Shown piece by piece: positions 1 through 64,000 of a stretch of 64,000 nucleotides of DNA. The first letter of the stretch is position 1, and each line of letters starts with the position of its first letter. This DNA comes from Akkermansiaceae bacterium (GTDB lineage: Bacteria; Verrucomicrobiota; Verrucomicrobiia; Verrucomicrobiales; Akkermansiaceae). Both the position numbers and the translations under genes were made by a program. Below the pieces are notes generated by a model, which had not been told where the DNA came from, did not search any database, and was given only the letters and a program-made list of their open reading frames with translations. Location of the stretch: positions 2,651,226 to 2,715,225 of the forward strand of contig CP059069.1 of assembly GCA_017798145.1 (NCBI GenBank). Reading direction: 5' to 3'.

Positions 1-1
1 A

Positions 2-163
2 TTGTCTGATCTAGACCTTTCCTCAGTTCCCAATCTCATTTCACTTGATTGCAGAGATAATCAAATCATCGAATTGGACGTCCGTAATCTGTCGAATCTT
101 GAGACCTTGAAATGTGATCCGGCAACCCGTGTCGTTCAGCGTCCTGACCAGAACTTCAAATGA
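2..163 (+). CDS. C-terminal end of a leucine-rich-repeat protein (5' end outside window)
   Basis: Reading from base 2 there is an open frame of 53 codons with no start in the window, ending at TGA 161-163. It encodes about two repeats of the L-x-x-L-x-C/L-x-x-N-x-(I/L) type (LDLSSVPNLISLDCRDN, then LDVRNLSNLETLKC), the bacterial leucine-rich-repeat pattern common in Bacteroidota and Verrucomicrobiota surface proteins. The stop overlaps the start of the next gene as ATGA, so the two are probably co-transcribed and translationally coupled. What the missing N-terminal part holds cannot be seen. Such repeats usually serve protein-protein contact. Confidence 0.7.
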   Translation: MSDLDLSSVPNLISLDCRDNQIIELDVRNLSNLETLKCDPATRVVQRPDQNFK

Positions 164-1794
164 CAGACGACGTAAATTGGATCCTTCTCGACACAGAAAC
201 CACCGGCTTCGCCCGGCCTGTCTTTGCTGTGGATCTTGCAGCGCAGAAGATGTGCGGCTGGGAAAAGGACGGCGAGCCGTTCCGGCGGATGCTCAATCAC
301 GGGTGCAAGATTTCCGATGAGGCATCGCGGGTGCATGGGTATACCCGTGAGATTCTGGAGCGGGATGGGAGTCCCCCGGCGGAGGTTTACGGGGAGTTTG
401 CGGAGTATGCGGACGGTTTACCGGTGGTGGCCTACAATCTTGCATATGACTGGAACCGGGTGCTGTTGCCGGAGTGGAAACGACTGGGAATTTCCCCTAT
501 CGGCGCGCCGGGTTTCTGTGCCCTGAAGCTGGCGCAGCGGCTGCTCGATCCTGTGCCTGCGGGAAACTGCAAGCTCCAGACGCTGCGTCAATATTACCGC
601 TTGCCGGAGAGCGGGGCTCATACGGCGCTGGGTGACGTGCTGACGGTGATCGACCTGATGCAGCAGATGCTGCGGCCCTTGGCGGAGAAGCGCGGACTGG
701 ATACATGGGAGAAGATCGTGGGCTTCGCGGGCGACGATTGGTTTCCCTCGCGGCTCTCATTCGGCAAATTCAAGGGCAGGCTTTATCAGGAGGCGCGGGA
801 GGATGCGGAGCTGCGGGCGTGGCTGGAATGGTTGGCGGAGTCCTCGAACGGACGGAGTTCGGCGATGGGGCGCTGGTATCTCAGGCAACTTGAGAACGGC
901 TGCGGGCTGGAAGATGCGGCGTTTCTCGACCTGCAAATCCAGGGGGATACGGGCGGAGCCACCGTCGAGGCCGGGCTGGTGGTTTTCCAGCAACCGGAGC
1001 TGGAGCTTTACCAGCGGCTGGTGGAAGCGGCGCGGAACCGGCTGGCGGAGTTGGAGCTGGAATTCGGGATCGAGAAATCAAAGGTTGATTCGGTACGCTC
1101 CAGGCTCTTCGCGGCATTGCGAGCAAGCTATCAGGAACGCGACCGTCTGCGGCTGTTGGTGCAGTTCCGCAAGGCCTTCATCGAACGTCTGCTGGCGGAA
1201 GGCGAGGAAGCCGCCGGAGCGACGAAGGACGACTATCAGCGCGAGGCGGCGGGGAAGGATCGGGAATATGATTCCACGGCATCGGCGCTGGAGGGGAAAC
1301 GGGAACTTAACGACGACGAAACAGAACGCCTGAAACGGCTTTGGAAAAAGCTCGTTCGGATGTTTCACCCGGATCTCTACGAGCACGATCCGGAAAAGCG
1401 CAAGACCTACGAACGGCTCACCCAGGCAATCAACGATGCCCGCGACCGGGGTGACATCGAGTTGCTGGAACTCATCGCGAAGGATACTCAGGCATTCATT
1501 CTCAAGCAAGGATGGGCAAGCATTGCCCTCGACGGCGAACGCGAGCTAAAGGATCTCCGGTCTCTTTACGTACACCTCCAGGCAAGTATCCTGGAGATGA
1601 TCGAGACTCTGGACGAATTGCGGACCAGTCCGGAGATGGAAATCTTCCAGGAAGTGGAACTGGACGAATCTGTAATCGAGCGGAACGCCGCTGCGCAGCG
1701 CGAGGAATTGAGGCAGGAGATCGAAGACCTGAAAGCCGAAGCGGAACGCGTGGCGGAAGAAGCGCGGGAGCTGGCGGGCGAGGTGCCGTTTTGA
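160..1794 (+). CDS. DEDDh 3'-5' exonuclease fused to a J-domain-like region
   Basis: 544 aa. The N-terminal 165 residues are an RNase T/DNA polymerase III epsilon-type exonuclease: DTETTG at 11-16 (D11, E13), D97 in an AYDW motif, and H154/D159 in HTALGD complete the five DEDDh catalytic residues. A charged, helical middle follows. Then comes a J-domain-like segment at about 388-435 with HPD at 403-405, and a coiled coil to the end. An intact HPD suggests it can engage an Hsp70. The ATG at 160 overlaps the stop of the upstream LRR gene (ATGA). The family link for each half is clear; the joint role is unknown, and processing of nucleic acid in a chaperone- or stress-linked setting is inference. 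Confidence 0.85.
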   Translation: MTDDVNWILLDTETTGFARPVFAVDLAAQKMCGWEKDGEPFRRMLNHGCKISDEASRVHGYTREILERDGSPPAEVYGEFAEYADGLPVVAYNLAYDWNRVLLPEWKRLGISPIGAPGFCALKLAQRLLDPVPAGNCKLQTLRQYYRLPESGAHTALGDVLTVIDLMQQMLRPLAEKRGLDTWEKIVGFAGDDWFPSRLSFGKFKGRLYQEAREDAELRAWLEWLAESSNGRSSAMGRWYLRQLENGCGLEDAAFLDLQIQGDTGGATVEAGLVVFQQPELELYQRLVEAARNRLAELELEFGIEKSKVDSVRSRLFAALRASYQERDRLRLLVQFRKAFIERLLAEGEEAAGATKDDYQREAAGKDREYDSTASALEGKRELNDDETERLKRLWKKLVRMFHPDLYEHDPEKRKTYERLTQAINDARDRGDIELLELIAKDTQAFILKQGWASIALDGERELKDLRSLYVHLQASILEMIETLDELRTSPEMEIFQEVELDESVIERNAAAQREELRQEIEDLKAEAERVAEEARELAGEVPF

Positions 1795-1807
1795 GAGGGG
1801 CGCGGAT

Positions 1808-2068
1808 TCAGACCTCCTCAATATCCACGATCCGTAGCTCTTTGACGGGGTGATCCGCCCAGAAGGCGACCAGAAGATCGCGGATGAGGATGAACTGCAC
1901 ATCGCGCCCGGTATCATCCGGCTCGGAATAGTCCCCGATTTGAGCCGGGCTGGCCGCAAGCTGATATAGCAGCCCGATCAGCTTCTTCTGGCGAGCTTTG
2001 GAAAGCGATAGAAGGAAGTCTGCTGCTTTGGATGACAGGACAGGCTCGTATGAGTGCCTTTCAGCCAT
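1808..2068 (-). CDS. putative RelE/ParE-like toxin of a type II toxin-antitoxin pair
   Basis: 86 aa from the ATG at 2068. It is small and basic, with the helix-helix-strand layout of RelE/HigB-type toxins: SKAADFLLSLSKARQKKLIG, then a QFILIRDLLVAFWADHPVKELRIVDIEEV-like C-terminal sheet. The conserved 'R-D-L-x-V-x-F' and 'I-x-D-I' pattern fits ParE/RelE superfamily cores. The start chosen overlaps the end of the upstream antitoxin gene by 8 nt (ATGGCTGA), typical of these operons. A longer form from 2116 is open but would overlap the antitoxin far more. Assignment rests on size, layout and pairing; no catalytic residue is diagnostic. Confidence 0.6.
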   Translation of the reverse strand: MAERHSYEPVLSSKAADFLLSLSKARQKKLIGLLYQLAASPAQIGDYSEPDDTGRDVQFILIRDLLVAFWADHPVKELRIVDIEEV

Positions 2069-2294
2069 GTCCGAGATCGGTGGCGAGTTTGGACAGGGGG
2101 GTTTTCTTTCCGGCATCCATTTCCCTCATGAGTTTGGAAATGCTTTTGCGCCCGCTTTTTGACTGATGCTTGAGTCTGAGCAGATAAGCAGACATTGCTT
2201 GACGATCCCGCTCCGACAAACGGGCGAGGCGTTGTTTCAAATCCAATTCGATCGAAGCAGTCATCCTGAAGAAAGATGTCCCATTTCCCGCCAT
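2061..2294 (-). CDS. putative antitoxin partner of the RelE-like toxin
   Basis: 77 aa, transcribed just ahead of the toxin and overlapping it by 8 nt. The N-terminus (ASIELDLKQRLARLSERDRQ) resembles a ribbon-helix-helix DNA-binding strand and helix. The C-terminus (KLMREMDAGKKTPLSKLATDLGHG) is polar and probably the flexible toxin-binding tail. An internal ATG at codon 11 would give a 67-aa form starting right at the ribbon strand, which may be the true start. Autoregulation of the pair by the antitoxin is usual for the class but no operator was identified. Confidence 0.55.
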   Translation of the reverse strand: MAGNGTSFFRMTASIELDLKQRLARLSERDRQAMSAYLLRLKHQSKSGRKSISKLMREMDAGKKTPLSKLATDLGHG

Positions 2295-2355
2295 GGGTCA
2301 ATCTTCGGGTATCATTTCAAGCACAGGACGAGATCACCGCAGGCTTTTCGATGCG

Positions 2356-2463
2356 AAGGCGCTCCGCGCCTTGCGTTCGGGGTGGCGTCTCCGCCGCCCG
2401 TGCAAGAGTCATTCATGCTGCGGGTGAAGACACCCGCTTGAAGTCAAGGCGCGGAGACGCGCC
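2356..2463. repeat. cluster of three GC-rich hairpins in an intergenic region
   Basis: Three perfect short inverted repeats occur within 108 bp: AAGGCGC/GCGCCTT at 2356-2372, GCGGGTG/CACCCGC at 2420-2437 and GGCGCG/CGCGCC at 2448-2463. They lie between the end of the histidine kinase gene and the start of the antitoxin, both on the minus strand. No T-run follows any of them, so they look more like REP-type interspersed hairpins than intrinsic terminators. They may still slow or end transcription from the kinase operon. Confidence 0.55.
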
Positions 2464-2553
2464 TACTCCCTCATGAAATCCGCTTAAAACAGCGCCATTC
2501 AACCCGGCTCATCCCAAATATCAAATCACCCAATCCCCAATTTCCCTTTCAGG

Positions 2554-4707
2554 CTAACCCTTCTTGCGGGATTTCCTTTTCCCGCCTTTTTCGGCTGGTA
2601 CTTCCACCCGGATGGTGGTGGGTTCGCCGGGCGCGGATTCCACCTGGAACACGCCGCCCATCATCTCGACGCGCTCCCTCATGCCGAGCAGGCCGAGGCG
2701 GTTCTTCCTTTTGCCGGTCGAGGTGCCGGTGTTGTCGAAGCCCTGCCCGTCGTCCTTGATTTCCATGCGGATCACGCCGTCAACGAGCCGGATGCTCACT
2801 TCCACCTGGCTGGCCTTCGCATGGCGAGCCACGTTGGTGAGCGCCTCCTGGGCGACGCGGAAAAGCCCCGTTCGCACGGTGTCCGTCGATTGCTCGATCC
2901 CGGCGAAGACCTTGAGCCTGACGCGGATGCCGGTCTCTTCCATGAATTGTTTTAGGAATGCCTGGAGGGTTGGGATCAGTCCCAGTTCGTCCAGCATGGT
3001 CGGGCGCAATTCCCTTGCGAAGCGATGCACGGTTTCGACTGCCTTTGACACCAGCTCATGGGTGCTCTCGACCCTCTTCTGGAGGCTTCTCGGATTTGCA
3101 GCGGCTCCACTGGACAAGGCCGCCATGTGGACATTGATGCCCACCAGGGTCTGGATGATCACGTCATGCAACTCGCGGCTGATGCGCTTCCGCTCGTCCT
3201 CCTGGGCATGCAGGAGCCGATGGGAAAGATTCCGCAATTTCATTTCCTGGCGGCGGGATTGTTTCAGCAAGCGGCTCTGCTCCAGCCTGGACGAGCGAAG
3301 ATCCGCCTCCACCGCGTGGCGCCTGACGATTTGCTGTTTCAGTTTCAGGTTCGATGCGCTCAGCACTTCCAAACGCCGCCGTGCGGCCTCGGCCTCGGCG
3401 CGCTCCGTGGTGTTTTCGAAAAAGCATACCACCCCGTATTCGTCGTCCGGCAAGGTGACCCGCTGGATCTGCCACTCGTAAACCTCCTTCACCCCGAGAT
3501 CCCGGCGTCGCTCGGCAAACGCGGGTGACCGGTAGGGCTCTCCGGTTTTGAGGGTGCGCCGGAATTCCCTGATGATCTGATCCGCAGCCCGCCGCGGCCA
3601 GACGGCGCGCACGATCTCGGAAAAATCCCGGCCGATCAGGGGGCCGACATTTTGGAAAACCGCCATTGCCGTCGGGTTGGCCTGTTGCATGCGGAAATCG
3701 GTGCTCACCACGTAAACGCCGACGGGTGCCTGTTCGATGAGGGAGGTGAAAAGAATCCCGCTCCGGCGCGATTTGTCTTCCGCGAGTTTGCGCGCCGTGA
3801 TGTCGCGGATGTTGCACTGGATGATGGAGTGGTCTCCCTCCTGATAGAGATTCGCCACCACCTCCACCTCGTGGAGCCGCCCGTCCTCGCTTTCCAGCGG
3901 CAGATCCTCGTAGCGGACTTCATGGTTCGTTTTTAGGTTGCGGAACATTTCGCGGCTCGCCGCCTCATCCTTGAGCAGGCCTATTTCGAAAAGCTCCTTG
4001 CCGATCAATTGCCCGCGCGGATAGCCCAGCAGCTTCGTCATGAACGGATTCGCATCGGTGATCCTGGAGGTTTCGGGATCGATGAGCAGGACGCCGTCGT
4101 GTGCCGCTTCGAAGAGGCGGCGGTAGCGGATTTCCGAAGCCAGCACCTGTTCCTCCGCCTGGGTTCGCTCGGTGATATCCATCACCACGGCGCTGCATTC
4201 CTCCCCGTTGGCCGAGCTCAGCACCTTGATGTTCACGATACGCGGCGGGGCGCTTCCGCTGGTGATCACGGTATCGATGGACTGCCTGGATCCCTCCCAG
4301 AAAGCCTTCTCAAGGAAGGCTTTGAAATCCGCCCGCATGTCAGGGGAAAGCAAAAGCGAGAAGGCACGTCCCGCAAGTTTCGCGCGATCGACGCCGGCCA
4401 GCAGGGAGCCGGTCAGGTTGGCAAGCCGGATGATCCCATCGGGTGCGAGGGTGAAATAGCCGACCGGTGCGAAATCATAGAGGTCGGTGTAAAGGTCGCG
4501 TTGCGTCTCCGCATCATCGCGGGCGCGACGGAGCTCCGCATTCTGCATCTCCAGCTCGATCTGGTGAACCTCCAGTTCGTGGAGCATGCGCCGGATGTCG
4601 GTCTCGGAATTGGGGGCGGCGGGTTTCGCAGTGGTTTCCTTGGCGCGCCGTTCGGCGCGGCGGCGCAAGTCGGCGTCCGTATCCTCGTTGTTCGGCTTCT
4701 TCGGCAT
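2554..4707 (-). CDS. PAS-PAS-PAS NarL-type (HisKA_3) sensor histidine kinase
   Basis: 717 aa from the ATG at 4707, the first start after the upstream stop (11-nt gap), so it forms an operon with the CheB/CheR gene. A short coiled coil (35-75) leads into three PAS domains at about 72-185, 190-308 and 315-437. Then comes a coiled coil and a HisKA_3 box with H514 in RISRELHD, and a HATPase_c domain ending near 700 (DDGQGFD; LGLLGMRERV). There is no transmembrane segment, so it should be cytosolic. HisKA_3 kinases phosphorylate NarL/FixJ-type regulators; the nearest such regulator on this side is the one at 20019-20696. A longer reading into the upstream gene frame is not meaningful. Confidence 0.88.
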   Translation of the reverse strand: MPKKPNNEDTDADLRRRAERRAKETTAKPAAPNSETDIRRMLHELEVHQIELEMQNAELRRARDDAETQRDLYTDLYDFAPVGYFTLAPDGIIRLANLTGSLLAGVDRAKLAGRAFSLLLSPDMRADFKAFLEKAFWEGSRQSIDTVITSGSAPPRIVNIKVLSSANGEECSAVVMDITERTQAEEQVLASEIRYRRLFEAAHDGVLLIDPETSRITDANPFMTKLLGYPRGQLIGKELFEIGLLKDEAASREMFRNLKTNHEVRYEDLPLESEDGRLHEVEVVANLYQEGDHSIIQCNIRDITARKLAEDKSRRSGILFTSLIEQAPVGVYVVSTDFRMQQANPTAMAVFQNVGPLIGRDFSEIVRAVWPRRAADQIIREFRRTLKTGEPYRSPAFAERRRDLGVKEVYEWQIQRVTLPDDEYGVVCFFENTTERAEAEAARRRLEVLSASNLKLKQQIVRRHAVEADLRSSRLEQSRLLKQSRRQEMKLRNLSHRLLHAQEDERKRISRELHDVIIQTLVGINVHMAALSSGAAANPRSLQKRVESTHELVSKAVETVHRFARELRPTMLDELGLIPTLQAFLKQFMEETGIRVRLKVFAGIEQSTDTVRTGLFRVAQEALTNVARHAKASQVEVSIRLVDGVIRMEIKDDGQGFDNTGTSTGKRKNRLGLLGMRERVEMMGGVFQVESAPGEPTTIRVEVPAEKGGKRKSRKKG

Positions 4708-4718
4708 GGCGTGGTGGA

Positions 4719-7446
4719 TCAGGTGTTGGCGGATCCCGGCGGTTTGCCATCGCCCTTCCGCGACCGTTTGCGTTCCTCCTTCAGGTCCACCCTTGCCTTG
4801 TCCAGCTTGGTGGACTGGCCGACCAGGCGTTTCTCGAGAGTGACCTGCATATCCTTCAGCTTTGCCTCCAGCGTCTTCGCGATGCTGATGTCCCAGAAAG
4901 TGATCACCACGCCATCGATGCGGTCGTCCTGCGTGCGATAGGGGCTGATGCGCACCGCGAACCAGCGTCCGTCCCGTGTGCTGACCGCGTTCTCGGCGAC
5001 TCCGAGTTTGCGCAAGACCTCGGAGGCGTCTTCGCTCAGCTCCGGGTAAAGCAGGTCGGATGCGAGGTCGGTGATGGGCCGACCGACATCGCCCGGAATG
5101 AGCTTGATGATCTTGGTGGCCTGCGTGGTGAAGCGGCGGACTTTGAGGTCGTTGTCGAGAAACAGGGTGGCGATGTCCGTGCTGTTGAGCAGGTTCTTCA
5201 TGTCGTTGTTCGCGCGGGACAACTCGTCGAGTTTCCCCTGAAGCTCGGAGTTCACCGTCTGGAGTTCCTCGTTCAGCGACTGCATCTCCTCCTTGGAGGT
5301 GGTGAGTTCCTCGTTGGTGGACTGCATCTCCTCGTTGGTGGACTGCATTTCCTCGTTGGCGGATTTGATTTCCTCCTGCGAGGTCAGCATTTTCTCCCGC
5401 GTGTTGACCAGTTCCGCACGGGTCTGTTGCAGCTCCCATTCGGATTCCGCCAGGCGGAGGCTGGCAGCGGGCCGCTTGCCTTTCGCGGGCGGGGACTTGG
5501 TTTCCGCAGGAGCCACGACGTCCCGGAACACGATCGTCACCAATCCGGCAAGAGGCTCGGCCTCCCCCATCCGTTCCACGGTCACGTCGGCAAACTGCGG
5601 CCCATCGTTGGTTCCGATCTTCAAGCCGCGCAAGGTCACCGGGCCCTCCTGCCGCAGGGATTTCTGGAACGCGGCGCCCAGATCGTAGCGCAGTCCCTCG
5701 CGGGCCATGGCGAAAATGTTCAGGTTCGCCTTGCCCACGGCGGGTTCGAGATATCTCCCGGTCTGGCTGCTGATGTAGAGGACGTTTCCCTGTTCGTTCA
5801 CGATCACCGTGGGCGGTGCGTAGCGCCGCTGGATCAATTGCTCCGCCTGCGTCTGGAAATTGAGATACGGCTTCTGCACAGTGCCGGCTCCCTTCCCGCC
5901 GATCAGCGCCGGGGCAAAGGAGGACGGAAACTCGATGGGCTCCGGCTGCACCGCGGGCTCCGTCCGCCGGAAGATCCGCGCCTTGATATTGGCGGTCGCA
6001 AACAGGTCGGTGAAATGGCCGACCGCCTCCGCGTTCCCCAACAACAGGATGCCACCCGGATTCAGGCTGTAGTGGAAAAGCGGAAGGATTTTTTTCTGCA
6101 GCTCCGGCGCGAGATAGATCAGCAGGTTCCGGCAACTCAGCAAATCCAACTTGGTGAACGGCGGATCCAGGATCAGGCTGTGGGGCGAAAAGATGACCAT
6201 TTCACGTATCTCCGCGCGCACCCGGTAACCGCTGTCCTCCTTGCTGAAAAAGCGGCGGAGTTGCTCCGGCGTCACATCCGCGGAGATGTTTTCGGGAAAC
6301 ACCCCTTGGCGAGCCTTGTCGATGGCATCGCGGTCGAGATCGGTGGCGAAGATCTGGAGTTTGAAGTTTTTCTTCGGCTCGAGTTTCTCCACCACCTCCC
6401 TGAACGCCATCGCGAGGGAATAGGCCTCCTCACCTGTCGAACAGCCCGCCACCCATGCCCTCAGCGCACCTTCCGGGCGGTTTGCGAGCAGGGCCGGCAG
6501 GGTCTCCTCGCGCAACGTTTTCCAAACCAGCGGATCCCGGAAAAAGGAAGTCACGCCGATGAGGAATTCCTTGAAAAGCAAATCCAGTTCCTGCGGGTTC
6601 TCCTGCAGGAAGCGCACGTAGCTTCATGATCTTGTCGAGCTGGTGGATGCCCATGCGCCGCTCGATCCGGCGGTAGAGGGTGTTCCGCTTGTAGAAGGTG
6701 AAGTCATGGCCGGTGCGGGTGCGCAGGAGAATGAGGATCTTGTCCATCGCGCTGCGCATCTTCTCTTCGACCACGTCTTCGGGTATGGTGGCGGTGGGCT
6801 TGTGCTTCAGATACGCAAGGATTTTCCCCGGCAGCTCCTCCACCGGTGCGACGATGTCCGCCAGGCCGGCATCGATCGCGCTGCGCGGCATGCTGTCGAA
6901 CTTTGCGGATGACGGCTCCTGCACCAGCACCAGCCCGCCCTTTTCCTTGATGTCCCGCAGGCCGAGCGTCCCATCGGAACACATGCCCGAAAGGATCACG
7001 CCGATACTCCGCTCCTGCTGGTCCAGCGCGAGTGAGCGCATGAAAAAATCGATGGGCAGCCGCAGGCCGCGTTTCTCCCCCGGCTCGAAAAGGTGCAACA
7101 CCCCGTGAAGGATGGACATGTCCTTGTTCGGCGGGATCACATAGACGCGATCCGGTCGCACCCGTGTGCGATCCCTGACCTGCACAACCTTCATCCGGGT
7201 GCTGCGCTGGAGGAGTTGCGCCATGAGGCCTTTGCGGGTCGGATCCAGATGCTGGACAATCACCACCGCCACCCCGCTCCCCATCGGGAGGTGCGCCAGG
7301 AATTGGTCGAGCGCCTCGAAGCCCCCGGCGGACGCACCGATCCCCACGATAGGGAAAGCGGCAGCAGGCGGCGGGGCCGGGCTTTCCTCAGCGACCGCAG
7401 GAGCAGGCGACTTGGGGCGTGGGGATGACGGGCTCTTCATTTTCAT
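4719..7446 (-). pseudogene. CheB-CheR-PAS fusion protein, interrupted by a one-base frameshift
   Basis: Two adjoining minus-strand frames make one protein of the well-known CheB methylesterase / CheR methyltransferase / PAS fusion family. The first (from ATG 7446 or 7440) carries CheB (GIGASAGGFEAL active-site Ser, QHLDP His, SGMCSDG Asp) and the start of CheR (RRIERRMGIHQLDKIMK). The second carries the rest of CheR (FLIGVTSFFRD; AGCSTGEEAYSLA S-adenosylmethionine loop; SCRNLLIYL), a long coiled coil of E-E-x-x-S-x-N-E-E repeats, and a PAS domain. The frames join exactly if one base near 6621 is removed. Otherwise the second half could only begin at a GTG at 6617. The break may be a true mutation or a sequencing error. 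Confidence 0.8.
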
Positions 7447-7594
7447 ACGACAGATGCCCAATGGCCTTTACTACGCGGTTGGTCGAATCGCAACGGCATT
7501 CAGCTTTGCAACCAGTCAACACCGTGCCCGCTCGGCATACGGCTCGCAATGCAATTCGTTTTCCGAACCAGAGCCATGGCTCCAAGCAAAGCAG

Positions 7595-8218
7595 TCATGA
7601 TGCATGCACGACCTCCCCCGCACCGACCAGCTCGATCAATCGTGGGGCTATCTCTTCCAATGGCAAAACGAAGTCAACGTCGCCGGTCTCGATCGCGGTT
7701 TGCGGCATGCTGAAATCCTGCGAAGTGGGGCGATCCTGCGCGATGACCGTCCCGCCATTGTCCTTGATGATGCCCACCCCGATTGACCCGTCCCCATCCC
7801 CCCCGGTGAGCACCACCGCGATGGCATTCCTTTTGTAAAGCGACGCCACCGAAGCAAACAGCGGTTCGGCCGATGGGCGCGCGAAATGGACTTTCTCCGC
7901 CGTTGCCGAAGAGATCTCGATGATGCCGCCCGACAGGACGAACATGTGATGGTTGGGCACGGCCACAAAGACGCTGGAATGGCATAACACGTCGCCGGTC
8001 TCGGCCTGCCTGACATCCAAGGGCGTGCGGCACTTCAGGATCTCGGCCAGAAGGCTCTTATGATCCGGCGAGAGATGCATGACGATGGCGATAGCCGCCG
8101 GAAAATCAGCCGGCAAGGCTGCCAGAATGACCGACAGCGCGTTTAGCCCGCCCACCGATGCGGCGATTGCGATGACGCATTGGGCTGGCTCGCAGGGGCT
8201 GTCTTTCATGGGTTGCAT
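7595..8218 (-). CDS. stand-alone CheB-type protein-glutamate methylesterase domain
   Basis: 207 aa from the ATG at 8218; upstream in-frame starts exist and the choice is uncertain. Only the CheB catalytic domain is present: the nucleophile in IAASVGGL, the His in MHLSPDH, and the Asp in LTGGDGDGSIGV, with no receiver domain. CheB hydrolyses methyl-glutamate esters on chemoreceptors; receiver-less copies often accompany CheB/CheR-PAS sensors in non-motile signalling. It lies 150 bp upstream of the CheB/CheR/PAS gene in the same direction, which fits one signalling unit. No receptor, CheA or CheW is in the window. Confidence 0.8.
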   Translation of the reverse strand: MQPMKDSPCEPAQCVIAIAASVGGLNALSVILAALPADFPAAIAIVMHLSPDHKSLLAEILKCRTPLDVRQAETGDVLCHSSVFVAVPNHHMFVLSGGIIEISSATAEKVHFARPSAEPLFASVASLYKRNAIAVVLTGGDGDGSIGVGIIKDNGGTVIAQDRPTSQDFSMPQTAIETGDVDFVLPLEEIAPRLIELVGAGEVVHAS

Positions 8219-8243
8219 CAAGGTGATGGAAATCCACAGACTT

Positions 8244-8268
8244 GCCATGGGGTGTATCCCTACCCCGC
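8244..8268. repeat. short interspersed repeat, ATGGGGTGTA-type copy 1
   Basis: A 25-bp sequence reading GCCATGGGGTGTATCCC then TACCCCGC. It differs by one base from the copy at 18114-18138 and is related to elements at 19153-19222 and 21124-21181. It lies between the CheB gene and the VapC-like gene. Confidence 0.6.
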
Positions 8269-8333
8269 TTCACGGGCGTGGCTGCTCTTTGCCGAAGGTG
8301 CTGTATCTTTTTCGTCCTTTGGATTTTTACGGC

Positions 8334-8780
8334 TTATGAAGTCAGAAGTCTCAGTTTCAGCCCGTCCTTTTCGTAGTTCCGGAAGTCCCGGTCAAGCGTG
8401 ACGAACTCCGCGTCGTGAAGGATGGCGAAGGCGGCGAGGTAGGCGTCCATCCAGACTTTGGGTGAGGAGGATGGTAGTCCGGCGAGGCGGTGCCAGAGCG
8501 GCTCCAAATCCGGAGCTTCGGCAAGCAGGTGGATTTTTGGCAGTTTGGCGAGCGAGGCAATCAGGCTCACCGCGTCCTGATTGGTGAATCCCTCAGCGCC
8601 GTAGGCACGGAGCAAGGCCGGGGTGGTGGCGAGGCGGAGGAAACTTTGCTGGCTCGCCCGGCAGAAGCAGGCGGGGGATTCCTCGGTGACTGCGTCGAAG
8701 ACCTGCTTCGCGAGGGAGTGATGCGGGTGGGCCGAGAACGTGAGTGCCAGCCACACGTTGGAATCAAAGAGCGAGTCCAA
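8334..8780 (-). CDS. PIN-domain toxin, VapC type
   Basis: 148 aa if it starts at the TTG at 8780, which overlaps the antitoxin stop by 17 nt and places the first PIN aspartate correctly (LFDSNVWLAL). An ATG at 8834 would add 18 residues inside the antitoxin gene. The other acidic residues of the PIN metal site are seen in KVWMDAYLAAFA and FVTLDRDF. VapC toxins are Mg2+-dependent RNases that cut tRNA or rRNA until bound by their antitoxin. The gene follows its antitoxin directly, as in standard vapBC operons. Confidence 0.8.
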   Translation of the reverse strand: MDSLFDSNVWLALTFSAHPHHSLAKQVFDAVTEESPACFCRASQQSFLRLATTPALLRAYGAEGFTNQDAVSLIASLAKLPKIHLLAEAPDLEPLWHRLAGLPSSSPKVWMDAYLAAFAILHDAEFVTLDRDFRNYEKDGLKLRLLTS

Positions 8781-9066
8781 GGCGCTGGAGATCTTCCTGT
8801 TGTAAGGTTTCCTGCTCAAGGGAGAGCAATTCATCGACCGTCATCCGACTGACCGGGGCGTCCGCGGCACACCGAACCACCGGCAGACCGTCTGCCTGGA
8901 TCTCGATCCGGGGCTTGGCGGGCATTGGCTTTGACGTCGCCCCTTGGTCCGCGAGTCCACGTTTCAAAAGATCGGCTGCAACATCCTTGAGCTTCCGACC
9001 CTCATGCACGGCCCGGAGTTTCATTGCCCGCACCAAATCGGGAGGAAGATCGAAGGTGGCTTTCAT
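8764..9066 (-). CDS. VapB-like antitoxin, ribbon-helix-helix type
   Basis: 100 aa from the ATG at 9066. The start is chosen because the ribbon-helix-helix begins immediately (MKATFDLPPDLVRAMKLRA). The upstream extension is low-complexity and lies in a repeat-like intergenic region. The middle is basic and linker-like; the C-terminus (MTVDELLSLEQETLQQEDL) is acidic and helical, fitting the toxin-binding tail. It lies just ahead of and overlaps the PIN toxin gene. Confidence 0.75.
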   Translation of the reverse strand: MKATFDLPPDLVRAMKLRAVHEGRKLKDVAADLLKRGLADQGATSKPMPAKPRIEIQADGLPVVRCAADAPVSRMTVDELLSLEQETLQQEDLQRLGLAL

Positions 9067-9184
9067 AGGGGAAACTTGCTGGTTTTCTGGTTTCCTGTCA
9101 AATCCCCTGTTGGCGCTGCCAAGCTCGCGGAGAATGCACCGGCGGCGCTCGTTCGCGATGGTGCTAAACCTAAATTCAGATATG

Positions 9185-9316
9185 AGAACCACGGATGACA
9201 CGGAAAGCACGGATCTAGAGGCACTTATGAAATCCATCCCGATCACCCAGAGGGTTAGTCGCACAGTCAATGTAACTCACTGATTATCCGTGTATATCCG
9301 TGAAATCCGTGGTTCC
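9185..9316. repeat. inverted repeat built of CACGGAT units
   Basis: The left arm (9185-9214) contains GAACCACGGAT, ACGGA and CACGGAT in a row; the right arm (9284-9316) contains ATCCGTG, ATCCGTG and ATCCGTGGTTC. The arms can pair across about 70 bp. They lie between the antitoxin start and the end of the glucan synthase gene. Repeated CCACGGATN motifs of this kind occur between genes in many environmental bacteria; the role is unknown. Confidence 0.55.
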
Positions 9317-9332
9317 TATTTTCCTTTCTAGG

Positions 9333-12300
9333 CTAAGCCCTACCCGGCACCCGAAACTCGGCGAAATGCTCGCGTTGATCGTCGCAGAGGGGCAGGGATT
9401 TTCCTGGGATTTCTTTCCCGTCGAGGGTCAGGGAACCCGTTGCTGGCGAAGTTCCCGAAACGCGGCGGATCGTGATGTGATAGACGGTTTGGCGGTAGCG
9501 GTAGTGGACCTTGAAGGAATCCCACGCTTTCGGGAGATGGGGCGTCAGGCGCAGGTGATCGCCCTCCAGTTTCATGCCCAGCAAGGTATCCACGAGCAAT
9601 CGGTACATCCAAGCGGCCGAGCCCGTGTACCAGGTCCAACCGCCGCGCCCGGTGTGCGGCGCGACCGCGTAGACGTCCGCCGCGACGACGTAGGGTTCGA
9701 CTTTGTAAGTGGCGATTTCCTCCGGTGTCCCGCCGTGATGGACGGGATTGAGGAGGGAGAAGAGTTCCCATGCGCGTTCGCCGTCACCCATCTTTGCGAA
9801 GGCCATGGCGGCCCAGATCGCTCCGTGGGTGTATTGCCCGCCGTTCTCGCGCACGCCGGGAATGTAGGCTTTTATGTAGCCCGGATTGAGGGGGGATTTG
9901 TCGAAGGGTGGATCGAACAGTTGGATCAGTCCGTCATCGCGGCGGACCAAGCGCCGGTCCACGGAATCCATCGCCAGGCGTGAGCGTGACGGATCACCGG
10001 CTCCACTGATCACCGACCAGCTTTGCGGCAGGGAATCGATCTGGCATTCCAGATTGAACCGCGATCCGAGGGGTTCCCCGTTGTCGAAATAGGCACGGCG
10101 ATACCAGTCGCCGTCCCATGCGTTTTCCTCGATATTGAGCTGCAAGAGTTGTGCGTGGGCGAGGCAGCGTTCGGCAAATGCGTGATCGTTCCGGCTGTGC
10201 GCTAGCGGGGCGAAGCGGGTGAGCACATCATAGAGGAAGAACGCCAGCCACACGCTTTCGCCGCGTCCCTCCTCGCCGACGCGGTTCATTCCATCATTCC
10301 AGTCCCCGCAGCCGATCAATGGCAGGCCGTGCGAGCCAAGGGGAAAGCTTTTCTCAATGGCCCGCACACAATGCTGATAGAGAGTGCCCGTCTCTTCGGC
10401 GCGATTGGGAAGATCGTAGTAGGCCTCCTCGTCGGGTTTGACCGGGCGGGCTTCAAGGAACGGAATGATCTCGTCGAGCACGCCGCTGTCCGCGACGGTG
10501 GAAACGTAGTGGCAGGTCACATAAGGCAACCACAGAAGATCATCGGAAAAGTGCGTCCTCACCCCGCGACCCGCCGGGGGATGCCACCAATGCTGCACGT
10601 CACCTTCCCGGAACTGCCGGGCGGCGGCGCGAAGCAGATGCTCGCGGGTGAGCGCCGGTTGGGCATGCACCAGCGCCATCACGTCCTGCAACTGGTCGCG
10701 GAATCCGTAGGCTCCCCCGGATTGATAGAATCCGGTTCTTCCCCAAAGCCTGCAGCCCAATGTCTGATAGAGCAGCCAGCCGTTTGCCATGACATTCACT
10801 GCCGGATCCGGCGTATCCACATTCACCGCGCCCAGCGTCCGGTTCCAGAATGACCAGACGCCTTCAAGCGCCTTCCGGCCCGCGTCCGCGCTGCGGAAGC
10901 GTCGGATCATTTCGCCCACTTCCGCCTTGTTCCGGCCGACACCGAGACGAAACGTGGTTTCTCGTTCCCCTCCGTCCGGCAGATCGAAGGTGACCTGAAC
11001 GGCGCCGCATGGATCCAGCCCCGCACCGACCCTGCCGGAAAGTCGCGCCCGTTTCAGAGCCGCCGGATGCGAAAGGCTTCCGTTGCGCCCAATGAATTCC
11101 TTGCGGTCGCCGGTGACCGAGCGCGTGGCATCGCTCACATCCAGGAAGACGATCCGTCCCGGAAACTCGGTGTTGTCGAAGTTTCTCGCGAGCAACGCAC
11201 CGGTCTTGAAATCCACTTCGGTCCGCACATGAAGCAGGCTCTTCGGCCTCAATTCGCCCAACACCCATTCCCAGTAGCCGGTGACGGAAATTCGGCGCGG
11301 ACGACCCGAGACATTTTTCAATTTCAATACGGTGAATTTCACCGAGGCGTCCATCGCCACATAAACCCACAGCTCGGAGACAATGCCGTTTTCGGAGTGC
11401 TCGAACACCGTATAGCCGAAGCCATGGCGTATGACGTAGGGGGTCTCGCCGCGCGCGGGTGCCTGAGTCGGCGACCAATAGCGACCGGTCTCCTCGTCGC
11501 GGATGTAGAAAGCCTCACCCGTCGGATCCCGGACCGGGTCGTTGCTCCAGGGTGTCAGACGGAATTCATGTGAATTCTCAACCCAGGTATAGGCGGAACC
11601 AGCTTCCGAAACCACCGTCCCGAAATCCGGATTGGCCAGCACGTTCACCCATGGCGCGGGTGTCGTTTGTCCGGGCTGAAGGGTGATGACATATTCGTGG
11701 CCGTCCTCGGTGAACCCGCCATGGCCATTTTCGAAAATCAGTTCACGCGGGGGAAGCGGCATGGCCGGAACGACGGAGTGTTGCCGCGTGATCTCGAGCT
11801 TCGGGACCACCGGCTCGAATAAGCTGCGGTGTTCGGCCTGGTCCGCCAACGATCCCTTCTCGTCATCCAGGACGATGCGGGCGGATGCCTGGAGCAGGAT
11901 CAGGTCATCATGGGCAACCTGTTCAAGGCTCCGCACGAAGATCCCGCCGGGTTTCTCACGCATTTGCGCTTCGGTTCCCGATGAAATCAGATTCGTGATC
12001 TCGTCGCCCAGGGATTGGCGGTAAACCGAAACGTCCTCATGCAGGATGACCAAGTCAACCGTCAGCCCCTTCATGCGCCAGTAGGAGTGCGCGCGGATCA
12101 ATTCGCGGACGAGTTCGATCTTCGCCATGTCGCTGATGCGGAGCAGGATGATCGGTGAATCACCCGATATGCCATAACTCCAGAGTCCGTTCCTGCCCCG
12201 CTTGTTGTCGAGCAGGACACCGGGGTTCGCGCGCCTGGCGGGATCCGCGTAGATCAACGCTCCGGCGAGACGCCCGTAGAGCTGGGCTTCCGTTTCGGAT

Positions 12301-15300
12301 ACATTGAGATGGTGCAGGGTGACCAGATTGTGCGTCCATGCCAAATCGAAGGCACGTTCGGCCATGTGGAGGCTCTGATACTTTTCCACATGGGCCAGTG
12401 CGGCGTCACGGGTTTCGGCGACCCCCAGAACCAGGGTGACGACGGCGTTTCCATTCGGGGGGATCGAGATCGTGCGCCGCAGGGAAACGATGGGATCGAG
12501 CACGGAACCAACGCTGTTGGAAAGCGGATCAATGCTCTGCATGGCTGCCGGACGCGCCATGGTGCCGCCCCGGCCGACGAACCTGGTGCGATCGGTTTCG
12601 CAGGAAATTTCCCCCACATTGCCCTCGTGACTCACCATCATGTGCAGCAACAAAGGGGGATTCTCATCCTCGGAACGGCCGCGACGGGAGCAGAGGATGG
12701 CGGAGGATTCCTTTGCGAATTCCGTTTGCACGAACAGATTGCTGAATGCCGGGTGCGCCGAGTCCGCGCCCGGACTCGCGAGCACCACCTCGGCATAACT
12801 CGTCAACTCGACCAGGCGCGCCACCGCGGATCGGTTGCTGATGGTGACGCGGCGCAACTCCACGTCATCCTCCGGAGACACGATGATTTCCGTGTGAATG
12901 TCGAATTCGGCATGCGAATGGCGGAACTCGGCCCGCGACTGCTTGAAGATCGCTTCATAGCCCTTCGTCGGCTGCAATGTGGGTTGGTGGGCGGCGGACC
13001 ATACCTCCCCGGTTGCGGGATCCCGCAGATAGACAAAGGTCCCCCAGCAATCGCGCGTCGCATCCTCGTGCCAGCGGGTGACCATGAGATCGCGCCAGCG
13101 GCTGTAGCCTCCGCCCGCACTGCTGATCGCGACATGATAGTTCCCGTTCGACAGCAGGTGCACATCCGGCACCGGTGGGGAGGGATTCGTGAACACGCGC
13201 ATCACGTTCTCACGTTCATCGTAGAGGATTCGCTTGGCCTCAGGCGCCGAATCATCGGCCAACACCGTCGCCACCGCCTTGGGCACGCGTTCCTGCAACA
13301 GCAGGTCGGCGGCCTTGAGCATGGGGCAGGCCATGAAACGCCGTTGCATCGGATCATCAAGCAATAGGTTGTCCAGCGCGAGCAGGCTCATCCCCTGATG
13401 GTGGACCATGTAGGATTGGATCGTGGCGCTGGTCTTGCCCGGCGGAAGCCGCGTGGGCGTGTAGTCCACCGCTTCGTAGAATCCGTATTCGCCGGCAAGA
13501 CCGTCGGCAGCCAGACGCTGAAGGTTTTCGCATGATTCCCGCGGCGCGACCATGAGCGCCATGGCGGAGGCATACGGGGCGATAACCAGATCCTCGGCCA
13601 ACCCCCGTTTCAATCCCAGACCCGGCACGCCGAAGGCATGGTATTGATAGTTGTGCAGAACATCCGTCCGGTTGTAGCCGGATTCGGAAACTCCCCACGG
13701 GATGCCGTGTGCTTTTCCATAAGCGATCTGTTGCTGGACCGCCGCCTCGTAGGTATGATCCAGCAGGGTGTTTTCATAGGTCGGCATGACCAGCAGCGGC
13801 ATCAGATATTCGAACATCGAGCCACTCCATGAAACGAGCAACGGGTCGCCACGCAGGGAAACGAGCAGGCGACCCAGCGAGAACCAGTGGTCCTGTGGAA
13901 CCTGCCCCATGGCGATGGCGACGTAGCTGCACAGCCGCGCCTCCGAGGCCAGCAGGTCATAGAAACTGAGGTCACACCGGTTTGCGGGAACGTTGAAACC
14001 AACGGAAAACAACTCTCTGGCCGGATCGAACAGGAATGCGAAATCCATCGCCGCCAGATTGTCGCATTGTTTCGCCAGGGCTTCCAGCGACTCCAGACGC
14101 TGGCGTGCCCGGTCGCAGGATTCACCCAGACAGCGGGAAAGTTCGGTGAGACGATCGCGTTCGCCCGCCCGGAACCGATTCGGATTCGCTGCGATTTCCT
14201 CTGACACAGCGGTGGTCATGGACTGGAACGATTCACCGGATTCGGCCAACTCTTGCAAGGTGGTGACGTGGCCGAGACTGAGCCCGAGCGCCTCGCATGC
14301 GGGGAGCGGATCGCCATCGGTTTGCCCAAGGATTGGCAACTCAAGCCATGGCGCAAGAAACAACATCTCCGCGAGGTGCTCCCCGCATTCCCGCTCAAGG
14401 CATTGCGCCCACCGCACGGATTCCTCCCCTTCCTCCGCCAGCGAGGCGGCGAGGCCGGAGGCGTGGTCGCTCACCGCCAGTAACAACGAGTATGTGGCGC
14501 GGAAATTGCAAGGTGCGGCTTCCAGTTTCGCGTCGAGCGGCTCCAATTTCTTTCCTTCGCCGGTGAGTTCCGCGAGCACCCTCACGGTATCCCGCAGGCC
14601 CGAGAAGATCACGGGAGTAAAGGTTTTCGCCCCGGCCAGCTCCCTGAGCCCGGCGCCGAGAACCAGCAAATGGCCTGATAGATTTCCGCTGTCCACGCTC
14701 GAGATGTAGAGCGGGTGAAGCGGTTGCAGCGTGCGGGTGTCATACCAGTTGTAGAAGTGCCCGCGATAGCGCTCGAGTCCCTGCATCGTAGCGAGCGTGT
14801 CATGGCTGCGCCGGATCAGGCCGCCTGCCGGGAGATAGCCGAAATCAAGGGCGGCAAGATTCGCCAGCAGAGCCAGTCCCATGTTGGTGGGAGAGGTCCG
14901 TGTGGCGGTTGTCGGAACCGGAACCTCCTGATAGTTGTCCGGCGGCAGCCAGTTCTCCGTGGCGGTGACAAACGTTTCGAAGTAGTGCCATGTCTTGCGG
15001 GCGGTATTTCTCAGAAAACCCACCTGGCCTGCGGTCAGTGCCTGTGTCGGCGATTCAATGGGCAGGCTGATCCACCATGCGATCCACGGAGCGGCGAGCC
15101 ATACTCCCAGAATCGGCAGCGCCGTGAACAGCTCGGCCGATCGCACGAAGAACAGGAAAAGGCCGACAGCCACCGAGACCGCGGGCGCGATCCACATGGT
15201 GATATAAAATCCGGCGAGATCCGATCGGGAGTCTCCTTCGGCATCGCTCGAGGTTCGCCACTCGAGGAGGCGCTTGTGCGTCACGAGCAAACGCATCAGC

Positions 15301-18041
15301 GTTTTTCCGATGGCATCCAGGCTGATGAACGCGTCGTAAGGCAGAAACGCAATGGTGAGGAATATCTGGCCGACTTGCCGTCCGCAGGATACTGCCACCG
15401 CCCGCAGATGCATCGCCCACGGCAAGTCGTGCGGCTTGCGGGCCAGATTGACCAGGGCTGACAGAAGTCCCGGCAGAATGACCATGGAAACGACCACGAG
15501 AGTCCCCACGTCTCCGAGGTCGGGAAGTAGAAGCCATGCGCCCAGAATCAAAAGCATCAGCGCCACAGGAACGAGACTCCGCCGCAGGTTGTCGAAAATC
15601 TTCCATCGGGAAAGGGCGGAGAGTGGATTGGCGATGCGCCGCGCATCTGGGCCGGGAACCCGCGGCAGCAGCCATTGCGTGATCTGCCAATCCCCACGGA
15701 TCCAGCGGTGCCGCCGGTCGATATCCACGTTGTAGCGCGATGGATACACTTCGTAGAACTCCACGTCGCTGACCAGCGCCGAGCGGGCATGGCAGGCCTC
15801 CAGAAGATCATGGCTGAGAACGGTGTTTTCCGGAAAGCGCCCGCTCATCGCGCGCTGGAAGGCGTCCACATCATAGATCCCCTTGCCGATGAACGAGCCC
15901 TCGCGGAAGACGTCCTGATAGACGTCGGAAACCTCCCGCGTGTAGGGATCGATCCCCGCATCGCCGGCGAAGAGCCTGACAAACCACGACCTCCGGGCGC
16001 TCGGCAGACTCACGCCGATGCGCGGCTGGAGAATGCCATATCCTTCCGCGACCACACCGCGCTTTTGATCGAACACCGGGCGGTTCAATGGATGGACCAT
16101 CGTGCCAACAAGCCGCCTGGCCGCATCGCGCGGCAACTGGGTGTCGGTATCGAGCGTGATTACATATTTGATGGAATGCAGGATCCGGACATCACCCACC
16201 ACCACGGAAAAACAATTCGCGGAACCCCCGCGAAGCAGGGCGTTGAACTCCTCCAGCTTTCCGCGCTTTCGTTCGTAGCCCATCCACAATCCTTCCCCGA
16301 CGTTCCAGCGGCGCGGCCGATGAAACAGGAAGAACCGGGAGTCGATCCCGTCCGCATACTTCCGGTTGAGCATCTCGATCCCGGCACGCGCCCGCGTCAC
16401 CAGCAGCTCATCCTCCTCAAGCACTTCCTCCGCAGCGTCCCGGACGTCCGTCAACAGGGCGAAATGAAGCTGCGGGTCCCGGTTCGCGAGATGATGGATT
16501 TCCAAGGATTCTATCAGACGATCCACGCCCTCCGGACTGGCAAGCATCGTGGGAACGACGACCATCGTGCGGCATTCCGATGGAATGCCGGAAAAGAAAT
16601 CGAGGCGCGGCAGCAGCCGGGGTTTCACCACCAGGGTGGATAGCCAGTTCATCAATGCCACTGCCAGTTGGCTTGCACCAACGAGAAACAGCAGGCTGAA
16701 AAGAACCAGTTTCCAACCGTTCACCCCGAACAACCGGGCTTGCCAGATGAAACCCGACGCCGCCAGCAGGGTGATCAACACGATGCCTCCGATATAGAAA
16801 GTCAGGGGGAAATCATGGATGAACCGCCCGATGGCATGGCGCAATGGCCAACGCACCTTCGCCGCCCTCTCCAACATGGGCCGACCCTTGTCGACCAGAT
16901 AATGGCCGACATGCGCGGTCCGTGCGCCGTGCCCGTACTTCCGCGCACCTTCGTTGGACATCTCCACGACCAGATCCGCGACTTCGGTTTCCGAATACTT
17001 GCTGTGCCGGGAGATGGCTTCGACCGTATGACGGTAGTGATCCCGTGTGGCGAAGTCCATTTCACCGTAAACACCGGCGGCATCCGATCGCAAAGACCCC
17101 TCGACCCGGCTCAATGTCTCCACGAACTCCTTCCAATCCATCGCACTTAGAAAACGAAGGCTGCCGATGCAATGGCTCACCGAAACCTGGTCGGTCGCCT
17201 GATTCTGGCTATCGAGATGAACCAGTTGCTCGACGGATGTGCCCTCCTCAGCGAGGCGGTGCTCAAGCCAGGTGCGCGCCAGATGAAGAACCGGACTGTA
17301 TTGTGACAAACGTTGGCTGAATTCCGCCACGAAGGAACTGGACAAATGCAGCTCGGCCTTCGCCATGTCCGCCACGATGATGACCAGGCCGGACGGGTTC
17401 TTTTCCGCCATCTCCTGCAATCGGGAGACCCACAGACCGGCCAGCTCGCTATCTTCGCGCGCGATGGTCAAGCGGGTGGCGATACGCTGGAGATTCTCGA
17501 TCAATGCAAGGCGCAGCATGATGGGAATCGCCCACAGCTCGCCGAGCTTGAGCGTATCCACGGCCTGATAGGAGTCGATGAAGGCACCGAGCGGGCCGGC
17601 GTCGATCTGCGCGTCCACATGCCGGATCAACTCCAGCACGATGTCATACACTCGGGGGAATCCGACGGAGGAACCCTTCGAAAGGCGGGGCAATTCCCGG
17701 CAATAACCGCGAGGCAGATGCCGCCGCGCCATTTGGATCTGCTCCTCGATGAGATAGAAATTGTCCAACATCCATTCGGCCGCCGGTGGCAGGCGATCGC
17801 CGGGATTCATGCTCCGGGTGCTGCGATTGAAGGAGCGGAGATCCCGCTCGTTGGCGTCCAGCCGGGAGAGCAGGCGGTTGCTCCCGCTGTCGGTGACGGT
17901 TCGGTGGGCCGCGGCCAAATCTCGGGCGTGGCGAGCGAGCTGCTCGACGCTGAACAACTCGTCCCGCAGCGGAGCATCGGCCTCACCTGGCCGCATCTCT
18001 CTGGTTCCACAGCGTGGTTTGCCTGTCAGGAGTTTCCGCAT
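9333..18041 (-). CDS. ndvB: cyclic beta-1,2-glucan synthase (GT84 / glycoamylase-like / GH94)
   Basis: 2902 aa, the usual length for NdvB/ChvB (about 2830-2870). The order runs as follows. A cytosolic N-terminal region; membrane segments near 415-480; a GT84 glycosyltransferase with the metal-binding TLDTDTQLPRDA and an R-R-H-R-W motif; more membrane helices; a glycoamylase-like domain (RYRGHFYNWYDTRTLQPL, SVDSGNLSGHL); beta-sandwich linkers; and a C-terminal GH94 phosphorylase domain (GAYGFRDQLQDVMAL, VQHWWHPP, GCGDWNDGMN). The enzyme polymerises UDP-glucose into a beta-1,2 chain, sets its length by phosphorolysis and closes the ring. Product glucans are osmoprotective or capsule-like. The reading frame is intact throughout and no partner gene is adjacent. 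Confidence 0.93.
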   Translation of the reverse strand: MRKLLTGKPRCGTREMRPGEADAPLRDELFSVEQLARHARDLAAAHRTVTDSGSNRLLSRLDANERDLRSFNRSTRSMNPGDRLPPAAEWMLDNFYLIEEQIQMARRHLPRGYCRELPRLSKGSSVGFPRVYDIVLELIRHVDAQIDAGPLGAFIDSYQAVDTLKLGELWAIPIMLRLALIENLQRIATRLTIAREDSELAGLWVSRLQEMAEKNPSGLVIIVADMAKAELHLSSSFVAEFSQRLSQYSPVLHLARTWLEHRLAEEGTSVEQLVHLDSQNQATDQVSVSHCIGSLRFLSAMDWKEFVETLSRVEGSLRSDAAGVYGEMDFATRDHYRHTVEAISRHSKYSETEVADLVVEMSNEGARKYGHGARTAHVGHYLVDKGRPMLERAAKVRWPLRHAIGRFIHDFPLTFYIGGIVLITLLAASGFIWQARLFGVNGWKLVLFSLLFLVGASQLAVALMNWLSTLVVKPRLLPRLDFFSGIPSECRTMVVVPTMLASPEGVDRLIESLEIHHLANRDPQLHFALLTDVRDAAEEVLEEDELLVTRARAGIEMLNRKYADGIDSRFFLFHRPRRWNVGEGLWMGYERKRGKLEEFNALLRGGSANCFSVVVGDVRILHSIKYVITLDTDTQLPRDAARRLVGTMVHPLNRPVFDQKRGVVAEGYGILQPRIGVSLPSARRSWFVRLFAGDAGIDPYTREVSDVYQDVFREGSFIGKGIYDVDAFQRAMSGRFPENTVLSHDLLEACHARSALVSDVEFYEVYPSRYNVDIDRRHRWIRGDWQITQWLLPRVPGPDARRIANPLSALSRWKIFDNLRRSLVPVALMLLILGAWLLLPDLGDVGTLVVVSMVILPGLLSALVNLARKPHDLPWAMHLRAVAVSCGRQVGQIFLTIAFLPYDAFISLDAIGKTLMRLLVTHKRLLEWRTSSDAEGDSRSDLAGFYITMWIAPAVSVAVGLFLFFVRSAELFTALPILGVWLAAPWIAWWISLPIESPTQALTAGQVGFLRNTARKTWHYFETFVTATENWLPPDNYQEVPVPTTATRTSPTNMGLALLANLAALDFGYLPAGGLIRRSHDTLATMQGLERYRGHFYNWYDTRTLQPLHPLYISSVDSGNLSGHLLVLGAGLRELAGAKTFTPVIFSGLRDTVRVLAELTGEGKKLEPLDAKLEAAPCNFRATYSLLLAVSDHASGLAASLAEEGEESVRWAQCLERECGEHLAEMLFLAPWLELPILGQTDGDPLPACEALGLSLGHVTTLQELAESGESFQSMTTAVSEEIAANPNRFRAGERDRLTELSRCLGESCDRARQRLESLEALAKQCDNLAAMDFAFLFDPARELFSVGFNVPANRCDLSFYDLLASEARLCSYVAIAMGQVPQDHWFSLGRLLVSLRGDPLLVSWSGSMFEYLMPLLVMPTYENTLLDHTYEAAVQQQIAYGKAHGIPWGVSESGYNRTDVLHNYQYHAFGVPGLGLKRGLAEDLVIAPYASAMALMVAPRESCENLQRLAADGLAGEYGFYEAVDYTPTRLPPGKTSATIQSYMVHHQGMSLLALDNLLLDDPMQRRFMACPMLKAADLLLQERVPKAVATVLADDSAPEAKRILYDERENVMRVFTNPSPPVPDVHLLSNGNYHVAISSAGGGYSRWRDLMVTRWHEDATRDCWGTFVYLRDPATGEVWSAAHQPTLQPTKGYEAIFKQSRAEFRHSHAEFDIHTEIIVSPEDDVELRRVTISNRSAVARLVELTSYAEVVLASPGADSAHPAFSNLFVQTEFAKESSAILCSRRGRSEDENPPLLLHMMVSHEGNVGEISCETDRTRFVGRGGTMARPAAMQSIDPLSNSVGSVLDPIVSLRRTISIPPNGNAVVTLVLGVAETRDAALAHVEKYQSLHMAERAFDLAWTHNLVTLHHLNVSETEAQLYGRLAGALIYADPARRANPGVLLDNKRGRNGLWSYGISGDSPIILLRISDMAKIELVRELIRAHSYWRMKGLTVDLVILHEDVSVYRQSLGDEITNLISSGTEAQMREKPGGIFVRSLEQVAHDDLILLQASARIVLDDEKGSLADQAEHRSLFEPVVPKLEITRQHSVVPAMPLPPRELIFENGHGGFTEDGHEYVITLQPGQTTPAPWVNVLANPDFGTVVSEAGSAYTWVENSHEFRLTPWSNDPVRDPTGEAFYIRDEETGRYWSPTQAPARGETPYVIRHGFGYTVFEHSENGIVSELWVYVAMDASVKFTVLKLKNVSGRPRRISVTGYWEWVLGELRPKSLLHVRTEVDFKTGALLARNFDNTEFPGRIVFLDVSDATRSVTGDRKEFIGRNGSLSHPAALKRARLSGRVGAGLDPCGAVQVTFDLPDGGERETTFRLGVGRNKAEVGEMIRRFRSADAGRKALEGVWSFWNRTLGAVNVDTPDPAVNVMANGWLLYQTLGCRLWGRTGFYQSGGAYGFRDQLQDVMALVHAQPALTREHLLRAAARQFREGDVQHWWHPPAGRGVRTHFSDDLLWLPYVTCHYVSTVADSGVLDEIIPFLEARPVKPDEEAYYDLPNRAEETGTLYQHCVRAIEKSFPLGSHGLPLIGCGDWNDGMNRVGEEGRGESVWLAFFLYDVLTRFAPLAHSRNDHAFAERCLAHAQLLQLNIEENAWDGDWYRRAYFDNGEPLGSRFNLECQIDSLPQSWSVISGAGDPSRSRLAMDSVDRRLVRRDDGLIQLFDPPFDKSPLNPGYIKAYIPGVRENGGQYTHGAIWAAMAFAKMGDGERAWELFSLLNPVHHGGTPEEIATYKVEPYVVAADVYAVAPHTGRGGWTWYTGSAAWMYRLLVDTLLGMKLEGDHLRLTPHLPKAWDSFKVHYRYRQTVYHITIRRVSGTSPATGSLTLDGKEIPGKSLPLCDDQREHFAEFRVPGRA

Positions 18042-18113
18042 GAATTGATCCCGCGAAAGGGCTTCATGATTTCCACCCTTTGCAAGCCAAGCTTAACCCC
18101 ATGAAATCCGGAA

Positions 18114-18138
18114 GCCATGGGGTGTACCCCTACCCCGC
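18114..18138. repeat. short interspersed repeat, ATGGGGTGTA-type copy 2
   Basis: It differs from 8244-8268 at one base (GTACCCC in place of GTATCCC). The stop codon of the DUF302 gene (18130-18132) lies inside it, so the element supplies that gene's translation end. The flanking bases GAAATCC upstream are also shared with copy 1. Confidence 0.6.
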
Positions 18139-18513
18139 AGCCTCATTCATGATCTTGACGATCGTGTCCTCCACCTCACGGGCGACACCTTCCAGTTGCG
18201 GGATATTGAAAAGCGTAAACAGCGTGGTCGGCTTCAAGGATGCGAAGATCGTTTTCCCATCCTCTTCGTAGACCGAAATCCGGCACGGCAGGGCGGTGGA
18301 GAGGCTCATGTTTTCATCGAGCACCTTCTTGGCATGCTGTGGCTGGCAGACCTCGAAGATCAGGCATTCCCGTGTGAAATCGACGCCCTTCTTCACCATG
18401 GTTTCCTTCAGGTTATGTATGTGCATGACACCGAAGTGGTTCGCTTCGACTGCTGCCTGCAGCGAGTCTGCAGCCTCCTTCACGGTTTTTCCGGTCGAAA
18501 ATTCGATGAGCAT
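18130..18513 (-). CDS. DUF302 domain protein
   Basis: 127 aa from the ATG at 18513, the start at which the domain begins (MLIEFSTGKTVKEAADSLQ). The pattern matches the small DUF302 fold: FGVMHIHNLKETMVKKG, ECLIFEVCQPQHAKKVL, LPCRISVYEEDGKT. There is no signal peptide, so it is cytosolic. The biochemical function of DUF302 is unsettled; it often appears beside oxidative- or metal-stress genes. It leads a group of small envelope and stress-type genes. Confidence 0.8.
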   Translation of the reverse strand: MLIEFSTGKTVKEAADSLQAAVEANHFGVMHIHNLKETMVKKGVDFTRECLIFEVCQPQHAKKVLDENMSLSTALPCRISVYEEDGKTIFASLKPTTLFTLFNIPQLEGVAREVEDTIVKIMNEAAG

Positions 18514-18562
18514 AGGATTGTTTTGGTTGAGTGGTTTCGATGGATGTACGGCGCTCACCGCA

Positions 18563-18688
18563 TCACTTGTTTGATCTCATGGTGGCGAACAAAATCAGCA
18601 GAACACCCGCCGCGAGCCCGATGGCGAGCCACGGGCCAAATGCCCCGTGATTCCATCCACTCATCCATTCATCGGTATGATACATCAT
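18563..18688 (-). CDS. 41-residue single-pass membrane protein
   Basis: A small open frame, ATGATG start at 18686-18688 and TGA at 18563. It begins MMYHTDEWMSGWNHGAFG and continues into one transmembrane helix (PWLAIGLAAGVLLILFATM) with a basic RSNK tail, so the N-terminus is probably outside and the tail inside. A GAAGAA sequence about 10 nt upstream could serve as ribosome-binding site. It lies 49 bp upstream of the DUF302 gene on the same strand, suggesting co-transcription. The family is not recognised, but tiny histidine/tryptophan-bearing membrane proteins are frequent in metal- and stress-related operons. Confidence 0.55.
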   Translation of the reverse strand: MMYHTDEWMSGWNHGAFGPWLAIGLAAGVLLILFATMRSNK

Positions 18689-18755
18689 GGATGGTTTTCT
18701 TCGGCGATTTGTACGGGATGCATTTTCTCCGCAGGTCAAGTTGCATCAGCCCGAT

Positions 18756-19118
18756 TTAATGCCTGCTTCTATGGTCCGAACGGTTCGTATCCCGGAGATC
18801 ATGGCTGCGGTTGGAGCCATAATCTTTGTATCTGCCTCCGTAAATGTATTGGCCGTTGTGGTAATAACGGCTGGTGTACGGATTTCCACCGTAGACGTAT
18901 CTTCCCGTCTGGTAGCTGCCTCCTGAGTAATATTGCCCGTTGTGGTAGTAGGCGCTGCCAACGAATGTGTTCGGCAAAGTGGAATAGACGCCGTATCCGC
19001 CCCCACCTGAGGAGTGGCGGTTGTAACTAGAACGGCCTGGATCGACACACGAACCCAGGAGAGCTGCGGCAACAAGAGGACAGGCAAGGAATGCAGATCG
19101 GCAATGGTGTTTCTTCAT
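18756..19118 (-). CDS. Tyr/Gly-rich lipoprotein
   Basis: 120 aa from the ATG at 19118, chosen because a lipoprotein signal starts there (KKHHCRSAFLACPLVAAALLGSC, lipobox L-L-G-S-C). The mature part is low-complexity with two near copies of Y-Y-H-N-G-Q-Y-x-x-G-G-x-Y and ends in basic Arg/His/Asp-rich sequence. It should be anchored in the outer or inner membrane. No enzymatic domain is visible. The promoter side carries ATGGGGT-type repeats. Confidence 0.65.
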   Translation of the reverse strand: MKKHHCRSAFLACPLVAAALLGSCVDPGRSSYNRHSSGGGGYGVYSTLPNTFVGSAYYHNGQYYSGGSYQTGRYVYGGNPYTSRYYHNGQYIYGGRYKDYGSNRSHDLRDTNRSDHRSRH

Positions 19119-19152
19119 ACCCAGACAATGGCGCCGCAATGCCAACGGCCAC

Positions 19153-19222
19153 AATGGGGTCTTCACCCCATCAAGCCGAGCCCCCGGATTTGTCGCCATG
19201 GAGTAGGGTTTCACCCCATAGC
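19153..19222. repeat. pair of short ATGGGGT/ACCCCAT repeats
   Basis: The first unit at 19153-19171 contains the perfect hairpin ATGGGGT-CTTC-ACCCCAT. The second at 19200-19222 (GGAGTAGGGTTTCACCCC then ATAGC) is the reverse orientation of the family seen at 8244 and 18114. Both lie in the short region between divergent genes. Confidence 0.55.
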
Positions 19223-19278
19223 AACCGACACCGAACGGGAATATTTTTATCTAGGTGGAAAAACCACCCTCCAAAATC

Positions 19279-19422
19279 ATGAAGCCTAAAACCAGACAGA
19301 TCACCATCCTCATTATTTCAGCCGCACTTTTGTCGCTCTTCTCTTCAAGCTGCGGCACCGTCCACGGCTTCGGGCACGATGTCGAACACGTGGGCGACGC
19401 GATAGAGGGCTCAACCCGCTAA
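19279..19422 (+). CDS. entericidin-like small lipoprotein
   Basis: 47 aa, ATG at 19279, TAA at 19420-19422. A basic start (MKPKTRQ), a hydrophobic segment (ITILIISAALLSLFSSSC) with a lipobox cysteine, then GTVHGFGHDVEHVGDAIEGSTR. The mature part follows the EcnA/EcnB layout, in which C-x-T-x-x-G-x-G-x-D-v-x-x-x-G-x-x-i is typical. These are tiny membrane-anchored lipoproteins tied to stress or stationary phase. It is followed on the same strand by two small membrane-protein genes. Confidence 0.7.
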   Translation: MKPKTRQITILIISAALLSLFSSSCGTVHGFGHDVEHVGDAIEGSTR

Positions 19423-19510
19423 GCAAACTGGCGCCGTGCAATAATCCCGATTCAAACTCGGGGAAAAATACAGGGCCAAGGAATCCAAAACCACCGAAGA
19501 ATCCATCCTC

Positions 19511-19660
19511 ATGTTAATGACCATCGCAATCATCCTCATCATCCTTTGGGCGATGGGGCTCATCACCAGCTTCTCGCTCGGTGGCTTCATCCACATCTTG
19601 CTGGTGATCGCGGTCATCATGATCCTCATCCGGATTATCCAAGGACGCCGCATCCTCTGA
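19511..19660 (+). CDS. Lmo0937-family small membrane protein
   Basis: 49 aa, ATG at 19511, TGA at 19658-19660. Two hydrophobic helices flank S-F-S-L-G-G-F-I-H-I-L-L-V-I-A, and the tail is I-R-I-I-Q-G-R-R. This matches the short Lmo0937 (DUF5670) family almost residue by residue (T-I-A-I-I-L-I-I-L-W). Function is unknown; members are often induced by stress. It lies between the entericidin-like and DUF3185-like genes in a probable operon of small envelope proteins. Confidence 0.8.
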   Translation: MLMTIAIILIILWAMGLITSFSLGGFIHILLVIAVIMILIRIIQGRRIL

Positions 19661-19691
19661 TGCGGATGAAGAGCCATCACCCTGCTATCCC

Positions 19692-19907
19692 ATGAATGCC
19701 AAAGCCATAGCCGCCATCATCCTGATCGTCGCGGGTATCATCGTGCTCGCCTATTCGAGCATCAGCTTCACCACACCGGGTGAGAGCATCGATTTCCTCG
19801 GATTGCATGTAGAAACACGCGACTCGCATTTCATCCCACCCGTGATCGGTGCAATCGCCCTCGCCGCTGGGATCGTCCTGCTGGTGCTCAAACCCAGATC
19901 GGCCTGA
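19692..19907 (+). CDS. DUF3185-like two-helix membrane protein
   Basis: 71 aa. The first helix is AIAAIILIVAGIIVLAYSS; a short polar loop follows (ISFTTPGESIDFLGLHVET) and then a second helix, PPVIGAIALAAGIVLLVL, ending in KPRSA. Loop and helix order match DUF3185-type small inner-membrane proteins. It lies 31 bp after the Lmo0937-like gene on the same strand and 111 bp before the response regulator gene. Confidence 0.7.
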   Translation: MNAKAIAAIILIVAGIIVLAYSSISFTTPGESIDFLGLHVETRDSHFIPPVIGAIALAAGIVLLVLKPRSA

Positions 19908-20018
19908 CGCCGGGATGCGGCCGGCAATCCCAAGAGAATTGAGAATGAGATGGATGCACCTGCCATTCGACCTTATGCTAAACGTTTGGAATGGGAAACT
20001 CCCTGAACCAGGGACATT

Positions 20019-20696
20019 ATGAAACCAATCACAGTCTTACTGGCGGAAGACCACACGATGGTCCGCGAAGGGCTTCGCATCATGCTGAATCCGGAGACGG
20101 ATATCGAGGTCATAGGCGAGGCTCCGAACGGGAGGCGGGCGGTCGCCATGGCCTTGGAGCTCCGTCCCGATGTGGTGGTGATGGACATAGCCATGCCAGG
20201 TTTGAACGGCCTGGAGGCAACCCGCCAACTGCTCAAGGAGCTGCCGAAAACCAAGGTCATCATTCTCACCGCACACTGCGACGACGCCTATGTGCAGAGC
20301 GCGACCGATTCCGGTGCCGTCGGTTTCCTGCTCAAACAGGACACCGCCCATGATGTCTCCATTGCAATCCGCGAGGCATACAGAGGCCGGACATTCTACA
20401 GCGCGTCGGTTTCCAGGCGCATGGGTCGCCTCAACACCAAGTCCCGCGACCGGGCGGGAAAGATCCAGACAAAGCCCTCCGTGCTGACTTCCCGGGAGAT
20501 GGAAGTGCTGCAACTCATCGCCGAAGGCAAAGCCAACAAGGAGACGGCCTCCGATCTGGGCATCAGCATCAAGACCGTGGAGAAGCATCGCGGACATCTG
20601 ATGGAGAAACTCGACATCCACGATACCGCCGGCCTCACCCGGCACGCCATCGCCACCGGCATCATCGAGAGCAGCGTGCAGGTCACTATCATTTAG
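20019..20696 (+). CDS. NarL/FixJ-type response regulator
   Basis: 225 aa. The receiver domain covers about 1-125, with acidic residues E10/D11, phospho-acceptor D56 in VVVMDIAMPG, the LTAH switch Thr and FLLK lysine. A LuxR-type HTH lies at about 155-220 (LTSREMEVLQLIAEGKANKE, then IKTVEKHRGHLMEKL). It should act as a phosphorylation-controlled transcription factor. No kinase adjoins; the cytosolic HisKA_3 kinase at 2554-4707 is the only unpaired kinase of the right class in the window. The neighbouring small stress-type genes are candidate targets, by position only. Confidence 0.9.
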   Translation: MKPITVLLAEDHTMVREGLRIMLNPETDIEVIGEAPNGRRAVAMALELRPDVVVMDIAMPGLNGLEATRQLLKELPKTKVIILTAHCDDAYVQSATDSGAVGFLLKQDTAHDVSIAIREAYRGRTFYSASVSRRMGRLNTKSRDRAGKIQTKPSVLTSREMEVLQLIAEGKANKETASDLGISIKTVEKHRGHLMEKLDIHDTAGLTRHAIATGIIESSVQVTII

Positions 20697-20726
20697 GCAA
20701 CCTGACGCAACCCTCTGGATGGGATC

Positions 20727-21029
20727 CTATTGGTTCTCCGCATCCACCTTGGCCTTGGCGGCTTCGGCCTCTGCATCGACCTTCTTCTTGTCCGCATCGA
20801 GCTGTGCCTGCACCGATTCCTTGTCGGCTTCGATCCTCGCCAGTTCGATTTCGGCATTCGCTTCGGTTTGCCGGATTGCTTCCTTGGCTTCCTCGCTCAC
20901 TTCCTCCTTGCGTTCGTCGATCGCCTCCTTGGCCGCTTCCTTGGAATCTTCGATGGCCGCTTTCTGCTTGTCGCAACCTACGGAAAGAACCGCGGCAAGT
21001 GCGATGATGATGTATCTCGTGTTTTTCAT
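20727..21029 (-). CDS. coiled-coil lipoprotein
   Basis: 100 aa. A lipoprotein signal (KNTRYIIIALAAVLSVGC, lipobox S-V-G-C) is followed by one long, highly charged Ala/Glu/Lys-rich helix with heptad character to the end. The layout resembles Lpp-like or YtxH/apolipoprotein-like envelope helices. It converges with the response regulator gene, ending 30 bp from it. No specific function can be given. Confidence 0.7.
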   Translation of the reverse strand: MKNTRYIIIALAAVLSVGCDKQKAAIEDSKEAAKEAIDERKEEVSEEAKEAIRQTEANAEIELARIEADKESVQAQLDADKKKVDAEAEAAKAKVDAENQ

Positions 21030-21123
21030 GATGTTCTATCTTTTTCATCCGCCGTCGAAATTATGCCGGATGGCTCTCAATTTCCCGCGGATCTCGCAAA
21101 CCTATGCGATCACCGGGGAAGCC

Positions 21124-21181
21124 ACCATGGGGTGAAACCCTCCCCTGCAGGAAACAGCTTCTGGGGGTTACACCCCATAGC
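21124..21181. repeat. inverted pair of ATGGGGT-type repeats
   Basis: A forward unit ACCATGGGGTGAAACCC (from 21124) and a reverse unit GGGGGTTACACCCCATAGC (21163-21181) face each other across about 15 bp. They belong to the same family as the elements at 8244, 18114 and 19153. They lie upstream of the fasciclin gene. Confidence 0.55.
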
Positions 21182-21267
21182 GAAGCCGATTCCCCGGCAC
21201 CATTGTCCGGAGTGACGAATGGCGGATCCGCCAATTCACAAAACAACAAACAAAAGAACATCAAATT

Positions 21268-21828
21268 ATGAAAACAACAAAACTGACCCGCACCGTATTC
21301 CTGATTTCCATGGCCGCAGCGTATCCCGCCGCACATGCCGAGGACGCAGTCACCGAAAAGCCGAAGATGGAGGAAAAGGCAACCGTGGAAGCCGGATCGC
21401 TCACTGCGGTGATTTCCGACAGCCTGACATTCTCCACTCTCACGAAATGCCTCAAGGCAGCGGAGCTCGACATCACGCTCGGCACCAAGGGTGACTACAC
21501 GATCTTCGCCCCAACCGACGAAGCATTCGGCAAGCTGCCTGCGGAAACACTCACCAAGCTCATGCTTCCCGAGAACAAGGAGAAACTCCGCATGCTGCTG
21601 CTCTATCATGTTGTCGCAGGCAGGATGCTCGCCGCCGACCTGCAGGACGGCGATGTCAAGACGATGAATGGCGAGAAACTGAAGATCGATGCCGATAAAA
21701 AGGAGATCGAGATCAACGGAGAGAAAGTCTTCAGCGCCGATGTTACTGCAAACAACGGGGTCATGCACTCCCTTGGCAAGGTGCTTGTCCCTGATTCGCT
21801 TGAAGGATTCGTGGGTCTCGACAACTAA
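21268..21828 (+). CDS. secreted fasciclin (FAS1) domain protein
   Basis: 186 aa. A Sec signal peptide (VFLISMAAAYPAAHAED) is followed by one FAS1 domain with the family's H1 and H2 motifs: YTIFAPTDEAFGKLP and GVMHSLGKVLVP, with LLLYHVVAGRM between them. FAS1 proteins are extracellular adhesion or matrix modules. A terminator-like hairpin lies 90 bp after the stop. It looks like a single-gene transcript. Confidence 0.9.
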   Translation: MKTTKLTRTVFLISMAAAYPAAHAEDAVTEKPKMEEKATVEAGSLTAVISDSLTFSTLTKCLKAAELDITLGTKGDYTIFAPTDEAFGKLPAETLTKLMLPENKEKLRMLLLYHVVAGRMLAADLQDGDVKTMNGEKLKIDADKKEIEINGEKVFSADVTANNGVMHSLGKVLVPDSLEGFVGLDN

Positions 21829-21911
21829 GGATCGCCCAACTGACGAGAGGCAGCTGCGTTCTACGGAATGGGCACGCAGGTGCCATGCGCCTTCCATCTG
21901 CTAGCTAAAAA

Positions 21912-21948
21912 TGAAGTCCGTCCCGGCCAGAGCCGGGGCGGATTTTTG
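21912..21948 (+). terminator. intrinsic terminator after the fasciclin gene
   Basis: A 10-bp GC-rich stem (CCGTCCCGGC / GCCGGGGCGG, one G-T pair) at 21918-21941 with a CAGA loop is followed directly by ATTTTTG. Confidence 0.8.
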
Positions 21949-22071
21949 ATGTTCGCTGTGGGGCTCTCGTACTGGAGACGGTTCTCAACCGCATGCTCGA
22001 AGACAGTGCTGATGAACCCCACAGGTGGTCTTTGTCGCAAACTCGCTATACTCCGGATTGTCGTCTCCAGG

Positions 22072-22511
22072 CTGCGACGAAATACCTTGTTACCATGCCG
22101 GATAACGGCGTAAAACATCTGCGTGGAGCGAGGGCTTTTACTAGCGCTTGTCGTATCGGATTACATTGCCCCATACGGCAAATTCGGATATGTAAGATGC
22201 TTCTCAAACACCTCACATAACTTCGCAAGCCATTGGAATCCAATAAGTTGCACGAGTAGCTCAGCGGTAGAGCAACCCGTTTACACCGTGAAATGACAGC
22301 TTGTTCGTGGGACGTTGCGGACTGAATAGGATTCTGTAATCCATTCTAATTCAATCACTTGGAGCATCCCCAAGGATTGAATCCGGATCGAGGTGAGAAG
22401 AGCCGATTTGCCCCAAATGGCCCCTTGCGACCTGATTTTGCCACCGCCAGTATACATAGGTAGTATACATAGCTCAAACCCGCTTGAAACGGGTCGCTCT
22501 GCGATCCGGTG
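22072..22511 (+). repeat. long direct repeat, copy A (pairs with 52158-52608)
   Basis: About 440 bp, matched over its length, with islands of high identity, by the segment at 52158-52608 in the same orientation. Shared blocks run from CTGCGACGAAA at the left, through ATTGGAATCCAAT and a tRNA-like block (22250-22310). They continue with AAGAGCCGATTTGCCCCAAA, two TATACATAG units, and the hairpin ACCCG-CTTGAAA-CGGGT. Hairpins at ATTGG/CCAAT and ACCCG/CGGGT persist in both copies. No frame stays open in both, so it is noncoding. Bases 21949-22071 and 22512-22594 around it show no gene. Confidence 0.8.
22250..22310 (+). ncRNA. tRNA-Val-like 5' half without a T arm
   Basis: The sequence starts GCACGAGTAGCTCAGCGGTA, then GAGC, and carries an anticodon-type loop TTTACAC. 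It closely follows the 5' half of the true tRNA-Val(UAC) at 59619-59694. The anticodon stem is imperfect and no T arm can be folded, but TTCGTGG at the 3' end can pair with most of the GCACGAG start. It is best read as a tRNA remnant or tRNA-like RNA, not a working tRNA. Confidence 0.45.
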
Positions 22512-22594
22512 AGAACCGCCATGGCCAGAATCCATGGTAAAGTCACCAAACCGGGCATCAACCTGGCCATTCGCTCGATCTTCGTCTTCCGGCG

Positions 22595-24067
22595 CTATTT
22601 CCCTTTCCGGATGGTGATCTTCCCGGCACGTCCGGCGGAATCCAATTTCTCCGAAAGGGTGGCGACCAGATCCTTGTGCTCCGGATCATCGACGAGATTG
22701 CCCTCGGGGGTCTGGGTTTCCCGATGATCATAGAGTTCCCTTGCCGCGATTTTTTTCGACTTCGTGTCGATCCACTCGGTGTAGCGCCACCGCTCCGTCC
22801 GCAGTGTGTATCCCATCGTTCCGCCGCGCGGATACTGGCTGAATGCGAACTCGCGAAGCGCCCCGCCGGGATCCTTCAGCGCCGGCCCGATGCTGCGCCC
22901 TTCGCAAGATGCAGGAATTTTCCCGCCGGTCAGTTGCGCCAAGGTCGGGAAAACATCGATCATTTCCACGAGGGCATCGGAGCTTTTCCCCTTGGCGAAA
23001 CCCGGGGCGGAAACGATGAAGGGCACCCTCGTGTCCAGCTCCAGGTTGGTGTGCTTGCACCAGAGCCCGTAGTCGCCGAGCTTATAGCCGTGATCACCCC
23101 ACAGCACGACGATCGTATCGTCGCGCAGGCCAAGCCGGTCGAGCTCGGCCATGACCTTGCCGACTTGGGCATCGGTGAAACTCACGCAGGCGGCGTATCC
23201 GTGCCTGAGCTCTTTCGTTTTCGCGTCGCTCAGCGGCCCCTCGGCCGGGATGCCCTGGTAGCCGCGCAGCTCGCCCCAATTTGTCAGCGCCAGCGAGGGG
23301 GTTCCCTTGGGCGGGTTGCGATCCGGCACGGAGAACCGGTCGCGCTCGTACATGTCCCAGTAGCGTTTCGGTGCGGCGAAGGGCAGGTGCGGTTTGGCGA
23401 AACCGACGCACATGAAAAACGGCTTGCCCTTGTTCCGGCGCAGTGACTCGATCGCCTGCCTGGCGACAACCCCGTCCTGATAAGCCTCATCGCCAACATC
23501 CGCCGCTTCCGTGTCCGGGCCTTTGGTGGCTGCCCGCAGTTCGGCATCCTTCAACCCTTTCTTCCTGGCCTCCGTGGCTTTCCGTTTGATCGATTGCAGC
23601 GTCTTCGGATCCGCATACTTGTCCAGTGACCGGCCGGGCAGTTCCGTCAAGTATTCCTTGTCGTCGCTTCCGTGGTGATAGACTTTGCCGAACGAGGCGG
23701 TCACGTAGCCCTTTTCCCTGAAGTAGCGCGGCAGGGTCATCGCATCCGGGATCGTGCGGCGCAGGGGGGTGAACAGATCGAATATGCCCGTGGTGTTGGG
23801 GTATTGCCCGGTCATGACGCTGATGCGCGACGGCGCGCAGATCGCCTGCTGGCAGTAGGCGCGCTCGAAAAGCACACCTTCCGAGGCCAGCTTGTCGATT
23901 GCCGGACTTTTGATGGATTCCACGCCGTAGCATCCGAGCTCAGGCCGCAGGTCATCGACGAAGAAGAAGAGGACGTTCTTTGCCATGGCGGATCCCGCCA
24001 TCATCAGCGATGCCGCGAACAGGAGGGCGCCTGGGAAACGAAGGCCGGTTTCGCTACGGGGTGCCAT
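22595..24067 (-). CDS. secreted S1-type sulfatase (iduronate-2-sulfatase-like)
   Basis: 490 aa from the ATG at 24067, chosen because a signal peptide follows (GALLFAASLMMAGSAMA). The S1 sulfatase core is clear: metal-binding FFVDDLRPELG, the C77-A-P-S-R formylglycine site in ICAPSRISVMTGQ, and later KPHLPFAAP and WGDHGYKLGDYG. The arrangement is like iduronate-2-sulfatases (S1_7). It removes sulfate esters from polysaccharides outside the cytoplasm, after Cys77 is converted by a formylglycine-generating enzyme or anSME not seen here. It overlaps the pseudopilin gene by 14 nt and shares its promoter region. Confidence 0.9.
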   Translation of the reverse strand: MAPRSETGLRFPGALLFAASLMMAGSAMAKNVLFFFVDDLRPELGCYGVESIKSPAIDKLASEGVLFERAYCQQAICAPSRISVMTGQYPNTTGIFDLFTPLRRTIPDAMTLPRYFREKGYVTASFGKVYHHGSDDKEYLTELPGRSLDKYADPKTLQSIKRKATEARKKGLKDAELRAATKGPDTEAADVGDEAYQDGVVARQAIESLRRNKGKPFFMCVGFAKPHLPFAAPKRYWDMYERDRFSVPDRNPPKGTPSLALTNWGELRGYQGIPAEGPLSDAKTKELRHGYAACVSFTDAQVGKVMAELDRLGLRDDTIVVLWGDHGYKLGDYGLWCKHTNLELDTRVPFIVSAPGFAKGKSSDALVEMIDVFPTLAQLTGGKIPASCEGRSIGPALKDPGGALREFAFSQYPRGGTMGYTLRTERWRYTEWIDTKSKKIAARELYDHRETQTPEGNLVDDPEHKDLVATLSEKLDSAGRAGKITIRKGK

Positions 24068-24839
24068 TGTTCCCCCTCCAGAAGCTGTTGTCATTGCCGC
24101 CGCGTTTGTCGAACCCCTCGATGTCCTTCCTGCTGACTTCCCCGACGTGACCGTCATAGTAGGCAACGAGCGCCTTGCCATTGTGGCGGTAGGCGATCGC
24201 CGGGGCGTTGACCTTTCCCTCCTCACCTTTCCAACTGAAGCGCCCACCGTACTGAACCAACCAGTTCACGGCCGTCACGAAAGCGGCGGTCTGGGCAGGC
24301 GAGGTCAATTCAGCCATCCGGTAGCCGGAATCGACATCGCTGTTGCCCGACGAGTAGTTTTCCTTCGACACCATCCCGTAGCTCGCCTTGAGCGTATCGT
24401 ATCCGCTCGCCCTTGCTTTGTAGGCGATGGAATCGAGGTAATTGGGACTCACCCTGCTTTCCTGGCTTTTGCCGGACGTGGGCCGGCTCACGCCGACGTA
24501 GAGGTCGAGGAAATCCGAATTCCTATCCCACAGGCCGCCCGTTTTGCCATCGGAATCCTGGGTGAACGTCGAAACATACCGCCCGTTGTTGTCGGATGCG
24601 TAGAGGCCGTTCGCAAGCTGGAGCTTGTGCAGATTGTCGGTGGAATTGGCTCGTCCGGCCGCCGTCCCTACCCTTGGTATCGCGAAGAAAATCAGCGCGG
24701 CTAGCACCACGATGATCGAAATGGTGACCAGGAGCTCCACCAAGGTGAAGCCGGACAGTGAATGGGCGGATGGGTTCTTGCGGATGTTGGATTTCACGGA
24801 AGCATTGGGTTTGTTGGCTGCGACAATTTGCTGAATCAC
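24054..24839 (-). CDS. type II secretion-type pseudopilin with H-X9-DG motif
   Basis: 261 aa. A prepilin signal GFTLVELL with a hydrophobic helix (VTISIIVVLAALIFFAIP) starts near residue 30. The C-terminus has the processing-associated H-X9-DG motif (HNGKALVAYYDG), the form expanded in Planctomycetota and Verrucomicrobiota. It would be cleaved by a prepilin peptidase and be membrane- or filament-associated. Its stop overlaps the sulfatase start, so the two are co-expressed. A TGTCAC-N8-GTTACA site lies 42 bp upstream of its start. Confidence 0.85.
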   Translation of the reverse strand: MIQQIVAANKPNASVKSNIRKNPSAHSLSGFTLVELLVTISIIVVLAALIFFAIPRVGTAAGRANSTDNLHKLQLANGLYASDNNGRYVSTFTQDSDGKTGGLWDRNSDFLDLYVGVSRPTSGKSQESRVSPNYLDSIAYKARASGYDTLKASYGMVSKENYSSGNSDVDSGYRMAELTSPAQTAAFVTAVNWLVQYGGRFSWKGEEGKVNAPAIAYRHNGKALVAYYDGHVGEVSRKDIEGFDKRGGNDNSFWRGNNGTP

Positions 24840-24880
24840 CGCAACCGGGGAGTATCATATCATCTCCATGCACCCTGTAT

Positions 24881-24900
24881 TGTCACGGGAGCAGGTTACA
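24881..24900. promoter_or_regulatory. palindromic operator candidate, site 1 (TGTCAC-N8-GTTACA)
   Basis: TGTCAC GGGAGCAG GTTACA, one base from a perfect 6-8-6 palindrome. It is centred about 50 bp upstream of the pseudopilin-sulfatase operon. It is one of six such sites between 24.8 and 51.5 kb. Confidence 0.6.
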
Positions 24901-25015
24901 AGGCCGGCGTGGCCTCCGGGATGCCCTTGCGATCTCAGGTGACGGAAAGCGCCGGACTGATCCCGGCCCGACGCTTACTGTGGATTCGTTTGTCAGATCT
25001 GGCTGAGAAAAGACC

Positions 25016-25756
25016 TCAGCGGCGACGGCGGAGCAGGAAACCTCCTCCTAGGAGCGCGAGCAGCGCGGAGCTTGGCTCGGGAACGACACCGAAGACAGCA
25101 AGGTTATCCAGAACCGTGTCATTGCCGCTGCTCGCGGCCGTCCCTCCGGAGAAGGCCAATCGGAATACAACCGACCCACCTGCATCCAATGTGCGGTCGG
25201 CCAAACCGGTCAGGTCGATGTCGAAATTATGGGGGGTGGCGTTGGTCAATGGTTCGTTACCCAAGATCACCAGAGTCCCATTCGACACCGGACCGGTGGT
25301 GATGACTCCCGACTGCACCGAAAGCGCCCACAATTCAGGGGCATTGGACCGGATGGCGGCGGAATCGAAATTGAAGCTGGTCAGTTCGATCGCGAAGCCG
25401 ACCGTCGAGGTGATGGTGAAATCGATGTGCCCGCTGTAGCCATTGGCCAACGCGGTTCCCTCGCCAAGGGCGACCGTTGTGCTTGGACCGGGGATGCCCG
25501 TCCCGGCAGCCACCGATCCCCAGGTTCCGTCGTTGCTTGCGCCGTAGTTGGCGGTGGCGTTGTTCCAGTTGAACCATGTGCCGCCGGCGTCGGTCGTTCC
25601 GACCCCTTGGCCTGAAACGGAGTTGGTTGTGTTCGCGTTCCAGGTGTCTGCGCTGACTTCGGTCCAGACATCCCAGCCGGCCAATAGCACGGCAGCGGAA
25701 CCGTTTGAGGAAAGAGCCGCAACGGCACCGATTGCGAGTAGGAATTGTTTTTTCAT
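25016..25756 (-). CDS. PEP-CTERM sorted secreted protein
   Basis: 246 aa. A signal peptide at the N-terminus (FLLAIGAVAALSSNGSAAV) is followed by a beta-rich, Thr/Gly/Asn-rich body and a C-terminal PEP-CTERM signal (VVPEPSSALLALLGGGF, then LLRRRR). Such tails are recognised by an exosortase for surface or matrix export in EPS-producing bacteria; no exosortase is in the window. It diverges from a second PEP-CTERM gene at 25985, with a palindromic operator between them. Confidence 0.85.
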   Translation of the reverse strand: MKKQFLLAIGAVAALSSNGSAAVLLAGWDVWTEVSADTWNANTTNSVSGQGVGTTDAGGTWFNWNNATANYGASNDGTWGSVAAGTGIPGPSTTVALGEGTALANGYSGHIDFTITSTVGFAIELTSFNFDSAAIRSNAPELWALSVQSGVITTGPVSNGTLVILGNEPLTNATPHNFDIDLTGLADRTLDAGGSVVFRLAFSGGTAASSGNDTVLDNLAVFGVVPEPSSALLALLGGGFLLRRRR

Positions 25757-25857
25757 GGTATGGATTTTGATGGGTTTGTTTCATTTGGCTCCAAGCGAAC
25801 CGGACGCACGGCAACCATCTGGTTAGATACTGTGGGCAAAAAACCGAAATTTTGTAA

Positions 25858-25877
25858 TGTCACTGGAATCCGTGACA
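25858..25877. promoter_or_regulatory. palindromic operator candidate, site 2
   Basis: TGTCAC TGGAATCC GTGACA, a perfect 6-8-6 palindrome in the divergent region between two PEP-CTERM genes. It is followed by TGACAGGGCG, a context resembling that of site 4. Confidence 0.7.
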
Positions 25878-25984
25878 TGACAGGGCGCCGTGATTCCGGC
25901 AGAATATTTGCAGTCAAAATATCACAAGAGGAAAGCCGCGCCGGCAATCCGCCACGAACAACAGAAAACCAGGAAAACAGAAAC

Positions 25985-26902
25985 ATGAAAAATTCGGTAC
26001 AAACTGCGGCCGCCCTTGCGCTCGCATCGACATCGGTGTTGCAGGCAGCTGTCATCACCCAAACGGGTCCGCAAACTGCGGCAAGCGGAGATGATTGGAA
26101 TGTGCCCGCCCTATGGTCGAACACTGCTGCGCCTTCGGGCGGCAACACGTATGTGATGAACGCCCGCATCAACACCCCCGACACACCCGCCGCCACAGCG
26201 GTGTTCGGCGGAGACTCCCTTCGGGTGGATTCCGGCGGCAACCTGCAGGTGCGCGCCAGGAACGAAGCCGCCGATGCCGTCACCGTGAACCTGGTTCTGA
26301 ATGGGGGACAGGTCGGGCTGAACAAGACGACTTCCAACTACGCCCAGCTTGAAGGCACCGTCTCGGTGACCGCCGACTCGACGTTCAAAATGTTCCAGAA
26401 CGCGACCACGCAGCGTAACCTAAGGCTGAACTCGCTGGTCAGCGGGGGAAGCGGAAACGTCCTTTCATTGAACGGAACCTCCGGATTCACCGGCCCTGGC
26501 AACGTCTTTGTCGAGGTTCTGAACTCATCCAACTCCTTTGCGGGAACTTGGCAGATCAATGACATCAGGGCGATCTTCGGATCCGTCGGCGCAACCGGAA
26601 GCGGCGGTTTCAATTTACTGACGGATGGCTATCTCCGGATCAATGACAGCTGGAGCGGCTTCATCTCCGCCGTCAGCGGTTCGGAAGTCAACGTGGGCGG
26701 AACCAACACCTACACGCTCAACGGCCTGACCGTCGATGGCAACGCGTTCACGACGGCGGGCACCTATACTTCCAGCGAACTCAATCTGGCAACCGGCACC
26801 GCGATTTTCAGCGGACCCGGTTCCTTTGTTGTCGTTCCGGAGCCATCCTCACTGGCTCTTCTCGGACTTGGCGCCCTCGGCCTCATGGTTCGCCGCCGCT
26901 AA
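25985..26902 (+). CDS. PEP-CTERM sorted secreted protein
   Basis: 305 aa from the ATG at 25985, where the signal peptide begins (KNSVQTAAALALASTSVLQA); the longer open frame upstream crosses the operator. The body is a beta-helix-like, Gly/Asn/Thr-rich repeat (autotransporter-barrel-like L-x-N-G-G-x-V style). The end is VVPEPSSLALLGLGALGLM followed by VRRR. It is probably a surface or matrix protein. Control from the 25858 palindrome is likely. Confidence 0.85.
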   Translation: MKNSVQTAAALALASTSVLQAAVITQTGPQTAASGDDWNVPALWSNTAAPSGGNTYVMNARINTPDTPAATAVFGGDSLRVDSGGNLQVRARNEAADAVTVNLVLNGGQVGLNKTTSNYAQLEGTVSVTADSTFKMFQNATTQRNLRLNSLVSGGSGNVLSLNGTSGFTGPGNVFVEVLNSSNSFAGTWQINDIRAIFGSVGATGSGGFNLLTDGYLRINDSWSGFISAVSGSEVNVGGTNTYTLNGLTVDGNAFTTAGTYTSSELNLATGTAIFSGPGSFVVVPEPSSLALLGLGALGLMVRRR

Positions 26903-27226
26903 GCGGGATCCCAAGACATAAACCCAAACGGATCCAGGATTTAGGAAAACGGAGCGTTCGTCGGCTGCCTTCATGGCATGCCACGGAACGGCGATGAAGA
27001 CAGCCACCTCACATTCAGGGTGGCATCCGGCGCTTGGAATTTTTCGGCCATTCCGGAATGACTCCGCATGAACCCATCAGGCACCCTGGGGGAAGAGGAC
27101 GGGCGCAGGAAATCACCGGGGATGCGGGGAATTGCCGGAGACCAAGGCCGCTTCAACCGAAGCGCGATGGCTGGTTGCTCCGTTTCGGGGTGAGGGCTTC
27201 CGTGCGCTGGGCTGCTGCCGTCCTTG
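26903..27226. other. intergenic stretch with no gene seen
   Basis: 324 bp between the ends of two convergent genes. No supported reading frame, RNA gene or clear terminator was found. A short plus-strand frame here lacks any recognisable domain and overlaps the end of the gene on the other strand. Confidence 0.5.
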
Positions 27227-28048
27227 CTATGGCTGCCACCCTTTTACGAAAGCCCGGTCACTCTTGCTGAGTGTGGAGATCGGGATCTCATAGCGCCTGC
27301 CGCTTACCATGACGATCAAGGTGTCGCCGTCTTTCCCGATCAGTTGCGCTTCGATGACCTTGCCTTCGGCATTTGTGAGCTTGCGTACGGTAACGGGCGC
27401 AAGTCTTGACCCCTTGGCTCCATCCGAGTCACGCCTGCTTTCCGGTGGGTTTTCCCGCTGGATTTCGCGCAGGTCATGGTCTTCGTGAAACAGCAGGATG
27501 CGGTCGATGTTGAAGTTCTTGGATCTCCCTGAAATCGTGAGTTCGTAGGTCTCCCCTTGTTTGAGGCGATAGAGGACGGGGTATTTGATGTGGTTCACAT
27601 CGATCTGCGTGGCCCAACCCCAGCCTTTGGGATCCCCGCCGAACATCTTGGTGTCGCTGCGGAGTATTTTGAGAGGGGCCTCGCCGCCTGCTTCGAAGTC
27701 ACCCTTGAGCGCGATGTAGCAGTCGTTGGAAATGTCCTCGCGTTTTGACTCGAGGCGTTTCCTGGCGCGCAGGATGAGCTGATAGGTGCCGGGCTTGTTG
27801 ATTTTGAAATGGTATCCGAGCGGTGAATCGGCAGGGCCGGATTCGGTCTTGTTGCCGGTGAATTCCAGGTGGCATTCGCCCTGGTAATCGGCGACGTCGG
27901 TCTTTTTCTTCCACTTTCCCAGCCTTGAATCGGTGGATTCCGCCTCGATGGTCACTTTGCCCCCCTGTTCCAGAAACACGGTCTCGCCGGCCGCGAAGAC
28001 CGTGGGCAGCAGCAGTGCGAGTGATCGGATTGCTGTTCTTTTCGACAT
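27227..28048 (-). CDS. secreted carbohydrate-binding-like protein with C-terminal SHD1-like domain
   Basis: 273 aa from the ATG at 28048, at the start of a signal peptide (KRTAIRSLALLLPTVFAAG). Residues 25-190 form a CBM6-like beta-sandwich (VTIEAESTDSRLGKWK, ISNDCYIALKGDFEAGG, YELTISGRSKNFNIDRILLF). Nearly the same order of motifs opens the 1678-aa protein at 41659. The last 60 residues (VRKLTNAEGKVIEAQLIGKD, then RRYEIPISTLSKSDRAFV) match the SHD1-type domain also found at 39853 and 46703. It probably binds glycan or anchors to a partner. It lies 63 bp after the gene at 28112 in a two-gene operon. Confidence 0.75.
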   Translation of the reverse strand: MSKRTAIRSLALLLPTVFAAGETVFLEQGGKVTIEAESTDSRLGKWKKKTDVADYQGECHLEFTGNKTESGPADSPLGYHFKINKPGTYQLILRARKRLESKREDISNDCYIALKGDFEAGGEAPLKILRSDTKMFGGDPKGWGWATQIDVNHIKYPVLYRLKQGETYELTISGRSKNFNIDRILLFHEDHDLREIQRENPPESRRDSDGAKGSRLAPVTVRKLTNAEGKVIEAQLIGKDGDTLIVMVSGRRYEIPISTLSKSDRAFVKGWQP

Positions 28049-28111
28049 GGGTTCAGTGCTGGTTGGACGGCAAAACACGCGAGGCCTGCCAGAACATGAA
28101 GGGAGATTCGT

Positions 28112-29101
28112 TCAGCGGTCCGTGCGTGTTCGATCCCGGAGAAATTCATCCGTCGCTTTCCTTGAGGCGCGGCCTTCGAAGGTTTCCCTTTGCTCGATCA
28201 GCGAGAGCGCGGCGCCCGCCAGGGTGTTCTGGTATTTTTCTCCCCCAGCATCCGTTTCCGGATAGAAGTCGGGCCGGGGGTTGTAGGTGATGGGCAGGAA
28301 GATCACATCGTCTCGGCGGAGAAAATCGCCACCCATGATCCTGTCGCTGGCGAGCCAGTGGACGAACTTCCGCAATTCATAATAGAGATCCTCCTTCTCG
28401 GGTGCCTGGTTGAACGGAACCTGGAAAACCAGCGGCTTGTTGCGGGTTTTCGGATCGGTCGTGACCCACTTGAGGAATTCCTGTCGACGCCCGTTGTTGC
28501 CATACCATTTTTCCGGGGAGCCTTCGATCAGGATCACATCCACATTTGGATCGAGGCACATATCATGCTCGGCCTTGCTGTTGTTGCGCACGTTCCAACA
28601 AAGCTTCACGGGAGGATGGCCTTTCTTTTCGTGTGCCCTGAGCCAGTCCTTGGCCCGCTTGATATCCTGCGGTGTGTAGCTGTAGGCCTCCTTCGAACGA
28701 TCCTCACCCGGCTGTGAACCGTAGAGCATGACCCACCGGATATGGGCGTTCAGCTTGTCCTTTTGCTTGAATATCGTCTCCAAGCGCTCTTCGAGGGTTC
28801 CCTTGCGCGTCACCGAGCCGTAGTTCCAATGGGTTCTCGGAATCGCGGCCATGCCGTTGTTCTTCGCCTTCTTGAATTGCGCGACGGTGGCTTTCCATGT
28901 GGCCGCGGTGTTCCTCTCCTTGGCCTGCGTGTCGCTGTCGTTGAGGCTGAGCCCCTCGCTCCTGTTGGCGATTTCCTGCCAAAGCCGGATCTTCTTCGCC
29001 GCGTCCGGCGGAATGTATGGCAGGGCGCTGAACACCTCGTAGGCCGCCGCAGGAGCGATCAGCGCGGCGCAGGTTATGAAAAGTCTTGGAAGGGGATTCA
29101 T
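28112..29101 (-). CDS. secreted protein of an unnamed family, possible glycoside-active barrel
   Basis: 329 aa from the ATG at 29101, with a signal peptide (LPRLFITCAALIAPAAAYEV). No known family is recognised. It shares a domain with the first 320 residues of the 1751-aa protein at 30954: AYEV at the mature start, V-(K/R)-L-(C/M)-W-N-V-R-N-N-S, V-D-(V/L)-x-x-I-E, I-F-(L/M)-P-(I/V)-T-Y-N, and L-S-L-I-E-Q-R-x-x-F-E-G-R near the end. Alternating strands and helices with conserved Trp, Asn and Glu suggest a TIM-barrel-like enzyme, by inference. It is divergent from the ECF sigma gene, with an operator candidate between them. Confidence 0.6.
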   Translation of the reverse strand: MNPLPRLFITCAALIAPAAAYEVFSALPYIPPDAAKKIRLWQEIANRSEGLSLNDSDTQAKERNTAATWKATVAQFKKAKNNGMAAIPRTHWNYGSVTRKGTLEERLETIFKQKDKLNAHIRWVMLYGSQPGEDRSKEAYSYTPQDIKRAKDWLRAHEKKGHPPVKLCWNVRNNSKAEHDMCLDPNVDVILIEGSPEKWYGNNGRRQEFLKWVTTDPKTRNKPLVFQVPFNQAPEKEDLYYELRKFVHWLASDRIMGGDFLRRDDVIFLPITYNPRPDFYPETDAGGEKYQNTLAGAALSLIEQRETFEGRASRKATDEFLRDRTRTDR

Positions 29102-29180
29102 GGGTATGAAATTCTTGTCGGTGCAAGATAACCTCAACGGTGAAGATCCGAAAAATCATTCACGCCGGCAAGGATCCGCG

Positions 29181-29200
29181 CGTCACGGAAACAGGTGACA
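29181..29200. promoter_or_regulatory. palindromic operator candidate, site 3
   Basis: CGTCAC GGAAACAG GTGACA in the 172-bp divergent region between the genes at 29101 and 29274. The bases after it (TGTGCCCTTT) are also found just after site 5. Confidence 0.65.
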
Positions 29201-29273
29201 GATTTCGTGTGCCCTTTGCTCCATCATTCCCGTCTATTCTGATGAACGCGATCGTCCATCACCAAAAAGACCG

Positions 29274-29795
29274 ATGACAAAAGAGGAACTCACAGAATTG
29301 GTTGAAGCCCATCAGGCGGAATTGTTCCGCTACCTGAGGTTCATCGGCGCCGACTATTCGTCCGCCGAGGATCTGCTGCAGGAAACCTACCTCCGGGCGT
29401 TCCGGGCGAAGGCGGCCCCCGGCCTCCACGATTACAATTCGCGCCGCGCCTGGCTCAGGAGGATTGCCCACAACCTTTTCATCGACCACTGCCGCAGGCG
29501 CAGCCGCTCCCCCGTGAGCTTCAGCAGCGAGCAGGCGGAAACGGCCGAGGAGTTTTGGAAGACCGGGTTTTACCAGCATGACGAAGGCTTCGGCTGCATG
29601 GAAGCGCTGGAGCAGTGCATGAAAGGACTCTCCGCAAGCCAGCGCGAGCTGGTCGATGCCTTCTACGCCGCTCGGCGCTCGCGCGAGGACATCGCGGAAT
29701 CGCTGGGCATTTCGCCCAGCGGGGTGAAGGCGTCCCTCAGGCGCATCCGCGCGGCGCTCGCGGGCTGCATCGAACAGAAACTTTCCCAGGCATGA
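29274..29795 (+). CDS. ECF-type RNA polymerase sigma factor
   Basis: 173 aa. Region 2 includes YSSAEDLLQETYLRAFRAK and the -10-contact helix (RRAWLRRIAHNLFIDHCRRR). Region 4 is a C-terminal HTH (SREDIAESLGISPSGVKASL). There is no region 1 or 3, as usual for ECF factors. Its stop overlaps the start of the FecR-domain gene (ATGA), so sigma and anti-sigma are coupled. It probably drives part of the surrounding secretome. The family resembles the planctomycete/verrucomicrobial ECF groups found beside FecR-domain genes. Confidence 0.9.
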   Translation: MTKEELTELVEAHQAELFRYLRFIGADYSSAEDLLQETYLRAFRAKAAPGLHDYNSRRAWLRRIAHNLFIDHCRRRSRSPVSFSSEQAETAEEFWKTGFYQHDEGFGCMEALEQCMKGLSASQRELVDAFYAARRSREDIAESLGISPSGVKASLRRIRAALAGCIEQKLSQA

Positions 29796-30901
29796 AACCG
29801 GAAGACCACCAGGACCACCTCGTCGATATGCTCTTGTCCGAATTGCTCGGCAAGGAAAGCCCGCCCGATGTGCGCGAAAAGGTTCTCGAAGCGGCGGAAC
29901 GGCTCCCCCGACCTTCCATCGTCCGGATCCACCCCGGTGTGAAGCCGGGAAGGCGTTCGAGGAGGCCGGTTTTCGCGCTGGCGGCAATCGTGGCGCTGCT
30001 GGGGATTGCGGGCGCGCTTGTTCAGCTTCAGCGGATCTCGAATGCGCGCACTCCCGAGATCACGGAGTTCTCAGGTGAAATCGACCACAAGGGCGGCCGC
30101 ATTTCGCCCGGCGAGAGCATCGCCACGGGCAAAGGCTCAACGGCGGTGCTGCGCTACCTCGATGGCACGGTGCTCAGGCTCGCTCCGGATACCGGGATCG
30201 TGGTGGAGGAAACTTCGCGATGGGATCGCTCCAAGCTGATCGAGCTTGTGTCCGGGAGTGTGGAGGCCGTGGTTTCGCCACAACCCGAAGGCCGCCCCAT
30301 GGTTTTCAGATCCGGCAACACCCACGCCGAAGTGGTGGGCACGCGCCTCAGCTTCAGTGCGGAGGAAGGGCGCGTTCGCCTCGAAGTGAGCAAGGGCGCG
30401 GTGCGTTTCACTCCCGGCACGGCGGGTGGCGGGTTCGTCGTCGGTGCGGGACACTTCGCGGAATCGGACAAGTCGGGTCTCCGCCATGGGAAAATCCCCG
30501 TTCCCGGAATCACCGGATTCACCCTGATGAATGCGGAAACCGACAAGCCGATCCGCAAGCAAGTGCTCGTCAGCGGGGAAACGATTTCCCTCTACTCGCT
30601 TCCGACCCGAGAGATCAACATCCGTGCGGACTACCGGGGTGCGCCCCCGGCTTCGGTGAAGATCAGTGTGACCCGCCATGACGGAACCCCGACGGGACTC
30701 CCGCCGCATGCCGAAAAGGATCAGGAGCATCCCCCCTTCTTTGTCGCCGGCGACCATTGGCCGGAAGGGCGGCCGGAAGACTGCTCCGCATGGACTCCCC
30801 GCCCGGGCAGCTACCGCATCAGGGCCGAGGCCGCATACACCGACGAACGCCGGGCAAACCCGGGCGAAGCCCTCGAAATCGATCTGCGGATCACCGAGTG
30901 A
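29792..30901 (+). CDS. FecR-domain anti-sigma / surface-sensing protein
   Basis: 369 aa from the ATG at 29792, overlapping the sigma stop by 4 nt. A short cytosolic part of about 50 residues (the likely sigma-binding region) is followed by one transmembrane helix (PVFALAAIVALLGIAGALV). A FecR domain comes next (GRISPGESIATGKGSTAVLRY, GSVEAVVSPQ, HAEVVGTRLSFSAEEGRVRL). The C-terminal 120 residues form another extracytoplasmic module (GITGFTLMNAETDKPI, INIRADYRGAPPASVKI). The same module occurs inside the secreted 1678-aa protein. It should hold the sigma factor until an outside cue arrives. Confidence 0.85.
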   Translation: MKPEDHQDHLVDMLLSELLGKESPPDVREKVLEAAERLPRPSIVRIHPGVKPGRRSRRPVFALAAIVALLGIAGALVQLQRISNARTPEITEFSGEIDHKGGRISPGESIATGKGSTAVLRYLDGTVLRLAPDTGIVVEETSRWDRSKLIELVSGSVEAVVSPQPEGRPMVFRSGNTHAEVVGTRLSFSAEEGRVRLEVSKGAVRFTPGTAGGGFVVGAGHFAESDKSGLRHGKIPVPGITGFTLMNAETDKPIRKQVLVSGETISLYSLPTREINIRADYRGAPPASVKISVTRHDGTPTGLPPHAEKDQEHPPFFVAGDHWPEGRPEDCSAWTPRPGSYRIRAEAAYTDERRANPGEALEIDLRITE

Positions 30902-30953
30902 TGCACTGAGGAAGAGATGATCGGACAGAAACCCATTTTCACGAATCCAACAG

Positions 30954-33900
30954 ATGAAACAGATAAGACAATTTGCATGGCTCCTAAGCTTCGGCCTATG
31001 GGCGGCCAACGTCTCCGCCTACGAAGTATGGATGGGAACCCACCTGATGCGCAGTTCCGACGCTTCCAATCTGTCCGAATGGTCCCTGGCCGCGTCACAA
31101 ATGGATGGCATCAACATCAACCGTGCCCCGAACGATACCGAACCGGCGTCCAACAACGACTGGAGGACGATTTTCAAGCAGTTTTCCAATCGGAAACATT
31201 CCATGTCCGAGGTCGCACGCTCCGAGGTGACAAGGAATCCCGTTAGCGTGGACGAACTCGCATATGACGATATCGACCAACGGCTCAGTGAGATTTTCGG
31301 GTTTGAAAACACCTTCGGATACGATCTGGACATCCTGATGTTCTACAACGAACGGGGCACGTATCGTGGAGTTGAGTATCTTTATGAATGGACACAAAAA
31401 GAGGTTCAGCACATGCGCGAATGGCTCGACACGAATGGTCGCGCGGATGTCAGGCTGATGTGGAACGTGAGGAACAACAGTGTCGAAAACCAGAACTGGG
31501 CGAAAAATCCCTTAGTTGATCTCGTAGAGATCGAATCAAGCACCACGGCGTTCCTCGCAAACACCAACAACCAGATCACCTTTTTTACCTGGTTTTGGAA
31601 TAACTCGGTAACCAAAAACAAGGAAATCGCCCTGCAGATGCCGCGCGTGCTTCCGGGGGATCCGCTAGATCAATTTCAGGGATCGCGCCGCGTGGCCAAA
31701 AAGGTCGGTGACATCATCGGATACGGAGAGGACGGAATGCGTAGCAACCGGCTCATCTTCATGCCAGTCACCTATAACGACAACTACCTGTATAGACCCG
31801 AGACGGTTTCCAACGGCACGTCCTATACCGACACGATGACCAGTATCTGTCTTTCGCTGATCGAACAACGCCAGCTCTTTGAAGGCCGCCTCCCGCAGCT
31901 ACCTACGAATGCGCTCGCCGACAGCAAGGTTCGGACCATCCCCCCCACCATCACCGCCATCGCGAACCGGACGACGAATGAAAACACCCAGACACCGGCC
32001 ATCGCTTTCACCGTAGCCGATGGTGATACCGCATTGACCGCCCTGACGGTCAGCGCGACCTCATCCAACCCCGTGCTGACCCCCGCCTCCGGGTTCGTCT
32101 TCGGAGGCTCCGGGAAGAACCGGACGGTAAAAGTCACTCCCGCTCCCGGCCAAATGGGCACCAGCGTCATCACCGTCACGGTCAGTGATGGATACTGGAG
32201 CGCCAGCTCATCCTTCACCCTCTCCGTCGGCACCACTCTCGCAAGTGGGAGCACCGATGCGGCCATCACCGATGCCCCTGCAGTCACTGATCAAACCGCT
32301 ACCACCGTCCTCCTCGGTTCCGGAGGAAACAGCCCATACACCGAGCGCTGTGCCGTATATGCTTTCCAGCTTCCCAGCCTCGGGAATGTTGCCAATCCTT
32401 TCAAAAGCTCATCCTTCACCTTCAACCTGGAGGACAAGCAAGGCACGCTGACGAACAATGACCTCTACGGCTTGGGACGCCGGGACACAGGCACCGTTCT
32501 CGTAACGGATTACTATGGTAAAACAGCCACCGCAGACCCAACCGACGCCACCAGGCTTCAGACGAACATCCTCACCAATGGCACTCCGCTCGGACTCGTC
32601 AGCACTTCCGCCGCCGGAAACACCGCGTTGCTCAGCTACCTCAACGCCCAATACGCCTCCGGTGCGGGTGCCGGAAAATATGTCTTCCTCCGCTTGAATA
32701 CCACCGGCCCGAAAACCGGGATCAACCGCGCGACGATCACCATGTCCGAAGGTGGAGAAACCAGCCCGACGGACACCCGCCCGCGCCTGTTTTTCACCAC
32801 GAACTCAGCTCCGACGATTGCCAGTATCGGCAACGTCACCACCAATCAAAGCACCGCGACCTCAACCATTCCCTTCACCATCGGGGACGTGGAAAGCACG
32901 GCCAACTCCCTCACCGTCACCGCCACCTCGTCAAACACCGCGTTGATCCCAAATGCGAGCATCGTCCTTGGCGGATCGGGTACCAACCGCACATTCAGGA
33001 TCACCCCCACCGCCGGAGCTACCGGCTCCAGCATCATCACGATCCAAGTGAGCGATGGTGTCCGCACCACCAGCACCACATTCACCATCAATGTCTTCAA
33101 TGCCATTCTCGGTGAACTGGCGGATGCAGAGATCGCACCGAACCAGAGCACCGCGCCATTTACCTACGGCATCCAGAACCTTTCCTGGACTTCTCTCTCC
33201 GCAGGCACCTCCGGCGGAAACGTAGGCCGGGATCGCAGCGTGGTGTTTCCTTTCCTGCTCCCCAGCCTCGGCTCGATTTCCAATCCTTTTTCCGCCGTAT
33301 CCTTCTCCGCGAATCTGGAGTCTTTGGACAATAGCCCGCTCGGAAATGTACGCATCTACGGCCTCGGAAAACGCGATACCGCCACCGTTCTGACCACTGA
33401 TTACTACGCTGCCACCTCCACTCTGGACACCACGGACGCCACCCTGATCCAAACGAATTTCATCCCAAGCGGCACCACGGGAACTGGCTTGAAAAATACC
33501 GACAACGCCGGCGACGCAAAGCTGATCGCCTACCTTAACGCACAATACGCCGGCGGCGCGGGCGCAGGGAAATACGTCTTCCTCCGCCTCGCGACGGACA
33601 CACCGCAGACCGGTGGTTCCAGCCGTTTCCGGTTCACCAGCGCCGACGGAGCCGTTGCCGCATCGAACGCGGCCATCCGCCCCCAGATCGGATATCTCGC
33701 CGCCAGCGGAAACCTCCCGCCGACCATATCCTCCATCGGAAACCGCAGCATTCCTGTGGATACAAGCAGCGGGGAAATCCCCTTCACCATAGGCGATAGC
33801 CAGACATCTCCGGCCTCACTGATCCTAACCCAGTCCTCCAGCAACACCGCCCTCGTCCCGGAGGAAAACATCGTCTTCGGCGGCAGCGGAGCCGAGCGCA

Positions 33901-36209
33901 CCGTCTCCATCACCCCGGTTGCAAACCAGGTCGGCGACTCGACGATCACCATCACCGTCAGCGATGGCGTCCTCACTTCCAGCACCACTTTTAGCCTCAG
34001 CGTCTTCCGCGCGCTTTTCAGCGAGCAGAGCGACGCGGAAGTGCAGTTCACTCTGAGCACACCACCCTACGCCATTCAGGGACTATCGAACATCAACCTG
34101 TTCATAGGCACGGCAGGCGGAACTGTCGGCAAGGAACGCTGCCCCGTATTTCCCTTCCAACTGCCCAACCTTGGCATCATCAACAACCCTTTTACCGCCG
34201 CAGCTTTCACCATCAATTTCGAAAGCAAGGACAGCAATCCCGTGGGTAACGTGAGTGTCTATGGTCTGGGCAGGCGTGATGCGGGCACAGTCTCGTTTGA
34301 CGATTACTGGACCGCTACTTCCGACACCGATTCCACGGACGCGACTCTTCTCCAGACAAATCTCATCCCCGCTGGTAGCAGCGACTTCGGCCTGAAAACC
34401 ACCAACACAGCCGCCAATGCGACCCTCATCGCCTATCTGAATGCGCAGTATGCCGGGGGGGCAGGTGCCGGGAAATACGTCTTCCTCCGTCTCTCTTCGG
34501 ACGCCCCGCAGACCGGTGGGGCCAGTCGCTACAAGGTCACCAGTGCCGACGGTGCGGCCATCGCGGAAAACAACGCCATCTGGCCGCAGATCGCATACAC
34601 CGCCACAAGCGGAAATTTCCCTCCCACCATCTCGGAAATCACCAGCCATGATATCGCGATCGGCACCGATACCGGTTCCATTCCCTTCACCATCGCCGAC
34701 GGCCAGAGCACCCCGGAATCCCTGGCCCTGAGCGCGACTTCCAGCAACCCCGCACTCATCCCCGCAGGAAACATCACCTTCGCTGGCACCGGAGCCAACC
34801 GCACCGTGACCGTTTCCCCGGTCGCCGGACAACTCGGCAGCTCCACCATCATCGTCACCGTCAGCGACGGAGCTCTTACCGCCAGCAGCACTTTCACCAT
34901 CAACGTGCTGCCCGCGCTGTTCGGTGCCTTGAGCGATGCGGAGATACAGCCGAACGAAACCACACCTCCGCTTACCTATAACATCCTGAACCTTTCGGGG
35001 AGCACCTTGGTCATAGGCACCGCAGGCGGAAATACCGGCAGAGACCGCTGTGCGGTATTCCCATTCCAGTTACCGAACCTCGGAACCATCGACAACCCGT
35101 TCACTACCGTCGAGTTCACCGTGAATTTTAACAGCAAGGACAGCAATCCTCTCGGAAATGTGAGCGTCTATGGCCTGGGTAGCCGCAGTGCCAACACTGT
35201 TCTGGATTTCGATCATTGGGCGGCCACCACCGATGTCGATCCCACGGACGCCACCCTTCTCCAGACGAACCTCATCCCCGCCGGCAGCAGCGACTTCGGC
35301 CTGAAAACCACCGATGAGAACGGCAGTGCCAACCTGCTTGCCTACCTTAACGCCCAGTACGCGGGAGGAGCAGGTGCCGGAAAATACGTCTTCCTACGCC
35401 TCGCCTCGGATACCCCCCAGACAGGGGGAACGTCCCGCTACCGGGTCACCAGTGCCGATGGTGCGCTGGCGGTGACAAACAACACCCTATGGCCGCGCCT
35501 CACCTACAGCGCCATCATCCAGACCCCGCCAACCATCTCCGACATCACGGATCGCAGCATCAACGTGAACACGGAAACAGGTGCGATCCCGTTCACCGTT
35601 GGCGACGGCCAGACCGAACCCGGATTGCTCACCCTGAGCAAATCCTCAAGCAACCCCTCACTCGTCCCGACGGCCAATATCGTTTTCGATGGCACTGATG
35701 AAGACCGCACTGTGACCGTCACCCCCGCCGCCAACCAACTCGGCAGCTCCACGATCACCATCACCGTCAGTGACGGGACACTCACCACCAGCGACACCTT
35801 CGTCGTCACGGTCATAGGAAACGGCATCGAAACCTGGCGCTTCAACCACTTCGGCACCACCGCAGACACCGGCACCGCCGCCGACTCCTTTGATGCGAAC
35901 AACGACGGCGAAAACAACCTCCTCGAATACGCCACCGGCCAGTCCCCCATGGCGAACACCACCGCCTCCACACCCATCTCGAAAAACGGAGCGAGCCTCG
36001 AATTCACCTACACCCGCAGCAAAGCCGCCATCGCCGATGGAGTCACCTTCCAGGTCGAATGGAGCGACACCCTCGCCCCCAACTCATGGGACAACACCGG
36101 CGTCACCGAAGGATTGCCAACCGACAACGGCACCACGCAAACCGTAAAGGCCACCATGCCCGCAGGCACATCAGGGAAACGTTTCGCCCACCTAAAGGTC
36201 ACCCGATGA
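30954..36209 (+). CDS. giant secreted protein: enzyme-like N-terminus, alternating Ig-like and DNRLRE-like repeats
   Basis: 1751 aa with a signal peptide (IRQFAWLLSFGLWAANVSAYEV). Residues 20-320 match the whole of the protein at 28112. Then five Ig-like (cadherin-type) units, starting near 328, 618, 921, 1222 and 1524, alternate with four beta-sandwich units that read like DNRLRE/CBM96-type domains: DAEI, CAVFPFQLPNLG, VYGLGRRD, YLNAQYAGGAGAGKYVFLRL. The last 125 residues (DANNDGENNLLEYATG) are a C-terminal module common in verrucomicrobial secreted proteins. It follows the FecR gene by 52 bp. The repeats probably bind glycan and reach away from the cell. Confidence 0.75.
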   Translation: MKQIRQFAWLLSFGLWAANVSAYEVWMGTHLMRSSDASNLSEWSLAASQMDGININRAPNDTEPASNNDWRTIFKQFSNRKHSMSEVARSEVTRNPVSVDELAYDDIDQRLSEIFGFENTFGYDLDILMFYNERGTYRGVEYLYEWTQKEVQHMREWLDTNGRADVRLMWNVRNNSVENQNWAKNPLVDLVEIESSTTAFLANTNNQITFFTWFWNNSVTKNKEIALQMPRVLPGDPLDQFQGSRRVAKKVGDIIGYGEDGMRSNRLIFMPVTYNDNYLYRPETVSNGTSYTDTMTSICLSLIEQRQLFEGRLPQLPTNALADSKVRTIPPTITAIANRTTNENTQTPAIAFTVADGDTALTALTVSATSSNPVLTPASGFVFGGSGKNRTVKVTPAPGQMGTSVITVTVSDGYWSASSSFTLSVGTTLASGSTDAAITDAPAVTDQTATTVLLGSGGNSPYTERCAVYAFQLPSLGNVANPFKSSSFTFNLEDKQGTLTNNDLYGLGRRDTGTVLVTDYYGKTATADPTDATRLQTNILTNGTPLGLVSTSAAGNTALLSYLNAQYASGAGAGKYVFLRLNTTGPKTGINRATITMSEGGETSPTDTRPRLFFTTNSAPTIASIGNVTTNQSTATSTIPFTIGDVESTANSLTVTATSSNTALIPNASIVLGGSGTNRTFRITPTAGATGSSIITIQVSDGVRTTSTTFTINVFNAILGELADAEIAPNQSTAPFTYGIQNLSWTSLSAGTSGGNVGRDRSVVFPFLLPSLGSISNPFSAVSFSANLESLDNSPLGNVRIYGLGKRDTATVLTTDYYAATSTLDTTDATLIQTNFIPSGTTGTGLKNTDNAGDAKLIAYLNAQYAGGAGAGKYVFLRLATDTPQTGGSSRFRFTSADGAVAASNAAIRPQIGYLAASGNLPPTISSIGNRSIPVDTSSGEIPFTIGDSQTSPASLILTQSSSNTALVPEENIVFGGSGAERTVSITPVANQVGDSTITITVSDGVLTSSTTFSLSVFRALFSEQSDAEVQFTLSTPPYAIQGLSNINLFIGTAGGTVGKERCPVFPFQLPNLGIINNPFTAAAFTINFESKDSNPVGNVSVYGLGRRDAGTVSFDDYWTATSDTDSTDATLLQTNLIPAGSSDFGLKTTNTAANATLIAYLNAQYAGGAGAGKYVFLRLSSDAPQTGGASRYKVTSADGAAIAENNAIWPQIAYTATSGNFPPTISEITSHDIAIGTDTGSIPFTIADGQSTPESLALSATSSNPALIPAGNITFAGTGANRTVTVSPVAGQLGSSTIIVTVSDGALTASSTFTINVLPALFGALSDAEIQPNETTPPLTYNILNLSGSTLVIGTAGGNTGRDRCAVFPFQLPNLGTIDNPFTTVEFTVNFNSKDSNPLGNVSVYGLGSRSANTVLDFDHWAATTDVDPTDATLLQTNLIPAGSSDFGLKTTDENGSANLLAYLNAQYAGGAGAGKYVFLRLASDTPQTGGTSRYRVTSADGALAVTNNTLWPRLTYSAIIQTPPTISDITDRSINVNTETGAIPFTVGDGQTEPGLLTLSKSSSNPSLVPTANIVFDGTDEDRTVTVTPAANQLGSSTITITVSDGTLTTSDTFVVTVIGNGIETWRFNHFGTTADTGTAADSFDANNDGENNLLEYATGQSPMANTTASTPISKNGASLEFTYTRSKAAIADGVTFQVEWSDTLAPNSWDNTGVTEGLPTDNGTTQTVKATMPAGTSGKRFAHLKVTR
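31939..35820 (+). repeat. imperfect tandem DNA repeat inside the giant secreted protein gene
   Basis: Units start near 31939, 32809, 33718, 34620 and 35526, giving a period of about 870-909 bp. Each encodes one Ig-like plus one DNRLRE-like domain; the fifth is Ig-like only. The later three units are most alike at the DNA level (for example, the segments encoding AQYAGGAGAGKYVFLRL), which suggests recent duplication. Confidence 0.75.
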
Positions 36210-36246
36210 CCCCTCACCCGCCCTTGCACGAAAACGCTCCCGCGCT

Positions 36247-36266
36247 TGTCACGTGTTTCAGTGACA
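36247..36266. promoter_or_regulatory. palindromic operator candidate, site 4
   Basis: TGTCAC GTGTTTCA GTGACA, a perfect palindrome (7-bp arms, TTGTCAC/GTGACAA), 83 bp upstream of the PEP-CTERM gene. The sequence after it, AGACAGCCG, resembles the context of site 2. Confidence 0.7.
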
Positions 36267-36348
36267 AGACAGCCGTGGCGCTTCTTGCAAAATCCATCAA
36301 CCCAGTCCGGACTTCGCAGCAGGCTGGCTCCAAAAATCCAACACACAT

Positions 36349-37050
36349 ATGAAAACACAAACTATAGCCCTTATCGGAAGTGCCGCCGTCCTAAGCACTA
36401 GCGCTTCACAGGCAGCAACGATCATCGATGCGAACAACACCGCGTTTACGATGAACGTGACCAAAACGATCACTGGAGACAACGCCCTGGCGTTCACCAA
36501 TGGCGCGAGCCCCACCGTTGCATCAACCAGATGGGACACACCACCTTCCGTGGTCAGTGGCACTACGACCATCGGAACCACCGTCGCGAATACCACCTTG
36601 GGCACAAGCACGGATTACTACTTTATCATGAACAACACCGCTCTCGGGTCACCTGCCATATCTGCCAGCCGCTACGCGGAAGTCAGCTACTCCCTTGCCG
36701 GTGGTTGGGTCACCGGTGCCTCTGGCAGCCACGATATTCGACTGGATGATTCAGGTGCAACAGCCCAGCAATTTGTCGCCCCTTCCGGCACCGGTCTCAT
36801 TGCTTCCGGCAATGGCACCCACACCTTCATCATCGATCTCCTGGATGCCACCAATCCATTGGGCTGGTCGGGGAACTGGACTTACTTTCGCTGGGACATG
36901 TTCAACAACAACGACAACAGTGGCGGCAAAACCTTCACGATCAATAGCGTGAAATTCGGAGACTCCGTCACCGCCGTTCCCGAGCCTTCCGCCTTGGCGC
37001 TTCTAGGCCTCGGCACACTCGGGCTCCTCGTTCGCCGGCGTCCGGATTGA
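36349..37050 (+). CDS. PEP-CTERM sorted secreted protein
   Basis: 233 aa: signal peptide (TQTIALIGSAAVLSTSASQAA), a Thr/Asn/Ser-rich beta-sandwich body, and the C-terminal tail AVPEPSALALLGLGTLGLL then VRRRPD. It is the third PEP-CTERM protein in the locus and probably a single-gene unit, with its own palindromic operator upstream and an inverted repeat about 100 bp downstream. Confidence 0.85.
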   Translation: MKTQTIALIGSAAVLSTSASQAATIIDANNTAFTMNVTKTITGDNALAFTNGASPTVASTRWDTPPSVVSGTTTIGTTVANTTLGTSTDYYFIMNNTALGSPAISASRYAEVSYSLAGGWVTGASGSHDIRLDDSGATAQQFVAPSGTGLIASGNGTHTFIIDLLDATNPLGWSGNWTYFRWDMFNNNDNSGGKTFTINSVKFGDSVTAVPEPSALALLGLGTLGLLVRRRPD

Positions 37051-37149
37051 ATCCCGTCTGCCGTTCCATCTTCGCCGGGTGATGGCAGGGGCCTTTGGTT
37101 GGCCCAACCCGGATCCCGCCCACCTCGTGGGGGGGTGTGTTTTTCGACA

Positions 37150-37183
37150 GGCCTTCATTCCCCGCACGCAAGGAATGAAGGCC
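37150..37183. terminator. perfect 12-bp inverted repeat between transcription units
   Basis: GGCCTTCATTCC and GGAATGAAGGCC separated by 10 nt. There is no T-run on either side, so it could act as a factor-aided or bidirectional terminator or a protein site. It separates the PEP-CTERM gene from the rhamnosidase gene. Confidence 0.5.
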
Positions 37184-37229
37184 ACGTGCGCGATCCCGGT
37201 GATCCGATGATTTAAAATGGGAAGTTACT

Positions 37230-39595
37230 ATGATGGGAAATTTGTTTTCGAAGGTTGTTTTTTGTCTGTGCGTATCAATGGTGGTCGCAGTCGCTGACCG
37301 TCCGGTCGATTGGAAAGCGCAGTGGATCTGGCAGGAGGAGGATGGTTTACGAACTCATGGGTCGCCTTCCGCAAGGACGTCCGGATCGACAAGGTTCCGG
37401 AAAAGGTGGTCGCCAACATCTCGGCGGACAGCAAATACTGGATGTGGATCAACGGGGAACTGGCCGTCTTCGAGGGCAGCGTGGCGCGCGGACCGGGTCC
37501 TTCCAGACCGTGGAACCGGCAGAAGGAGATGTGGACCCTTCCGCCGGAAACCAAACCCTCGAACACCTGGTACGAGGAGGTGGATATCACCCGCTATCTG
37601 AAGAGCGGTGTGAATACGATCGCGGTGCTCGTCTGGTATTGGGGGAGGGAAACGCACAAAGGCACTCACATCGACAGCGGCAAGGGCGGCTTCATTTTCC
37701 AGGCGGACATCAATGGCAAGAGCCTGGTCTCGGACCGCAGCTGGAAGGTGAAGGCGGATCCAGCCTACGAACCTGAGAGAGCCGACACAGAGAAAATGGT
37801 TCTACAGTACAACGTGAACTACGATGCACGAAAGGAGATGGGCGGCTGGACCGCCCCCGGTTTCGCCGATGCCGGGTGGCAGCCCGCTAGCGAGAAAGGT
37901 CTGCCGCCATCGGCACCGTGGTACAAGCTCGAAAGAAATTACGTCCCCGCTTTGGTGAATCATGGCTTGAAGTTCTACGAGAGCCATCCGGAATCCCGCT
38001 TTCCCTTCGTCACCACGGGCGAAACCATCGTCTGCAAGCTCCCGTTCAACCAGCAGATCACGCCCTATCTGGAAGTCGAGTGCGACGGAGGGCTGGAGAT
38101 CAAGGTCACGACCGACAACCCGCTCAACAGGATCAGCGCCTTCTATACCACCAAGCCGGGGCGACAGGCATTCGAGGGCTATTCATGGATGAACGGGCAT
38201 GAAGTCCTCTATGAGATCCCGAAAGGCGTGAAAGTGATCGGACTGAAGTATCGCTGGATGAGCGTGGGCGAAATGGCCGGTTCCTTCGAATGCAGCGATC
38301 CGTTTTTTGAGCGGCTGTGGTGGATGGGGCGCAACACGCTGTTTGTCTGCGCGCGCGACAATTTCATGGACTGCCCCGACCGCGAACGCGCGTGCTGGAT
38401 CGGCGATGTGTCGGACCAGGCGGGATATCTTTTCTACTGCATGGATGAGTCCGGCCGCAGGCTTCTGGAAAAGGCGATCCGGATCACCATGGCCTACAGT
38501 CACAAAGGAGTGTTCGGAGCGCTCGGGCCGTTGCGGATCCGTGAGTTGCCCGCCCAGAGCCTCCAGTTCATCGAACAGGGCGTCTGGCAGTATTACCTGA
38601 ATACGGGCGACAAGGAGAGCTTGCGTTTTGCCTATCCCTACGTCCGGGCTTACCTCGCCCTATGGGAGATGGGGGAGAACGGCCTGACCGCAAAAAGGAA
38701 GCCCTCGATGGACTCATGGAATTGGTTCGACTGGGGTCAGGAGGGAACGATCGATCAGCCGGTGATTCTCGACGCGCTCTACTACATGGCGCTGGGGAGT
38801 GCCGGGAAGATGGCCCGCGAGCTGGGCGAGGACAAGGACATCGCCTGGTATGGGAAACGCATGGGTGGGCTCAAAAAGGGATTCGAGGCGACGTATTGGA
38901 AGGATGGCTTCTATTCCAGCGATCCGAAGAAGTTCCGGGACGACCGCGCCAATGCCCTGGCCATCCTCTCCGGGCTGGCCCCGAAGAGCCGTCATGAATC
39001 CATCGTCGAACGCGTCCTGATTCCGAACCGCTTCTGCAGTCCGCATTTCGAGTGGATGGTGCAAGAGGCGATGTGTGTGGCCGGGCGTCATCATGAGGCG
39101 CTCGCACGCATGAAGGAGCGCTACCAGAGCCAGGTGGACCGGAAGGGGATGACGACCCTTTATGAAAATTTCCCGAAGGGGGGCAGCTACAACCACGCCT
39201 GGAACGCGCCGAACACGGTTCTTGCCAAACACATAGCAGGCATCACCCCGGTGGAAACCGGTTGGCGGTCGTTCCAAATCCTCCCTCATCTGGGACACCT
39301 GACCGGGCTGAGGATGGAGATCCCAAGCGTGATGGGAAAGATTGCCGTGGACCTGAAGTCCGGAGAAAAAAGCTTCGCCGTGAACCTCGTCTCCCCGGCC
39401 GGAACCAAGGCGATCGTGGGCATTCCGAAGTCGCCTTTGTCACCCGATGTGATCGAGGTCAACGGTCAGGTCGTGTGGAGCAAGGGGGAGTTCAAGAGTG
39501 GGGTCGAAGGGGTCGGATGGAAGGGCGAGAGCGACGGTTTCATTCGATTCGAGGCCGCGCCCGGCACATGGAACATCTCCGCAACCGCACAATGA
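37230..39595 (+). pseudogene. GH78 alpha-L-rhamnosidase with a frameshift near its start
   Basis: The signal peptide and first mature residues (FSKVVFCLCVSMVVAVADRP, then VDWKAQWIWQEEDG) are in one frame from 37230. The rest of the enzyme is in another frame (FTNSWVAFRKDVRIDKVPEK onward) to the stop at 39595. The frames join at about 37344-37346 if one base is restored. Downstream, the GH78 signature DCPDRERACWIGDVSDQ holds the catalytic-acid region, followed by an alpha/alpha barrel and a C-terminal beta-domain (TGWRSFQILPHLGHLTGL). Expected length is about 788 aa. The enzyme would release alpha-L-rhamnose from glycans. Whether the break is real or a sequencing error cannot be told here. Confidence 0.8.
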
Positions 39596-39613
39596 GCGCA
39601 TCATCCCTCTGAT

Positions 39614-39856
39614 ATGAAGTTCACACCAAACCACCTCCTCCCCGTTGCGGCAGCCTTCCCTTTCATCGCAGCCGGACCCGCATCCGCAGGGAACGTAGGC
39701 GTCGGTGACCTAAAGGCGGAACAACTCGCCAATCCCGTCCAACTCGACATCGTGAAGCCACGCCTGAGCTGGCAACTCAAGCCCACCCGACCCGACGAGC
39801 GGATGCGACATCGTGTGGGATCCGGACCTTATCACTTCTCAATCCCCAATCCATGA
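39614..39856 (+). pseudogene. GH78 rhamnosidase remnant: N-terminus joined to the extreme C-terminus
   Basis: 80 aa. A signal peptide (FTPNHLLPVAAAFPFIAAGPASA) and the conserved GH78 opening (VGDLKAEQLANPVQLDIVKP, then RLSWQL) run straight into VGSGPYHFSIPNP, which resembles the last residues of GH78 proteins (compare AGSGLYHF at the end of the remnant at 40953-41475). More than 800 residues seem to be missing between them. Its TGA overlaps the ATG of the next gene (ATGA), so it could still act as a leader. Confidence 0.6.
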
Positions 39857-40950
39857 CTGGCGCTCCAATCAATCTCGGTGGTAGGGTTCTCCTAGGTATC
39901 AGGAGAATCGCGCTGCCTTCCTGCATTCTCGCGCTGTCAATCGATGCCCCTGGCGGAGCGGAGGACTTTTACAACCAGCGGGGAAGCGACCCGACCTTCG
40001 AGGAGGTGATGAAAAGCGGCAAGCTGCCGCGCGGCAGGAACTCGGCCAATGGATTCGAGGGTTCCCGCATCAAGGTGAACGATGATCTCCTGCGTGACGG
40101 GCCGAATGCCCGCCGCCCACTGATCCGCGACATCCTGATCCACACCCTCGGCAGCAGCGCGATCCGCCGGAATGATTTCCCAAAGTGGTCGAGGTGGTAT
40201 CAGGAGGATGGAAACACCCAGGTTTTCCGGCTCTTCAAGGGCGAGGAAAACGTCCGCAACTCGCGCGAACTCGCCGCCCGGATCGAGGCCTTCAGCGAGT
40301 TCAACTGGAAGAAGGGCGACGGCTGGCAGGAATGGGTCGCCACCTACACGATCATAAAACCCCACCGCTGTGCGATCTTCCAGGCAAAGAACCCCATCAA
40401 CGATTGGTCGGTCATGATCAACATGAACGATGATGGCGACGTGAGCCTCAACCACCGGCGCGGCGAAGACAAGGTCATGGCGCGGAGGATGACCGGCAAG
40501 CCGTTCCACATACGGATCCGGGAGAACGGATACGACTACGAGGTCTATTTCAACGGCAAAAAGGAAGGAGAAGGCAGCTATAGCCGGCCCAAGGGCCAAA
40601 CCGGCTTCCGCTGGGGAATGTATCTCGGAGCAAAGGAAGTGAGGCACGACGCCATGATCCTCGTCACCGGAGCCGCAATCAATCCGAGGGATCCGGATGC
40701 GGGGCTCGCGGAGCAAGCCGCTGCCGAGGAAAAGCCTCCCGAACCCGCGCCGGTGCCCGGTGTCCCCATTCCATCCCGCGTCTGGAAGAACCGCAGTGGC
40801 GGGGACATCCGTGCCGAGGCGCGCTATCAACCAGGCAGCGATGTCATCCGGTTCCTGGTCGGGGGAAAGTGGATCGCCTATCCGCTTGCCGATCTGTCGG
40901 ACGATGACCGCCGAGAATTGACCAAAGCCTCTGAAACCGTCGATGAATGA
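39853..40950 (+). CDS. secreted polysaccharide-lyase-like jelly-roll protein with SHD1-like tail
   Basis: 365 aa. The signal region (RRIALPSCILALSIDAPGGA) precedes a beta-sandwich at about 45-275: FPKWSRWYQEDGNTQVFRLF, FSEFNWKKGDGWQEWVATYT, HRCAIFQAKNPINDWSVMIN, GQTGFRWGMYLGA. The strand order and conserved Arg, Tyr and Trp residues recall lyases of the jelly-roll type (PL7/PL18/PL20 fold), though no catalytic set can be assigned with confidence. Residues 305-360 (SRVWKNRSGGDIRAEARY, ADLSDDDRREL) are an SHD1-like domain. The ATG overlaps the stop of the GH78 remnant before it, and a second GH78 remnant follows. Confidence 0.6.
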   Translation: MTGAPINLGGRVLLGIRRIALPSCILALSIDAPGGAEDFYNQRGSDPTFEEVMKSGKLPRGRNSANGFEGSRIKVNDDLLRDGPNARRPLIRDILIHTLGSSAIRRNDFPKWSRWYQEDGNTQVFRLFKGEENVRNSRELAARIEAFSEFNWKKGDGWQEWVATYTIIKPHRCAIFQAKNPINDWSVMINMNDDGDVSLNHRRGEDKVMARRMTGKPFHIRIRENGYDYEVYFNGKKEGEGSYSRPKGQTGFRWGMYLGAKEVRHDAMILVTGAAINPRDPDAGLAEQAAAEEKPPEPAPVPGVPIPSRVWKNRSGGDIRAEARYQPGSDVIRFLVGGKWIAYPLADLSDDDRRELTKASETVDE

Positions 40951-40952
40951 GC

Positions 40953-41475
40953 GCTCCTGCGGCATCCATTTCCTGCGCCATTTCTACACGGTCCTCGCGG
41001 AAAACGATCAGGAAGACCTCGCATACCGCATGCTCACAGACACCACCTTCCCCGGCACCGCCTACATCCTGAGCCAGGGACTTTCAACTTGGCCCGAGCG
41101 GCAGTTCGAGTGGGACAAGGAGGTCTACCGCAACTCATCCAACCGACCTTCGAGCAGCCCGGCTACAAGCACTTCAACCTGAAACCCAACCTGACCCCCG
41201 AGCTCCAGTGGGCGAAAACAAGCATGCAATCGCCCTATGGCACGAGCGGCAGCAACTGGAAAAGCAGCCCGGAGACCTTCGGGTGGACAATCGATATCCC
41301 CTCAAATTCCAGCGCCACCCTCTCCTTTCCCTATCAGGACGGCAGGCAGCTCCGCGAAGGCGGTCTCGCAGTCAATACGGCGACACGCCTCATCAAGGAA
41401 GGCCGCCGGCAATGGCTGCAAATGAAGGCGGGCTCCGGACTTTATCACTTCACGCTCGGAGCCAAAGCGAACTGA
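40953..41475 (+). pseudogene. GH78 rhamnosidase remnant: C-terminal part, frameshifted and internally deleted
   Basis: One frame gives IHFLRHFYTVLAENDQEDLAY then RMLTDTTFPGTAYILSQG, the end of a GH78 catalytic barrel. After about 41110-41150 the match moves to another frame: PGYKHFNLKPNLTPELQWAK, YGTSGSNWKSS, IDIPSNSSATLSF, and AGSGLYHFTLG at the end. The usual block of about 50 residues between these parts is missing. It therefore carries both a deletion and a frame change and lacks an N-terminus. Confidence 0.6.
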
Positions 41476-41521
41476 TCCCTCACGCGCCACCCAAAGAGCG
41501 GTGAGAACTCGATTGCGTCCG

Positions 41522-41541
41522 TGTCACGAAAACAAGGGACA
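41522..41541. promoter_or_regulatory. palindromic operator candidate, site 5
   Basis: TGTCAC GAAAACAA GGGACA, one mismatch from the consensus, 118 bp upstream of the 1678-aa gene. TGTGCCCTTTT follows, shared with the context of site 3. Confidence 0.6.
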
Positions 41542-41658
41542 AACTTCCCTGTGCCCTTTTCGCCCTCGAATTCGTTTAATCCAATGAAACCCATCTCAGG
41601 GGGATCGATCCCATTTTCCTGACTCCCCCCAACAATCCCGATAAGCCAAACCCAACCC

Positions 41659-44600
41659 ATGAAACGCATCTCCCTCGCAATCCTTGCCACCGCCTCCCTC
41701 TCATTCTCCCAAACCTATCAGGAAAGCGGCGGGCTCGTCGTGATGGAAACGGAGAACACTCCCTCCGCGCTCGGACTGTGGCAGAAGCAGACTTCCCTTT
41801 CCGGCCACTCCGGAACCGGATATCTCCAGTTCCTCGGAAACACCTACGAGACAGGTCCGGCGACATCGCCGCTTGAATACACCTTCAAGATCAACACGGC
41901 GGGTCTCTATTACCTCCACCTCCACTGCGCGAAGGAAACCCATGACGGGCGGACCGATGTGGCGAACGACTGCTACGTCCGTGTCGAGGGCGACTACAAC
42001 GCCGGCCCGGGGCCCTACACCAGCCACGGCAACAACGCTTCGCTCGCGCTGCTGCAGAGTAATACGAAGTATTTCGGCGGCGCGACCAATGCGTGGAAAT
42101 GGGAGAACGGCCAGAACTCGTCCGGAGGCGCGGGCAACCTTGATCCCGGCGGGAGCACCAACAAGCGGGTCGCCGCATATGATTTCAAGGCCGGGCAGAC
42201 TTACAAGCTGGTCGTTTCCGGACGTTCCAAGTTTTTCCGGATCAACCGCATCGTCTTCCGTCACACCTCGACCTCTGCGGCCACCGCGCAGAACCTGAGC
42301 ACACCGGAGTCGGGCACGATCAGCGGAAACCTGGCCTACCAGGCGACTGCGGATTTCCCGAACATCACGGGCGGGACGGTGCCTTACTACAAGGACAACA
42401 CGCGCAACGCACTTGCCATCGATGCCTCCGTGGTTGCCAACCGCGACAAATACGCCAGAGCCCAACGGACATTCGATGGAGCCTCGGGAACATACGATGT
42501 GAGGATCACCGCACTGCGCGAGCTGGACGGCGAGTGCACGTACCGCTTCCTGGTCAACGGCACGGTCGTCGGCACTGCGCAAAATAACACGACCGGCACG
42601 GACTACGCCCCGCAAGAGCACGTTTTCAGCAATATCACCATCCCAAGTGGGGCGACAATTGCGGTGGAATCGAACACCCACTCCAATGGGCTTGTTCCCG
42701 AGACCGGAGGTTTCGCCTGGGCGCGGGGGCGGTGGACCACGCTGACACTTTCCACATCAGTCGCTTCGCTGGTTCAGCCTCCCGCCGGGCGACTGGCTTA
42801 TGTCTCGGACGGAAATTCGCCCGATCCGGATGATATCGGAGCCAATGCCGTGGTTTTCGGACTTCTCGGCGCAACCGGACTGCAGGACAGATTGGTTCAT
42901 TTCTCCCACTCGTGCGACCTGGTCAAGGCGAGCAATATCTCCGCCGCGGACGAGCTGCGCCGCCAGAACAAGCTGCATGCGATCTGCGGCGAGGGGGTCG
43001 GATACTTCGGCCCGTTTCCCAACCTCGCGGCCTACTACAACTGCCGTACCGATCAGGCCGCGGCGGTGAACAATCTCCGGGACGCCATCAACGCCTCCAC
43101 CGCAAGCGATCCCTTGTGGATCATCGAGGCGGGCGAACCGGATATCATCGCCTACGCGCTGCAGGCGGCGACTGCGTCCAAGCGCCAATACGTCAACGTG
43201 GTGTCCCACCACCCGGCCAACGACAACAGCGGCGATTTCTTCACGTGGCAGCAGGTGCTTGATTTCGGGGTGATCGAGCACCAGATCGGCGATCAGAATG
43301 TGAACCTGCAGGTCGCGATCAGCAGCGGGCTGTGGGACTGGGCCGAAGGCCATAGCAATCCGGCCATCGTATGGATCCTGGATCAGCTGAAGTATGCGGA
43401 AGCCGATGGGGTTGTAGCTTTCCAAACGAATAAATACGACTGCTCCGATGCAGGGATGCTCTACTGGTGGATCACAGGAGCTTCCAATGGCGGGAACAGG
43501 CTTTCCACACCCGTCGAGATCAAGAGCATGCTTCTCAACGATCCCACAAGCGCCGCCCAGTCGGTGACCGGTTTCACGCTGATCAACGCCGACACGGACC
43601 AGCCCATCGGCGCCCTGAGCGATGGCGACACGCTCGACCTGAGCCTGCTCCCCACCGTGAATCTCAACGTCCGCGCCGACACCTCCCCGACCACCGTAGG
43701 TTCGGTGCGCTTCGCCTACGACGGGAATGCGACCTACAAGACCGAGACCACCGCCCCCTACGCCCTCGGCGGCGATACGAACGGCGACTACAACCCATGG
43801 ACTCCCACCCTCGGCGCGCACACCCTGACCGCCACGCCCTTCACCGGAGCCGGAGCCACCGGCACGGCAGGCACCCCGCTCGCCATCAATTTCAACGTGG
43901 TGGACAATGGCGGCGGCACCGGCGCAACGGTCACCGGTGAGTTGAAAAAGTGGCACAAGCTCACCTTTTCCTGGGCCGGCCCGTCCAGCAGCGAAACGGC
44001 GGCGGCGAACCCGTTCAGCGACTACCGCCTCAACGTGACTTTCTCCCACCCGGCGACCGGCAAGACCCGCACCGTGCCGGGATATTTTGCGGCGGATGGA
44101 AACGCGGCCGAAACCTCCGCCCAATCCGGCAACGTCTGGCGCGCCCACTTCGCCCCGGATGAAACCGGGGAATGGACATACTCCGTCTCGTTCCGCACCG
44201 GCACCGACATCGCGGTGAGCACCGTGGCCGCGGCGGGTTCATCGGCGGGCTTCTTCGACGGCGGCAGCGGAACCATCCAGATCGCGGCGACCGACAAGAC
44301 CGGCCGCGACCTTCGTGGCAAGGGCTTGCTGGAATATGTCGGCAAGCACCACCTGCGCTTCGCCGAGACCGGCGAGTATTTCCTCAAGGCGGGCTCCGAC
44401 GCGCCGGAAAATTTCCTCGCCTACGACGACTTCGATGACACACCGAACGTCGGCGGCCGCCGCAAGTCCTGGAGCCCGCACGCGGCGGACTACGATGTGG
44501 CATCGGCAGCGCAATTCACCTGGCAGGGAGGAAAGGGCAGCGAGCTGCTGGGTGCGGTGCGCTACCTCTCGGACAAGGGGCTGAACGCGTTCTCATTCCT

Positions 44601-46695
44601 CACCTTCAGCCTCGATGGCGACGACGACAATGTGTTTCCCCACCTGATGAAATCCACGGCCACGGCCTATCAGAACGTCGCGGACAACGCCCGTTGGGAG
44701 AATGCCAACGGCGTCTATCACGACCGCTTCGACGTATCCAAGATGGCGCAGTGGGAGCGCATCTTCGAATACGCCGGCCGGATGGGCATGTATCTCCATT
44801 TCAAGACCCAGGAAACGGAGAACGACCAGAAAATGGACGGCGGGGCCTTGGCGCGCGAGCGGAAGCTGTATTACCGCGAGCTGCTGGCGCGCTTCGGCCA
44901 CCACCTCGCCTTGAACTGGAATCTCGGCGAGGAAAACACCAACACAACCGCCCAGGAAAAGGACTTTGCACAATGGTTTTACGACAACGATCCCTACCGC
45001 CACAACATCGTCCTCCATACCTTCCCCGCGCAGAAAACCACGGTTTACACCCCCCTGCTCGGAACGGCATCGAAACTCACCGGCCTGTCGCTCCAAACCG
45101 ACCAGGCGGATTTCTCGAACGTTTTCCCCGACACGCTCACCTGGGTCCGGAACTCCGCCAACAGCGGCGTCCCATGGGTCGTCGCCTGCGATGAGCCCGG
45201 CGATGCCCAGCACGCCCTTCGCCCGGTGGGCGACGAGGGCAACAGCTGGACCGATGGCCGGAAGAACGCCCTATGGGGGCATGTGATGGCCGGGGGCGCC
45301 GGGGTGGAATTCTATTTCGGATACGGCCACGCAAACTCCGACCTCACCTGCCAGGACTACCGCTCACGCGATGGCTTCTGGGATTACTGCCGCCACATGC
45401 TCGGTTTCTTCCGCGACAACGGCGTCCCCTTCCAGGACATGGCGAACGCGAACACCCTCGTCAGCGGGTCCGGGAACAATGCGAACCGCTGCCTCGCCAA
45501 GGCGGGCGAAGCCTATGTCGTGCAGCTTTACAGCGGTGGGAACCACACCCTCGATCTCAGCGCGGCTCCCGGCGATTTCTCTGTCCGTTGGTTTGACCCG
45601 CGCAACGGCGGGACGCTCCAACAAGGTTCGGTCGCCGCGGTCACGGGCGGAGCCACGGTGTCGCTCGGGACAGCACCCTCCGCGACCACCTCGGATTGGA
45701 TCGTATATCTGGCAAAAAGCGGCGGCGGAGGCGACACAAGCTCCGGCGTGATGCATGGACTTCCCGGCGATGCGGATGTGCGCGAGGATAAAACGATTGT
45801 GAACCTGGCTGCGGCCAATCTCGTTCCGGGCAGATCGGGATCCAACCCTTCATACAACCGCTCCACCCACTTCGTTTTCGAGCTCCCCAATCTCGGGATC
45901 GTGGCGTCCCCCTTCCTCTCCGCAACCCTTGGCTTCAATGTGGAAACCGTCAGCACCGCGCCCCCGGGAGTCGATCTCTACGGTCTTGGAAAAAGGATCA
46001 CGGCGGATGTTTACGGCACAGACTACTATGGGGAATCCGCAACCCCGGATCCCACCGATGCTACGCTGATCCAAGGCAACATCCTCAACGCCGGCACAGG
46101 GACGGGTTTGAAGACCTCCAACGCCAGCACCGCCCTCGCCTCCTATCTGAACGCGCAGTATGATGGGGGAAACGGAATCGGGAAATACGTCTTCCTCCGG
46201 CTGAGCACGACCGCTCCGGTCCCCGGCCTGGAACGGCACTTCGTCACTTCCGCGGACGCGACCGGAACCAACGGCCCGCGGATCAACTACACGGCGGTGA
46301 CACCGCAGGATTTCGATTCGTGGCTCGGCTCATTCCCCTTCGCACCGGGCGCTGACCTCACCTCGGGCGGAGATCCGGATCACGACGGGCTGAGCACATG
46401 GTTCGAGTATCTCTTCGGCCTCGATCCCTCGGACTGCAGCTCGGTGAACCCGGTTACCATCGGGCTCTCCCAGTCGGACGGAACCTTCACCTACACGCGG
46501 AGGAACCCCGCGCTCACCGGCATCACGGACTATCAGGTCTGGGTCTCGGAAAACCTCTCCGGATGGGAGCACGACTCCGCCGCCCTGCAAGCCACGGGAG
46601 ACATCGGGGAGATCCAGGTGGTGGCCGTCACCCTGTCCGGATCCAAGCCTCTCACCGCCCCGTCCTTTTTCATCCGGGTGAGGGCTTCGAATTAG
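41659..46695 (+). CDS. giant multidomain secreted glycan-active protein
   Basis: 1678 aa with a signal peptide (ISLAILATASLSFSQT). Domains in order: CBM6-like, 20-210 (as in 27227-28048); beta-sandwich, 215-370; nucleoside-hydrolase-like, 375-630 (LAYVSDGNSPDPDDIGANA, with its Asp cluster); Ig-like, 635-755 (TGFTLINADTDQPIG, shared with the FecR-domain protein); DUF5060-type, 758-870 (VTGELKKWHKLTFSWAGP). These are followed by a TIM barrel, 884-1290 (YLSDKGLNAFSFLTF, LALNWNLGEENT with a likely catalytic Glu); DNRLRE-like, 1364-1545; and a C-terminal DPDHDGLSTWFEYLFGLDPS module. DUF5060 normally precedes glycoside hydrolases. The exact substrate is unknown. It is followed by the BNR_4 gene after 7 bp. 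Confidence 0.75.
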   Translation: MKRISLAILATASLSFSQTYQESGGLVVMETENTPSALGLWQKQTSLSGHSGTGYLQFLGNTYETGPATSPLEYTFKINTAGLYYLHLHCAKETHDGRTDVANDCYVRVEGDYNAGPGPYTSHGNNASLALLQSNTKYFGGATNAWKWENGQNSSGGAGNLDPGGSTNKRVAAYDFKAGQTYKLVVSGRSKFFRINRIVFRHTSTSAATAQNLSTPESGTISGNLAYQATADFPNITGGTVPYYKDNTRNALAIDASVVANRDKYARAQRTFDGASGTYDVRITALRELDGECTYRFLVNGTVVGTAQNNTTGTDYAPQEHVFSNITIPSGATIAVESNTHSNGLVPETGGFAWARGRWTTLTLSTSVASLVQPPAGRLAYVSDGNSPDPDDIGANAVVFGLLGATGLQDRLVHFSHSCDLVKASNISAADELRRQNKLHAICGEGVGYFGPFPNLAAYYNCRTDQAAAVNNLRDAINASTASDPLWIIEAGEPDIIAYALQAATASKRQYVNVVSHHPANDNSGDFFTWQQVLDFGVIEHQIGDQNVNLQVAISSGLWDWAEGHSNPAIVWILDQLKYAEADGVVAFQTNKYDCSDAGMLYWWITGASNGGNRLSTPVEIKSMLLNDPTSAAQSVTGFTLINADTDQPIGALSDGDTLDLSLLPTVNLNVRADTSPTTVGSVRFAYDGNATYKTETTAPYALGGDTNGDYNPWTPTLGAHTLTATPFTGAGATGTAGTPLAINFNVVDNGGGTGATVTGELKKWHKLTFSWAGPSSSETAAANPFSDYRLNVTFSHPATGKTRTVPGYFAADGNAAETSAQSGNVWRAHFAPDETGEWTYSVSFRTGTDIAVSTVAAAGSSAGFFDGGSGTIQIAATDKTGRDLRGKGLLEYVGKHHLRFAETGEYFLKAGSDAPENFLAYDDFDDTPNVGGRRKSWSPHAADYDVASAAQFTWQGGKGSELLGAVRYLSDKGLNAFSFLTFSLDGDDDNVFPHLMKSTATAYQNVADNARWENANGVYHDRFDVSKMAQWERIFEYAGRMGMYLHFKTQETENDQKMDGGALARERKLYYRELLARFGHHLALNWNLGEENTNTTAQEKDFAQWFYDNDPYRHNIVLHTFPAQKTTVYTPLLGTASKLTGLSLQTDQADFSNVFPDTLTWVRNSANSGVPWVVACDEPGDAQHALRPVGDEGNSWTDGRKNALWGHVMAGGAGVEFYFGYGHANSDLTCQDYRSRDGFWDYCRHMLGFFRDNGVPFQDMANANTLVSGSGNNANRCLAKAGEAYVVQLYSGGNHTLDLSAAPGDFSVRWFDPRNGGTLQQGSVAAVTGGATVSLGTAPSATTSDWIVYLAKSGGGGDTSSGVMHGLPGDADVREDKTIVNLAAANLVPGRSGSNPSYNRSTHFVFELPNLGIVASPFLSATLGFNVETVSTAPPGVDLYGLGKRITADVYGTDYYGESATPDPTDATLIQGNILNAGTGTGLKTSNASTALASYLNAQYDGGNGIGKYVFLRLSTTAPVPGLERHFVTSADATGTNGPRINYTAVTPQDFDSWLGSFPFAPGADLTSGGDPDHDGLSTWFEYLFGLDPSDCSSVNPVTIGLSQSDGTFTYTRRNPALTGITDYQVWVSENLSGWEHDSAALQATGDIGEIQVVAVTLSGSKPLTAPSFFIRVRASN

Positions 46696-46702
46696 ACGAC
46701 CT

Positions 46703-48352
46703 ATGATCAGTCACCTCTCAGTTCCAAAATCCAGGGCGAATTTCCCGAAAATCTTCTCCGTAAACCGGCTCAGGACTTTTTGGCCATGCGCCATACTTCA
46801 TCTGATCCTCCCAACTTTGAAGGCCGATGAGCTCAAGGTGCTTCAGCAGACGACACTCGACACAAAAGCCCTCACATTCGCCGACGGCGAGAAGACCAAG
46901 TTCGGCAACTTCCCGAACGGGATCACCCACCAGCAGTTTCCCCTGAGCACCTACCGCGGATACCAGTATGCCATCTACTATGACCACGCGCGCCGCGTCT
47001 GTGTGGGGCGGCGCAAACTGCCGGCTGGTGAATGGGAGATCATCCGTTTCAGCGACTACAGGATCACGAACAACGACACCCACAATGTCGCGGTTCTCGG
47101 GATCTGCGAAAACGATGGCACGATCCACCTGACATGGGATCACCATGTTTCCGACCTCCATTACCGGAGGTCGAAGATCGGGGCGGCGGACAAACCGGAA
47201 TCCACCCCATGGACCGCCGAGCTGTTCGGACCCATCACCAACGTTCTCGACGGCATCGGGCCGGTCACCGAGGTGACCTACCCCCGTTTTGTCCGCATGC
47301 CCGATGGCAATCTCATGTTCTACCACCGATTCGTCACCTCGGGAAACGGCGACAGCTTCATCCGCGTGTATGACGGGAAAAAGAGCGAATGGATGAACAA
47401 CCGCGGCAAGTTCATCGACCGGCAGATCGGCAATTACAAATTCAACGGGAAAACCAGCCGGTACCGCTACGCCTACATCAATGGCATCGGCTACGCGGGC
47501 AGGCGCCTGCATGTCTCATGGGTGTGGCGGGACAGGTTTGAGAAAACCAGCGCCACCAACCAGCACGACCTCTGCTACGCCTACAGCGATGACGACGGCC
47601 TCACCTGGAACAACTCCGACGGCACGCGGATCGCGGTCACCGGCAAGTCATTCATCAACATCGATTCCCCCGGGCTGGTCGTGCATCCGATCCCTCCCGG
47701 ACGGAGCCTTACAAGCCAGAACACCCAGTATGCCTATCCGGATGGGAGCATCCATGTGATCCTGAACCACGAGCGGGAGGGGGGCAGCGGCGGCAGGGGT
47801 TACCACCACCATTGGCGGGACGCGGCGGGCAAGTGGCATGTCGAGTCGCTTCCTTTTTCGGGATCCCGGCCTGAGCTGGTCGGCGATGGCCAGCGCAACC
47901 TGTTCGTCGTCCACACCGCCGGAAAAGATCTGCGAATCCTCAAGGGGGTGCCGAACGCGAACCTTTCGGCCTGGTCCTGGTCCCTGATCCACAAATCCGG
48001 CAGCCCGGGCACCGGAGGCGATGGGCAGATCGACCAGTCCCGCTGGCAAAGCGAGGAAATCCTATCCGTTCTCCATCAGGAACTGCCCAAGACCATCCTC
48101 GACTACGGAAACCGCGCGCCGATCGACGGAATCCCCGCTCCCCTGCACGTCACCGATTTCCTGTTGTCCGCCCGCGAGACCCGGAAACTGACGAGCCGCG
48201 AGGGTGAGGCGGTGGAGGCGGAGCTTCTCGATGTGCAAAGCGGAAACCTCATCTGCATCGTCGGAGGGAAAATTATGGAAATCCCTATTTCCCAACTCAC
48301 AGGCGAGGATGTCGCGTTCCTGAAAGAGTGGTATCGCCGTCGTCATCCCTAG
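46703..48352 (+). CDS. BNR_4-type beta-propeller protein with SHD1-like tail
   Basis: 549 aa. The N-terminal signal (FWPCAILHLILPTLKADE) precedes a propeller of about 400 residues with the BNR_4 pattern: QFPLSTYRGYQYAIYYDH, NDTHNVAVLGICENDGTIHL, TWDHHVSDLHYR, VTYPRFVRMPDGNLMFYHR, YAYSDDDGLTWNNSDG. The BNR_4 superfamily includes ulvan lyases of PL24/PL25 and related proteins; the His-rich TWDHHVSDLHYR region would hold catalytic residues in those. The last 60 residues (TRKLTSREGEAVEAELLD, MEIPISQLTGEDVAFL) are SHD1-like. It is co-transcribed with the 1678-aa gene. Confidence 0.75.
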   Translation: MISHLSVPKSRANFPKIFSVNRLRTFWPCAILHLILPTLKADELKVLQQTTLDTKALTFADGEKTKFGNFPNGITHQQFPLSTYRGYQYAIYYDHARRVCVGRRKLPAGEWEIIRFSDYRITNNDTHNVAVLGICENDGTIHLTWDHHVSDLHYRRSKIGAADKPESTPWTAELFGPITNVLDGIGPVTEVTYPRFVRMPDGNLMFYHRFVTSGNGDSFIRVYDGKKSEWMNNRGKFIDRQIGNYKFNGKTSRYRYAYINGIGYAGRRLHVSWVWRDRFEKTSATNQHDLCYAYSDDDGLTWNNSDGTRIAVTGKSFINIDSPGLVVHPIPPGRSLTSQNTQYAYPDGSIHVILNHEREGGSGGRGYHHHWRDAAGKWHVESLPFSGSRPELVGDGQRNLFVVHTAGKDLRILKGVPNANLSAWSWSLIHKSGSPGTGGDGQIDQSRWQSEEILSVLHQELPKTILDYGNRAPIDGIPAPLHVTDFLLSARETRKLTSREGEAVEAELLDVQSGNLICIVGGKIMEIPISQLTGEDVAFLKEWYRRRHP

Positions 48353-48419
48353 GCACCGGATTCCCCATGCTTTTACTTTTGCCCCAATCGAACGGTAAGC
48401 CTAGCGTGGACTAACCCTA

Positions 48420-51407
48420 ATGCCGTCGCACCTGTCATTCGTTCTTGTCGCTTTGCTGACGATCACCGGCCTCAGGGCCGGGGGTGAGTCGTCGGGGTGG
48501 CTCCACAGGGCATGGCAGACCGAGGACGGACTTCCGGACAACAGCGTCAACGGCATCGCCCAAACTCCCGATGGCTTCCTCTGGGTGGCGACAAATGGGG
48601 GGATACTCCGTTTCGACGGAAACGAATTCAGCCCCCTGCCACTGCGCAACATCCCGAATCCCTCCAGCAGTGAAGTCCATGCCATGTTCCTCGACCGGGC
48701 CGGGCAGCTGTGGATTGGCATGGAAAAGGGATCCCTGATCCGTATAGGCAAGGACTCGTTCCATGCCTTCACGCAGGAGGAAGGGCTTCCGAACAAGGCG
48801 GTGACAAGCATGGCCGATGATGCGGAAGGCAGCCTCTGGGTTGCCCACACCTCAGGGATTTTTCAGGTCAGTTCGGACCAGATCAAACTTTTTGGGGAAG
48901 GAAACGGCATACCCCATGGGAGCAACCCGAACCTGGCTTGCGATGCCGGCGGGCAGGTCTGGTTCGCATGCGGCGGCAAGCTCGGACGACTGAGCGACAA
49001 AGGTTTTGAGCTCGTCCGCGATTTCGGGGAGGCATCGCTCAGGATCGCTGCAGCCCGTGACCAGGGGCTTTGGCTCGCCGCAGGCCTGGAGCTGATGCGG
49101 CTCGACGACGGAGACAAGATCCGGACTGTTGCCTCACTTCCCAAGGCCACCGATGTCACCGTCCTTTTCGAGGATAGTGACGGCGCCACATGGATCGGCT
49201 CCGACGGCCTCGGGCTCTTCCGTTTCAAGGACGGCCTGTTGGAAATCGTGCCCACATCCATCGGATGGGTGGACTGCCTGACCCAGGACCGGGACGGCAA
49301 CATCTGGGCTGGCACCAATGGCGGCGGACTGAACCTGATCACGGCCCGCACGGTGGAGTTGCTCGAAAAGGACAAGGGACTCCCATTCGCCTCCGTCCGC
49401 TCGGTCGCCTTCGACAATTCCGGGCGGATCTGGGTGGTAAGCCCCGCAGGTGGCCTTGCCTACAAGGAGTCCGGGCAATGGCAATTTTTCGAAAGCGGTG
49501 ACGATGCGAATGGCTACAACTGCGTGGCCGCCGATCCCAAGGGCCGGATCTGGATCGGAACCCGGACCGGAGGCCTCAAACAGCTCGATGACGGGAAGCT
49601 GACCCATTTCGGCAAACGCGACGGACTCGCTGGAATATTCGTGCGGTCGATCCTGCCTGCGAAAAACGGGGACGTATGGATCGCCACCGACAGCCCCAAC
49701 CAGCTCAACCGTTTCCGGGATGGTAAGATCACCAAGCTCTCGCACCCGGGGACGATCATGGCCATCCGTGCCATGGCGGAAGGTGCGGACGGCACGGTCT
49801 GGGTGGGGACTGCGGATGGGCGGCTTCTGCGGGTGGAAGGGGACAGGCTTGTGAACGAGGACGCCGTGGAGGCCACACCGTCGATCCGGACGCTCCACAC
49901 GACGGCCGACGGATCCCTCTGGATCGGGTTTTCAGGCGACGGGCTCGGATGCCTGAAGGACGGGATTTATCGGAGATACACCACAAAGGACGGGCTCTTC
50001 GATGACTATATCTCGCAGATCGAGGACGATGGGTCGGGAACCCTCTGGATCGCCGCGAACCGTGGCCTTTTCACGGTGTCTTTCGACGCCCTCCCCGAAA
50101 GCCCTGATGCGGATTCGCTGGAGCCGAGGAGTCGGGCGTTCGGACGGAACGAAGGCCTGCCGGGATTCCGGGCGACCCATAACTATGGCCCGGCATCATG
50201 CCGGGGCCCCGATGGCGGCCTTTATTTCACGACCAATATCGGCCTGCTGGTCGTTCATCCGGAGAGACTGCACGAGGCGGCGCTCCCACCCCCTCTGGTC
50301 ATGGAGCAGGTGACGATCGATGGCGAGGTCAGGGCGATCTATCGGTCGCGCTCCATGCTTCCGCCGGATCCGGGCGGGAAACTGAGCGACCTGAGCCGGC
50401 CGCATCCACGGATCGAGGTGCCGCCCGGCCATGACCGTGTGACAATCAGCTACGCGGCCCTCGGCCTGGGTTCACCCGAGAATGTCGAGGTGCGTTACCG
50501 GCTCAAGCCGCTGGACACGGACTGGCAAAAGCCCGACAGCAGGAATTTCACAAGCTTCACGCGCCTTGCTGCCGGCAGGTATGAGTTCCAGCTCATAGCG
50601 TGCAACAGCGAAGGGATCTGGAACCATGGCGCGAGAACACTCGAAATCGTCGTCCATCCGTTTTTCTGGGAAACCTTGTGGTTCAGGATCGGCGGCGGCG
50701 TGCTGACGGTCATCGCCTCCGCGGGACTCGTATTTCTGACCCTGAGGCGCAGGCATCGCGACCAACTCCAGCGCATGGCCGCAAGGAGTGCGCTTGAGGA
50801 AGAGCGAAGCCGCATCGCGCGCGACATCCATGATGACCTCGGCGCAAGCCTCACCCGGATCAGCCTGCTCAGCCAGCCATCCGGCGGAGAAGAACGCGAT
50901 CCGGTGCTCGACCAGATCCAGACCACCACCCGCCACCTCATGCGTTCCATGGACGAGGTTGTTTGGGCGATCAGTCCGGAGCACGACACATTCGACGACC
51001 TGGCCAGCTACGTGAGCGCCTACGCCCAGGATCTACTCAGCATCGCGGGCATCCGTTGCCGCCTGGACATGCCCATGGATCTGCCGGAATACAGCCTCTC
51101 GTCCCAACTCCGGCACAATCTCTTCCTGGCTTTCAAGGAAGCGCTCAACAATGCAGTCAAATACTCCAACGCCAGCGAGGTTCGGATTTCCATCTCGATA
51201 GCCGACGGCGTCTTTTGCCTAAAGGTCGCGGACAACGGCGGCGGCATTGACGCGAACTCCCCGGCAGAACCCGCCCGGCAGAACGCCGGGAGCGGCCTCC
51301 AAAACATGACCGGCCGGATGAATGAGATCGGGGGAAGTTGCACCGTCAGCAGTTCCGCAAATGGGACGCTCGTGGAGTTCAGCATCCCTTTCAGAGGCAC
51401 GCCTTGA
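48420..51407 (+). CDS. two-component propeller sensor histidine kinase (Reg_prop / Y_Y_Y / HisKA_3)
   Basis: 995 aa. After a signal peptide, about 600 residues form two propellers of Reg_prop repeats (AQTPDGFLWVATNGGILRFD, EDSDGATWIGSDGLGLFRF, DPKGRIWIGTRTGGLKQL). A Y_Y_Y domain follows (VTISYAALGLGSPENVEVRY). Then one transmembrane helix (near 752-772), a HisKA_3 domain with H804 in IARDIHDDLGASL, and HATPase_c (NGGGIDANSP; GSGLQNMTGRM). It has the sensor plan of hybrid two-component systems that detect oligosaccharides, but without the fused receiver/AraC part. The response regulator is the next gene, 64 bp on. Confidence 0.92.
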   Translation: MPSHLSFVLVALLTITGLRAGGESSGWLHRAWQTEDGLPDNSVNGIAQTPDGFLWVATNGGILRFDGNEFSPLPLRNIPNPSSSEVHAMFLDRAGQLWIGMEKGSLIRIGKDSFHAFTQEEGLPNKAVTSMADDAEGSLWVAHTSGIFQVSSDQIKLFGEGNGIPHGSNPNLACDAGGQVWFACGGKLGRLSDKGFELVRDFGEASLRIAAARDQGLWLAAGLELMRLDDGDKIRTVASLPKATDVTVLFEDSDGATWIGSDGLGLFRFKDGLLEIVPTSIGWVDCLTQDRDGNIWAGTNGGGLNLITARTVELLEKDKGLPFASVRSVAFDNSGRIWVVSPAGGLAYKESGQWQFFESGDDANGYNCVAADPKGRIWIGTRTGGLKQLDDGKLTHFGKRDGLAGIFVRSILPAKNGDVWIATDSPNQLNRFRDGKITKLSHPGTIMAIRAMAEGADGTVWVGTADGRLLRVEGDRLVNEDAVEATPSIRTLHTTADGSLWIGFSGDGLGCLKDGIYRRYTTKDGLFDDYISQIEDDGSGTLWIAANRGLFTVSFDALPESPDADSLEPRSRAFGRNEGLPGFRATHNYGPASCRGPDGGLYFTTNIGLLVVHPERLHEAALPPPLVMEQVTIDGEVRAIYRSRSMLPPDPGGKLSDLSRPHPRIEVPPGHDRVTISYAALGLGSPENVEVRYRLKPLDTDWQKPDSRNFTSFTRLAAGRYEFQLIACNSEGIWNHGARTLEIVVHPFFWETLWFRIGGGVLTVIASAGLVFLTLRRRHRDQLQRMAARSALEEERSRIARDIHDDLGASLTRISLLSQPSGGEERDPVLDQIQTTTRHLMRSMDEVVWAISPEHDTFDDLASYVSAYAQDLLSIAGIRCRLDMPMDLPEYSLSSQLRHNLFLAFKEALNNAVKYSNASEVRISISIADGVFCLKVADNGGGIDANSPAEPARQNAGSGLQNMTGRMNEIGGSCTVSSSANGTLVEFSIPFRGTP

Positions 51408-51416
51408 GAAACGGCG

Positions 51417-51436
51417 TGTCACGGGTATTCGTGACA
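51417..51436. promoter_or_regulatory. palindromic operator candidate, site 6
   Basis: TGTCAC GGGTATTC GTGACA, a perfect 6-8-6 palindrome that starts 10 bp after the kinase stop and ends 35 bp before the response regulator ATG. Its position suggests autoregulation of the regulator gene. Confidence 0.7.
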
Positions 51437-51471
51437 AGCACTCCACACGGAAGTAACATACAGTCCCGCAG

Positions 51472-52152
51472 ATGAGCACCCTCGCCCAACCGATCCGAGT
51501 TTCCGTCGTCGAAGACGATCCCTCCCTGAGATCCATCTATACCGGATGGATCGGGGAGGCGGATGGGTTCACCTTGGTCAGCCAATACGGCGACGGGCTG
51601 GAGGCACAAAGAGGCATCCCCGGTGACAACCCCGATATCGTCCTCATGGACATCAACCTGCCCGGCCTCAACGGTGTCGAGTGCGTCCGCTCCCTCAAGC
51701 TGCAGCTTCCGAAAATCCAGTTCGTGATGATCACCGTCTATGAGGATTCCAACCGGATTTTCAGGACGCTGGAAGCGGGCGCCACGGGTTACCTTCTCAA
51801 GCAGACACCCCGCCAGCAATTGCTGGATTCCCTGCGCGAAGTGCACCAGGGGGGCTCCCCGATGAGCAGCGGGATCGCCCGGAAGGTCGTACAGTGTTTC
51901 CGGAAAACCAATCCGTCCGCGGAGGAAAACGAGCTCAACCAGCTCTCGAAACGCGAGGAGCAGGTTCTCAACCTGCTTGCCCAAGGTTACCTGTACAAGG
52001 AAATCTCCAGCGAACTCGGGATCAGCGACAACACCGTGGACACCTACCGCCGCCGCATCTACGAGAAGCTCCACGTCCACTCGCGCGCGCAAGCGGCCGC
52101 CGTCTATCACCAGTTGAAGCCCGCCACCGTCCAGCCGCCCGGCAGGGCATAG
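51472..52152 (+). CDS. NarL/FixJ-type response regulator, partner of the propeller kinase
   Basis: 226 aa. The receiver has E14/D15/D16, phospho-acceptor D60 in DIVLMDINLPG, a Thr switch in MITVYED and K in YLLKQ. The LuxR-type HTH lies at about 158-215 (LSKREEQVLNLLAQGYLYKE, then ISDNTVDTYRRRIYEKLHV). It directly follows its HisKA_3 kinase. A palindromic TGTCAC-N8-GTGACA site sits in its own promoter and in five more promoter regions of the locus. A 20-bp palindrome is a fitting size for a LuxR-type dimer, so it is the leading candidate to bind them. Confidence 0.92.
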   Translation: MSTLAQPIRVSVVEDDPSLRSIYTGWIGEADGFTLVSQYGDGLEAQRGIPGDNPDIVLMDINLPGLNGVECVRSLKLQLPKIQFVMITVYEDSNRIFRTLEAGATGYLLKQTPRQQLLDSLREVHQGGSPMSSGIARKVVQCFRKTNPSAEENELNQLSKREEQVLNLLAQGYLYKEISSELGISDNTVDTYRRRIYEKLHVHSRAQAAAVYHQLKPATVQPPGRA

Positions 52153-52157
52153 CAAGA

Positions 52158-52608
52158 CTGCGGCGAAAGATCTTGCCATCGTATCGGATGACGGCGTAAC
52201 ACATCCCTGCAGATGCGAGCTGGCACAGGCACTTGCCACCCGGATCAGCTTGCCTGAATTACACTCACTTTGTTCCATAAGGAAACTCCGAGTATCCAAG
52301 CATCTTTCAATCATCTCACATAACTCCGCAAGTCATTGGAAACCAATACGTTGCACGAGTAGCTCAGCGGTAGAGCAACCCGTTTACACCGTGATACGAC
52401 AGCTCGTTCGTGGGACGTTGCGGATTGAAGAGAATTGCGTAACTCGTTCTATTCCTTAGCTTTAGAGAATACCTGGCATCTGAACCCGGATCGACTTCAA
52501 AAGAGCCGATTTGCCCCAAATGGCTCCTTGCGACCCGATTTTGCCACCGCCTGTATACATAGCGAGTATACATAGCTCCAACCCGCTTGAAACGGGTCTC
52601 TCTGCGAT
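52158..52608 (+). repeat. long direct repeat, copy B (pairs with 22072-22511)
   Basis: Same orientation and order of blocks as copy A, starting 6 bp after the response regulator stop. The tRNA-like block and the segments from AAGAGCCGATTTGCCCCAAA to the ACCCG/CGGGT hairpin are almost unchanged. The stretch between about 52205 and 52310 and that between 52430 and 52495 have drifted. The stretch 52609-52844 after it shows no supported gene. Confidence 0.8.
52353..52413 (+). ncRNA. tRNA-Val-like 5' half without a T arm
   Basis: Differs from the copy at 22250-22310 at only three bases, all in the 3' part. One of these changes CTTGT to CTCGT, and both can pair with ACGAG (G-U versus G-C), which would be expected if an RNA fold is kept. 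The TTTACAC loop would read valine codons as in tRNA-Val(UAC). No T arm can be drawn, so a normal tRNA is unlikely. Confidence 0.45.
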
Positions 52609-52844
52609 TCAGCGGAAATTTGCGGTCGGTAGAGAGAATCGGGAATTCCAAGTTCTTGCCCGATCGTGAAACCGCCGCACGACTGCTACTGTACTATAAT
52701 ACCAATAATTCGAGTCCCGCCCACCTCCAGGCAGATGTTTTTCCCAACCTTTCCCCAAAAGCCGACTGGGCACGAAAGGCAGGAGTCGAGGACGCTCTTT
52801 CTGGGAACAACTCAGCTGGTTATCACCCGTAAATTTGGAGTCCT

Positions 52845-53101
52845 ATGATGAATACCCGATTTTTGGTGCAAATAACCAAATGTTGCAAAACCACGTGGGA
52901 CAGATCGCCCACCCCCAAAAATACTGCCGGGTTTGCCGTCAAAGCTATGCTCTGTAAGGAATTCTAATCCTTTGGATGTGTCATAGAGTGCACAGCCGGT
53001 GGCCCAACTGTCCCACGTGAATGACGTCAAAATCAAAAATTTGAGCGGAACTGGGGAGTTTTTCTTTTGAGCTGACAACGCCAGCTGGAGGGAAGAGTCC
53101 C
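52845..53101. repeat. second direct repeat, copy C (pairs with 55558-55811)
   Basis: About 257 bp, roughly three quarters identical by eye to copy D, in the same orientation. Shared blocks include AATAACCAAATGTTGCAAAA, ATCGCCCACCCC, AATCCTTTGGATGTGTCAT, GAGCGGAACTGG and ACAACGCCAGCTGG. On the minus strand the C frame (NSPVPLKF, ALYDTSKGLEFLT) follows that of D for about 60 codons. It then shifts frame, so C looks like a decayed version of the coding sequence in D. Confidence 0.7.
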
Positions 53102-53117
53102 GCTTGAGAATCACGGG

Positions 53118-55124
53118 CTAGTTCACGCTGAGTCCCCGAATACTGATGGTGCCTGCCGACCAACTGTCCCCACAGCTGAAACGAATCGAAGGAATCGAGT
53201 CGATCTTGTAGTCCCGCTTTTCCCACAGCTCTCCATCGCGATAGTATTCAACCCCATCTTCACGAACCTTCAGTGAAATTTTCATCGGCGTCGCCGACGT
53301 GTATTCATTTCCTTTCTCGGTGATCCGCTCGACACCCTTCCTCGGATAAAGAGCAAGGGTCCGTTTGCTGCCTTCGTTGCCGAGAGTCGTACCAGCTACT
53401 TGGACACGTGGTCTCAAACCACTTAACACATTGATTTCAAAATCGATGGACAATGGAGGTTTGCGGTTGAGACTGAGCGTGATTCCACCATTGCCGTAAC
53501 CAATCAGCTGATCTGGGTGGAACTCCCAAGTCCCTCCCTTAGTCTCCCAGTTTTTCTCGTTCTCAGCACCAAATAAATCAGACACGGGAGCTTTAGTATT
53601 TCCTGAAAACCTGAGAGCTACGGCACTACCGCGAGTCAGTGTCCGTCCCGTATGTCCGGCGAGTTTCCAGAACCCGTCATCGTCGATGTAAACGTGTAAC
53701 CGCTCACCGCCACCATTGAAACCGCCTGCCATCATGGACAGAAAACAAAAGCCATCGTCCTGATGAATCATTCGCACGGGTCCGTCTCCCTTGGTCCACG
53801 AGTAGGTGATCACTTCGGGCGGTGTCAGGCCAGCTACCCATTCCACCACGGTTGCGGCTCCGGTGGCAGGTCCGTCACCTTGAAGGTACCACCAGCCGTC
53901 AGGGTCTAGCCAGACACGGACATAGGTTTCTCCTGCAAGGAATTCGCCAGAAACCGCTGACAGGTAAGCGAAACCCTTTTTGCTCTCGACAAGGCGAATC
54001 GCGGGTCCCTTGCCCTTCCAAGCGACGGTTCGCACCGGTCCGAACAGATTTTTTCCGGTTGGCTCGACCGTCATCACCTTCGCACGCAACCATTGCTTGG
54101 ATTTTCCGATGAAGTGCCAGTTGCCGTCCGCCCCCACGCTTACCTCGACGCCTTCCACCCCACCTCCGAACCTGCCGGAGATTGACGAGATACAAGCCAC
54201 TCCATTTTCGGCCGGCATGAGTTTGGCGGCCCCGTCGCCATTCGCCCAATCGTGTTCCCGGATCTGAAACATCTTTCCGATCTCCGAATGGTCGGATTCT
54301 GGGCCTTGATCGGGAACGCCCGGAGTCGGGATCGGCGGATTTGGATCTTTCCCCCAAACCAGTTTGAAGCGGGCTGTGACGAATGCCCGCCCCTTGCCGT
54401 CGCAGGTCGGGCACTTGATTCCGGCAATCAGTTTCGAGCCTTCGCATTTCGGGCAAGCCTGCCGCTGTTTCTTGGTTAGCACGTAGTGCTTGCCGTCCCG
54501 AAGAAGGCTCTCGACCTGCTCTTTGGTTGGCTGTTGGGGTGGTGTCGGTTTAGGGGTATCCTTCGCTGGCTTCACTTCACGCAATTTCCTCACGGAGCGT
54601 TGGACACCATGCGTGTTCTCGAACTGATAGACCCCTCCTTGCTCGACAACGACACCGATTACCTCGCCATCAGCAATGCCTCCCTCCTGAAGACGATCAT
54701 CAAGCAGTGTCAGGTGGAAAGTAGGACTCGGACCTGTGAACTGACTTTCGACAGCAAACCGAACCAGATACTGGCCCCACCCCAAGGACTGATTGACCCT
54801 GAAGAAAACTTGCCGGTGTTGCTGTTCCTTGAGTTCCTTGAGCTGCTGGCTGTATGCCAACTTTCTCTCCTCGAGTTCAAGCTTCTGGACGGTCTCCATC
54901 GCCCGGTTGAACTTGTCGGAATCTACGGCCTTCATTGGGCCGAGTTCGATGACATGGGCGGCGGTCGCAGGCTCCCTCGCGAAGGACACGCCAGTCGTGT
55001 TGGCGAAACAACCGAGCAGAATAAAAAATGCGGTTCGAGCGATTCCGAGAGAGCCCGTGATGGGATTCGGAATAGTTGGGCCACCGTCAACCACGGCATC
55101 TTTGATTCGTTGGATACCGTCCAT
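53118..55124 (-). CDS. exported zinc-ribbon protein with three internal repeats and LamG-like C-terminus
   Basis: 668 aa; not recognised as a named family. A hydrophobic export segment lies near 28-48 (GIARTAFFILLGCFANTTGV). A short helical region follows, then a DnaJ-type zinc ribbon of two CxxCxG units (CPKCEGSK, then CPTCDGKGR) near 223-245. Three copies of a 40-45-residue beta module come next: ISSISGRFGGGVEGVEVSVG; LSAVSGEFLAGETYVRVWLD; LSMMAGGFNGGGERLHVYID. Each is followed by a D-G-x-W-x-x-x-G turn. The end (about 530-668) resembles a LamG/DUF1080 sandwich. It is divergent from an XRE regulator across a 24-bp palindrome and flanked by direct repeats C and D. Confidence 0.6.
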   Translation of the reverse strand: MDGIQRIKDAVVDGGPTIPNPITGSLGIARTAFFILLGCFANTTGVSFAREPATAAHVIELGPMKAVDSDKFNRAMETVQKLELEERKLAYSQQLKELKEQQHRQVFFRVNQSLGWGQYLVRFAVESQFTGPSPTFHLTLLDDRLQEGGIADGEVIGVVVEQGGVYQFENTHGVQRSVRKLREVKPAKDTPKPTPPQQPTKEQVESLLRDGKHYVLTKKQRQACPKCEGSKLIAGIKCPTCDGKGRAFVTARFKLVWGKDPNPPIPTPGVPDQGPESDHSEIGKMFQIREHDWANGDGAAKLMPAENGVACISSISGRFGGGVEGVEVSVGADGNWHFIGKSKQWLRAKVMTVEPTGKNLFGPVRTVAWKGKGPAIRLVESKKGFAYLSAVSGEFLAGETYVRVWLDPDGWWYLQGDGPATGAATVVEWVAGLTPPEVITYSWTKGDGPVRMIHQDDGFCFLSMMAGGFNGGGERLHVYIDDDGFWKLAGHTGRTLTRGSAVALRFSGNTKAPVSDLFGAENEKNWETKGGTWEFHPDQLIGYGNGGITLSLNRKPPLSIDFEINVLSGLRPRVQVAGTTLGNEGSKRTLALYPRKGVERITEKGNEYTSATPMKISLKVREDGVEYYRDGELWEKRDYKIDSIPSIRFSCGDSWSAGTISIRGLSVN

Positions 55125-55142
55125 GCCGCCTAGCAGTATCTA

Positions 55143-55166
55143 AGGTTGTAGCAACTGCTACAACCT
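55143..55166. promoter_or_regulatory. 24-bp palindromic operator between divergent genes
   Basis: Perfect 11-bp arms (AGGTTGTAGCA / TGCTACAACCT) around AC. It lies 18 bp upstream of the 53118-55124 start and 32 bp upstream of the XRE gene's GTG, placed to control both promoters. It is a likely binding site for the XRE-type dimer. Confidence 0.75.
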
Positions 55167-55198
55167 CAAAATTACCGTCCGTCACCTACACGTTGGGC

Positions 55199-55426
55199 GT
55201 GAAGGACGAACAGGCGGACCAAATCGTCGAGGCCGTGGTGCGACGGCTACGCGAGCGGCGAGAACGGCTCGGTATGTCCGTGAACAAGGTCGCCGAGAAG
55301 GCAGGTATGAGCCACGTTGGCATTCTTCAGATTGAGAGTGGTGAACGCAGCCCGATGCTACGCAACGTCATCAAGATCGCGGCCGCCCTTGAGGTGGATT
55401 TGTCCGACCTGTTTTCGGACGAATGA
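55199..55426 (+). CDS. XRE-family transcriptional regulator
   Basis: 75 aa from the GTG at 55199 (a TTG at 55193 would add two residues). A lone Cro/CI-type HTH fills most of the protein: VRRLRERRERLGMSVNKVAEK, then GMSHVGILQIESGERSPML and KIAAALEVDLSDLF. It has no effector domain, so it probably binds the adjacent 24-bp palindrome as a dimer and controls itself and the divergent 668-aa gene. Confidence 0.88.
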   Translation: MKDEQADQIVEAVVRRLRERRERLGMSVNKVAEKAGMSHVGILQIESGERSPMLRNVIKIAAALEVDLSDLFSDE

Positions 55427-55496
55427 CAGTCAAATAAAAACCATACTGGATCCGGGGCACCGAATTGCTCACCGTGCGAAGCGGCCGTTGGGGCGT

Positions 55497-55814
55497 TCAT
55501 TGTTCTGAAAATCGACGGATCCAGAAGCGGTCAGATTCGGCATCGAAAGCCATGCCCATGACGAACACCCGATTTTCGGTGCGAATAACCAAATGTTGCA
55601 AAATCAAATGGGACAAATCGCCCACCCCTAGAAATACGGCCGAATTTGCCTTAAAGCTTTGCTGCGTAAGGAATTGCAATCCTTTGGATGTGTCATGCAG
55701 TGCACAGTCAGTGGCCCAAATGGCCCAAATGATTTGCACCAACATCGGAAAAGTGAGCGGAACTGGCGAATTTTCCTCTTCGAGCGACAACGCCAGCTGG
55801 GGAGGAACCTCCAT
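55497..55814 (-). CDS. hypothetical protein within direct repeat copy D (55558-55811)
   Basis: 105 aa, not recognised. The region 55558-55811 is the partner of repeat C. Here the minus-strand frame stays open (QLALSLEEENSPVPLTFPML, ALHDTSKGLQFLT, VGDLSHLILQHLVIRTENR, AFDAESDRFW), whereas C is frameshifted. It lies just after the terminator of the upstream minus-strand gene. It may be a true small gene that was duplicated, or both copies may be relics of a mobile segment. The conserved peptide pattern between copies is mild support for coding. Confidence 0.4.
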   Translation of the reverse strand: MEVPPQLALSLEEENSPVPLTFPMLVQIIWAIWATDCALHDTSKGLQFLTQQSFKANSAVFLGVGDLSHLILQHLVIRTENRVFVMGMAFDAESDRFWIRRFSEQ

Positions 55815-55843
55815 GATCGATCTCGCTGATAGCTAAAAAAGAA

Positions 55844-55877
55844 GCCCGCCCCGGCTGCTGCCGGGACGAGCTCTTTG
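55844..55877 (-). terminator. intrinsic terminator after the 55885-56400 gene
   Basis: On the minus strand a GC-rich 12-bp stem (GCTCGTCCCGGC / GCCGGGGCGGGC, two G-T pairs) is followed by TTCTTTTTTAG. On the plus strand TCTTTG follows the stem, so it may work both ways. Confidence 0.75.
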
Positions 55878-55884
55878 TGTCGGC

Positions 55885-56400
55885 TCACTCGTAGGGGTTG
55901 TATTCCTGACGGCGTTGGGGCCGGCGGTTTGCCCGGTGCCTTTGGATCAGCTTCACCGCCATGAATGCGGTGGCGAGAGCCAGGACGATGGGCGGAAGCG
56001 TGGCGACTGCCACGTTGATGTTGTCGATCGTGGCACCGAGAAGTCCGGTCCAGTCGCGGATGCCTCCGAGGATGGCGGTGAGAGACGGGACGACGATCAG
56101 AGACAATACGATGAGCACCGCCCCCGTCCATAGGTTCAGGCGGAGCCACTCGCGTAGCCAACCTCCCTGGCTGAGCCAGTATTCGATGCTGAGCAACGTA
56201 TGTCGCACGACTTCGGCACTTCGCTCCGGCCAGCTGAGCTGTTCCAGATCGGCGGGAATCACCGGTCTGGAAACAGGCTTCGGATTCCAAAACCGGCTAC
56301 CCAGTTTGAACACCGGCCTGCTTGAGCTTCGGACGGTTGTCGACAGATCAGGATCTGGCATTCCGGATTCCGGGTTTTGGTCAGGATGTGAGGTCTGCAT
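55885..56400 (-). CDS. two-helix membrane protein of unknown function
   Basis: 171 aa from the ATG at 56400 (20-nt overlap with the upstream lipoprotein gene). The first 75 residues are polar and proline-rich. Two transmembrane helices follow: LNLWTGAVLIVLSLIVVPSL and VATLPPIVLALATAFMAVKL. The tail is very basic (QRHRANRRPQRRQEYNPYE). No family is recognised. Overlap with the lipoprotein gene suggests they work together, perhaps as part of an element-borne membrane complex. Confidence 0.6.
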   Translation of the reverse strand: MQTSHPDQNPESGMPDPDLSTTVRSSSRPVFKLGSRFWNPKPVSRPVIPADLEQLSWPERSAEVVRHTLLSIEYWLSQGGWLREWLRLNLWTGAVLIVLSLIVVPSLTAILGGIRDWTGLLGATIDNINVAVATLPPIVLALATAFMAVKLIQRHRANRRPQRRQEYNPYE

Positions 56401-56686
56401 GATATCTACCCCTTGTTCCGATGGATGTGCCTGTGAAGAACGCGAGCACGGCAAACAGGCCGAGGCCGAATGAGGCCAACTGCCAGTTGTTCTTGCTGGT
56501 TGTTTCGTCGGAGGCCAGAGCTTCCGCTTCCGCACGGAGCTGACGCTCCACCTCCACCTTTTCCTCAAGCACCGTGATCGGATCGCGACCTGGCGGCGTG
56601 GAGGTTTCGGTGGCGTCGGATCTGTCGCAGCTGTTGAGCGTGAGCCCGGCCAACATGGTGAGCACGATTGTGATGATGGTTTTCAT
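56381..56686 (-). CDS. small lipoprotein with C-terminal membrane helix
   Basis: 101 aa from the ATG at 56686, start of a lipoprotein signal (KTIITIVLTMLAGLTLNSC). A charged helical segment (ITVLEEKVEVERQLRAEAEA) leads to one transmembrane helix (LASFGLGLFAVLAFFTGTS). A lipid anchor plus helix on a coiled-coil stalk is unusual. It overlaps the next membrane-protein gene by 20 nt and lies 31 bp after the DUF932 gene start region on the same strand. Confidence 0.6.
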   Translation of the reverse strand: MKTIITIVLTMLAGLTLNSCDRSDATETSTPPGRDPITVLEEKVEVERQLRAEAEALASDETTSKNNWQLASFGLGLFAVLAFFTGTSIGTRGRYHADLTS

Positions 56687-56717
56687 GATGTGTGTTTTCC
56701 TTTCTTGGTATTTGGGT

Positions 56718-57521
56718 TCAGTTCGCCAATCCAACGACCCCGTCGCACAGCCCATGGAGGGCTTCGCTGCGGATCATGGTGAGGCTTGGGTTCTGGCCTT
56801 TGTAGACCTCGGTGAATGCGTTGAATAAGCTCCACAGGTTTCGGGGACGAAACTCGCGGTGGCTCGGCTCACGCCATTCATTGACGACGCCAAGGACTTG
56901 GCTGGGGGTGATGGCTCCGCAGTCCATGGCACGGACGACGAAGTCATGGGCAGCCCAGTCTGGGATCTGGCAATCCCGGTAGGCGTCGATCCTTTTGTCG
57001 AGGCTGCGGAAACGCTCGCCGAGACGACCTACCGCACGTGCAGTAAGTTGACGCAGATCACGGTAGGCAAATCGCGTATGCTTGCGGCTGATTTTCACCT
57101 CCCCGCTGAAGGCGAGGTTGTCACAGGTGAAAACACTGGTGCCCGCCACGAGTCCCGCGGGAAACGTTTTGTCGTGCGAATTTCTCAATCCGACAACCCA
57201 AGCGTAGTCCTTTTCGGCCTGCCCGGGTTGCTTGACTTCCATCACGCCGAAGTAGCGTCGACCCTCGTGGGAGAGGGCGTGGCTTTCACGGCCGATCTGG
57301 AAACCGGCGGTTTCAAGCTGGGTCTGGACTTCATCCAGCAAAGCCCTGTGGGAGAGCGGATACCAGGTGCTGGTGCCACGCGGAGTTTGCACGGCATTCA
57401 GTGTGGACCGGTTGACGAGTTCCGCCCCGCAATGGAGCAGCATTCCGGCGACCGGCCGTTCTCTTGGTTCGACGATCTCGAAGGGTATCGGAGCGTCGGG
57501 ATCAATGGTGTTGATGTTCAT
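56718..57521 (-). CDS. DUF932 (phage/plasmid-like) protein
   Basis: 267 aa from the ATG at 57521. The DUF932 pattern is clear: WYPLSHRALLDEVQTQLETA, YFGVMEVKQ, VVGLRNSHDKTFPAGLVAGT, SVFTCDNLAFSGEVKISRKH, and near the end NLWSLFNAFTEVYKG. Members occur on plasmids, phages and integrative elements, and their function is not settled. It follows the Fe-S nuclease gene on the same strand with a hairpin between (57565-57596), and is part of a mobile-element-like block. Confidence 0.85.
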   Translation of the reverse strand: MNINTIDPDAPIPFEIVEPRERPVAGMLLHCGAELVNRSTLNAVQTPRGTSTWYPLSHRALLDEVQTQLETAGFQIGRESHALSHEGRRYFGVMEVKQPGQAEKDYAWVVGLRNSHDKTFPAGLVAGTSVFTCDNLAFSGEVKISRKHTRFAYRDLRQLTARAVGRLGERFRSLDKRIDAYRDCQIPDWAAHDFVVRAMDCGAITPSQVLGVVNEWREPSHREFRPRNLWSLFNAFTEVYKGQNPSLTMIRSEALHGLCDGVVGLAN

Positions 57522-57564
57522 GTTTTTGCTATGGTTGTAGTTTTGTTGGTGGTGGAAACGAGAA

Positions 57565-57596
57565 CGCCCGCCGTGGTCGGGTGACCTGGGCGGGCG
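57565..57596 (-). terminator. GC-rich hairpin between nuclease and DUF932 genes
   Basis: CGCCCGCC and GGCGGGCG arms separated by 16 nt; only a weak TTCT follows on the minus strand. It is possibly an attenuator rather than a full terminator. Confidence 0.4.
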
Positions 57597-57618
57597 GTTC
57601 TCTGGATTGGCTTGTTCT

Positions 57619-58446
57619 CTATCGGGCAACTCCCCATGCGGTGCATTCCTTCCGGAAAGAACACCACGAGCATTGCATGCCGGGCTGCGGGTGGAACCGC
57701 TCTTCGGCGATTCCCTCCACAGCCGTATCCAGCATGCGGATCACCCGGCTCTTCCGTTTCCGGTCGGCCGGTGGAGAGCTCACTTTCACGACCTGCGGCG
57801 TCTTGGTTTTCACCAGGAACACCAGATCGAGGGCGGGCGGAGTTTCTCCGGTCACTTCCTCAAGCAGGAGCTGGTAGCTCACAAGCTGGAGTTCGTGATC
57901 GAAGAGAGCCTGTTGGGGATCGGAACGTGAGGCGGCACTCTTGAAGTCAACCGGCGTGAGATTCTGGCGAACCAGATCCACGACGCCGGTCAGAGGGACG
58001 GAAAGCCCCTCGATCTTTTCGGTGAGCATTACCTCCACGCCCCGGGGCTTTTCCTTCATTGCCTCCGGGGAGTCGAGGTAGGCCGCCAGAATCCGGAGAC
58101 CGTCAGCGTGAGATTTCTCACGCTTGGCATCGTCTTCGTAGTTGGCCGGACCTTCTTCCTTTTCCAGACGGACGAGGGCTTCCTCGTATGCCTGTGCGAC
58201 AGCCTCGGCTGAATCATCGCCACCACGCCAACGGGCGAGATGGAACGATTGCAGGGCGGCGTGAACCGCCTTGCCGAGATGCAATGCCGGGGAAGTCGGC
58301 TTCGGAATGCAGGCGACCCGCTCGAAGTAGAAACGGAGTGAGCAACCCAGGTAGCTCTTGGCGGCTGTCGGGCTGATGTGTGTCGGCATGGTGGAGTGCT
58401 TCTCCTTGGCCGCCGGCATGACTGGAGCCGTCGCGGGGGCGATCAT
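57619..58446 (-). CDS. Cas4/RecB-type PD-(D/E)XK nuclease with Fe-S cysteines
   Basis: 275 aa from the ATG at 58446, which overlaps the upstream stop (ATGA). The fold is PD-(D/E)XK: a His in LHLGKAVHAALQSF, Asp in PLTGVVDLVR and D-x-K in TPVDFKSAAS, then QLVSYQLLLEE. Four cysteines (C35, C259, C262, C268; C-x2-C-x5-C at the end) match the iron-sulfur clamp of Cas4/AddB nucleases. No cas1, cas2 or CRISPR array is nearby, so this is a stand-alone element-borne nuclease, probably for recombination or DNA-end processing. Confidence 0.85.
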   Translation of the reverse strand: MIAPATAPVMPAAKEKHSTMPTHISPTAAKSYLGCSLRFYFERVACIPKPTSPALHLGKAVHAALQSFHLARWRGGDDSAEAVAQAYEEALVRLEKEEGPANYEDDAKREKSHADGLRILAAYLDSPEAMKEKPRGVEVMLTEKIEGLSVPLTGVVDLVRQNLTPVDFKSAASRSDPQQALFDHELQLVSYQLLLEEVTGETPPALDLVFLVKTKTPQVVKVSSPPADRKRKSRVIRMLDTAVEGIAEERFHPQPGMQCSWCSFRKECTAWGVAR

Positions 58447-58949
58447 CGTCCACCTCCGTTCCGGTTGCCGGCGTAGGCCGAGCGACGCCCGTTGGAGCGG
58501 GTCGCATTGCTTCCACCGTGGGTTTCGAGCAACTCGTCGATGAGACCGGAGGCCTCCATCTTGTTGAGCTGCTTGACGCCCTTGCCGAATCGTTGGCGGG
58601 ACAGATTGTCAACCTCGTTGCGGTCGAGGCTGTGCTCGTCGACAAGTTTCAGGATGAGATCCTTCTGCTTGTCGCTGCACTGCCAGCGGTCGCCGTTGGC
58701 CGAGTGGCCGTTGACACCGTTGCCGTTGGTCTGAGCCGGTTCCATGCCGTAGTCATGGGGCGGGACGAATCCGGTTGCCTGGATCTGCTCGTCCACATTG
58801 GATTGCAGGAGGTGGTAGATGCGTTCCGCTTCCTGAGGGACGTTATCTGTGGTGACCAGCTCGGTCTCGACGGAGACGCTGAACTGGTGGGACGAATAGC
58901 CGGGGAGACCCAAGCGTTTGCTGTAATTTGCGATCAGTTTGATAGCCAT
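58443..58949 (-). CDS. hypothetical protein translationally coupled to the Fe-S nuclease
   Basis: 168 aa from the ATG at 58949. The N-terminal 65 residues (AIKLIANYSKRLGLPGYSSH, QFSVSVETEL, EAERIYHLLQSNVDEQIQ) look like a small alpha/beta domain. An Asn/Gly-rich linker follows, then a helical domain (CSDKQKDLILKLVDEHSLD, RFGKGVKQLNKMEASGLIDE) and a basic Arg/Asn/Gly tail. The family is not named, but the tail and the overlap with the nuclease suggest a DNA-binding partner. A strong terminator lies just upstream, so a promoter must sit at about 58950-58990. Confidence 0.6.
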   Translation of the reverse strand: MAIKLIANYSKRLGLPGYSSHQFSVSVETELVTTDNVPQEAERIYHLLQSNVDEQIQATGFVPPHDYGMEPAQTNGNGVNGHSANGDRWQCSDKQKDLILKLVDEHSLDRNEVDNLSRQRFGKGVKQLNKMEASGLIDELLETHGGSNATRSNGRRSAYAGNRNGGGR

Positions 58950-58991
58950 ATTTTTGTTTCTGGTTGGTTGTTTTGGTTGATGCCCAGACAC

Positions 58992-59018
58992 GAAAAAGCC
59001 CGCCGGTGAGGGCGGGCT
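58992..59018 (-). terminator. intrinsic terminator after the 59050-59235 gene
   Basis: On the minus strand an 8-bp GC stem (AGCCCGCC / GGCGGGCT) with a 6-nt loop is followed by TTTTCG. Confidence 0.75.
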
Positions 59019-59049
59019 GTTCGTGGGGACGGGCGTTTGTTGGCTCTGA

Positions 59050-59235
59050 CTACCGCTGAGGGTAATCCTTTCGTGGTTCCCGGAGAATCCGGGTGGTCTC
59101 GTCGGCTTCCAAGGCGTTGCGAAGGAGCTGATCCACGAGCTTGGTCATGGGAATACTCCTGTGCTTGGCCTCATGGTAGAGGAGGCCGACAAGATCACCC
59201 CGAATCGCCGGAGAATAATGGTTTGGTCGTGCCAT
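59050..59235 (-). CDS. small ribbon-helix-helix-like DNA-binding protein
   Basis: 61 aa, ATG at 59235. It reads RPNHYSPAIRGDLVGLLYHE, AKHRSIPMTKLVDQLLRNAL. The second part is the typical ribbon-helix-helix second helix seen in plasmid copy/partition repressors (M-T-x-L-V-x-x-L-L). It is terminated by a hairpin right after the gene. It is probably an element-borne regulator. Confidence 0.55.
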   Translation of the reverse strand: MARPNHYSPAIRGDLVGLLYHEAKHRSIPMTKLVDQLLRNALEADETTRILREPRKDYPQR

Positions 59236-59374
59236 TTTCTCGTGAATTCGAGGTTCAAAACGAGCCGCGGAGATCTAGTCCCCGCGACTCAAGGTATTAT
59301 GGCGTTTTTCGGGGCGGATTTTAACCCTGCGACGACAGAAAAACGCTTTTTCAACGAATTAGCTCAGCAAATTC

Positions 59375-59575
59375 TCACTCAGGAAGCCATTCCTCCCTCG
59401 ATTTCAACCATGCTTCGACGCTGCGGCGATTGAAGCGAAGCACGCGATACTTCTTCGATGGCAGGTAGATGGCAGGGAAGCCATTTTCGCGGATGAAAAG
59501 GTCGATCCGTTCAGGCCGGACTCGGAGCCACTGGGCGACGTCCCTGATGGTAAGCAGCTTCTCTTCTTCCTTCAC
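59375..59575 (-). CDS. excisionase/AlpA-like helix-turn-helix protein
   Basis: 66 aa, GTG start at 59575. It has a MerR-type winged HTH as in excisionases and helix_turn_helix_17 proteins: LLTIRDVAQWLRVRPERIDL, FPAIYLPSKKYRVLRF, RRSVEAWLKSR. It lies 43 bp from the 3' end of tRNA-Val, the classic place for the recombination genes of a tRNA-integrated element. No integrase is seen in the window, so the element may be defective or integrated by a partner elsewhere. Confidence 0.75.
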   Translation of the reverse strand: MKEEEKLLTIRDVAQWLRVRPERIDLFIRENGFPAIYLPSKKYRVLRFNRRSVEAWLKSREEWLPE

Positions 59576-59618
59576 GAGCTACGATTCGGATGGTGAGGCC
59601 GGCCAGTTGAAGCCAACG

Positions 59619-59694
59619 TGGTACACGGAGAGGGACTCGAACCCCCGACAGCCTGAATGTAAATCAGGAGCTCTACCAACTGAGCTATCCGTGC
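59619..59694 (-). tRNA. tRNA-Val (anticodon UAC)
   Basis: Full cloverleaf on the minus strand: acceptor GCACGGA/TCCGTGT (first pair G-U), D arm GCTC-AGTTGGTA-GAGC, anticodon arm CCTGA-TTTACAT-TCAGG, and T arm with GGTTCGAGTCC. The discriminator is A, and CCA is encoded (59619-59621). Confidence 0.95.
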
Positions 59695-59873
59695 GTCGTG
59701 TCAGACGGATTTCTTCATAGCGGCCCGCGGCACGAAGAGTCAAGGAACTTCCGGACGCGGGATCATTCCGGCCGATCCCGGGAGTGCGGCCGCTGAAACA
59801 GACCGTGCTCCCTGATTGCGGTGAAAAATGGCTCCGGATTGCCAACCCCCGCAGCTCATAGTATTATGCTTCA

Positions 59874-60641
59874 ATGGCCAAAGACGTGATCTCGTGCAAG
59901 CTGACCGGTGACGTTGGCCCCGGTGTGAAAGCTCACATCGTCCCCAAGGCATTTCATGGCCTCAAGGACGAGAATGGCAAGGTGCGACAAGGAGGTGTGC
60001 AGTTCATATATGACGGCAAAGCCTTACATGAGAACAAGCGTCCGAAAGGCATCTACGATCCGACAATTGTCACTCAGAAAGGTGAAGAAGAATTCAAATC
60101 GTGCGACGATTACGCTGCCCGTTTCTTTCTCCAGGAATATGACCAGAAACCGTGGAAACCTTATCCCATCAGTGGAAACTTGCAGATCCTGCCCGCAGGA
60201 GAATTCAATGCCAACTTGATCCGACGTTTCTGTATGACGGTTCTTTGGAGAGCCCATGCCAGCAGCCAGCCTTTTTATGGCGAGGTGGATCTCGGCGTTC
60301 ATGAAGAACGGCTGCGGAAGTTGATCCTTGCCGATGATGTTGGAGATCCTGGTGATTTCAGCGTCATCTTGTGGGACTGGCAGGGAGTGGATCGCCGTAA
60401 ATGGCCGCTGGAAATGCCCAGTAAGCATAGGTTAGGAGGCGGGGTCAATTTTTACGAGTTCCGCTCAGCAGGGGTAAATTTCTCAATCAAGGTGGATGGC
60501 AGAAAAATTATAAACGATCCATCTATCGTGGGGATGGGATCCGACTTACGTGTGTTTTTGAAAAAGAGATCAGGAGGATCCGCAATGACTCGCGAATTTC
60601 TCCGCCAGATCAATGATCGCTACCAGTTGAAGGCTCTCTGA
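59874..60641 (+). CDS. hypothetical HNH-like protein beside the type I R-M genes
   Basis: 255 aa. The start CKLTGDVGPGVKAHIVPKAF has the C-x-(L/x)-T-G ... A-H-I-(I/V)-P layout seen at the beginning of some HNH-type endonuclease-like proteins, but the other metal ligands are not evident. The middle (YAARFFLQEYDQKPWKPYPI, FNANLIRRFCMTVLWRAHAS) resembles no family known to me. It lies between the tRNA and hsdM on the plus strand, so a role in defence is likely by position. Whether it is co-transcribed with hsdM (125-bp gap) is unclear. Confidence 0.5.
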   Translation: MAKDVISCKLTGDVGPGVKAHIVPKAFHGLKDENGKVRQGGVQFIYDGKALHENKRPKGIYDPTIVTQKGEEEFKSCDDYAARFFLQEYDQKPWKPYPISGNLQILPAGEFNANLIRRFCMTVLWRAHASSQPFYGEVDLGVHEERLRKLILADDVGDPGDFSVILWDWQGVDRRKWPLEMPSKHRLGGGVNFYEFRSAGVNFSIKVDGRKIINDPSIVGMGSDLRVFLKKRSGGSAMTREFLRQINDRYQLKAL

Positions 60642-60766
60642 CATCCGCGTTGAAAATCAGGTATGCGGCCTAGGCTACCATCCAGCCCGGTTGAAGCCTG
60701 TCGGCGTTTCGGGCTGGCAGTCGTGGATTGCTTCGGATACCTCAGGTGTCGATCCTAACATTCCGC

Positions 60767-62845
60767 ATGACCCAGCCTTCCTCCCACCTCGACAAAGCCC
60801 GCCTCAACAACCTTGCCGAGGAAATCTGGAAATCCGCCGAGCGGCTTCGGGGCAAGCTCAAGGCCCACGAATACCAGAGCGTCGTCCTGCCGATCATCAC
60901 CATCCGCCGGCTGGAGTGCGTGCTGATCCAGTGGCGGGAGCGGAAGGCGGAGGAAATCCGCTCGAAGCGGAAATCGATCAAGGACGAGGAGCTGGCGAAG
61001 CTGGTGAAGGGTCTGGAACTCAACCCGAAGCAGTCGCCCGGGTTCTCGAATTCGACGGACTGGACGCTCCGCAAGATCTACGAGGAGGATCACACGCTGC
61101 TGGAGAAAAACTTCCGTGCCTACCTCAAGGGCTTCTCGGAAGGCGTGCAGGACATCCTCGATAGTTTCGACTACCGGGCCATCGTCGGAAAGATGGTCAA
61201 GAACGCCCGCCTGGCACCGATCCTCAACCAGTATTCCACCCTCGACCTCGGTCCTGAGAAAATCTCCAGCCTGGAAATGGGCTATATCTATGAGGAGTTG
61301 CTGCGGAGGTTCTCGGAAGCCCACGCGGAGGCGGCGGGTGACCACTTCACGCCACGTGAGGTCATCCGGCTCATGGTTGAGCTACTGGAAATCCCCATCC
61401 CGACCCACCACACCTCGATCTACGATCCGGCCTGCGGCACCGGCGGCATGCTCTACGTGGCCAAGGAGCACCTCCTCGAAAAGGCAAAGACCGAGGAGGA
61501 GCGGGATCGCGTGCAACGGCTTGTCACACTTCATGGCACCGAGTTGATGTCGGAAACCTACGCCATCGCCCGCTCCGAGGCCCTGATCCGCGGCGAGTCG
61601 CACGCGACAATCAATTGGGGAAATTCTCTCATCCCCCACGATCCGCAGAGCAAGGAGCCCGGCGACCAGTTTCCGGAAACCGACAAGGCGAACCACTTCG
61701 ACTTCATGCTGAGCAATCCGCCCTTCGGCGTGACTTGGGGCGGCAAGGACGGCTATCAGGACCAGGCCGAGAAGCTGCGGAAGACCCGATACTCCGCCGG
61801 CATGCCCGCGGTGAACGACGGCTCGCTTCTCTTCCTCCAGACCATCCTCGCCAAGATGAAACCGGTCGAGGACGGCGGCAGCCGGGTGGCCATCATCTTC
61901 AACGGCTCGCCGCTCAGCAACGGCGACTGCGGCGAGGGCGAGAGCGAGATCCGCCGCTGGATCCTCGAGAACGACTGGCTCGACGCGATCGTCATGCTCC
62001 CCAACGAGCTGTTCTACAACACCGGCATCTTCACCTACGTCTGGTTGCTCCGCAACGACCGCCGGAAACTCAAGCGGGACGGGCGGATCATGATCATCGA
62101 CGCCCGCCAGCAATTCGAGAAGGAGCCCAAGTCCTTCGGCAACAAACGCAACCGCATCGTCGAACGCCACCGCCAGTGGATCGAGGACCGCTATCACAAG
62201 GGTTGGAAGAAGGACTCCGAGGACGAAAACGTGCGGTTCTTCACCCGCCACGACTTCGCCTTCCACAAGGTCGAGGTCGTCTTCTGGCAGACCGATGAAA
62301 ACGACCAGCCGGCCATCATCACCGAGCCCTTCCCGGTGCAGTTCAAGGCGGCCAACGTGAAATCCAAGCAGGAGTTCTACGACAGCGAGATGATCCTGCA
62401 CATCCGCGTCACCGCCCCGAAGAGCGGCAAGGTCCACCGCTTCGACCTCACGCTCGGCCCGGACGACAGCTTCCTCGATCTCTACAAGCCGGAAATCGCC
62501 GTCCGCTTCGGCAAGGAGATGGGCAAGCTCACCGCCGCCACCCTCGACCGCCTGGAAACCGAGGTCAGCTACACCCACCGCCACTACATCAAGGACGACG
62601 AATACATCCCCTTCGATGACAAGGGCGATCCGGACAATTACATCCCCGCCTTCCTCAAACGCGAGATCGAGCGGCAAATCATCCGCTGGCAGGACCGTCC
62701 GCAGCTCGGATACGAGATCCTGCCCAACAAGTATTTCTACCGCTACACGCCGCCACCCAAGGCCGATGATCTGCTCAAGCAGTTCTGGAAACTGGAGGAA
62801 AAGGCGGAAGGTCTGCTCAAGGCACTGGCGAAGGAGGGGGCATGA
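60767..62845 (+). CDS. hsdM: type I restriction-modification DNA methyltransferase subunit HsdM
   Basis: 692 aa from the ATG at 60767 (before TQPSSHLDKARLNNLAEEIW, the usual HsdM N-terminus). An N-terminal helical bundle (LRGKLKAHEYQSVVLPIITI) is followed by an N6-adenine methyltransferase with AdoMet motif I DPACGTGGMLY near 220 and motif IV NPPF near 317. FTPREVIRLMVELLE precedes motif I, as in this family. It modifies host DNA and is part of the restriction complex. Its TGA overlaps the hsdS ATG. hsdR is not in the window and probably lies beyond the right edge. Confidence 0.95.
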   Translation: MTQPSSHLDKARLNNLAEEIWKSAERLRGKLKAHEYQSVVLPIITIRRLECVLIQWRERKAEEIRSKRKSIKDEELAKLVKGLELNPKQSPGFSNSTDWTLRKIYEEDHTLLEKNFRAYLKGFSEGVQDILDSFDYRAIVGKMVKNARLAPILNQYSTLDLGPEKISSLEMGYIYEELLRRFSEAHAEAAGDHFTPREVIRLMVELLEIPIPTHHTSIYDPACGTGGMLYVAKEHLLEKAKTEEERDRVQRLVTLHGTELMSETYAIARSEALIRGESHATINWGNSLIPHDPQSKEPGDQFPETDKANHFDFMLSNPPFGVTWGGKDGYQDQAEKLRKTRYSAGMPAVNDGSLLFLQTILAKMKPVEDGGSRVAIIFNGSPLSNGDCGEGESEIRRWILENDWLDAIVMLPNELFYNTGIFTYVWLLRNDRRKLKRDGRIMIIDARQQFEKEPKSFGNKRNRIVERHRQWIEDRYHKGWKKDSEDENVRFFTRHDFAFHKVEVVFWQTDENDQPAIITEPFPVQFKAANVKSKQEFYDSEMILHIRVTAPKSGKVHRFDLTLGPDDSFLDLYKPEIAVRFGKEMGKLTAATLDRLETEVSYTHRHYIKDDEYIPFDDKGDPDNYIPAFLKREIERQIIRWQDRPQLGYEILPNKYFYRYTPPPKADDLLKQFWKLEEKAEGLLKALAKEGA

Positions 62846-64000
62846 GCAAGGATATCACCAGTGATGTCTGGCTTGGCGGCCACCCGAACACTTGGCGGCG
62901 GACGAGAATCAAGCGTGTCTGCGAATTCTCGCCCTCCTTCTCATCCGGCAAGCCAGATGCGGACGAAGAGTGCACCGTCTGCCCGATGGAGACCATTTCA
63001 GAGCTCGGAGCCATTGATGCCGGCAAATGCGAACGCTTTGACGACGTCACCCCTGGACTGACACTATTCGAGCCGAAGGATGTCCTTTTCGCAAAAATCA
63101 CGCCGTGCATGGAGAACGGCAAGGGAGCCTACGTTGAAACGCTACCCACACGATACGCATTCGGCAGCACCGAGTTCCACGTCCTTCGTCCATCCCATGA
63201 GGCCGACGGCAAATTCCTCTACTACTACACTTTCAACCCCACGTTTCGGGCTTGGGCGGAAAAGAACATGCACGGTGCAGCTGGTCAGCAGCGGGTTTCT
63301 GCCCGATTCCTGAAATACACTCATCTTCCCCTCCCACCCATCGACGAGCAGAAGCGGATCGCCGCGTATCTGGACGCGAGCTGCGAGGCGATCGACCGTG
63401 CCATAAAAACGAAGCGGCAACAGCTCGACACCCTTGATGCCCTCCGCAAGTCCATCATCACGCCAGCAGTGCTAAAGGGAGTTTCCCCAAATCCCAAAAT
63501 GCGGCAGCTGGATAACGCATGGCTGAAAGAGATTCCGTCGCATTGGAAATGCGTCTCACTCAAGAGGCTCAGTGATAACCATGCAGGTCTCACCCTCGGC
63601 AAAACCTACGAGGGGATATTGGTCAGCATGCCCTATCTGCGGGCAGCCAATGTCCAGGACGGCTTCGTGGATCTTAGGCAAATTACCCACATCGAAGTTC
63701 CGCCGGAGATCGTGGAGAAAAACCTGCTGTTACCCGGTGATGTGCTCATGACCGAAGGTGGTGATCTGGATAAACTCGGACGGGGATGCGTTTGGAGAGG
63801 TGAGATTGATCCCTGCATGCACCAGAACCACGTGCACGCAGTCCGTTGCCATAAACATCGCCTGCTCCCTGATTTCCTCGCCTACGTTACCTCGTCGCAG
63901 CACGGGCGAGACTATTTTGAAGCAACTGGCAAAAAGACAACCAACCTCGCCTCCACAAACTCGACAAAGGTGGGGCTCCTGCCCATACCCTTGCCGCCTA
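62842..64000 (+). CDS. hsdS: type I restriction-modification specificity subunit HsdS (3' end outside window)
   Basis: The frame opens at ATG 62842, overlapping the hsdM stop (ATGA), and stays open for 386 codons to the window edge. The first target-recognition domain ends in FLKYTHLPLPPIDEQKRIAAYL, the classic HsdS conserved spacer with coiled coil (ASCEAIDRAIKTKRQQLDTL). A second target-recognition domain starts at EIPSHWKCVSLKRLSDNHAG and runs to LLPIPLPP at the edge. It sets which sequence the complex recognises. Confidence 0.93.
   Translation, partial: MSKDITSDVWLGGHPNTWRRTRIKRVCEFSPSFSSGKPDADEECTVCPMETISELGAIDAGKCERFDDVTPGLTLFEPKDVLFAKITPCMENGKGAYVETLPTRYAFGSTEFHVLRPSHEADGKFLYYYTFNPTFRAWAEKNMHGAAGQQRVSARFLKYTHLPLPPIDEQKRIAAYLDASCEAIDRAIKTKRQQLDTLDALRKSIITPAVLKGVSPNPKMRQLDNAWLKEIPSHWKCVSLKRLSDNHAGLTLGKTYEGILVSMPYLRAANVQDGFVDLRQITHIEVPPEIVEKNLLLPGDVLMTEGGDLDKLGRGCVWRGEIDPCMHQNHVHAVRCHKHRLLPDFLAYVTSSQHGRDYFEATGKKTTNLASTNSTKVGLLPIPLPP

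Follow-up and report, generated by a model that had tools for sequence, protein, structure and literature searches.

Six TGTCAC-N8-GTGACA palindromes as probable operators of a private two-component regulon in an Akkermansiaceae polysaccharide locus

Six palindromes of the form TGTCAC-N8-GTGACA, lying within a polysaccharide locus of an Akkermansiaceae bacterium whose genes are predicted to serve polysaccharide degradation and the coating of the cell, are probably the operators of a private two-component regulon. Each would be bound by a dimer of the NarL-type response regulator whose gene adjoins the last site (51472..52152, plus strand), which is predicted to bind all six and to activate every transcription unit of the cluster, its own gene and that of its kinase included. 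The proposal is drawn from sequence comparison within the window, that is, the whole 64,000-nucleotide stretch of DNA that was analysed, the complete genome and the corresponding loci of related bacteria.

The initial annotation had reported six such sites, three perfect and three with one mismatch, all of them in intergenic DNA, and a pattern match recovered exactly this: the sites at 25858, 36247 and 51417 have no mismatch, those at 24881, 29181 and 41522 have one, and 6/6 lie between genes, intergenic DNA making up about 14% of the window. The genes were called with a simple hexamer caller written for this analysis, which differs from standard gene finders. With up to two mismatches the window holds eight matches against 1.75 expected, a number reached in 0/100 shuffles, and the two further matches (31213 and 60068) both fall within called genes. 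The six sites also form the highest-scoring inverted-repeat family in the intergenic DNA of the window, with a score of 51 against a maximum of 24 in eight shuffles.

Site 1 (TGTCACGGGAGCAGGTTACA, 24881..24900) is found upstream of a minus-strand pair encoding a pseudopilin-like protein (24054..24839, start possibly 24797) and a sulfatase (22595..24067), with a −10-like TATGAT on the minus strand at 24859-24854. Site 2 (TGTCACTGGAATCCGTGACA, 25858..25877), whose palindrome is followed by TGACA, separates the genes of PEP-CTERM proteins 1 (25016..25756, minus) and 2 (25985..26902, plus), the starts of which are 101 and 107 nt away; as these genes are divergent, the site may serve two promoters. 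The same may hold for site 3 (CGTCACGGAAACAGGTGACA, 29181..29200), between the divergent genes of a secreted-looking protein without a Pfam match above the cut-off (28112..29101, minus; 79 nt) and an ECF sigma factor (29274..29795, plus; 73 nt). Also on the minus strand is a protein with a weak GH115_C match, below the cut-off (27227..28048), while the plus strand carries a FecR-domain protein, likely the partner of the sigma factor (29792..30901), and a 1751-aa protein with cadherin-like/Big_9 domains (30954..36209). Site 4 (TGTCACGTGTTTCAGTGACA, 36247..36266) lies 82 nt upstream of the third PEP-CTERM gene (36349..37050, plus), beyond which an alpha-L-rhamnosidase is encoded (37322..39595, plus). 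Site 5 (TGTCACGAAAACAAGGGACA, 41522..41541) is 117 nt upstream of the gene for a 1678-aa protein with DUF5060 and Collagen_bind_2 domains (41659..46695, plus), for which a sequence search gave no solved-structure relative and which is likely a glycoside hydrolase. This gene is the first of a run that includes a BNR_4 protein related to L-rhamnose-alpha-1,4-D-glucuronate lyase (46703..48352, plus; 7esk, E 9e-44) and ends with the kinase. Site 6 (TGTCACGGGTATTCGTGACA, 51417..51436) lies between the kinase stop and the regulator start, 35 nt from the ATG.

The regulon had been described as local, and a genome scan, in which an even spread of the motif was looked for, bore this out. At up to one mismatch the 4.39-Mb genome contains 12 sites, six of them in a 26.6-kb stretch amounting to 0.6% of its length, compared with a single match for the pattern read backwards. 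Outside the locus, four sites are in called genes, one is intergenic with one mismatch, and one, at genome position 3551299, is intergenic and perfect, far from the locus and about 200 nt upstream of a sigma-70-like gene (recognised by eye). The centre of the palindrome separates the two groups: out of four positions of an RWWY core, the locus sites match 3, 4, 4, 4, 4 and 4, and the outside sites, the perfect one included, match 0, 2, 1, 1, 1 and 1. The outside sites were accordingly set aside as regulon members, being without the core and, in four cases, also within genes. When arms and core are combined (TGTCACNNRWWYNNGTGACA), a whole-genome search at up to two mismatches returns exactly the six sites and none elsewhere, the reversed pattern and a scrambled palindrome giving two and three matches, respectively.

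The regulator carries the receiver domain, with a phospho-acceptor aspartate, and the DNA-binding domain expected of the NarL/LuxR type (Pfam Response_reg, 1.4e-21; GerE, 3.1e-19), and no sigma-54 interaction domain was found in its Pfam scan. Residues E14, D15, D60, T88 and K110 are invariant in eight aligned relatives, and in an alignment to NarL (1a04) residues 190 and 194 of the recognition helix (NTVDTYRRRIYEKLHV) correspond to NarL K188 and K192. The sensor histidine kinase (48420..51407, plus) consists, by Pfam, of Reg_prop propeller repeats, Y_Y_Y, HisKA_3 and HATPase_c, its sensor half having 4a2l, 3v9f and 3ott as nearest solved relatives.

The suggested link between this NarL-type regulator and the sites gains comparative support, since the palindrome accompanies the regulator's orthologues and keeps its upstream position. 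In four orthologous loci (G304, G361, G261 and G232), with regulators 73-75% identical to that of the window and those of G304 and G361 near-identical to each other, the palindrome is found between kinase and regulator in 4/4, and the intergenic DNA contains additional sites of the TGTCAC type; of the called genes, only those of kinase and regulator are common to all five loci compared. Two held-out orthologues (G572 and G579), found after the palindrome rule had been noted, both have it exactly 35 nt upstream of the regulator's GTG start, followed by a −10-like element that begins with TA, at +32.5 and +31.5, so that a palindrome precedes the regulator gene in 7/7 loci of the orthologue group, the window included. 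Most one-mismatch sites in the first four genomes are away from the regulator, those near it numbering 2/15 in G304, 2/10 in G361, 2/14 in G261 and 4/15 in G232.

Promoter geometry was compared over 58 sites, chosen by rule apart from five added by hand (24881, 29181 and 41522 of the window, 10427 of L245 and 10453 of L246). TAnnnT hexamers peak at +31.5 to +33.5 bp relative to the centre of the palindrome (18/50 site-gene pairs, with a maximum of eight in 1000 shuffles), and are present at that offset for 21/458 other palindromes of the same loci; TGACA directly follows the palindrome in 9/50 pairs against a mean of 0.06/50 at other offsets. Among the window's own pairs the hexamer is at the peak offset in only 2/8 (sites 1 and 6), and at sites 3 and 5 the candidate −10 is some 12 bp further off. 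For palindromes no more than 75 nt upstream of a regulator, 12/13 have a TA-led hexamer at +31.5/+32.5; a stricter regulator-promoter screen omits L092, L273, L282 and L290, which in a looser screen of 17 rows are without the 33-37 nt spacing. At site 6 the predicted −10 element, TACAGT (51459..51464, plus), is 7 nt upstream of the ATG, and on this geometry a leaderless mRNA is predicted for the regulator. A role of the right arm itself as the −35 hexamer was set aside because the −10 peak falls 22 bp past the palindrome and TAnnnT occurs at +27.5 in only 3/50 pairs.

The fixed −10 offset across relatives suggests an activator-like geometry. If the −10 is placed at its peak offset, the palindrome would extend from about −54 to −35 and touch the −35 region, which could suit a repressor that competes there with polymerase and is released by phosphorylation. 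This we consider unlikely, given that a centre near −44 is usual for class-II activators and that NarL-type regulators mostly bind DNA once phosphorylated.

The 20-bp frame TGTC-N12-GACA appears to be shared by more distant relatives, whose inner bases differ. When outer triplets and spacings were scanned without bias, TGT-N14-ACA came first in 75 loci (10 vs 0.3 expected) and again in a separate set of 60 relatives' loci (13 vs 0.3). At spacing N12, no other of the 256 tetramers was as frequent as TGTC in the DNA flanking 174 non-redundant regulator genes (9 vs 0.25, the null maximum for any tetramer being 8), and GCCG at N10 had a higher raw count beside regulator genes, 11, to which no null is attached. 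The pattern emerged only when whole loci were compared in their intergenic DNA: in 30 loci, the window's among them, exact 7-bp inverted repeats ahead of the regulator were scattered and had no motif in common, and whole-sequence dyad scans made without gene calls were swamped by GC-rich repeats. Among the 39 loci assigned to Verrucomicrobiota, ATC-N12 ranked first (10 vs 0.4), with TGT-N14 at 1 vs 0.5 and GTC-N12 at 3 vs 0.1. TGT-N14 was also top in 41 loci of other phyla (8 vs 0.9); the split was made by eye from record titles, L150 and L154, which are titled only 'bacterium', being counted as verrucomicrobial and L153, a verrucomicrobium, mistakenly among the other phyla. For the TVRTYVKRIC subfamily of regulators, 5/10 loci show a 17-bp frame, GTCCCC/GTCCTC-N5.

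Operators meeting the criteria were assigned in only 38/201 regulator loci. Over 30 non-redundant loci the recognition helix correlates with the inner bases of the operator (Mantel r=0.28, p=0.0002), and does so given receiver similarity (r=0.12, p=0.015), the largest significant effects being at helix residues 187, 190 and 194. Receiver similarity by itself gives an equally good correlation with the operator (r=0.29), and much of the covariation therefore reflects relatedness alone. For regulators less than 55% identical, having residue 190 in common says little about the operator (0.37 vs 0.30).

This tracking of the inner bases by the helix bears on whether some other factor binds the sites, be it a second NarL-type regulator of the window (20019-20696), the ECF sigma factor or a protein encoded elsewhere. 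In favour of the first two, 4 kb separate the second NarL-type gene from site 1, and the ECF promoter contains site 3; neither gene is common to the orthologous loci, as kinase and regulator are, and it is the regulator gene that the palindrome fronts throughout the orthologue group, which makes another binder quite improbable. Inverted repeats can also fold in RNA, and the RNA around site 6 does so at −15.8 kcal/mol, yet hairpins acting as terminators or attenuators are very improbable, as 2/6 sites lie between divergent genes, folding z-scores reach only −0.9 to −1.8 in the three stretches tested, the repeats have no T-run immediately behind them (by eye), the arms are conserved in sequence beyond what pairing alone asks, and the site in the regulator's promoter is predicted to lie upstream of the transcript. 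A chance cluster or mobile repeat, for which one perfect copy elsewhere in the genome might speak, is scarcely credible, given the concentration of half the genome's sites in the locus, the core in 6/6 of these, like sites at a like position in six orthologous loci, and flanks that by eye are unlike one another and not mutual copies, bar TGTGCCCTTT, which sites 3 and 5 have in common a few bases downstream.

Under the preferred reading, activation by the adjoining regulator, the kinase would bind, through its periplasmic two-propeller/Y_Y_Y sensor, an oligosaccharide freed from a polysaccharide that bears rhamnose and uronate and is perhaps sulfated, and would phosphorylate the regulator. The regulator dimer would then read TGTC-AC at both ends of the 20-bp site, a step for which the comparison among relatives argues strongly, the outer TGTC/GACA probably being family-wide and the next two or three bases set by helix residues around 187, 190 and 194. 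The geometry across relatives supports a position of the site next to the −35 region, with its centre near −44, like that of a class-II activator. Positive feedback would result, the kinase being driven from site 5 and the regulator from site 6.

A broader reading, which we consider as likely as not, is that pairs of an oligosaccharide-sensing kinase and a NarL-type regulator form a class-wide family, every pair having a polysaccharide locus to itself and all of them reading TGTC-xxx-N6-xxx-GACA. Two or three helix residues would set the inner bases, which would serve as a private address, and each regulator would activate its own gene via a leaderless mRNA with the start codon some 33-37 nt from the operator. 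If true, operators and regulons would be predictable from protein sequence alone. According to the account of Haft et al. (2006; PMC1569441), regulators and motifs for PEP-CTERM genes outside their proteobacterial class were still to be found, and the present locus supplies a candidate case in which regulator, sites and targets can all be named. The natural series of regulators and operators in one frame would make NarL-type specificity testable base by base, and offers a sequence-only prediction of which Verrucomicrobiota glycan loci are co-regulated.

Considering known systems, the propeller and Y_Y_Y sensor of the kinase and the adjoining glycan-degrading genes recall the Bacteroides HTCS. 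In the latter a receiver and an AraC-type domain are on one chain, whereas here the kinase ends in HATPase_c and the regulator with its GerE domain is encoded by a separate gene. Unlike a Bacteroidota-type polysaccharide utilisation locus, no SusC/SusD pair was matched among the scanned window proteins (small frames partly covered). Among the titles and openings of abstracts that were searched, none described the TGTCAC-N8-GTGACA motif. The inverted repeat and the type of DNA-binding domain are shared with NarL sites, described as 16 bp in a 7-2-7 arrangement (PMC4549865), and with the GacA box, given as TGTAAGCATTCTCTTACA and 18 bp long (PMC4353343), from both of which the present 20-bp frame, TGTC-N12-GACA with an RWWY centre, differs. 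DVUA0057 of Desulfovibrio vulgaris, a response regulator predicted from the study of Haft et al., has DAP-chip targets that include PEP-CTERM genes (PMC3333781), and is likened to the present regulator by those targets. In PrsK/PrsR, as described by Haft et al. (2006; PMC1569441), a kinase/response-regulator pair is likewise accompanied by a DNA motif recurring upstream of PEP-CTERM genes; in that account PrsR is an NtrC-like sigma-54 activator and its motif is reported only from Proteobacteria, whereas the regulator described here has a LuxR/GerE domain, its presumed target promoters resemble those of sigma-70, and the predicted regulon consists of one polysaccharide locus.

The palindromes TGTCAC-N8-GTGACA (20 bp) at 24881, 25858, 29181, 36247, 41522 and 51417 are present as the initial annotation described them, three perfect and three with one mismatch, and all six are intergenic; two-mismatch extras in the window, at 31213 and 60068, both lie within genes. 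The 4.39-Mb genome holds 12 sites with up to one mismatch, of which six fall in this locus, and four of the six outside it are within called genes. The locus sites share a centre, RWWY at positions 9–12 of the 20 bp, with three or four of the four bases matching, against none to two in the six outside sites. This core was first noticed in the locus and its relatives and afterwards used as a search criterion; TGTCACNNRWWYNNGTGACA, with up to two mismatches, finds exactly the six sites and no other match in the genome, the controls giving two (pattern backwards) and three (scrambled palindrome). The sequence evidence bears out the proposal of a local regulon. Elsewhere in the genome, at C1:3551299-3551318 (locus L053), a perfect, longer palindrome without the RWWY core, TGTCACAA-TCCG-TTGTGACA, stands about 200 nt ahead of a gene recognised by eye as sigma-70-like, and is perhaps the site of another regulator.

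Taking operon limits from spacing and strand, one site stands ahead of every transcription unit of the locus (22595-52152). That at 24881 precedes minus-strand pseudopilin and sulfatase genes, 25858 is the midpoint between two divergent PEP-CTERM genes, and 29181 the midpoint between a divergent secreted-protein gene and those for an ECF sigma factor, FecR and a 1751-aa protein. The site at 36247 lies ahead of a third PEP-CTERM gene and an alpha-L-rhamnosidase, 41522 ahead of a 1678-aa DUF5060 protein, a BNR_4 protein and the sensor histidine kinase (48420-51407, plus strand), and 51417 ahead of the NarL-type response regulator (51472-52152, plus strand), which very probably binds all six. Taken together with the rhamnosidase and the sulfatase, the relationship of the BNR_4 protein to L-rhamnose-alpha-1,4-D-glucuronate lyase (7esk, 9e-44) suggests a polysaccharide that contains rhamnose and uronate. 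At 39616-41475 are remnants of a second alpha-L-rhamnosidase, apparently a broken or interrupted gene: the N-terminus is rhamnosidase-like by eye, and a Bac_rhamnosid_C piece (1.6e-16) follows about 1.5 kb beyond it, with an unrelated 365-aa frame in between. An island adjoining the regulon (53118-62845) carries DUF932, a Cas4-like PD-(D/E)XK nuclease (57619-58446) and a type I DNA methyltransferase (60746-62845); the window's GC minimum is at 52001-54000.

Among 384 genomes searched within the class, four, belonging to three other genera of the same family, encode an orthologous regulator that is 73–75% identical. Each of these loci has a palindrome in the stretch that separates the kinase and regulator genes: TGTCCC..GGGACA in G304 and G361, TGTCAC..GGGACA in G261 and TGTCGC..GTGACA in G232. 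As the G304 and G361 regulators share 99% identity, these two loci scarcely count as separate cases. Within up to 20 kb per locus there are further intergenic TGTCAC-type sites, perfect in G304 (two), G361 (two) and G261 (one), and with one mismatch each in G232 (two). Genome-wide, one-mismatch sites number 15, 10, 14 and 15 in G304, G361, G261 and G232, against 3, 1, 2 and 4 for the backward pattern; the majority are distant from the regulator, so either the clustering found in the window does not recur in these genomes or many of the sites are chance. On another contig of G232, the sole such place inspected, two sites lie 3.6 kb apart, one of them ahead of a PEP-CTERM-like gene (Pfam score below cut-off). 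Kinase and regulator are the only genes common to all five loci (called proteins, blastp 1e-10; 19–54 kb of the window). Among 36 other genomes of the window's own genus, several of them incomplete, four contain a single perfect site and the remaining 32 lack one, and the regulators listed there are at most 56% identical.

Thirteen palindromes lie within the 75 nt that precede the start of a regulator gene, and 12 of them have a TA-led hexamer, not always T-ended, at +31.5 or +32.5 bp from the palindrome centre (the exception is a doubtful palindrome in locus L202; the near-identical L243 and L244 are both counted). In those 12, an in-frame start codon follows 33–37 nt past the palindrome (39 or 30 in L257), the gene caller having picked a different in-frame start in five (L137, L243, L257, L259 and L264). 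The hexamer is mostly 6–9 nt from the start codon; work on M. tuberculosis centres TANNNT 7–12 bp ahead of mapped starts (PMC3898074). By that measure the transcription start would coincide, or nearly coincide, with the start codon, which predicts a leaderless regulator mRNA and would account for the closeness of the 51417 site to its gene. Before a further search, covering 260 genomes of the family, a rule had been noted: a palindrome in the frame TGTC-N12-GACA that precedes the start of the regulator gene by about 33–39 nt, and a TA-led -10 at +31.5 or +32.5. Two more orthologues, with regulators 79% and 77% identical, were then found, and both have this arrangement (gaps of 35 and 35 nt; TATAGT at +32.5, TAGCAT at +31.5).

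Promoter geometry was assessed on 58 sites (chosen by rule, five hand-added), giving 53 site–gene pairs with a called downstream gene, or 50 once near-identical pairs were dropped. In 18 of the 50, TAnnnT begins 31.5–33.5 bp from the centre of the palindrome; over any three offsets, 1000 shuffles reached at most 8. The peak persists without the window and its orthologues (11/33, null maximum 7), and for these alone it is 7/17, between +30.5 and +32.5 (null maximum 4); decoys, other palindromes of equal length in the same loci, gave 21/458, about twice their mean at other offsets. TGACA directly follows the palindrome in nine of the 50 pairs, and with the palindrome's final A it makes a -35-like ATGACA 17 bp ahead of the -10, a geometry that would place the palindrome near -44. 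Within the window, TAnnnT is at the peak offset only for 24881 and 51417; the best -10 for 29181 and 41522 is near +44, and 25858 and 36247 have weak ones only. The sites at 29181 and 41522 share the stretch TGTGCCCTTT 7–8 bases past the palindrome (approximately 29208-29217 and 41550-41559), none being seen by eye behind the other four; it might be a second promoter element of these two.

Beyond the initial annotation, sequence comparison places the regulon in a family whose members share an operator frame, TGTC-N12-GACA, with inner bases that vary from group to group. In a motif-free scan, perfect 6-bp inverted repeats in intergenic DNA of regulator-homologue loci were counted by outer triplet and spacing. 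Over 75 loci, without the window and with a few near-duplicates among them, TGT-N14 came first (10 vs 0.3 expected), followed by GTC-N12 (11 vs 0.5) and GTC-N11 (11 vs 0.9); it was first again in 60 further loci that include the four orthologues (13 vs 0.3, spread over eight loci, three of them orthologues). For 39 loci taken as verrucomicrobial ATC-N12 led (10 vs 0.4), with GTC-N12 at 3 vs 0.1 and TGT-N14, not leading, at 1 vs 0.5. In the flanks of 174 regulator genes, a non-redundant set that takes in the window and its orthologues, TGTC is the commonest tetramer at N12 (9, in eight loci, vs 0.25; no tetramer exceeded 8 in the null); at N10 the GC-rich GCCG reaches 11, a raw count without a null. 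By recognition helix, TVDTYRRR goes with TGTCAC (and with TGTCCC in the promoters of some regulators), YETVHTYIRR with TGTC[CA]CC, TVNTYIRR mostly with TGTC[GA]T, STVHTHIER with TGTCGGC and YWTVQ with TGTCCCTTAA.

Several observations stand beside these. TGT-N14 also ranked first in 41 loci drawn mainly from other phyla (8 vs 0.9; L164, L174, L184, L185 and L193). Five of 10 loci of a related regulator subfamily (helix TVRTYVKRIC) contain 17-bp palindromes, GTCCCC/GTCCTC-N5 (L055, L087, L105, L106 and L113); in L055, C1:1660001-1680000 of the same genome as the window, they are at 7610, 10098 and 19807, placed ahead of the kinase, directly past the regulator and ahead of a large minus-strand gene. 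Near another regulator homologue of this genome (L054, C1:1542001-1562000), near-identical inverted repeats, GGACGGCAA-N3-TTGCCGTCC and a GGACGT type, recur at about 126-bp spacing (8784-9050 and 14051-14190).

Helix alpha-9 has a role in DNA recognition by NarL, according to the literature (PMC4549865). Operators were assigned in 38 of 201 loci having the regulator, on at least 7/8 outer bases and 2/3 inner pairs, together with a good core, complete palindromy or proximity to the regulator gene. Across 30 non-redundant loci, operator similarity correlates with recognition-helix similarity (Mantel r 0.28, p 0.0002), and a correlation remains once receiver-domain similarity is taken into account (r 0.12, p 0.015); since receiver similarity by itself correlates at r 0.29, much of the effect is explained by common descent. 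The largest effects with p < 0.05 in columns 160-211 are at residues 187 (0.25), 190 (0.20) and 194 (0.13). Among regulators 65–80% identical, operator similarity is 0.71 with the same residue 190 (57 pairs) and 0.30 with a different one (27 pairs), whereas below 55% identity it is 0.37 vs 0.30; a helix–operator code is thus suggestive, not proved. We consider it an even chance that kinase/NarL-type pairs throughout the class share the frame, helix-set inner bases and leaderless self-activation, which would make their regulons predictable; the genome-wide counts in the orthologues and the decoy excess weigh slightly against this. As to known systems, in an alignment with NarL (hand-counted, chain offset by one) residues 190 and 194 correspond to K188 and K192, which we take to be base contacts in NarL–DNA crystals, and the sensor of the kinase, the sole Y_Y_Y match found in its genome, has as nearest solved relatives the propeller/Y_Y_Y sensors 4a2l and 3v9f, presumably Bacteroides HTCS.
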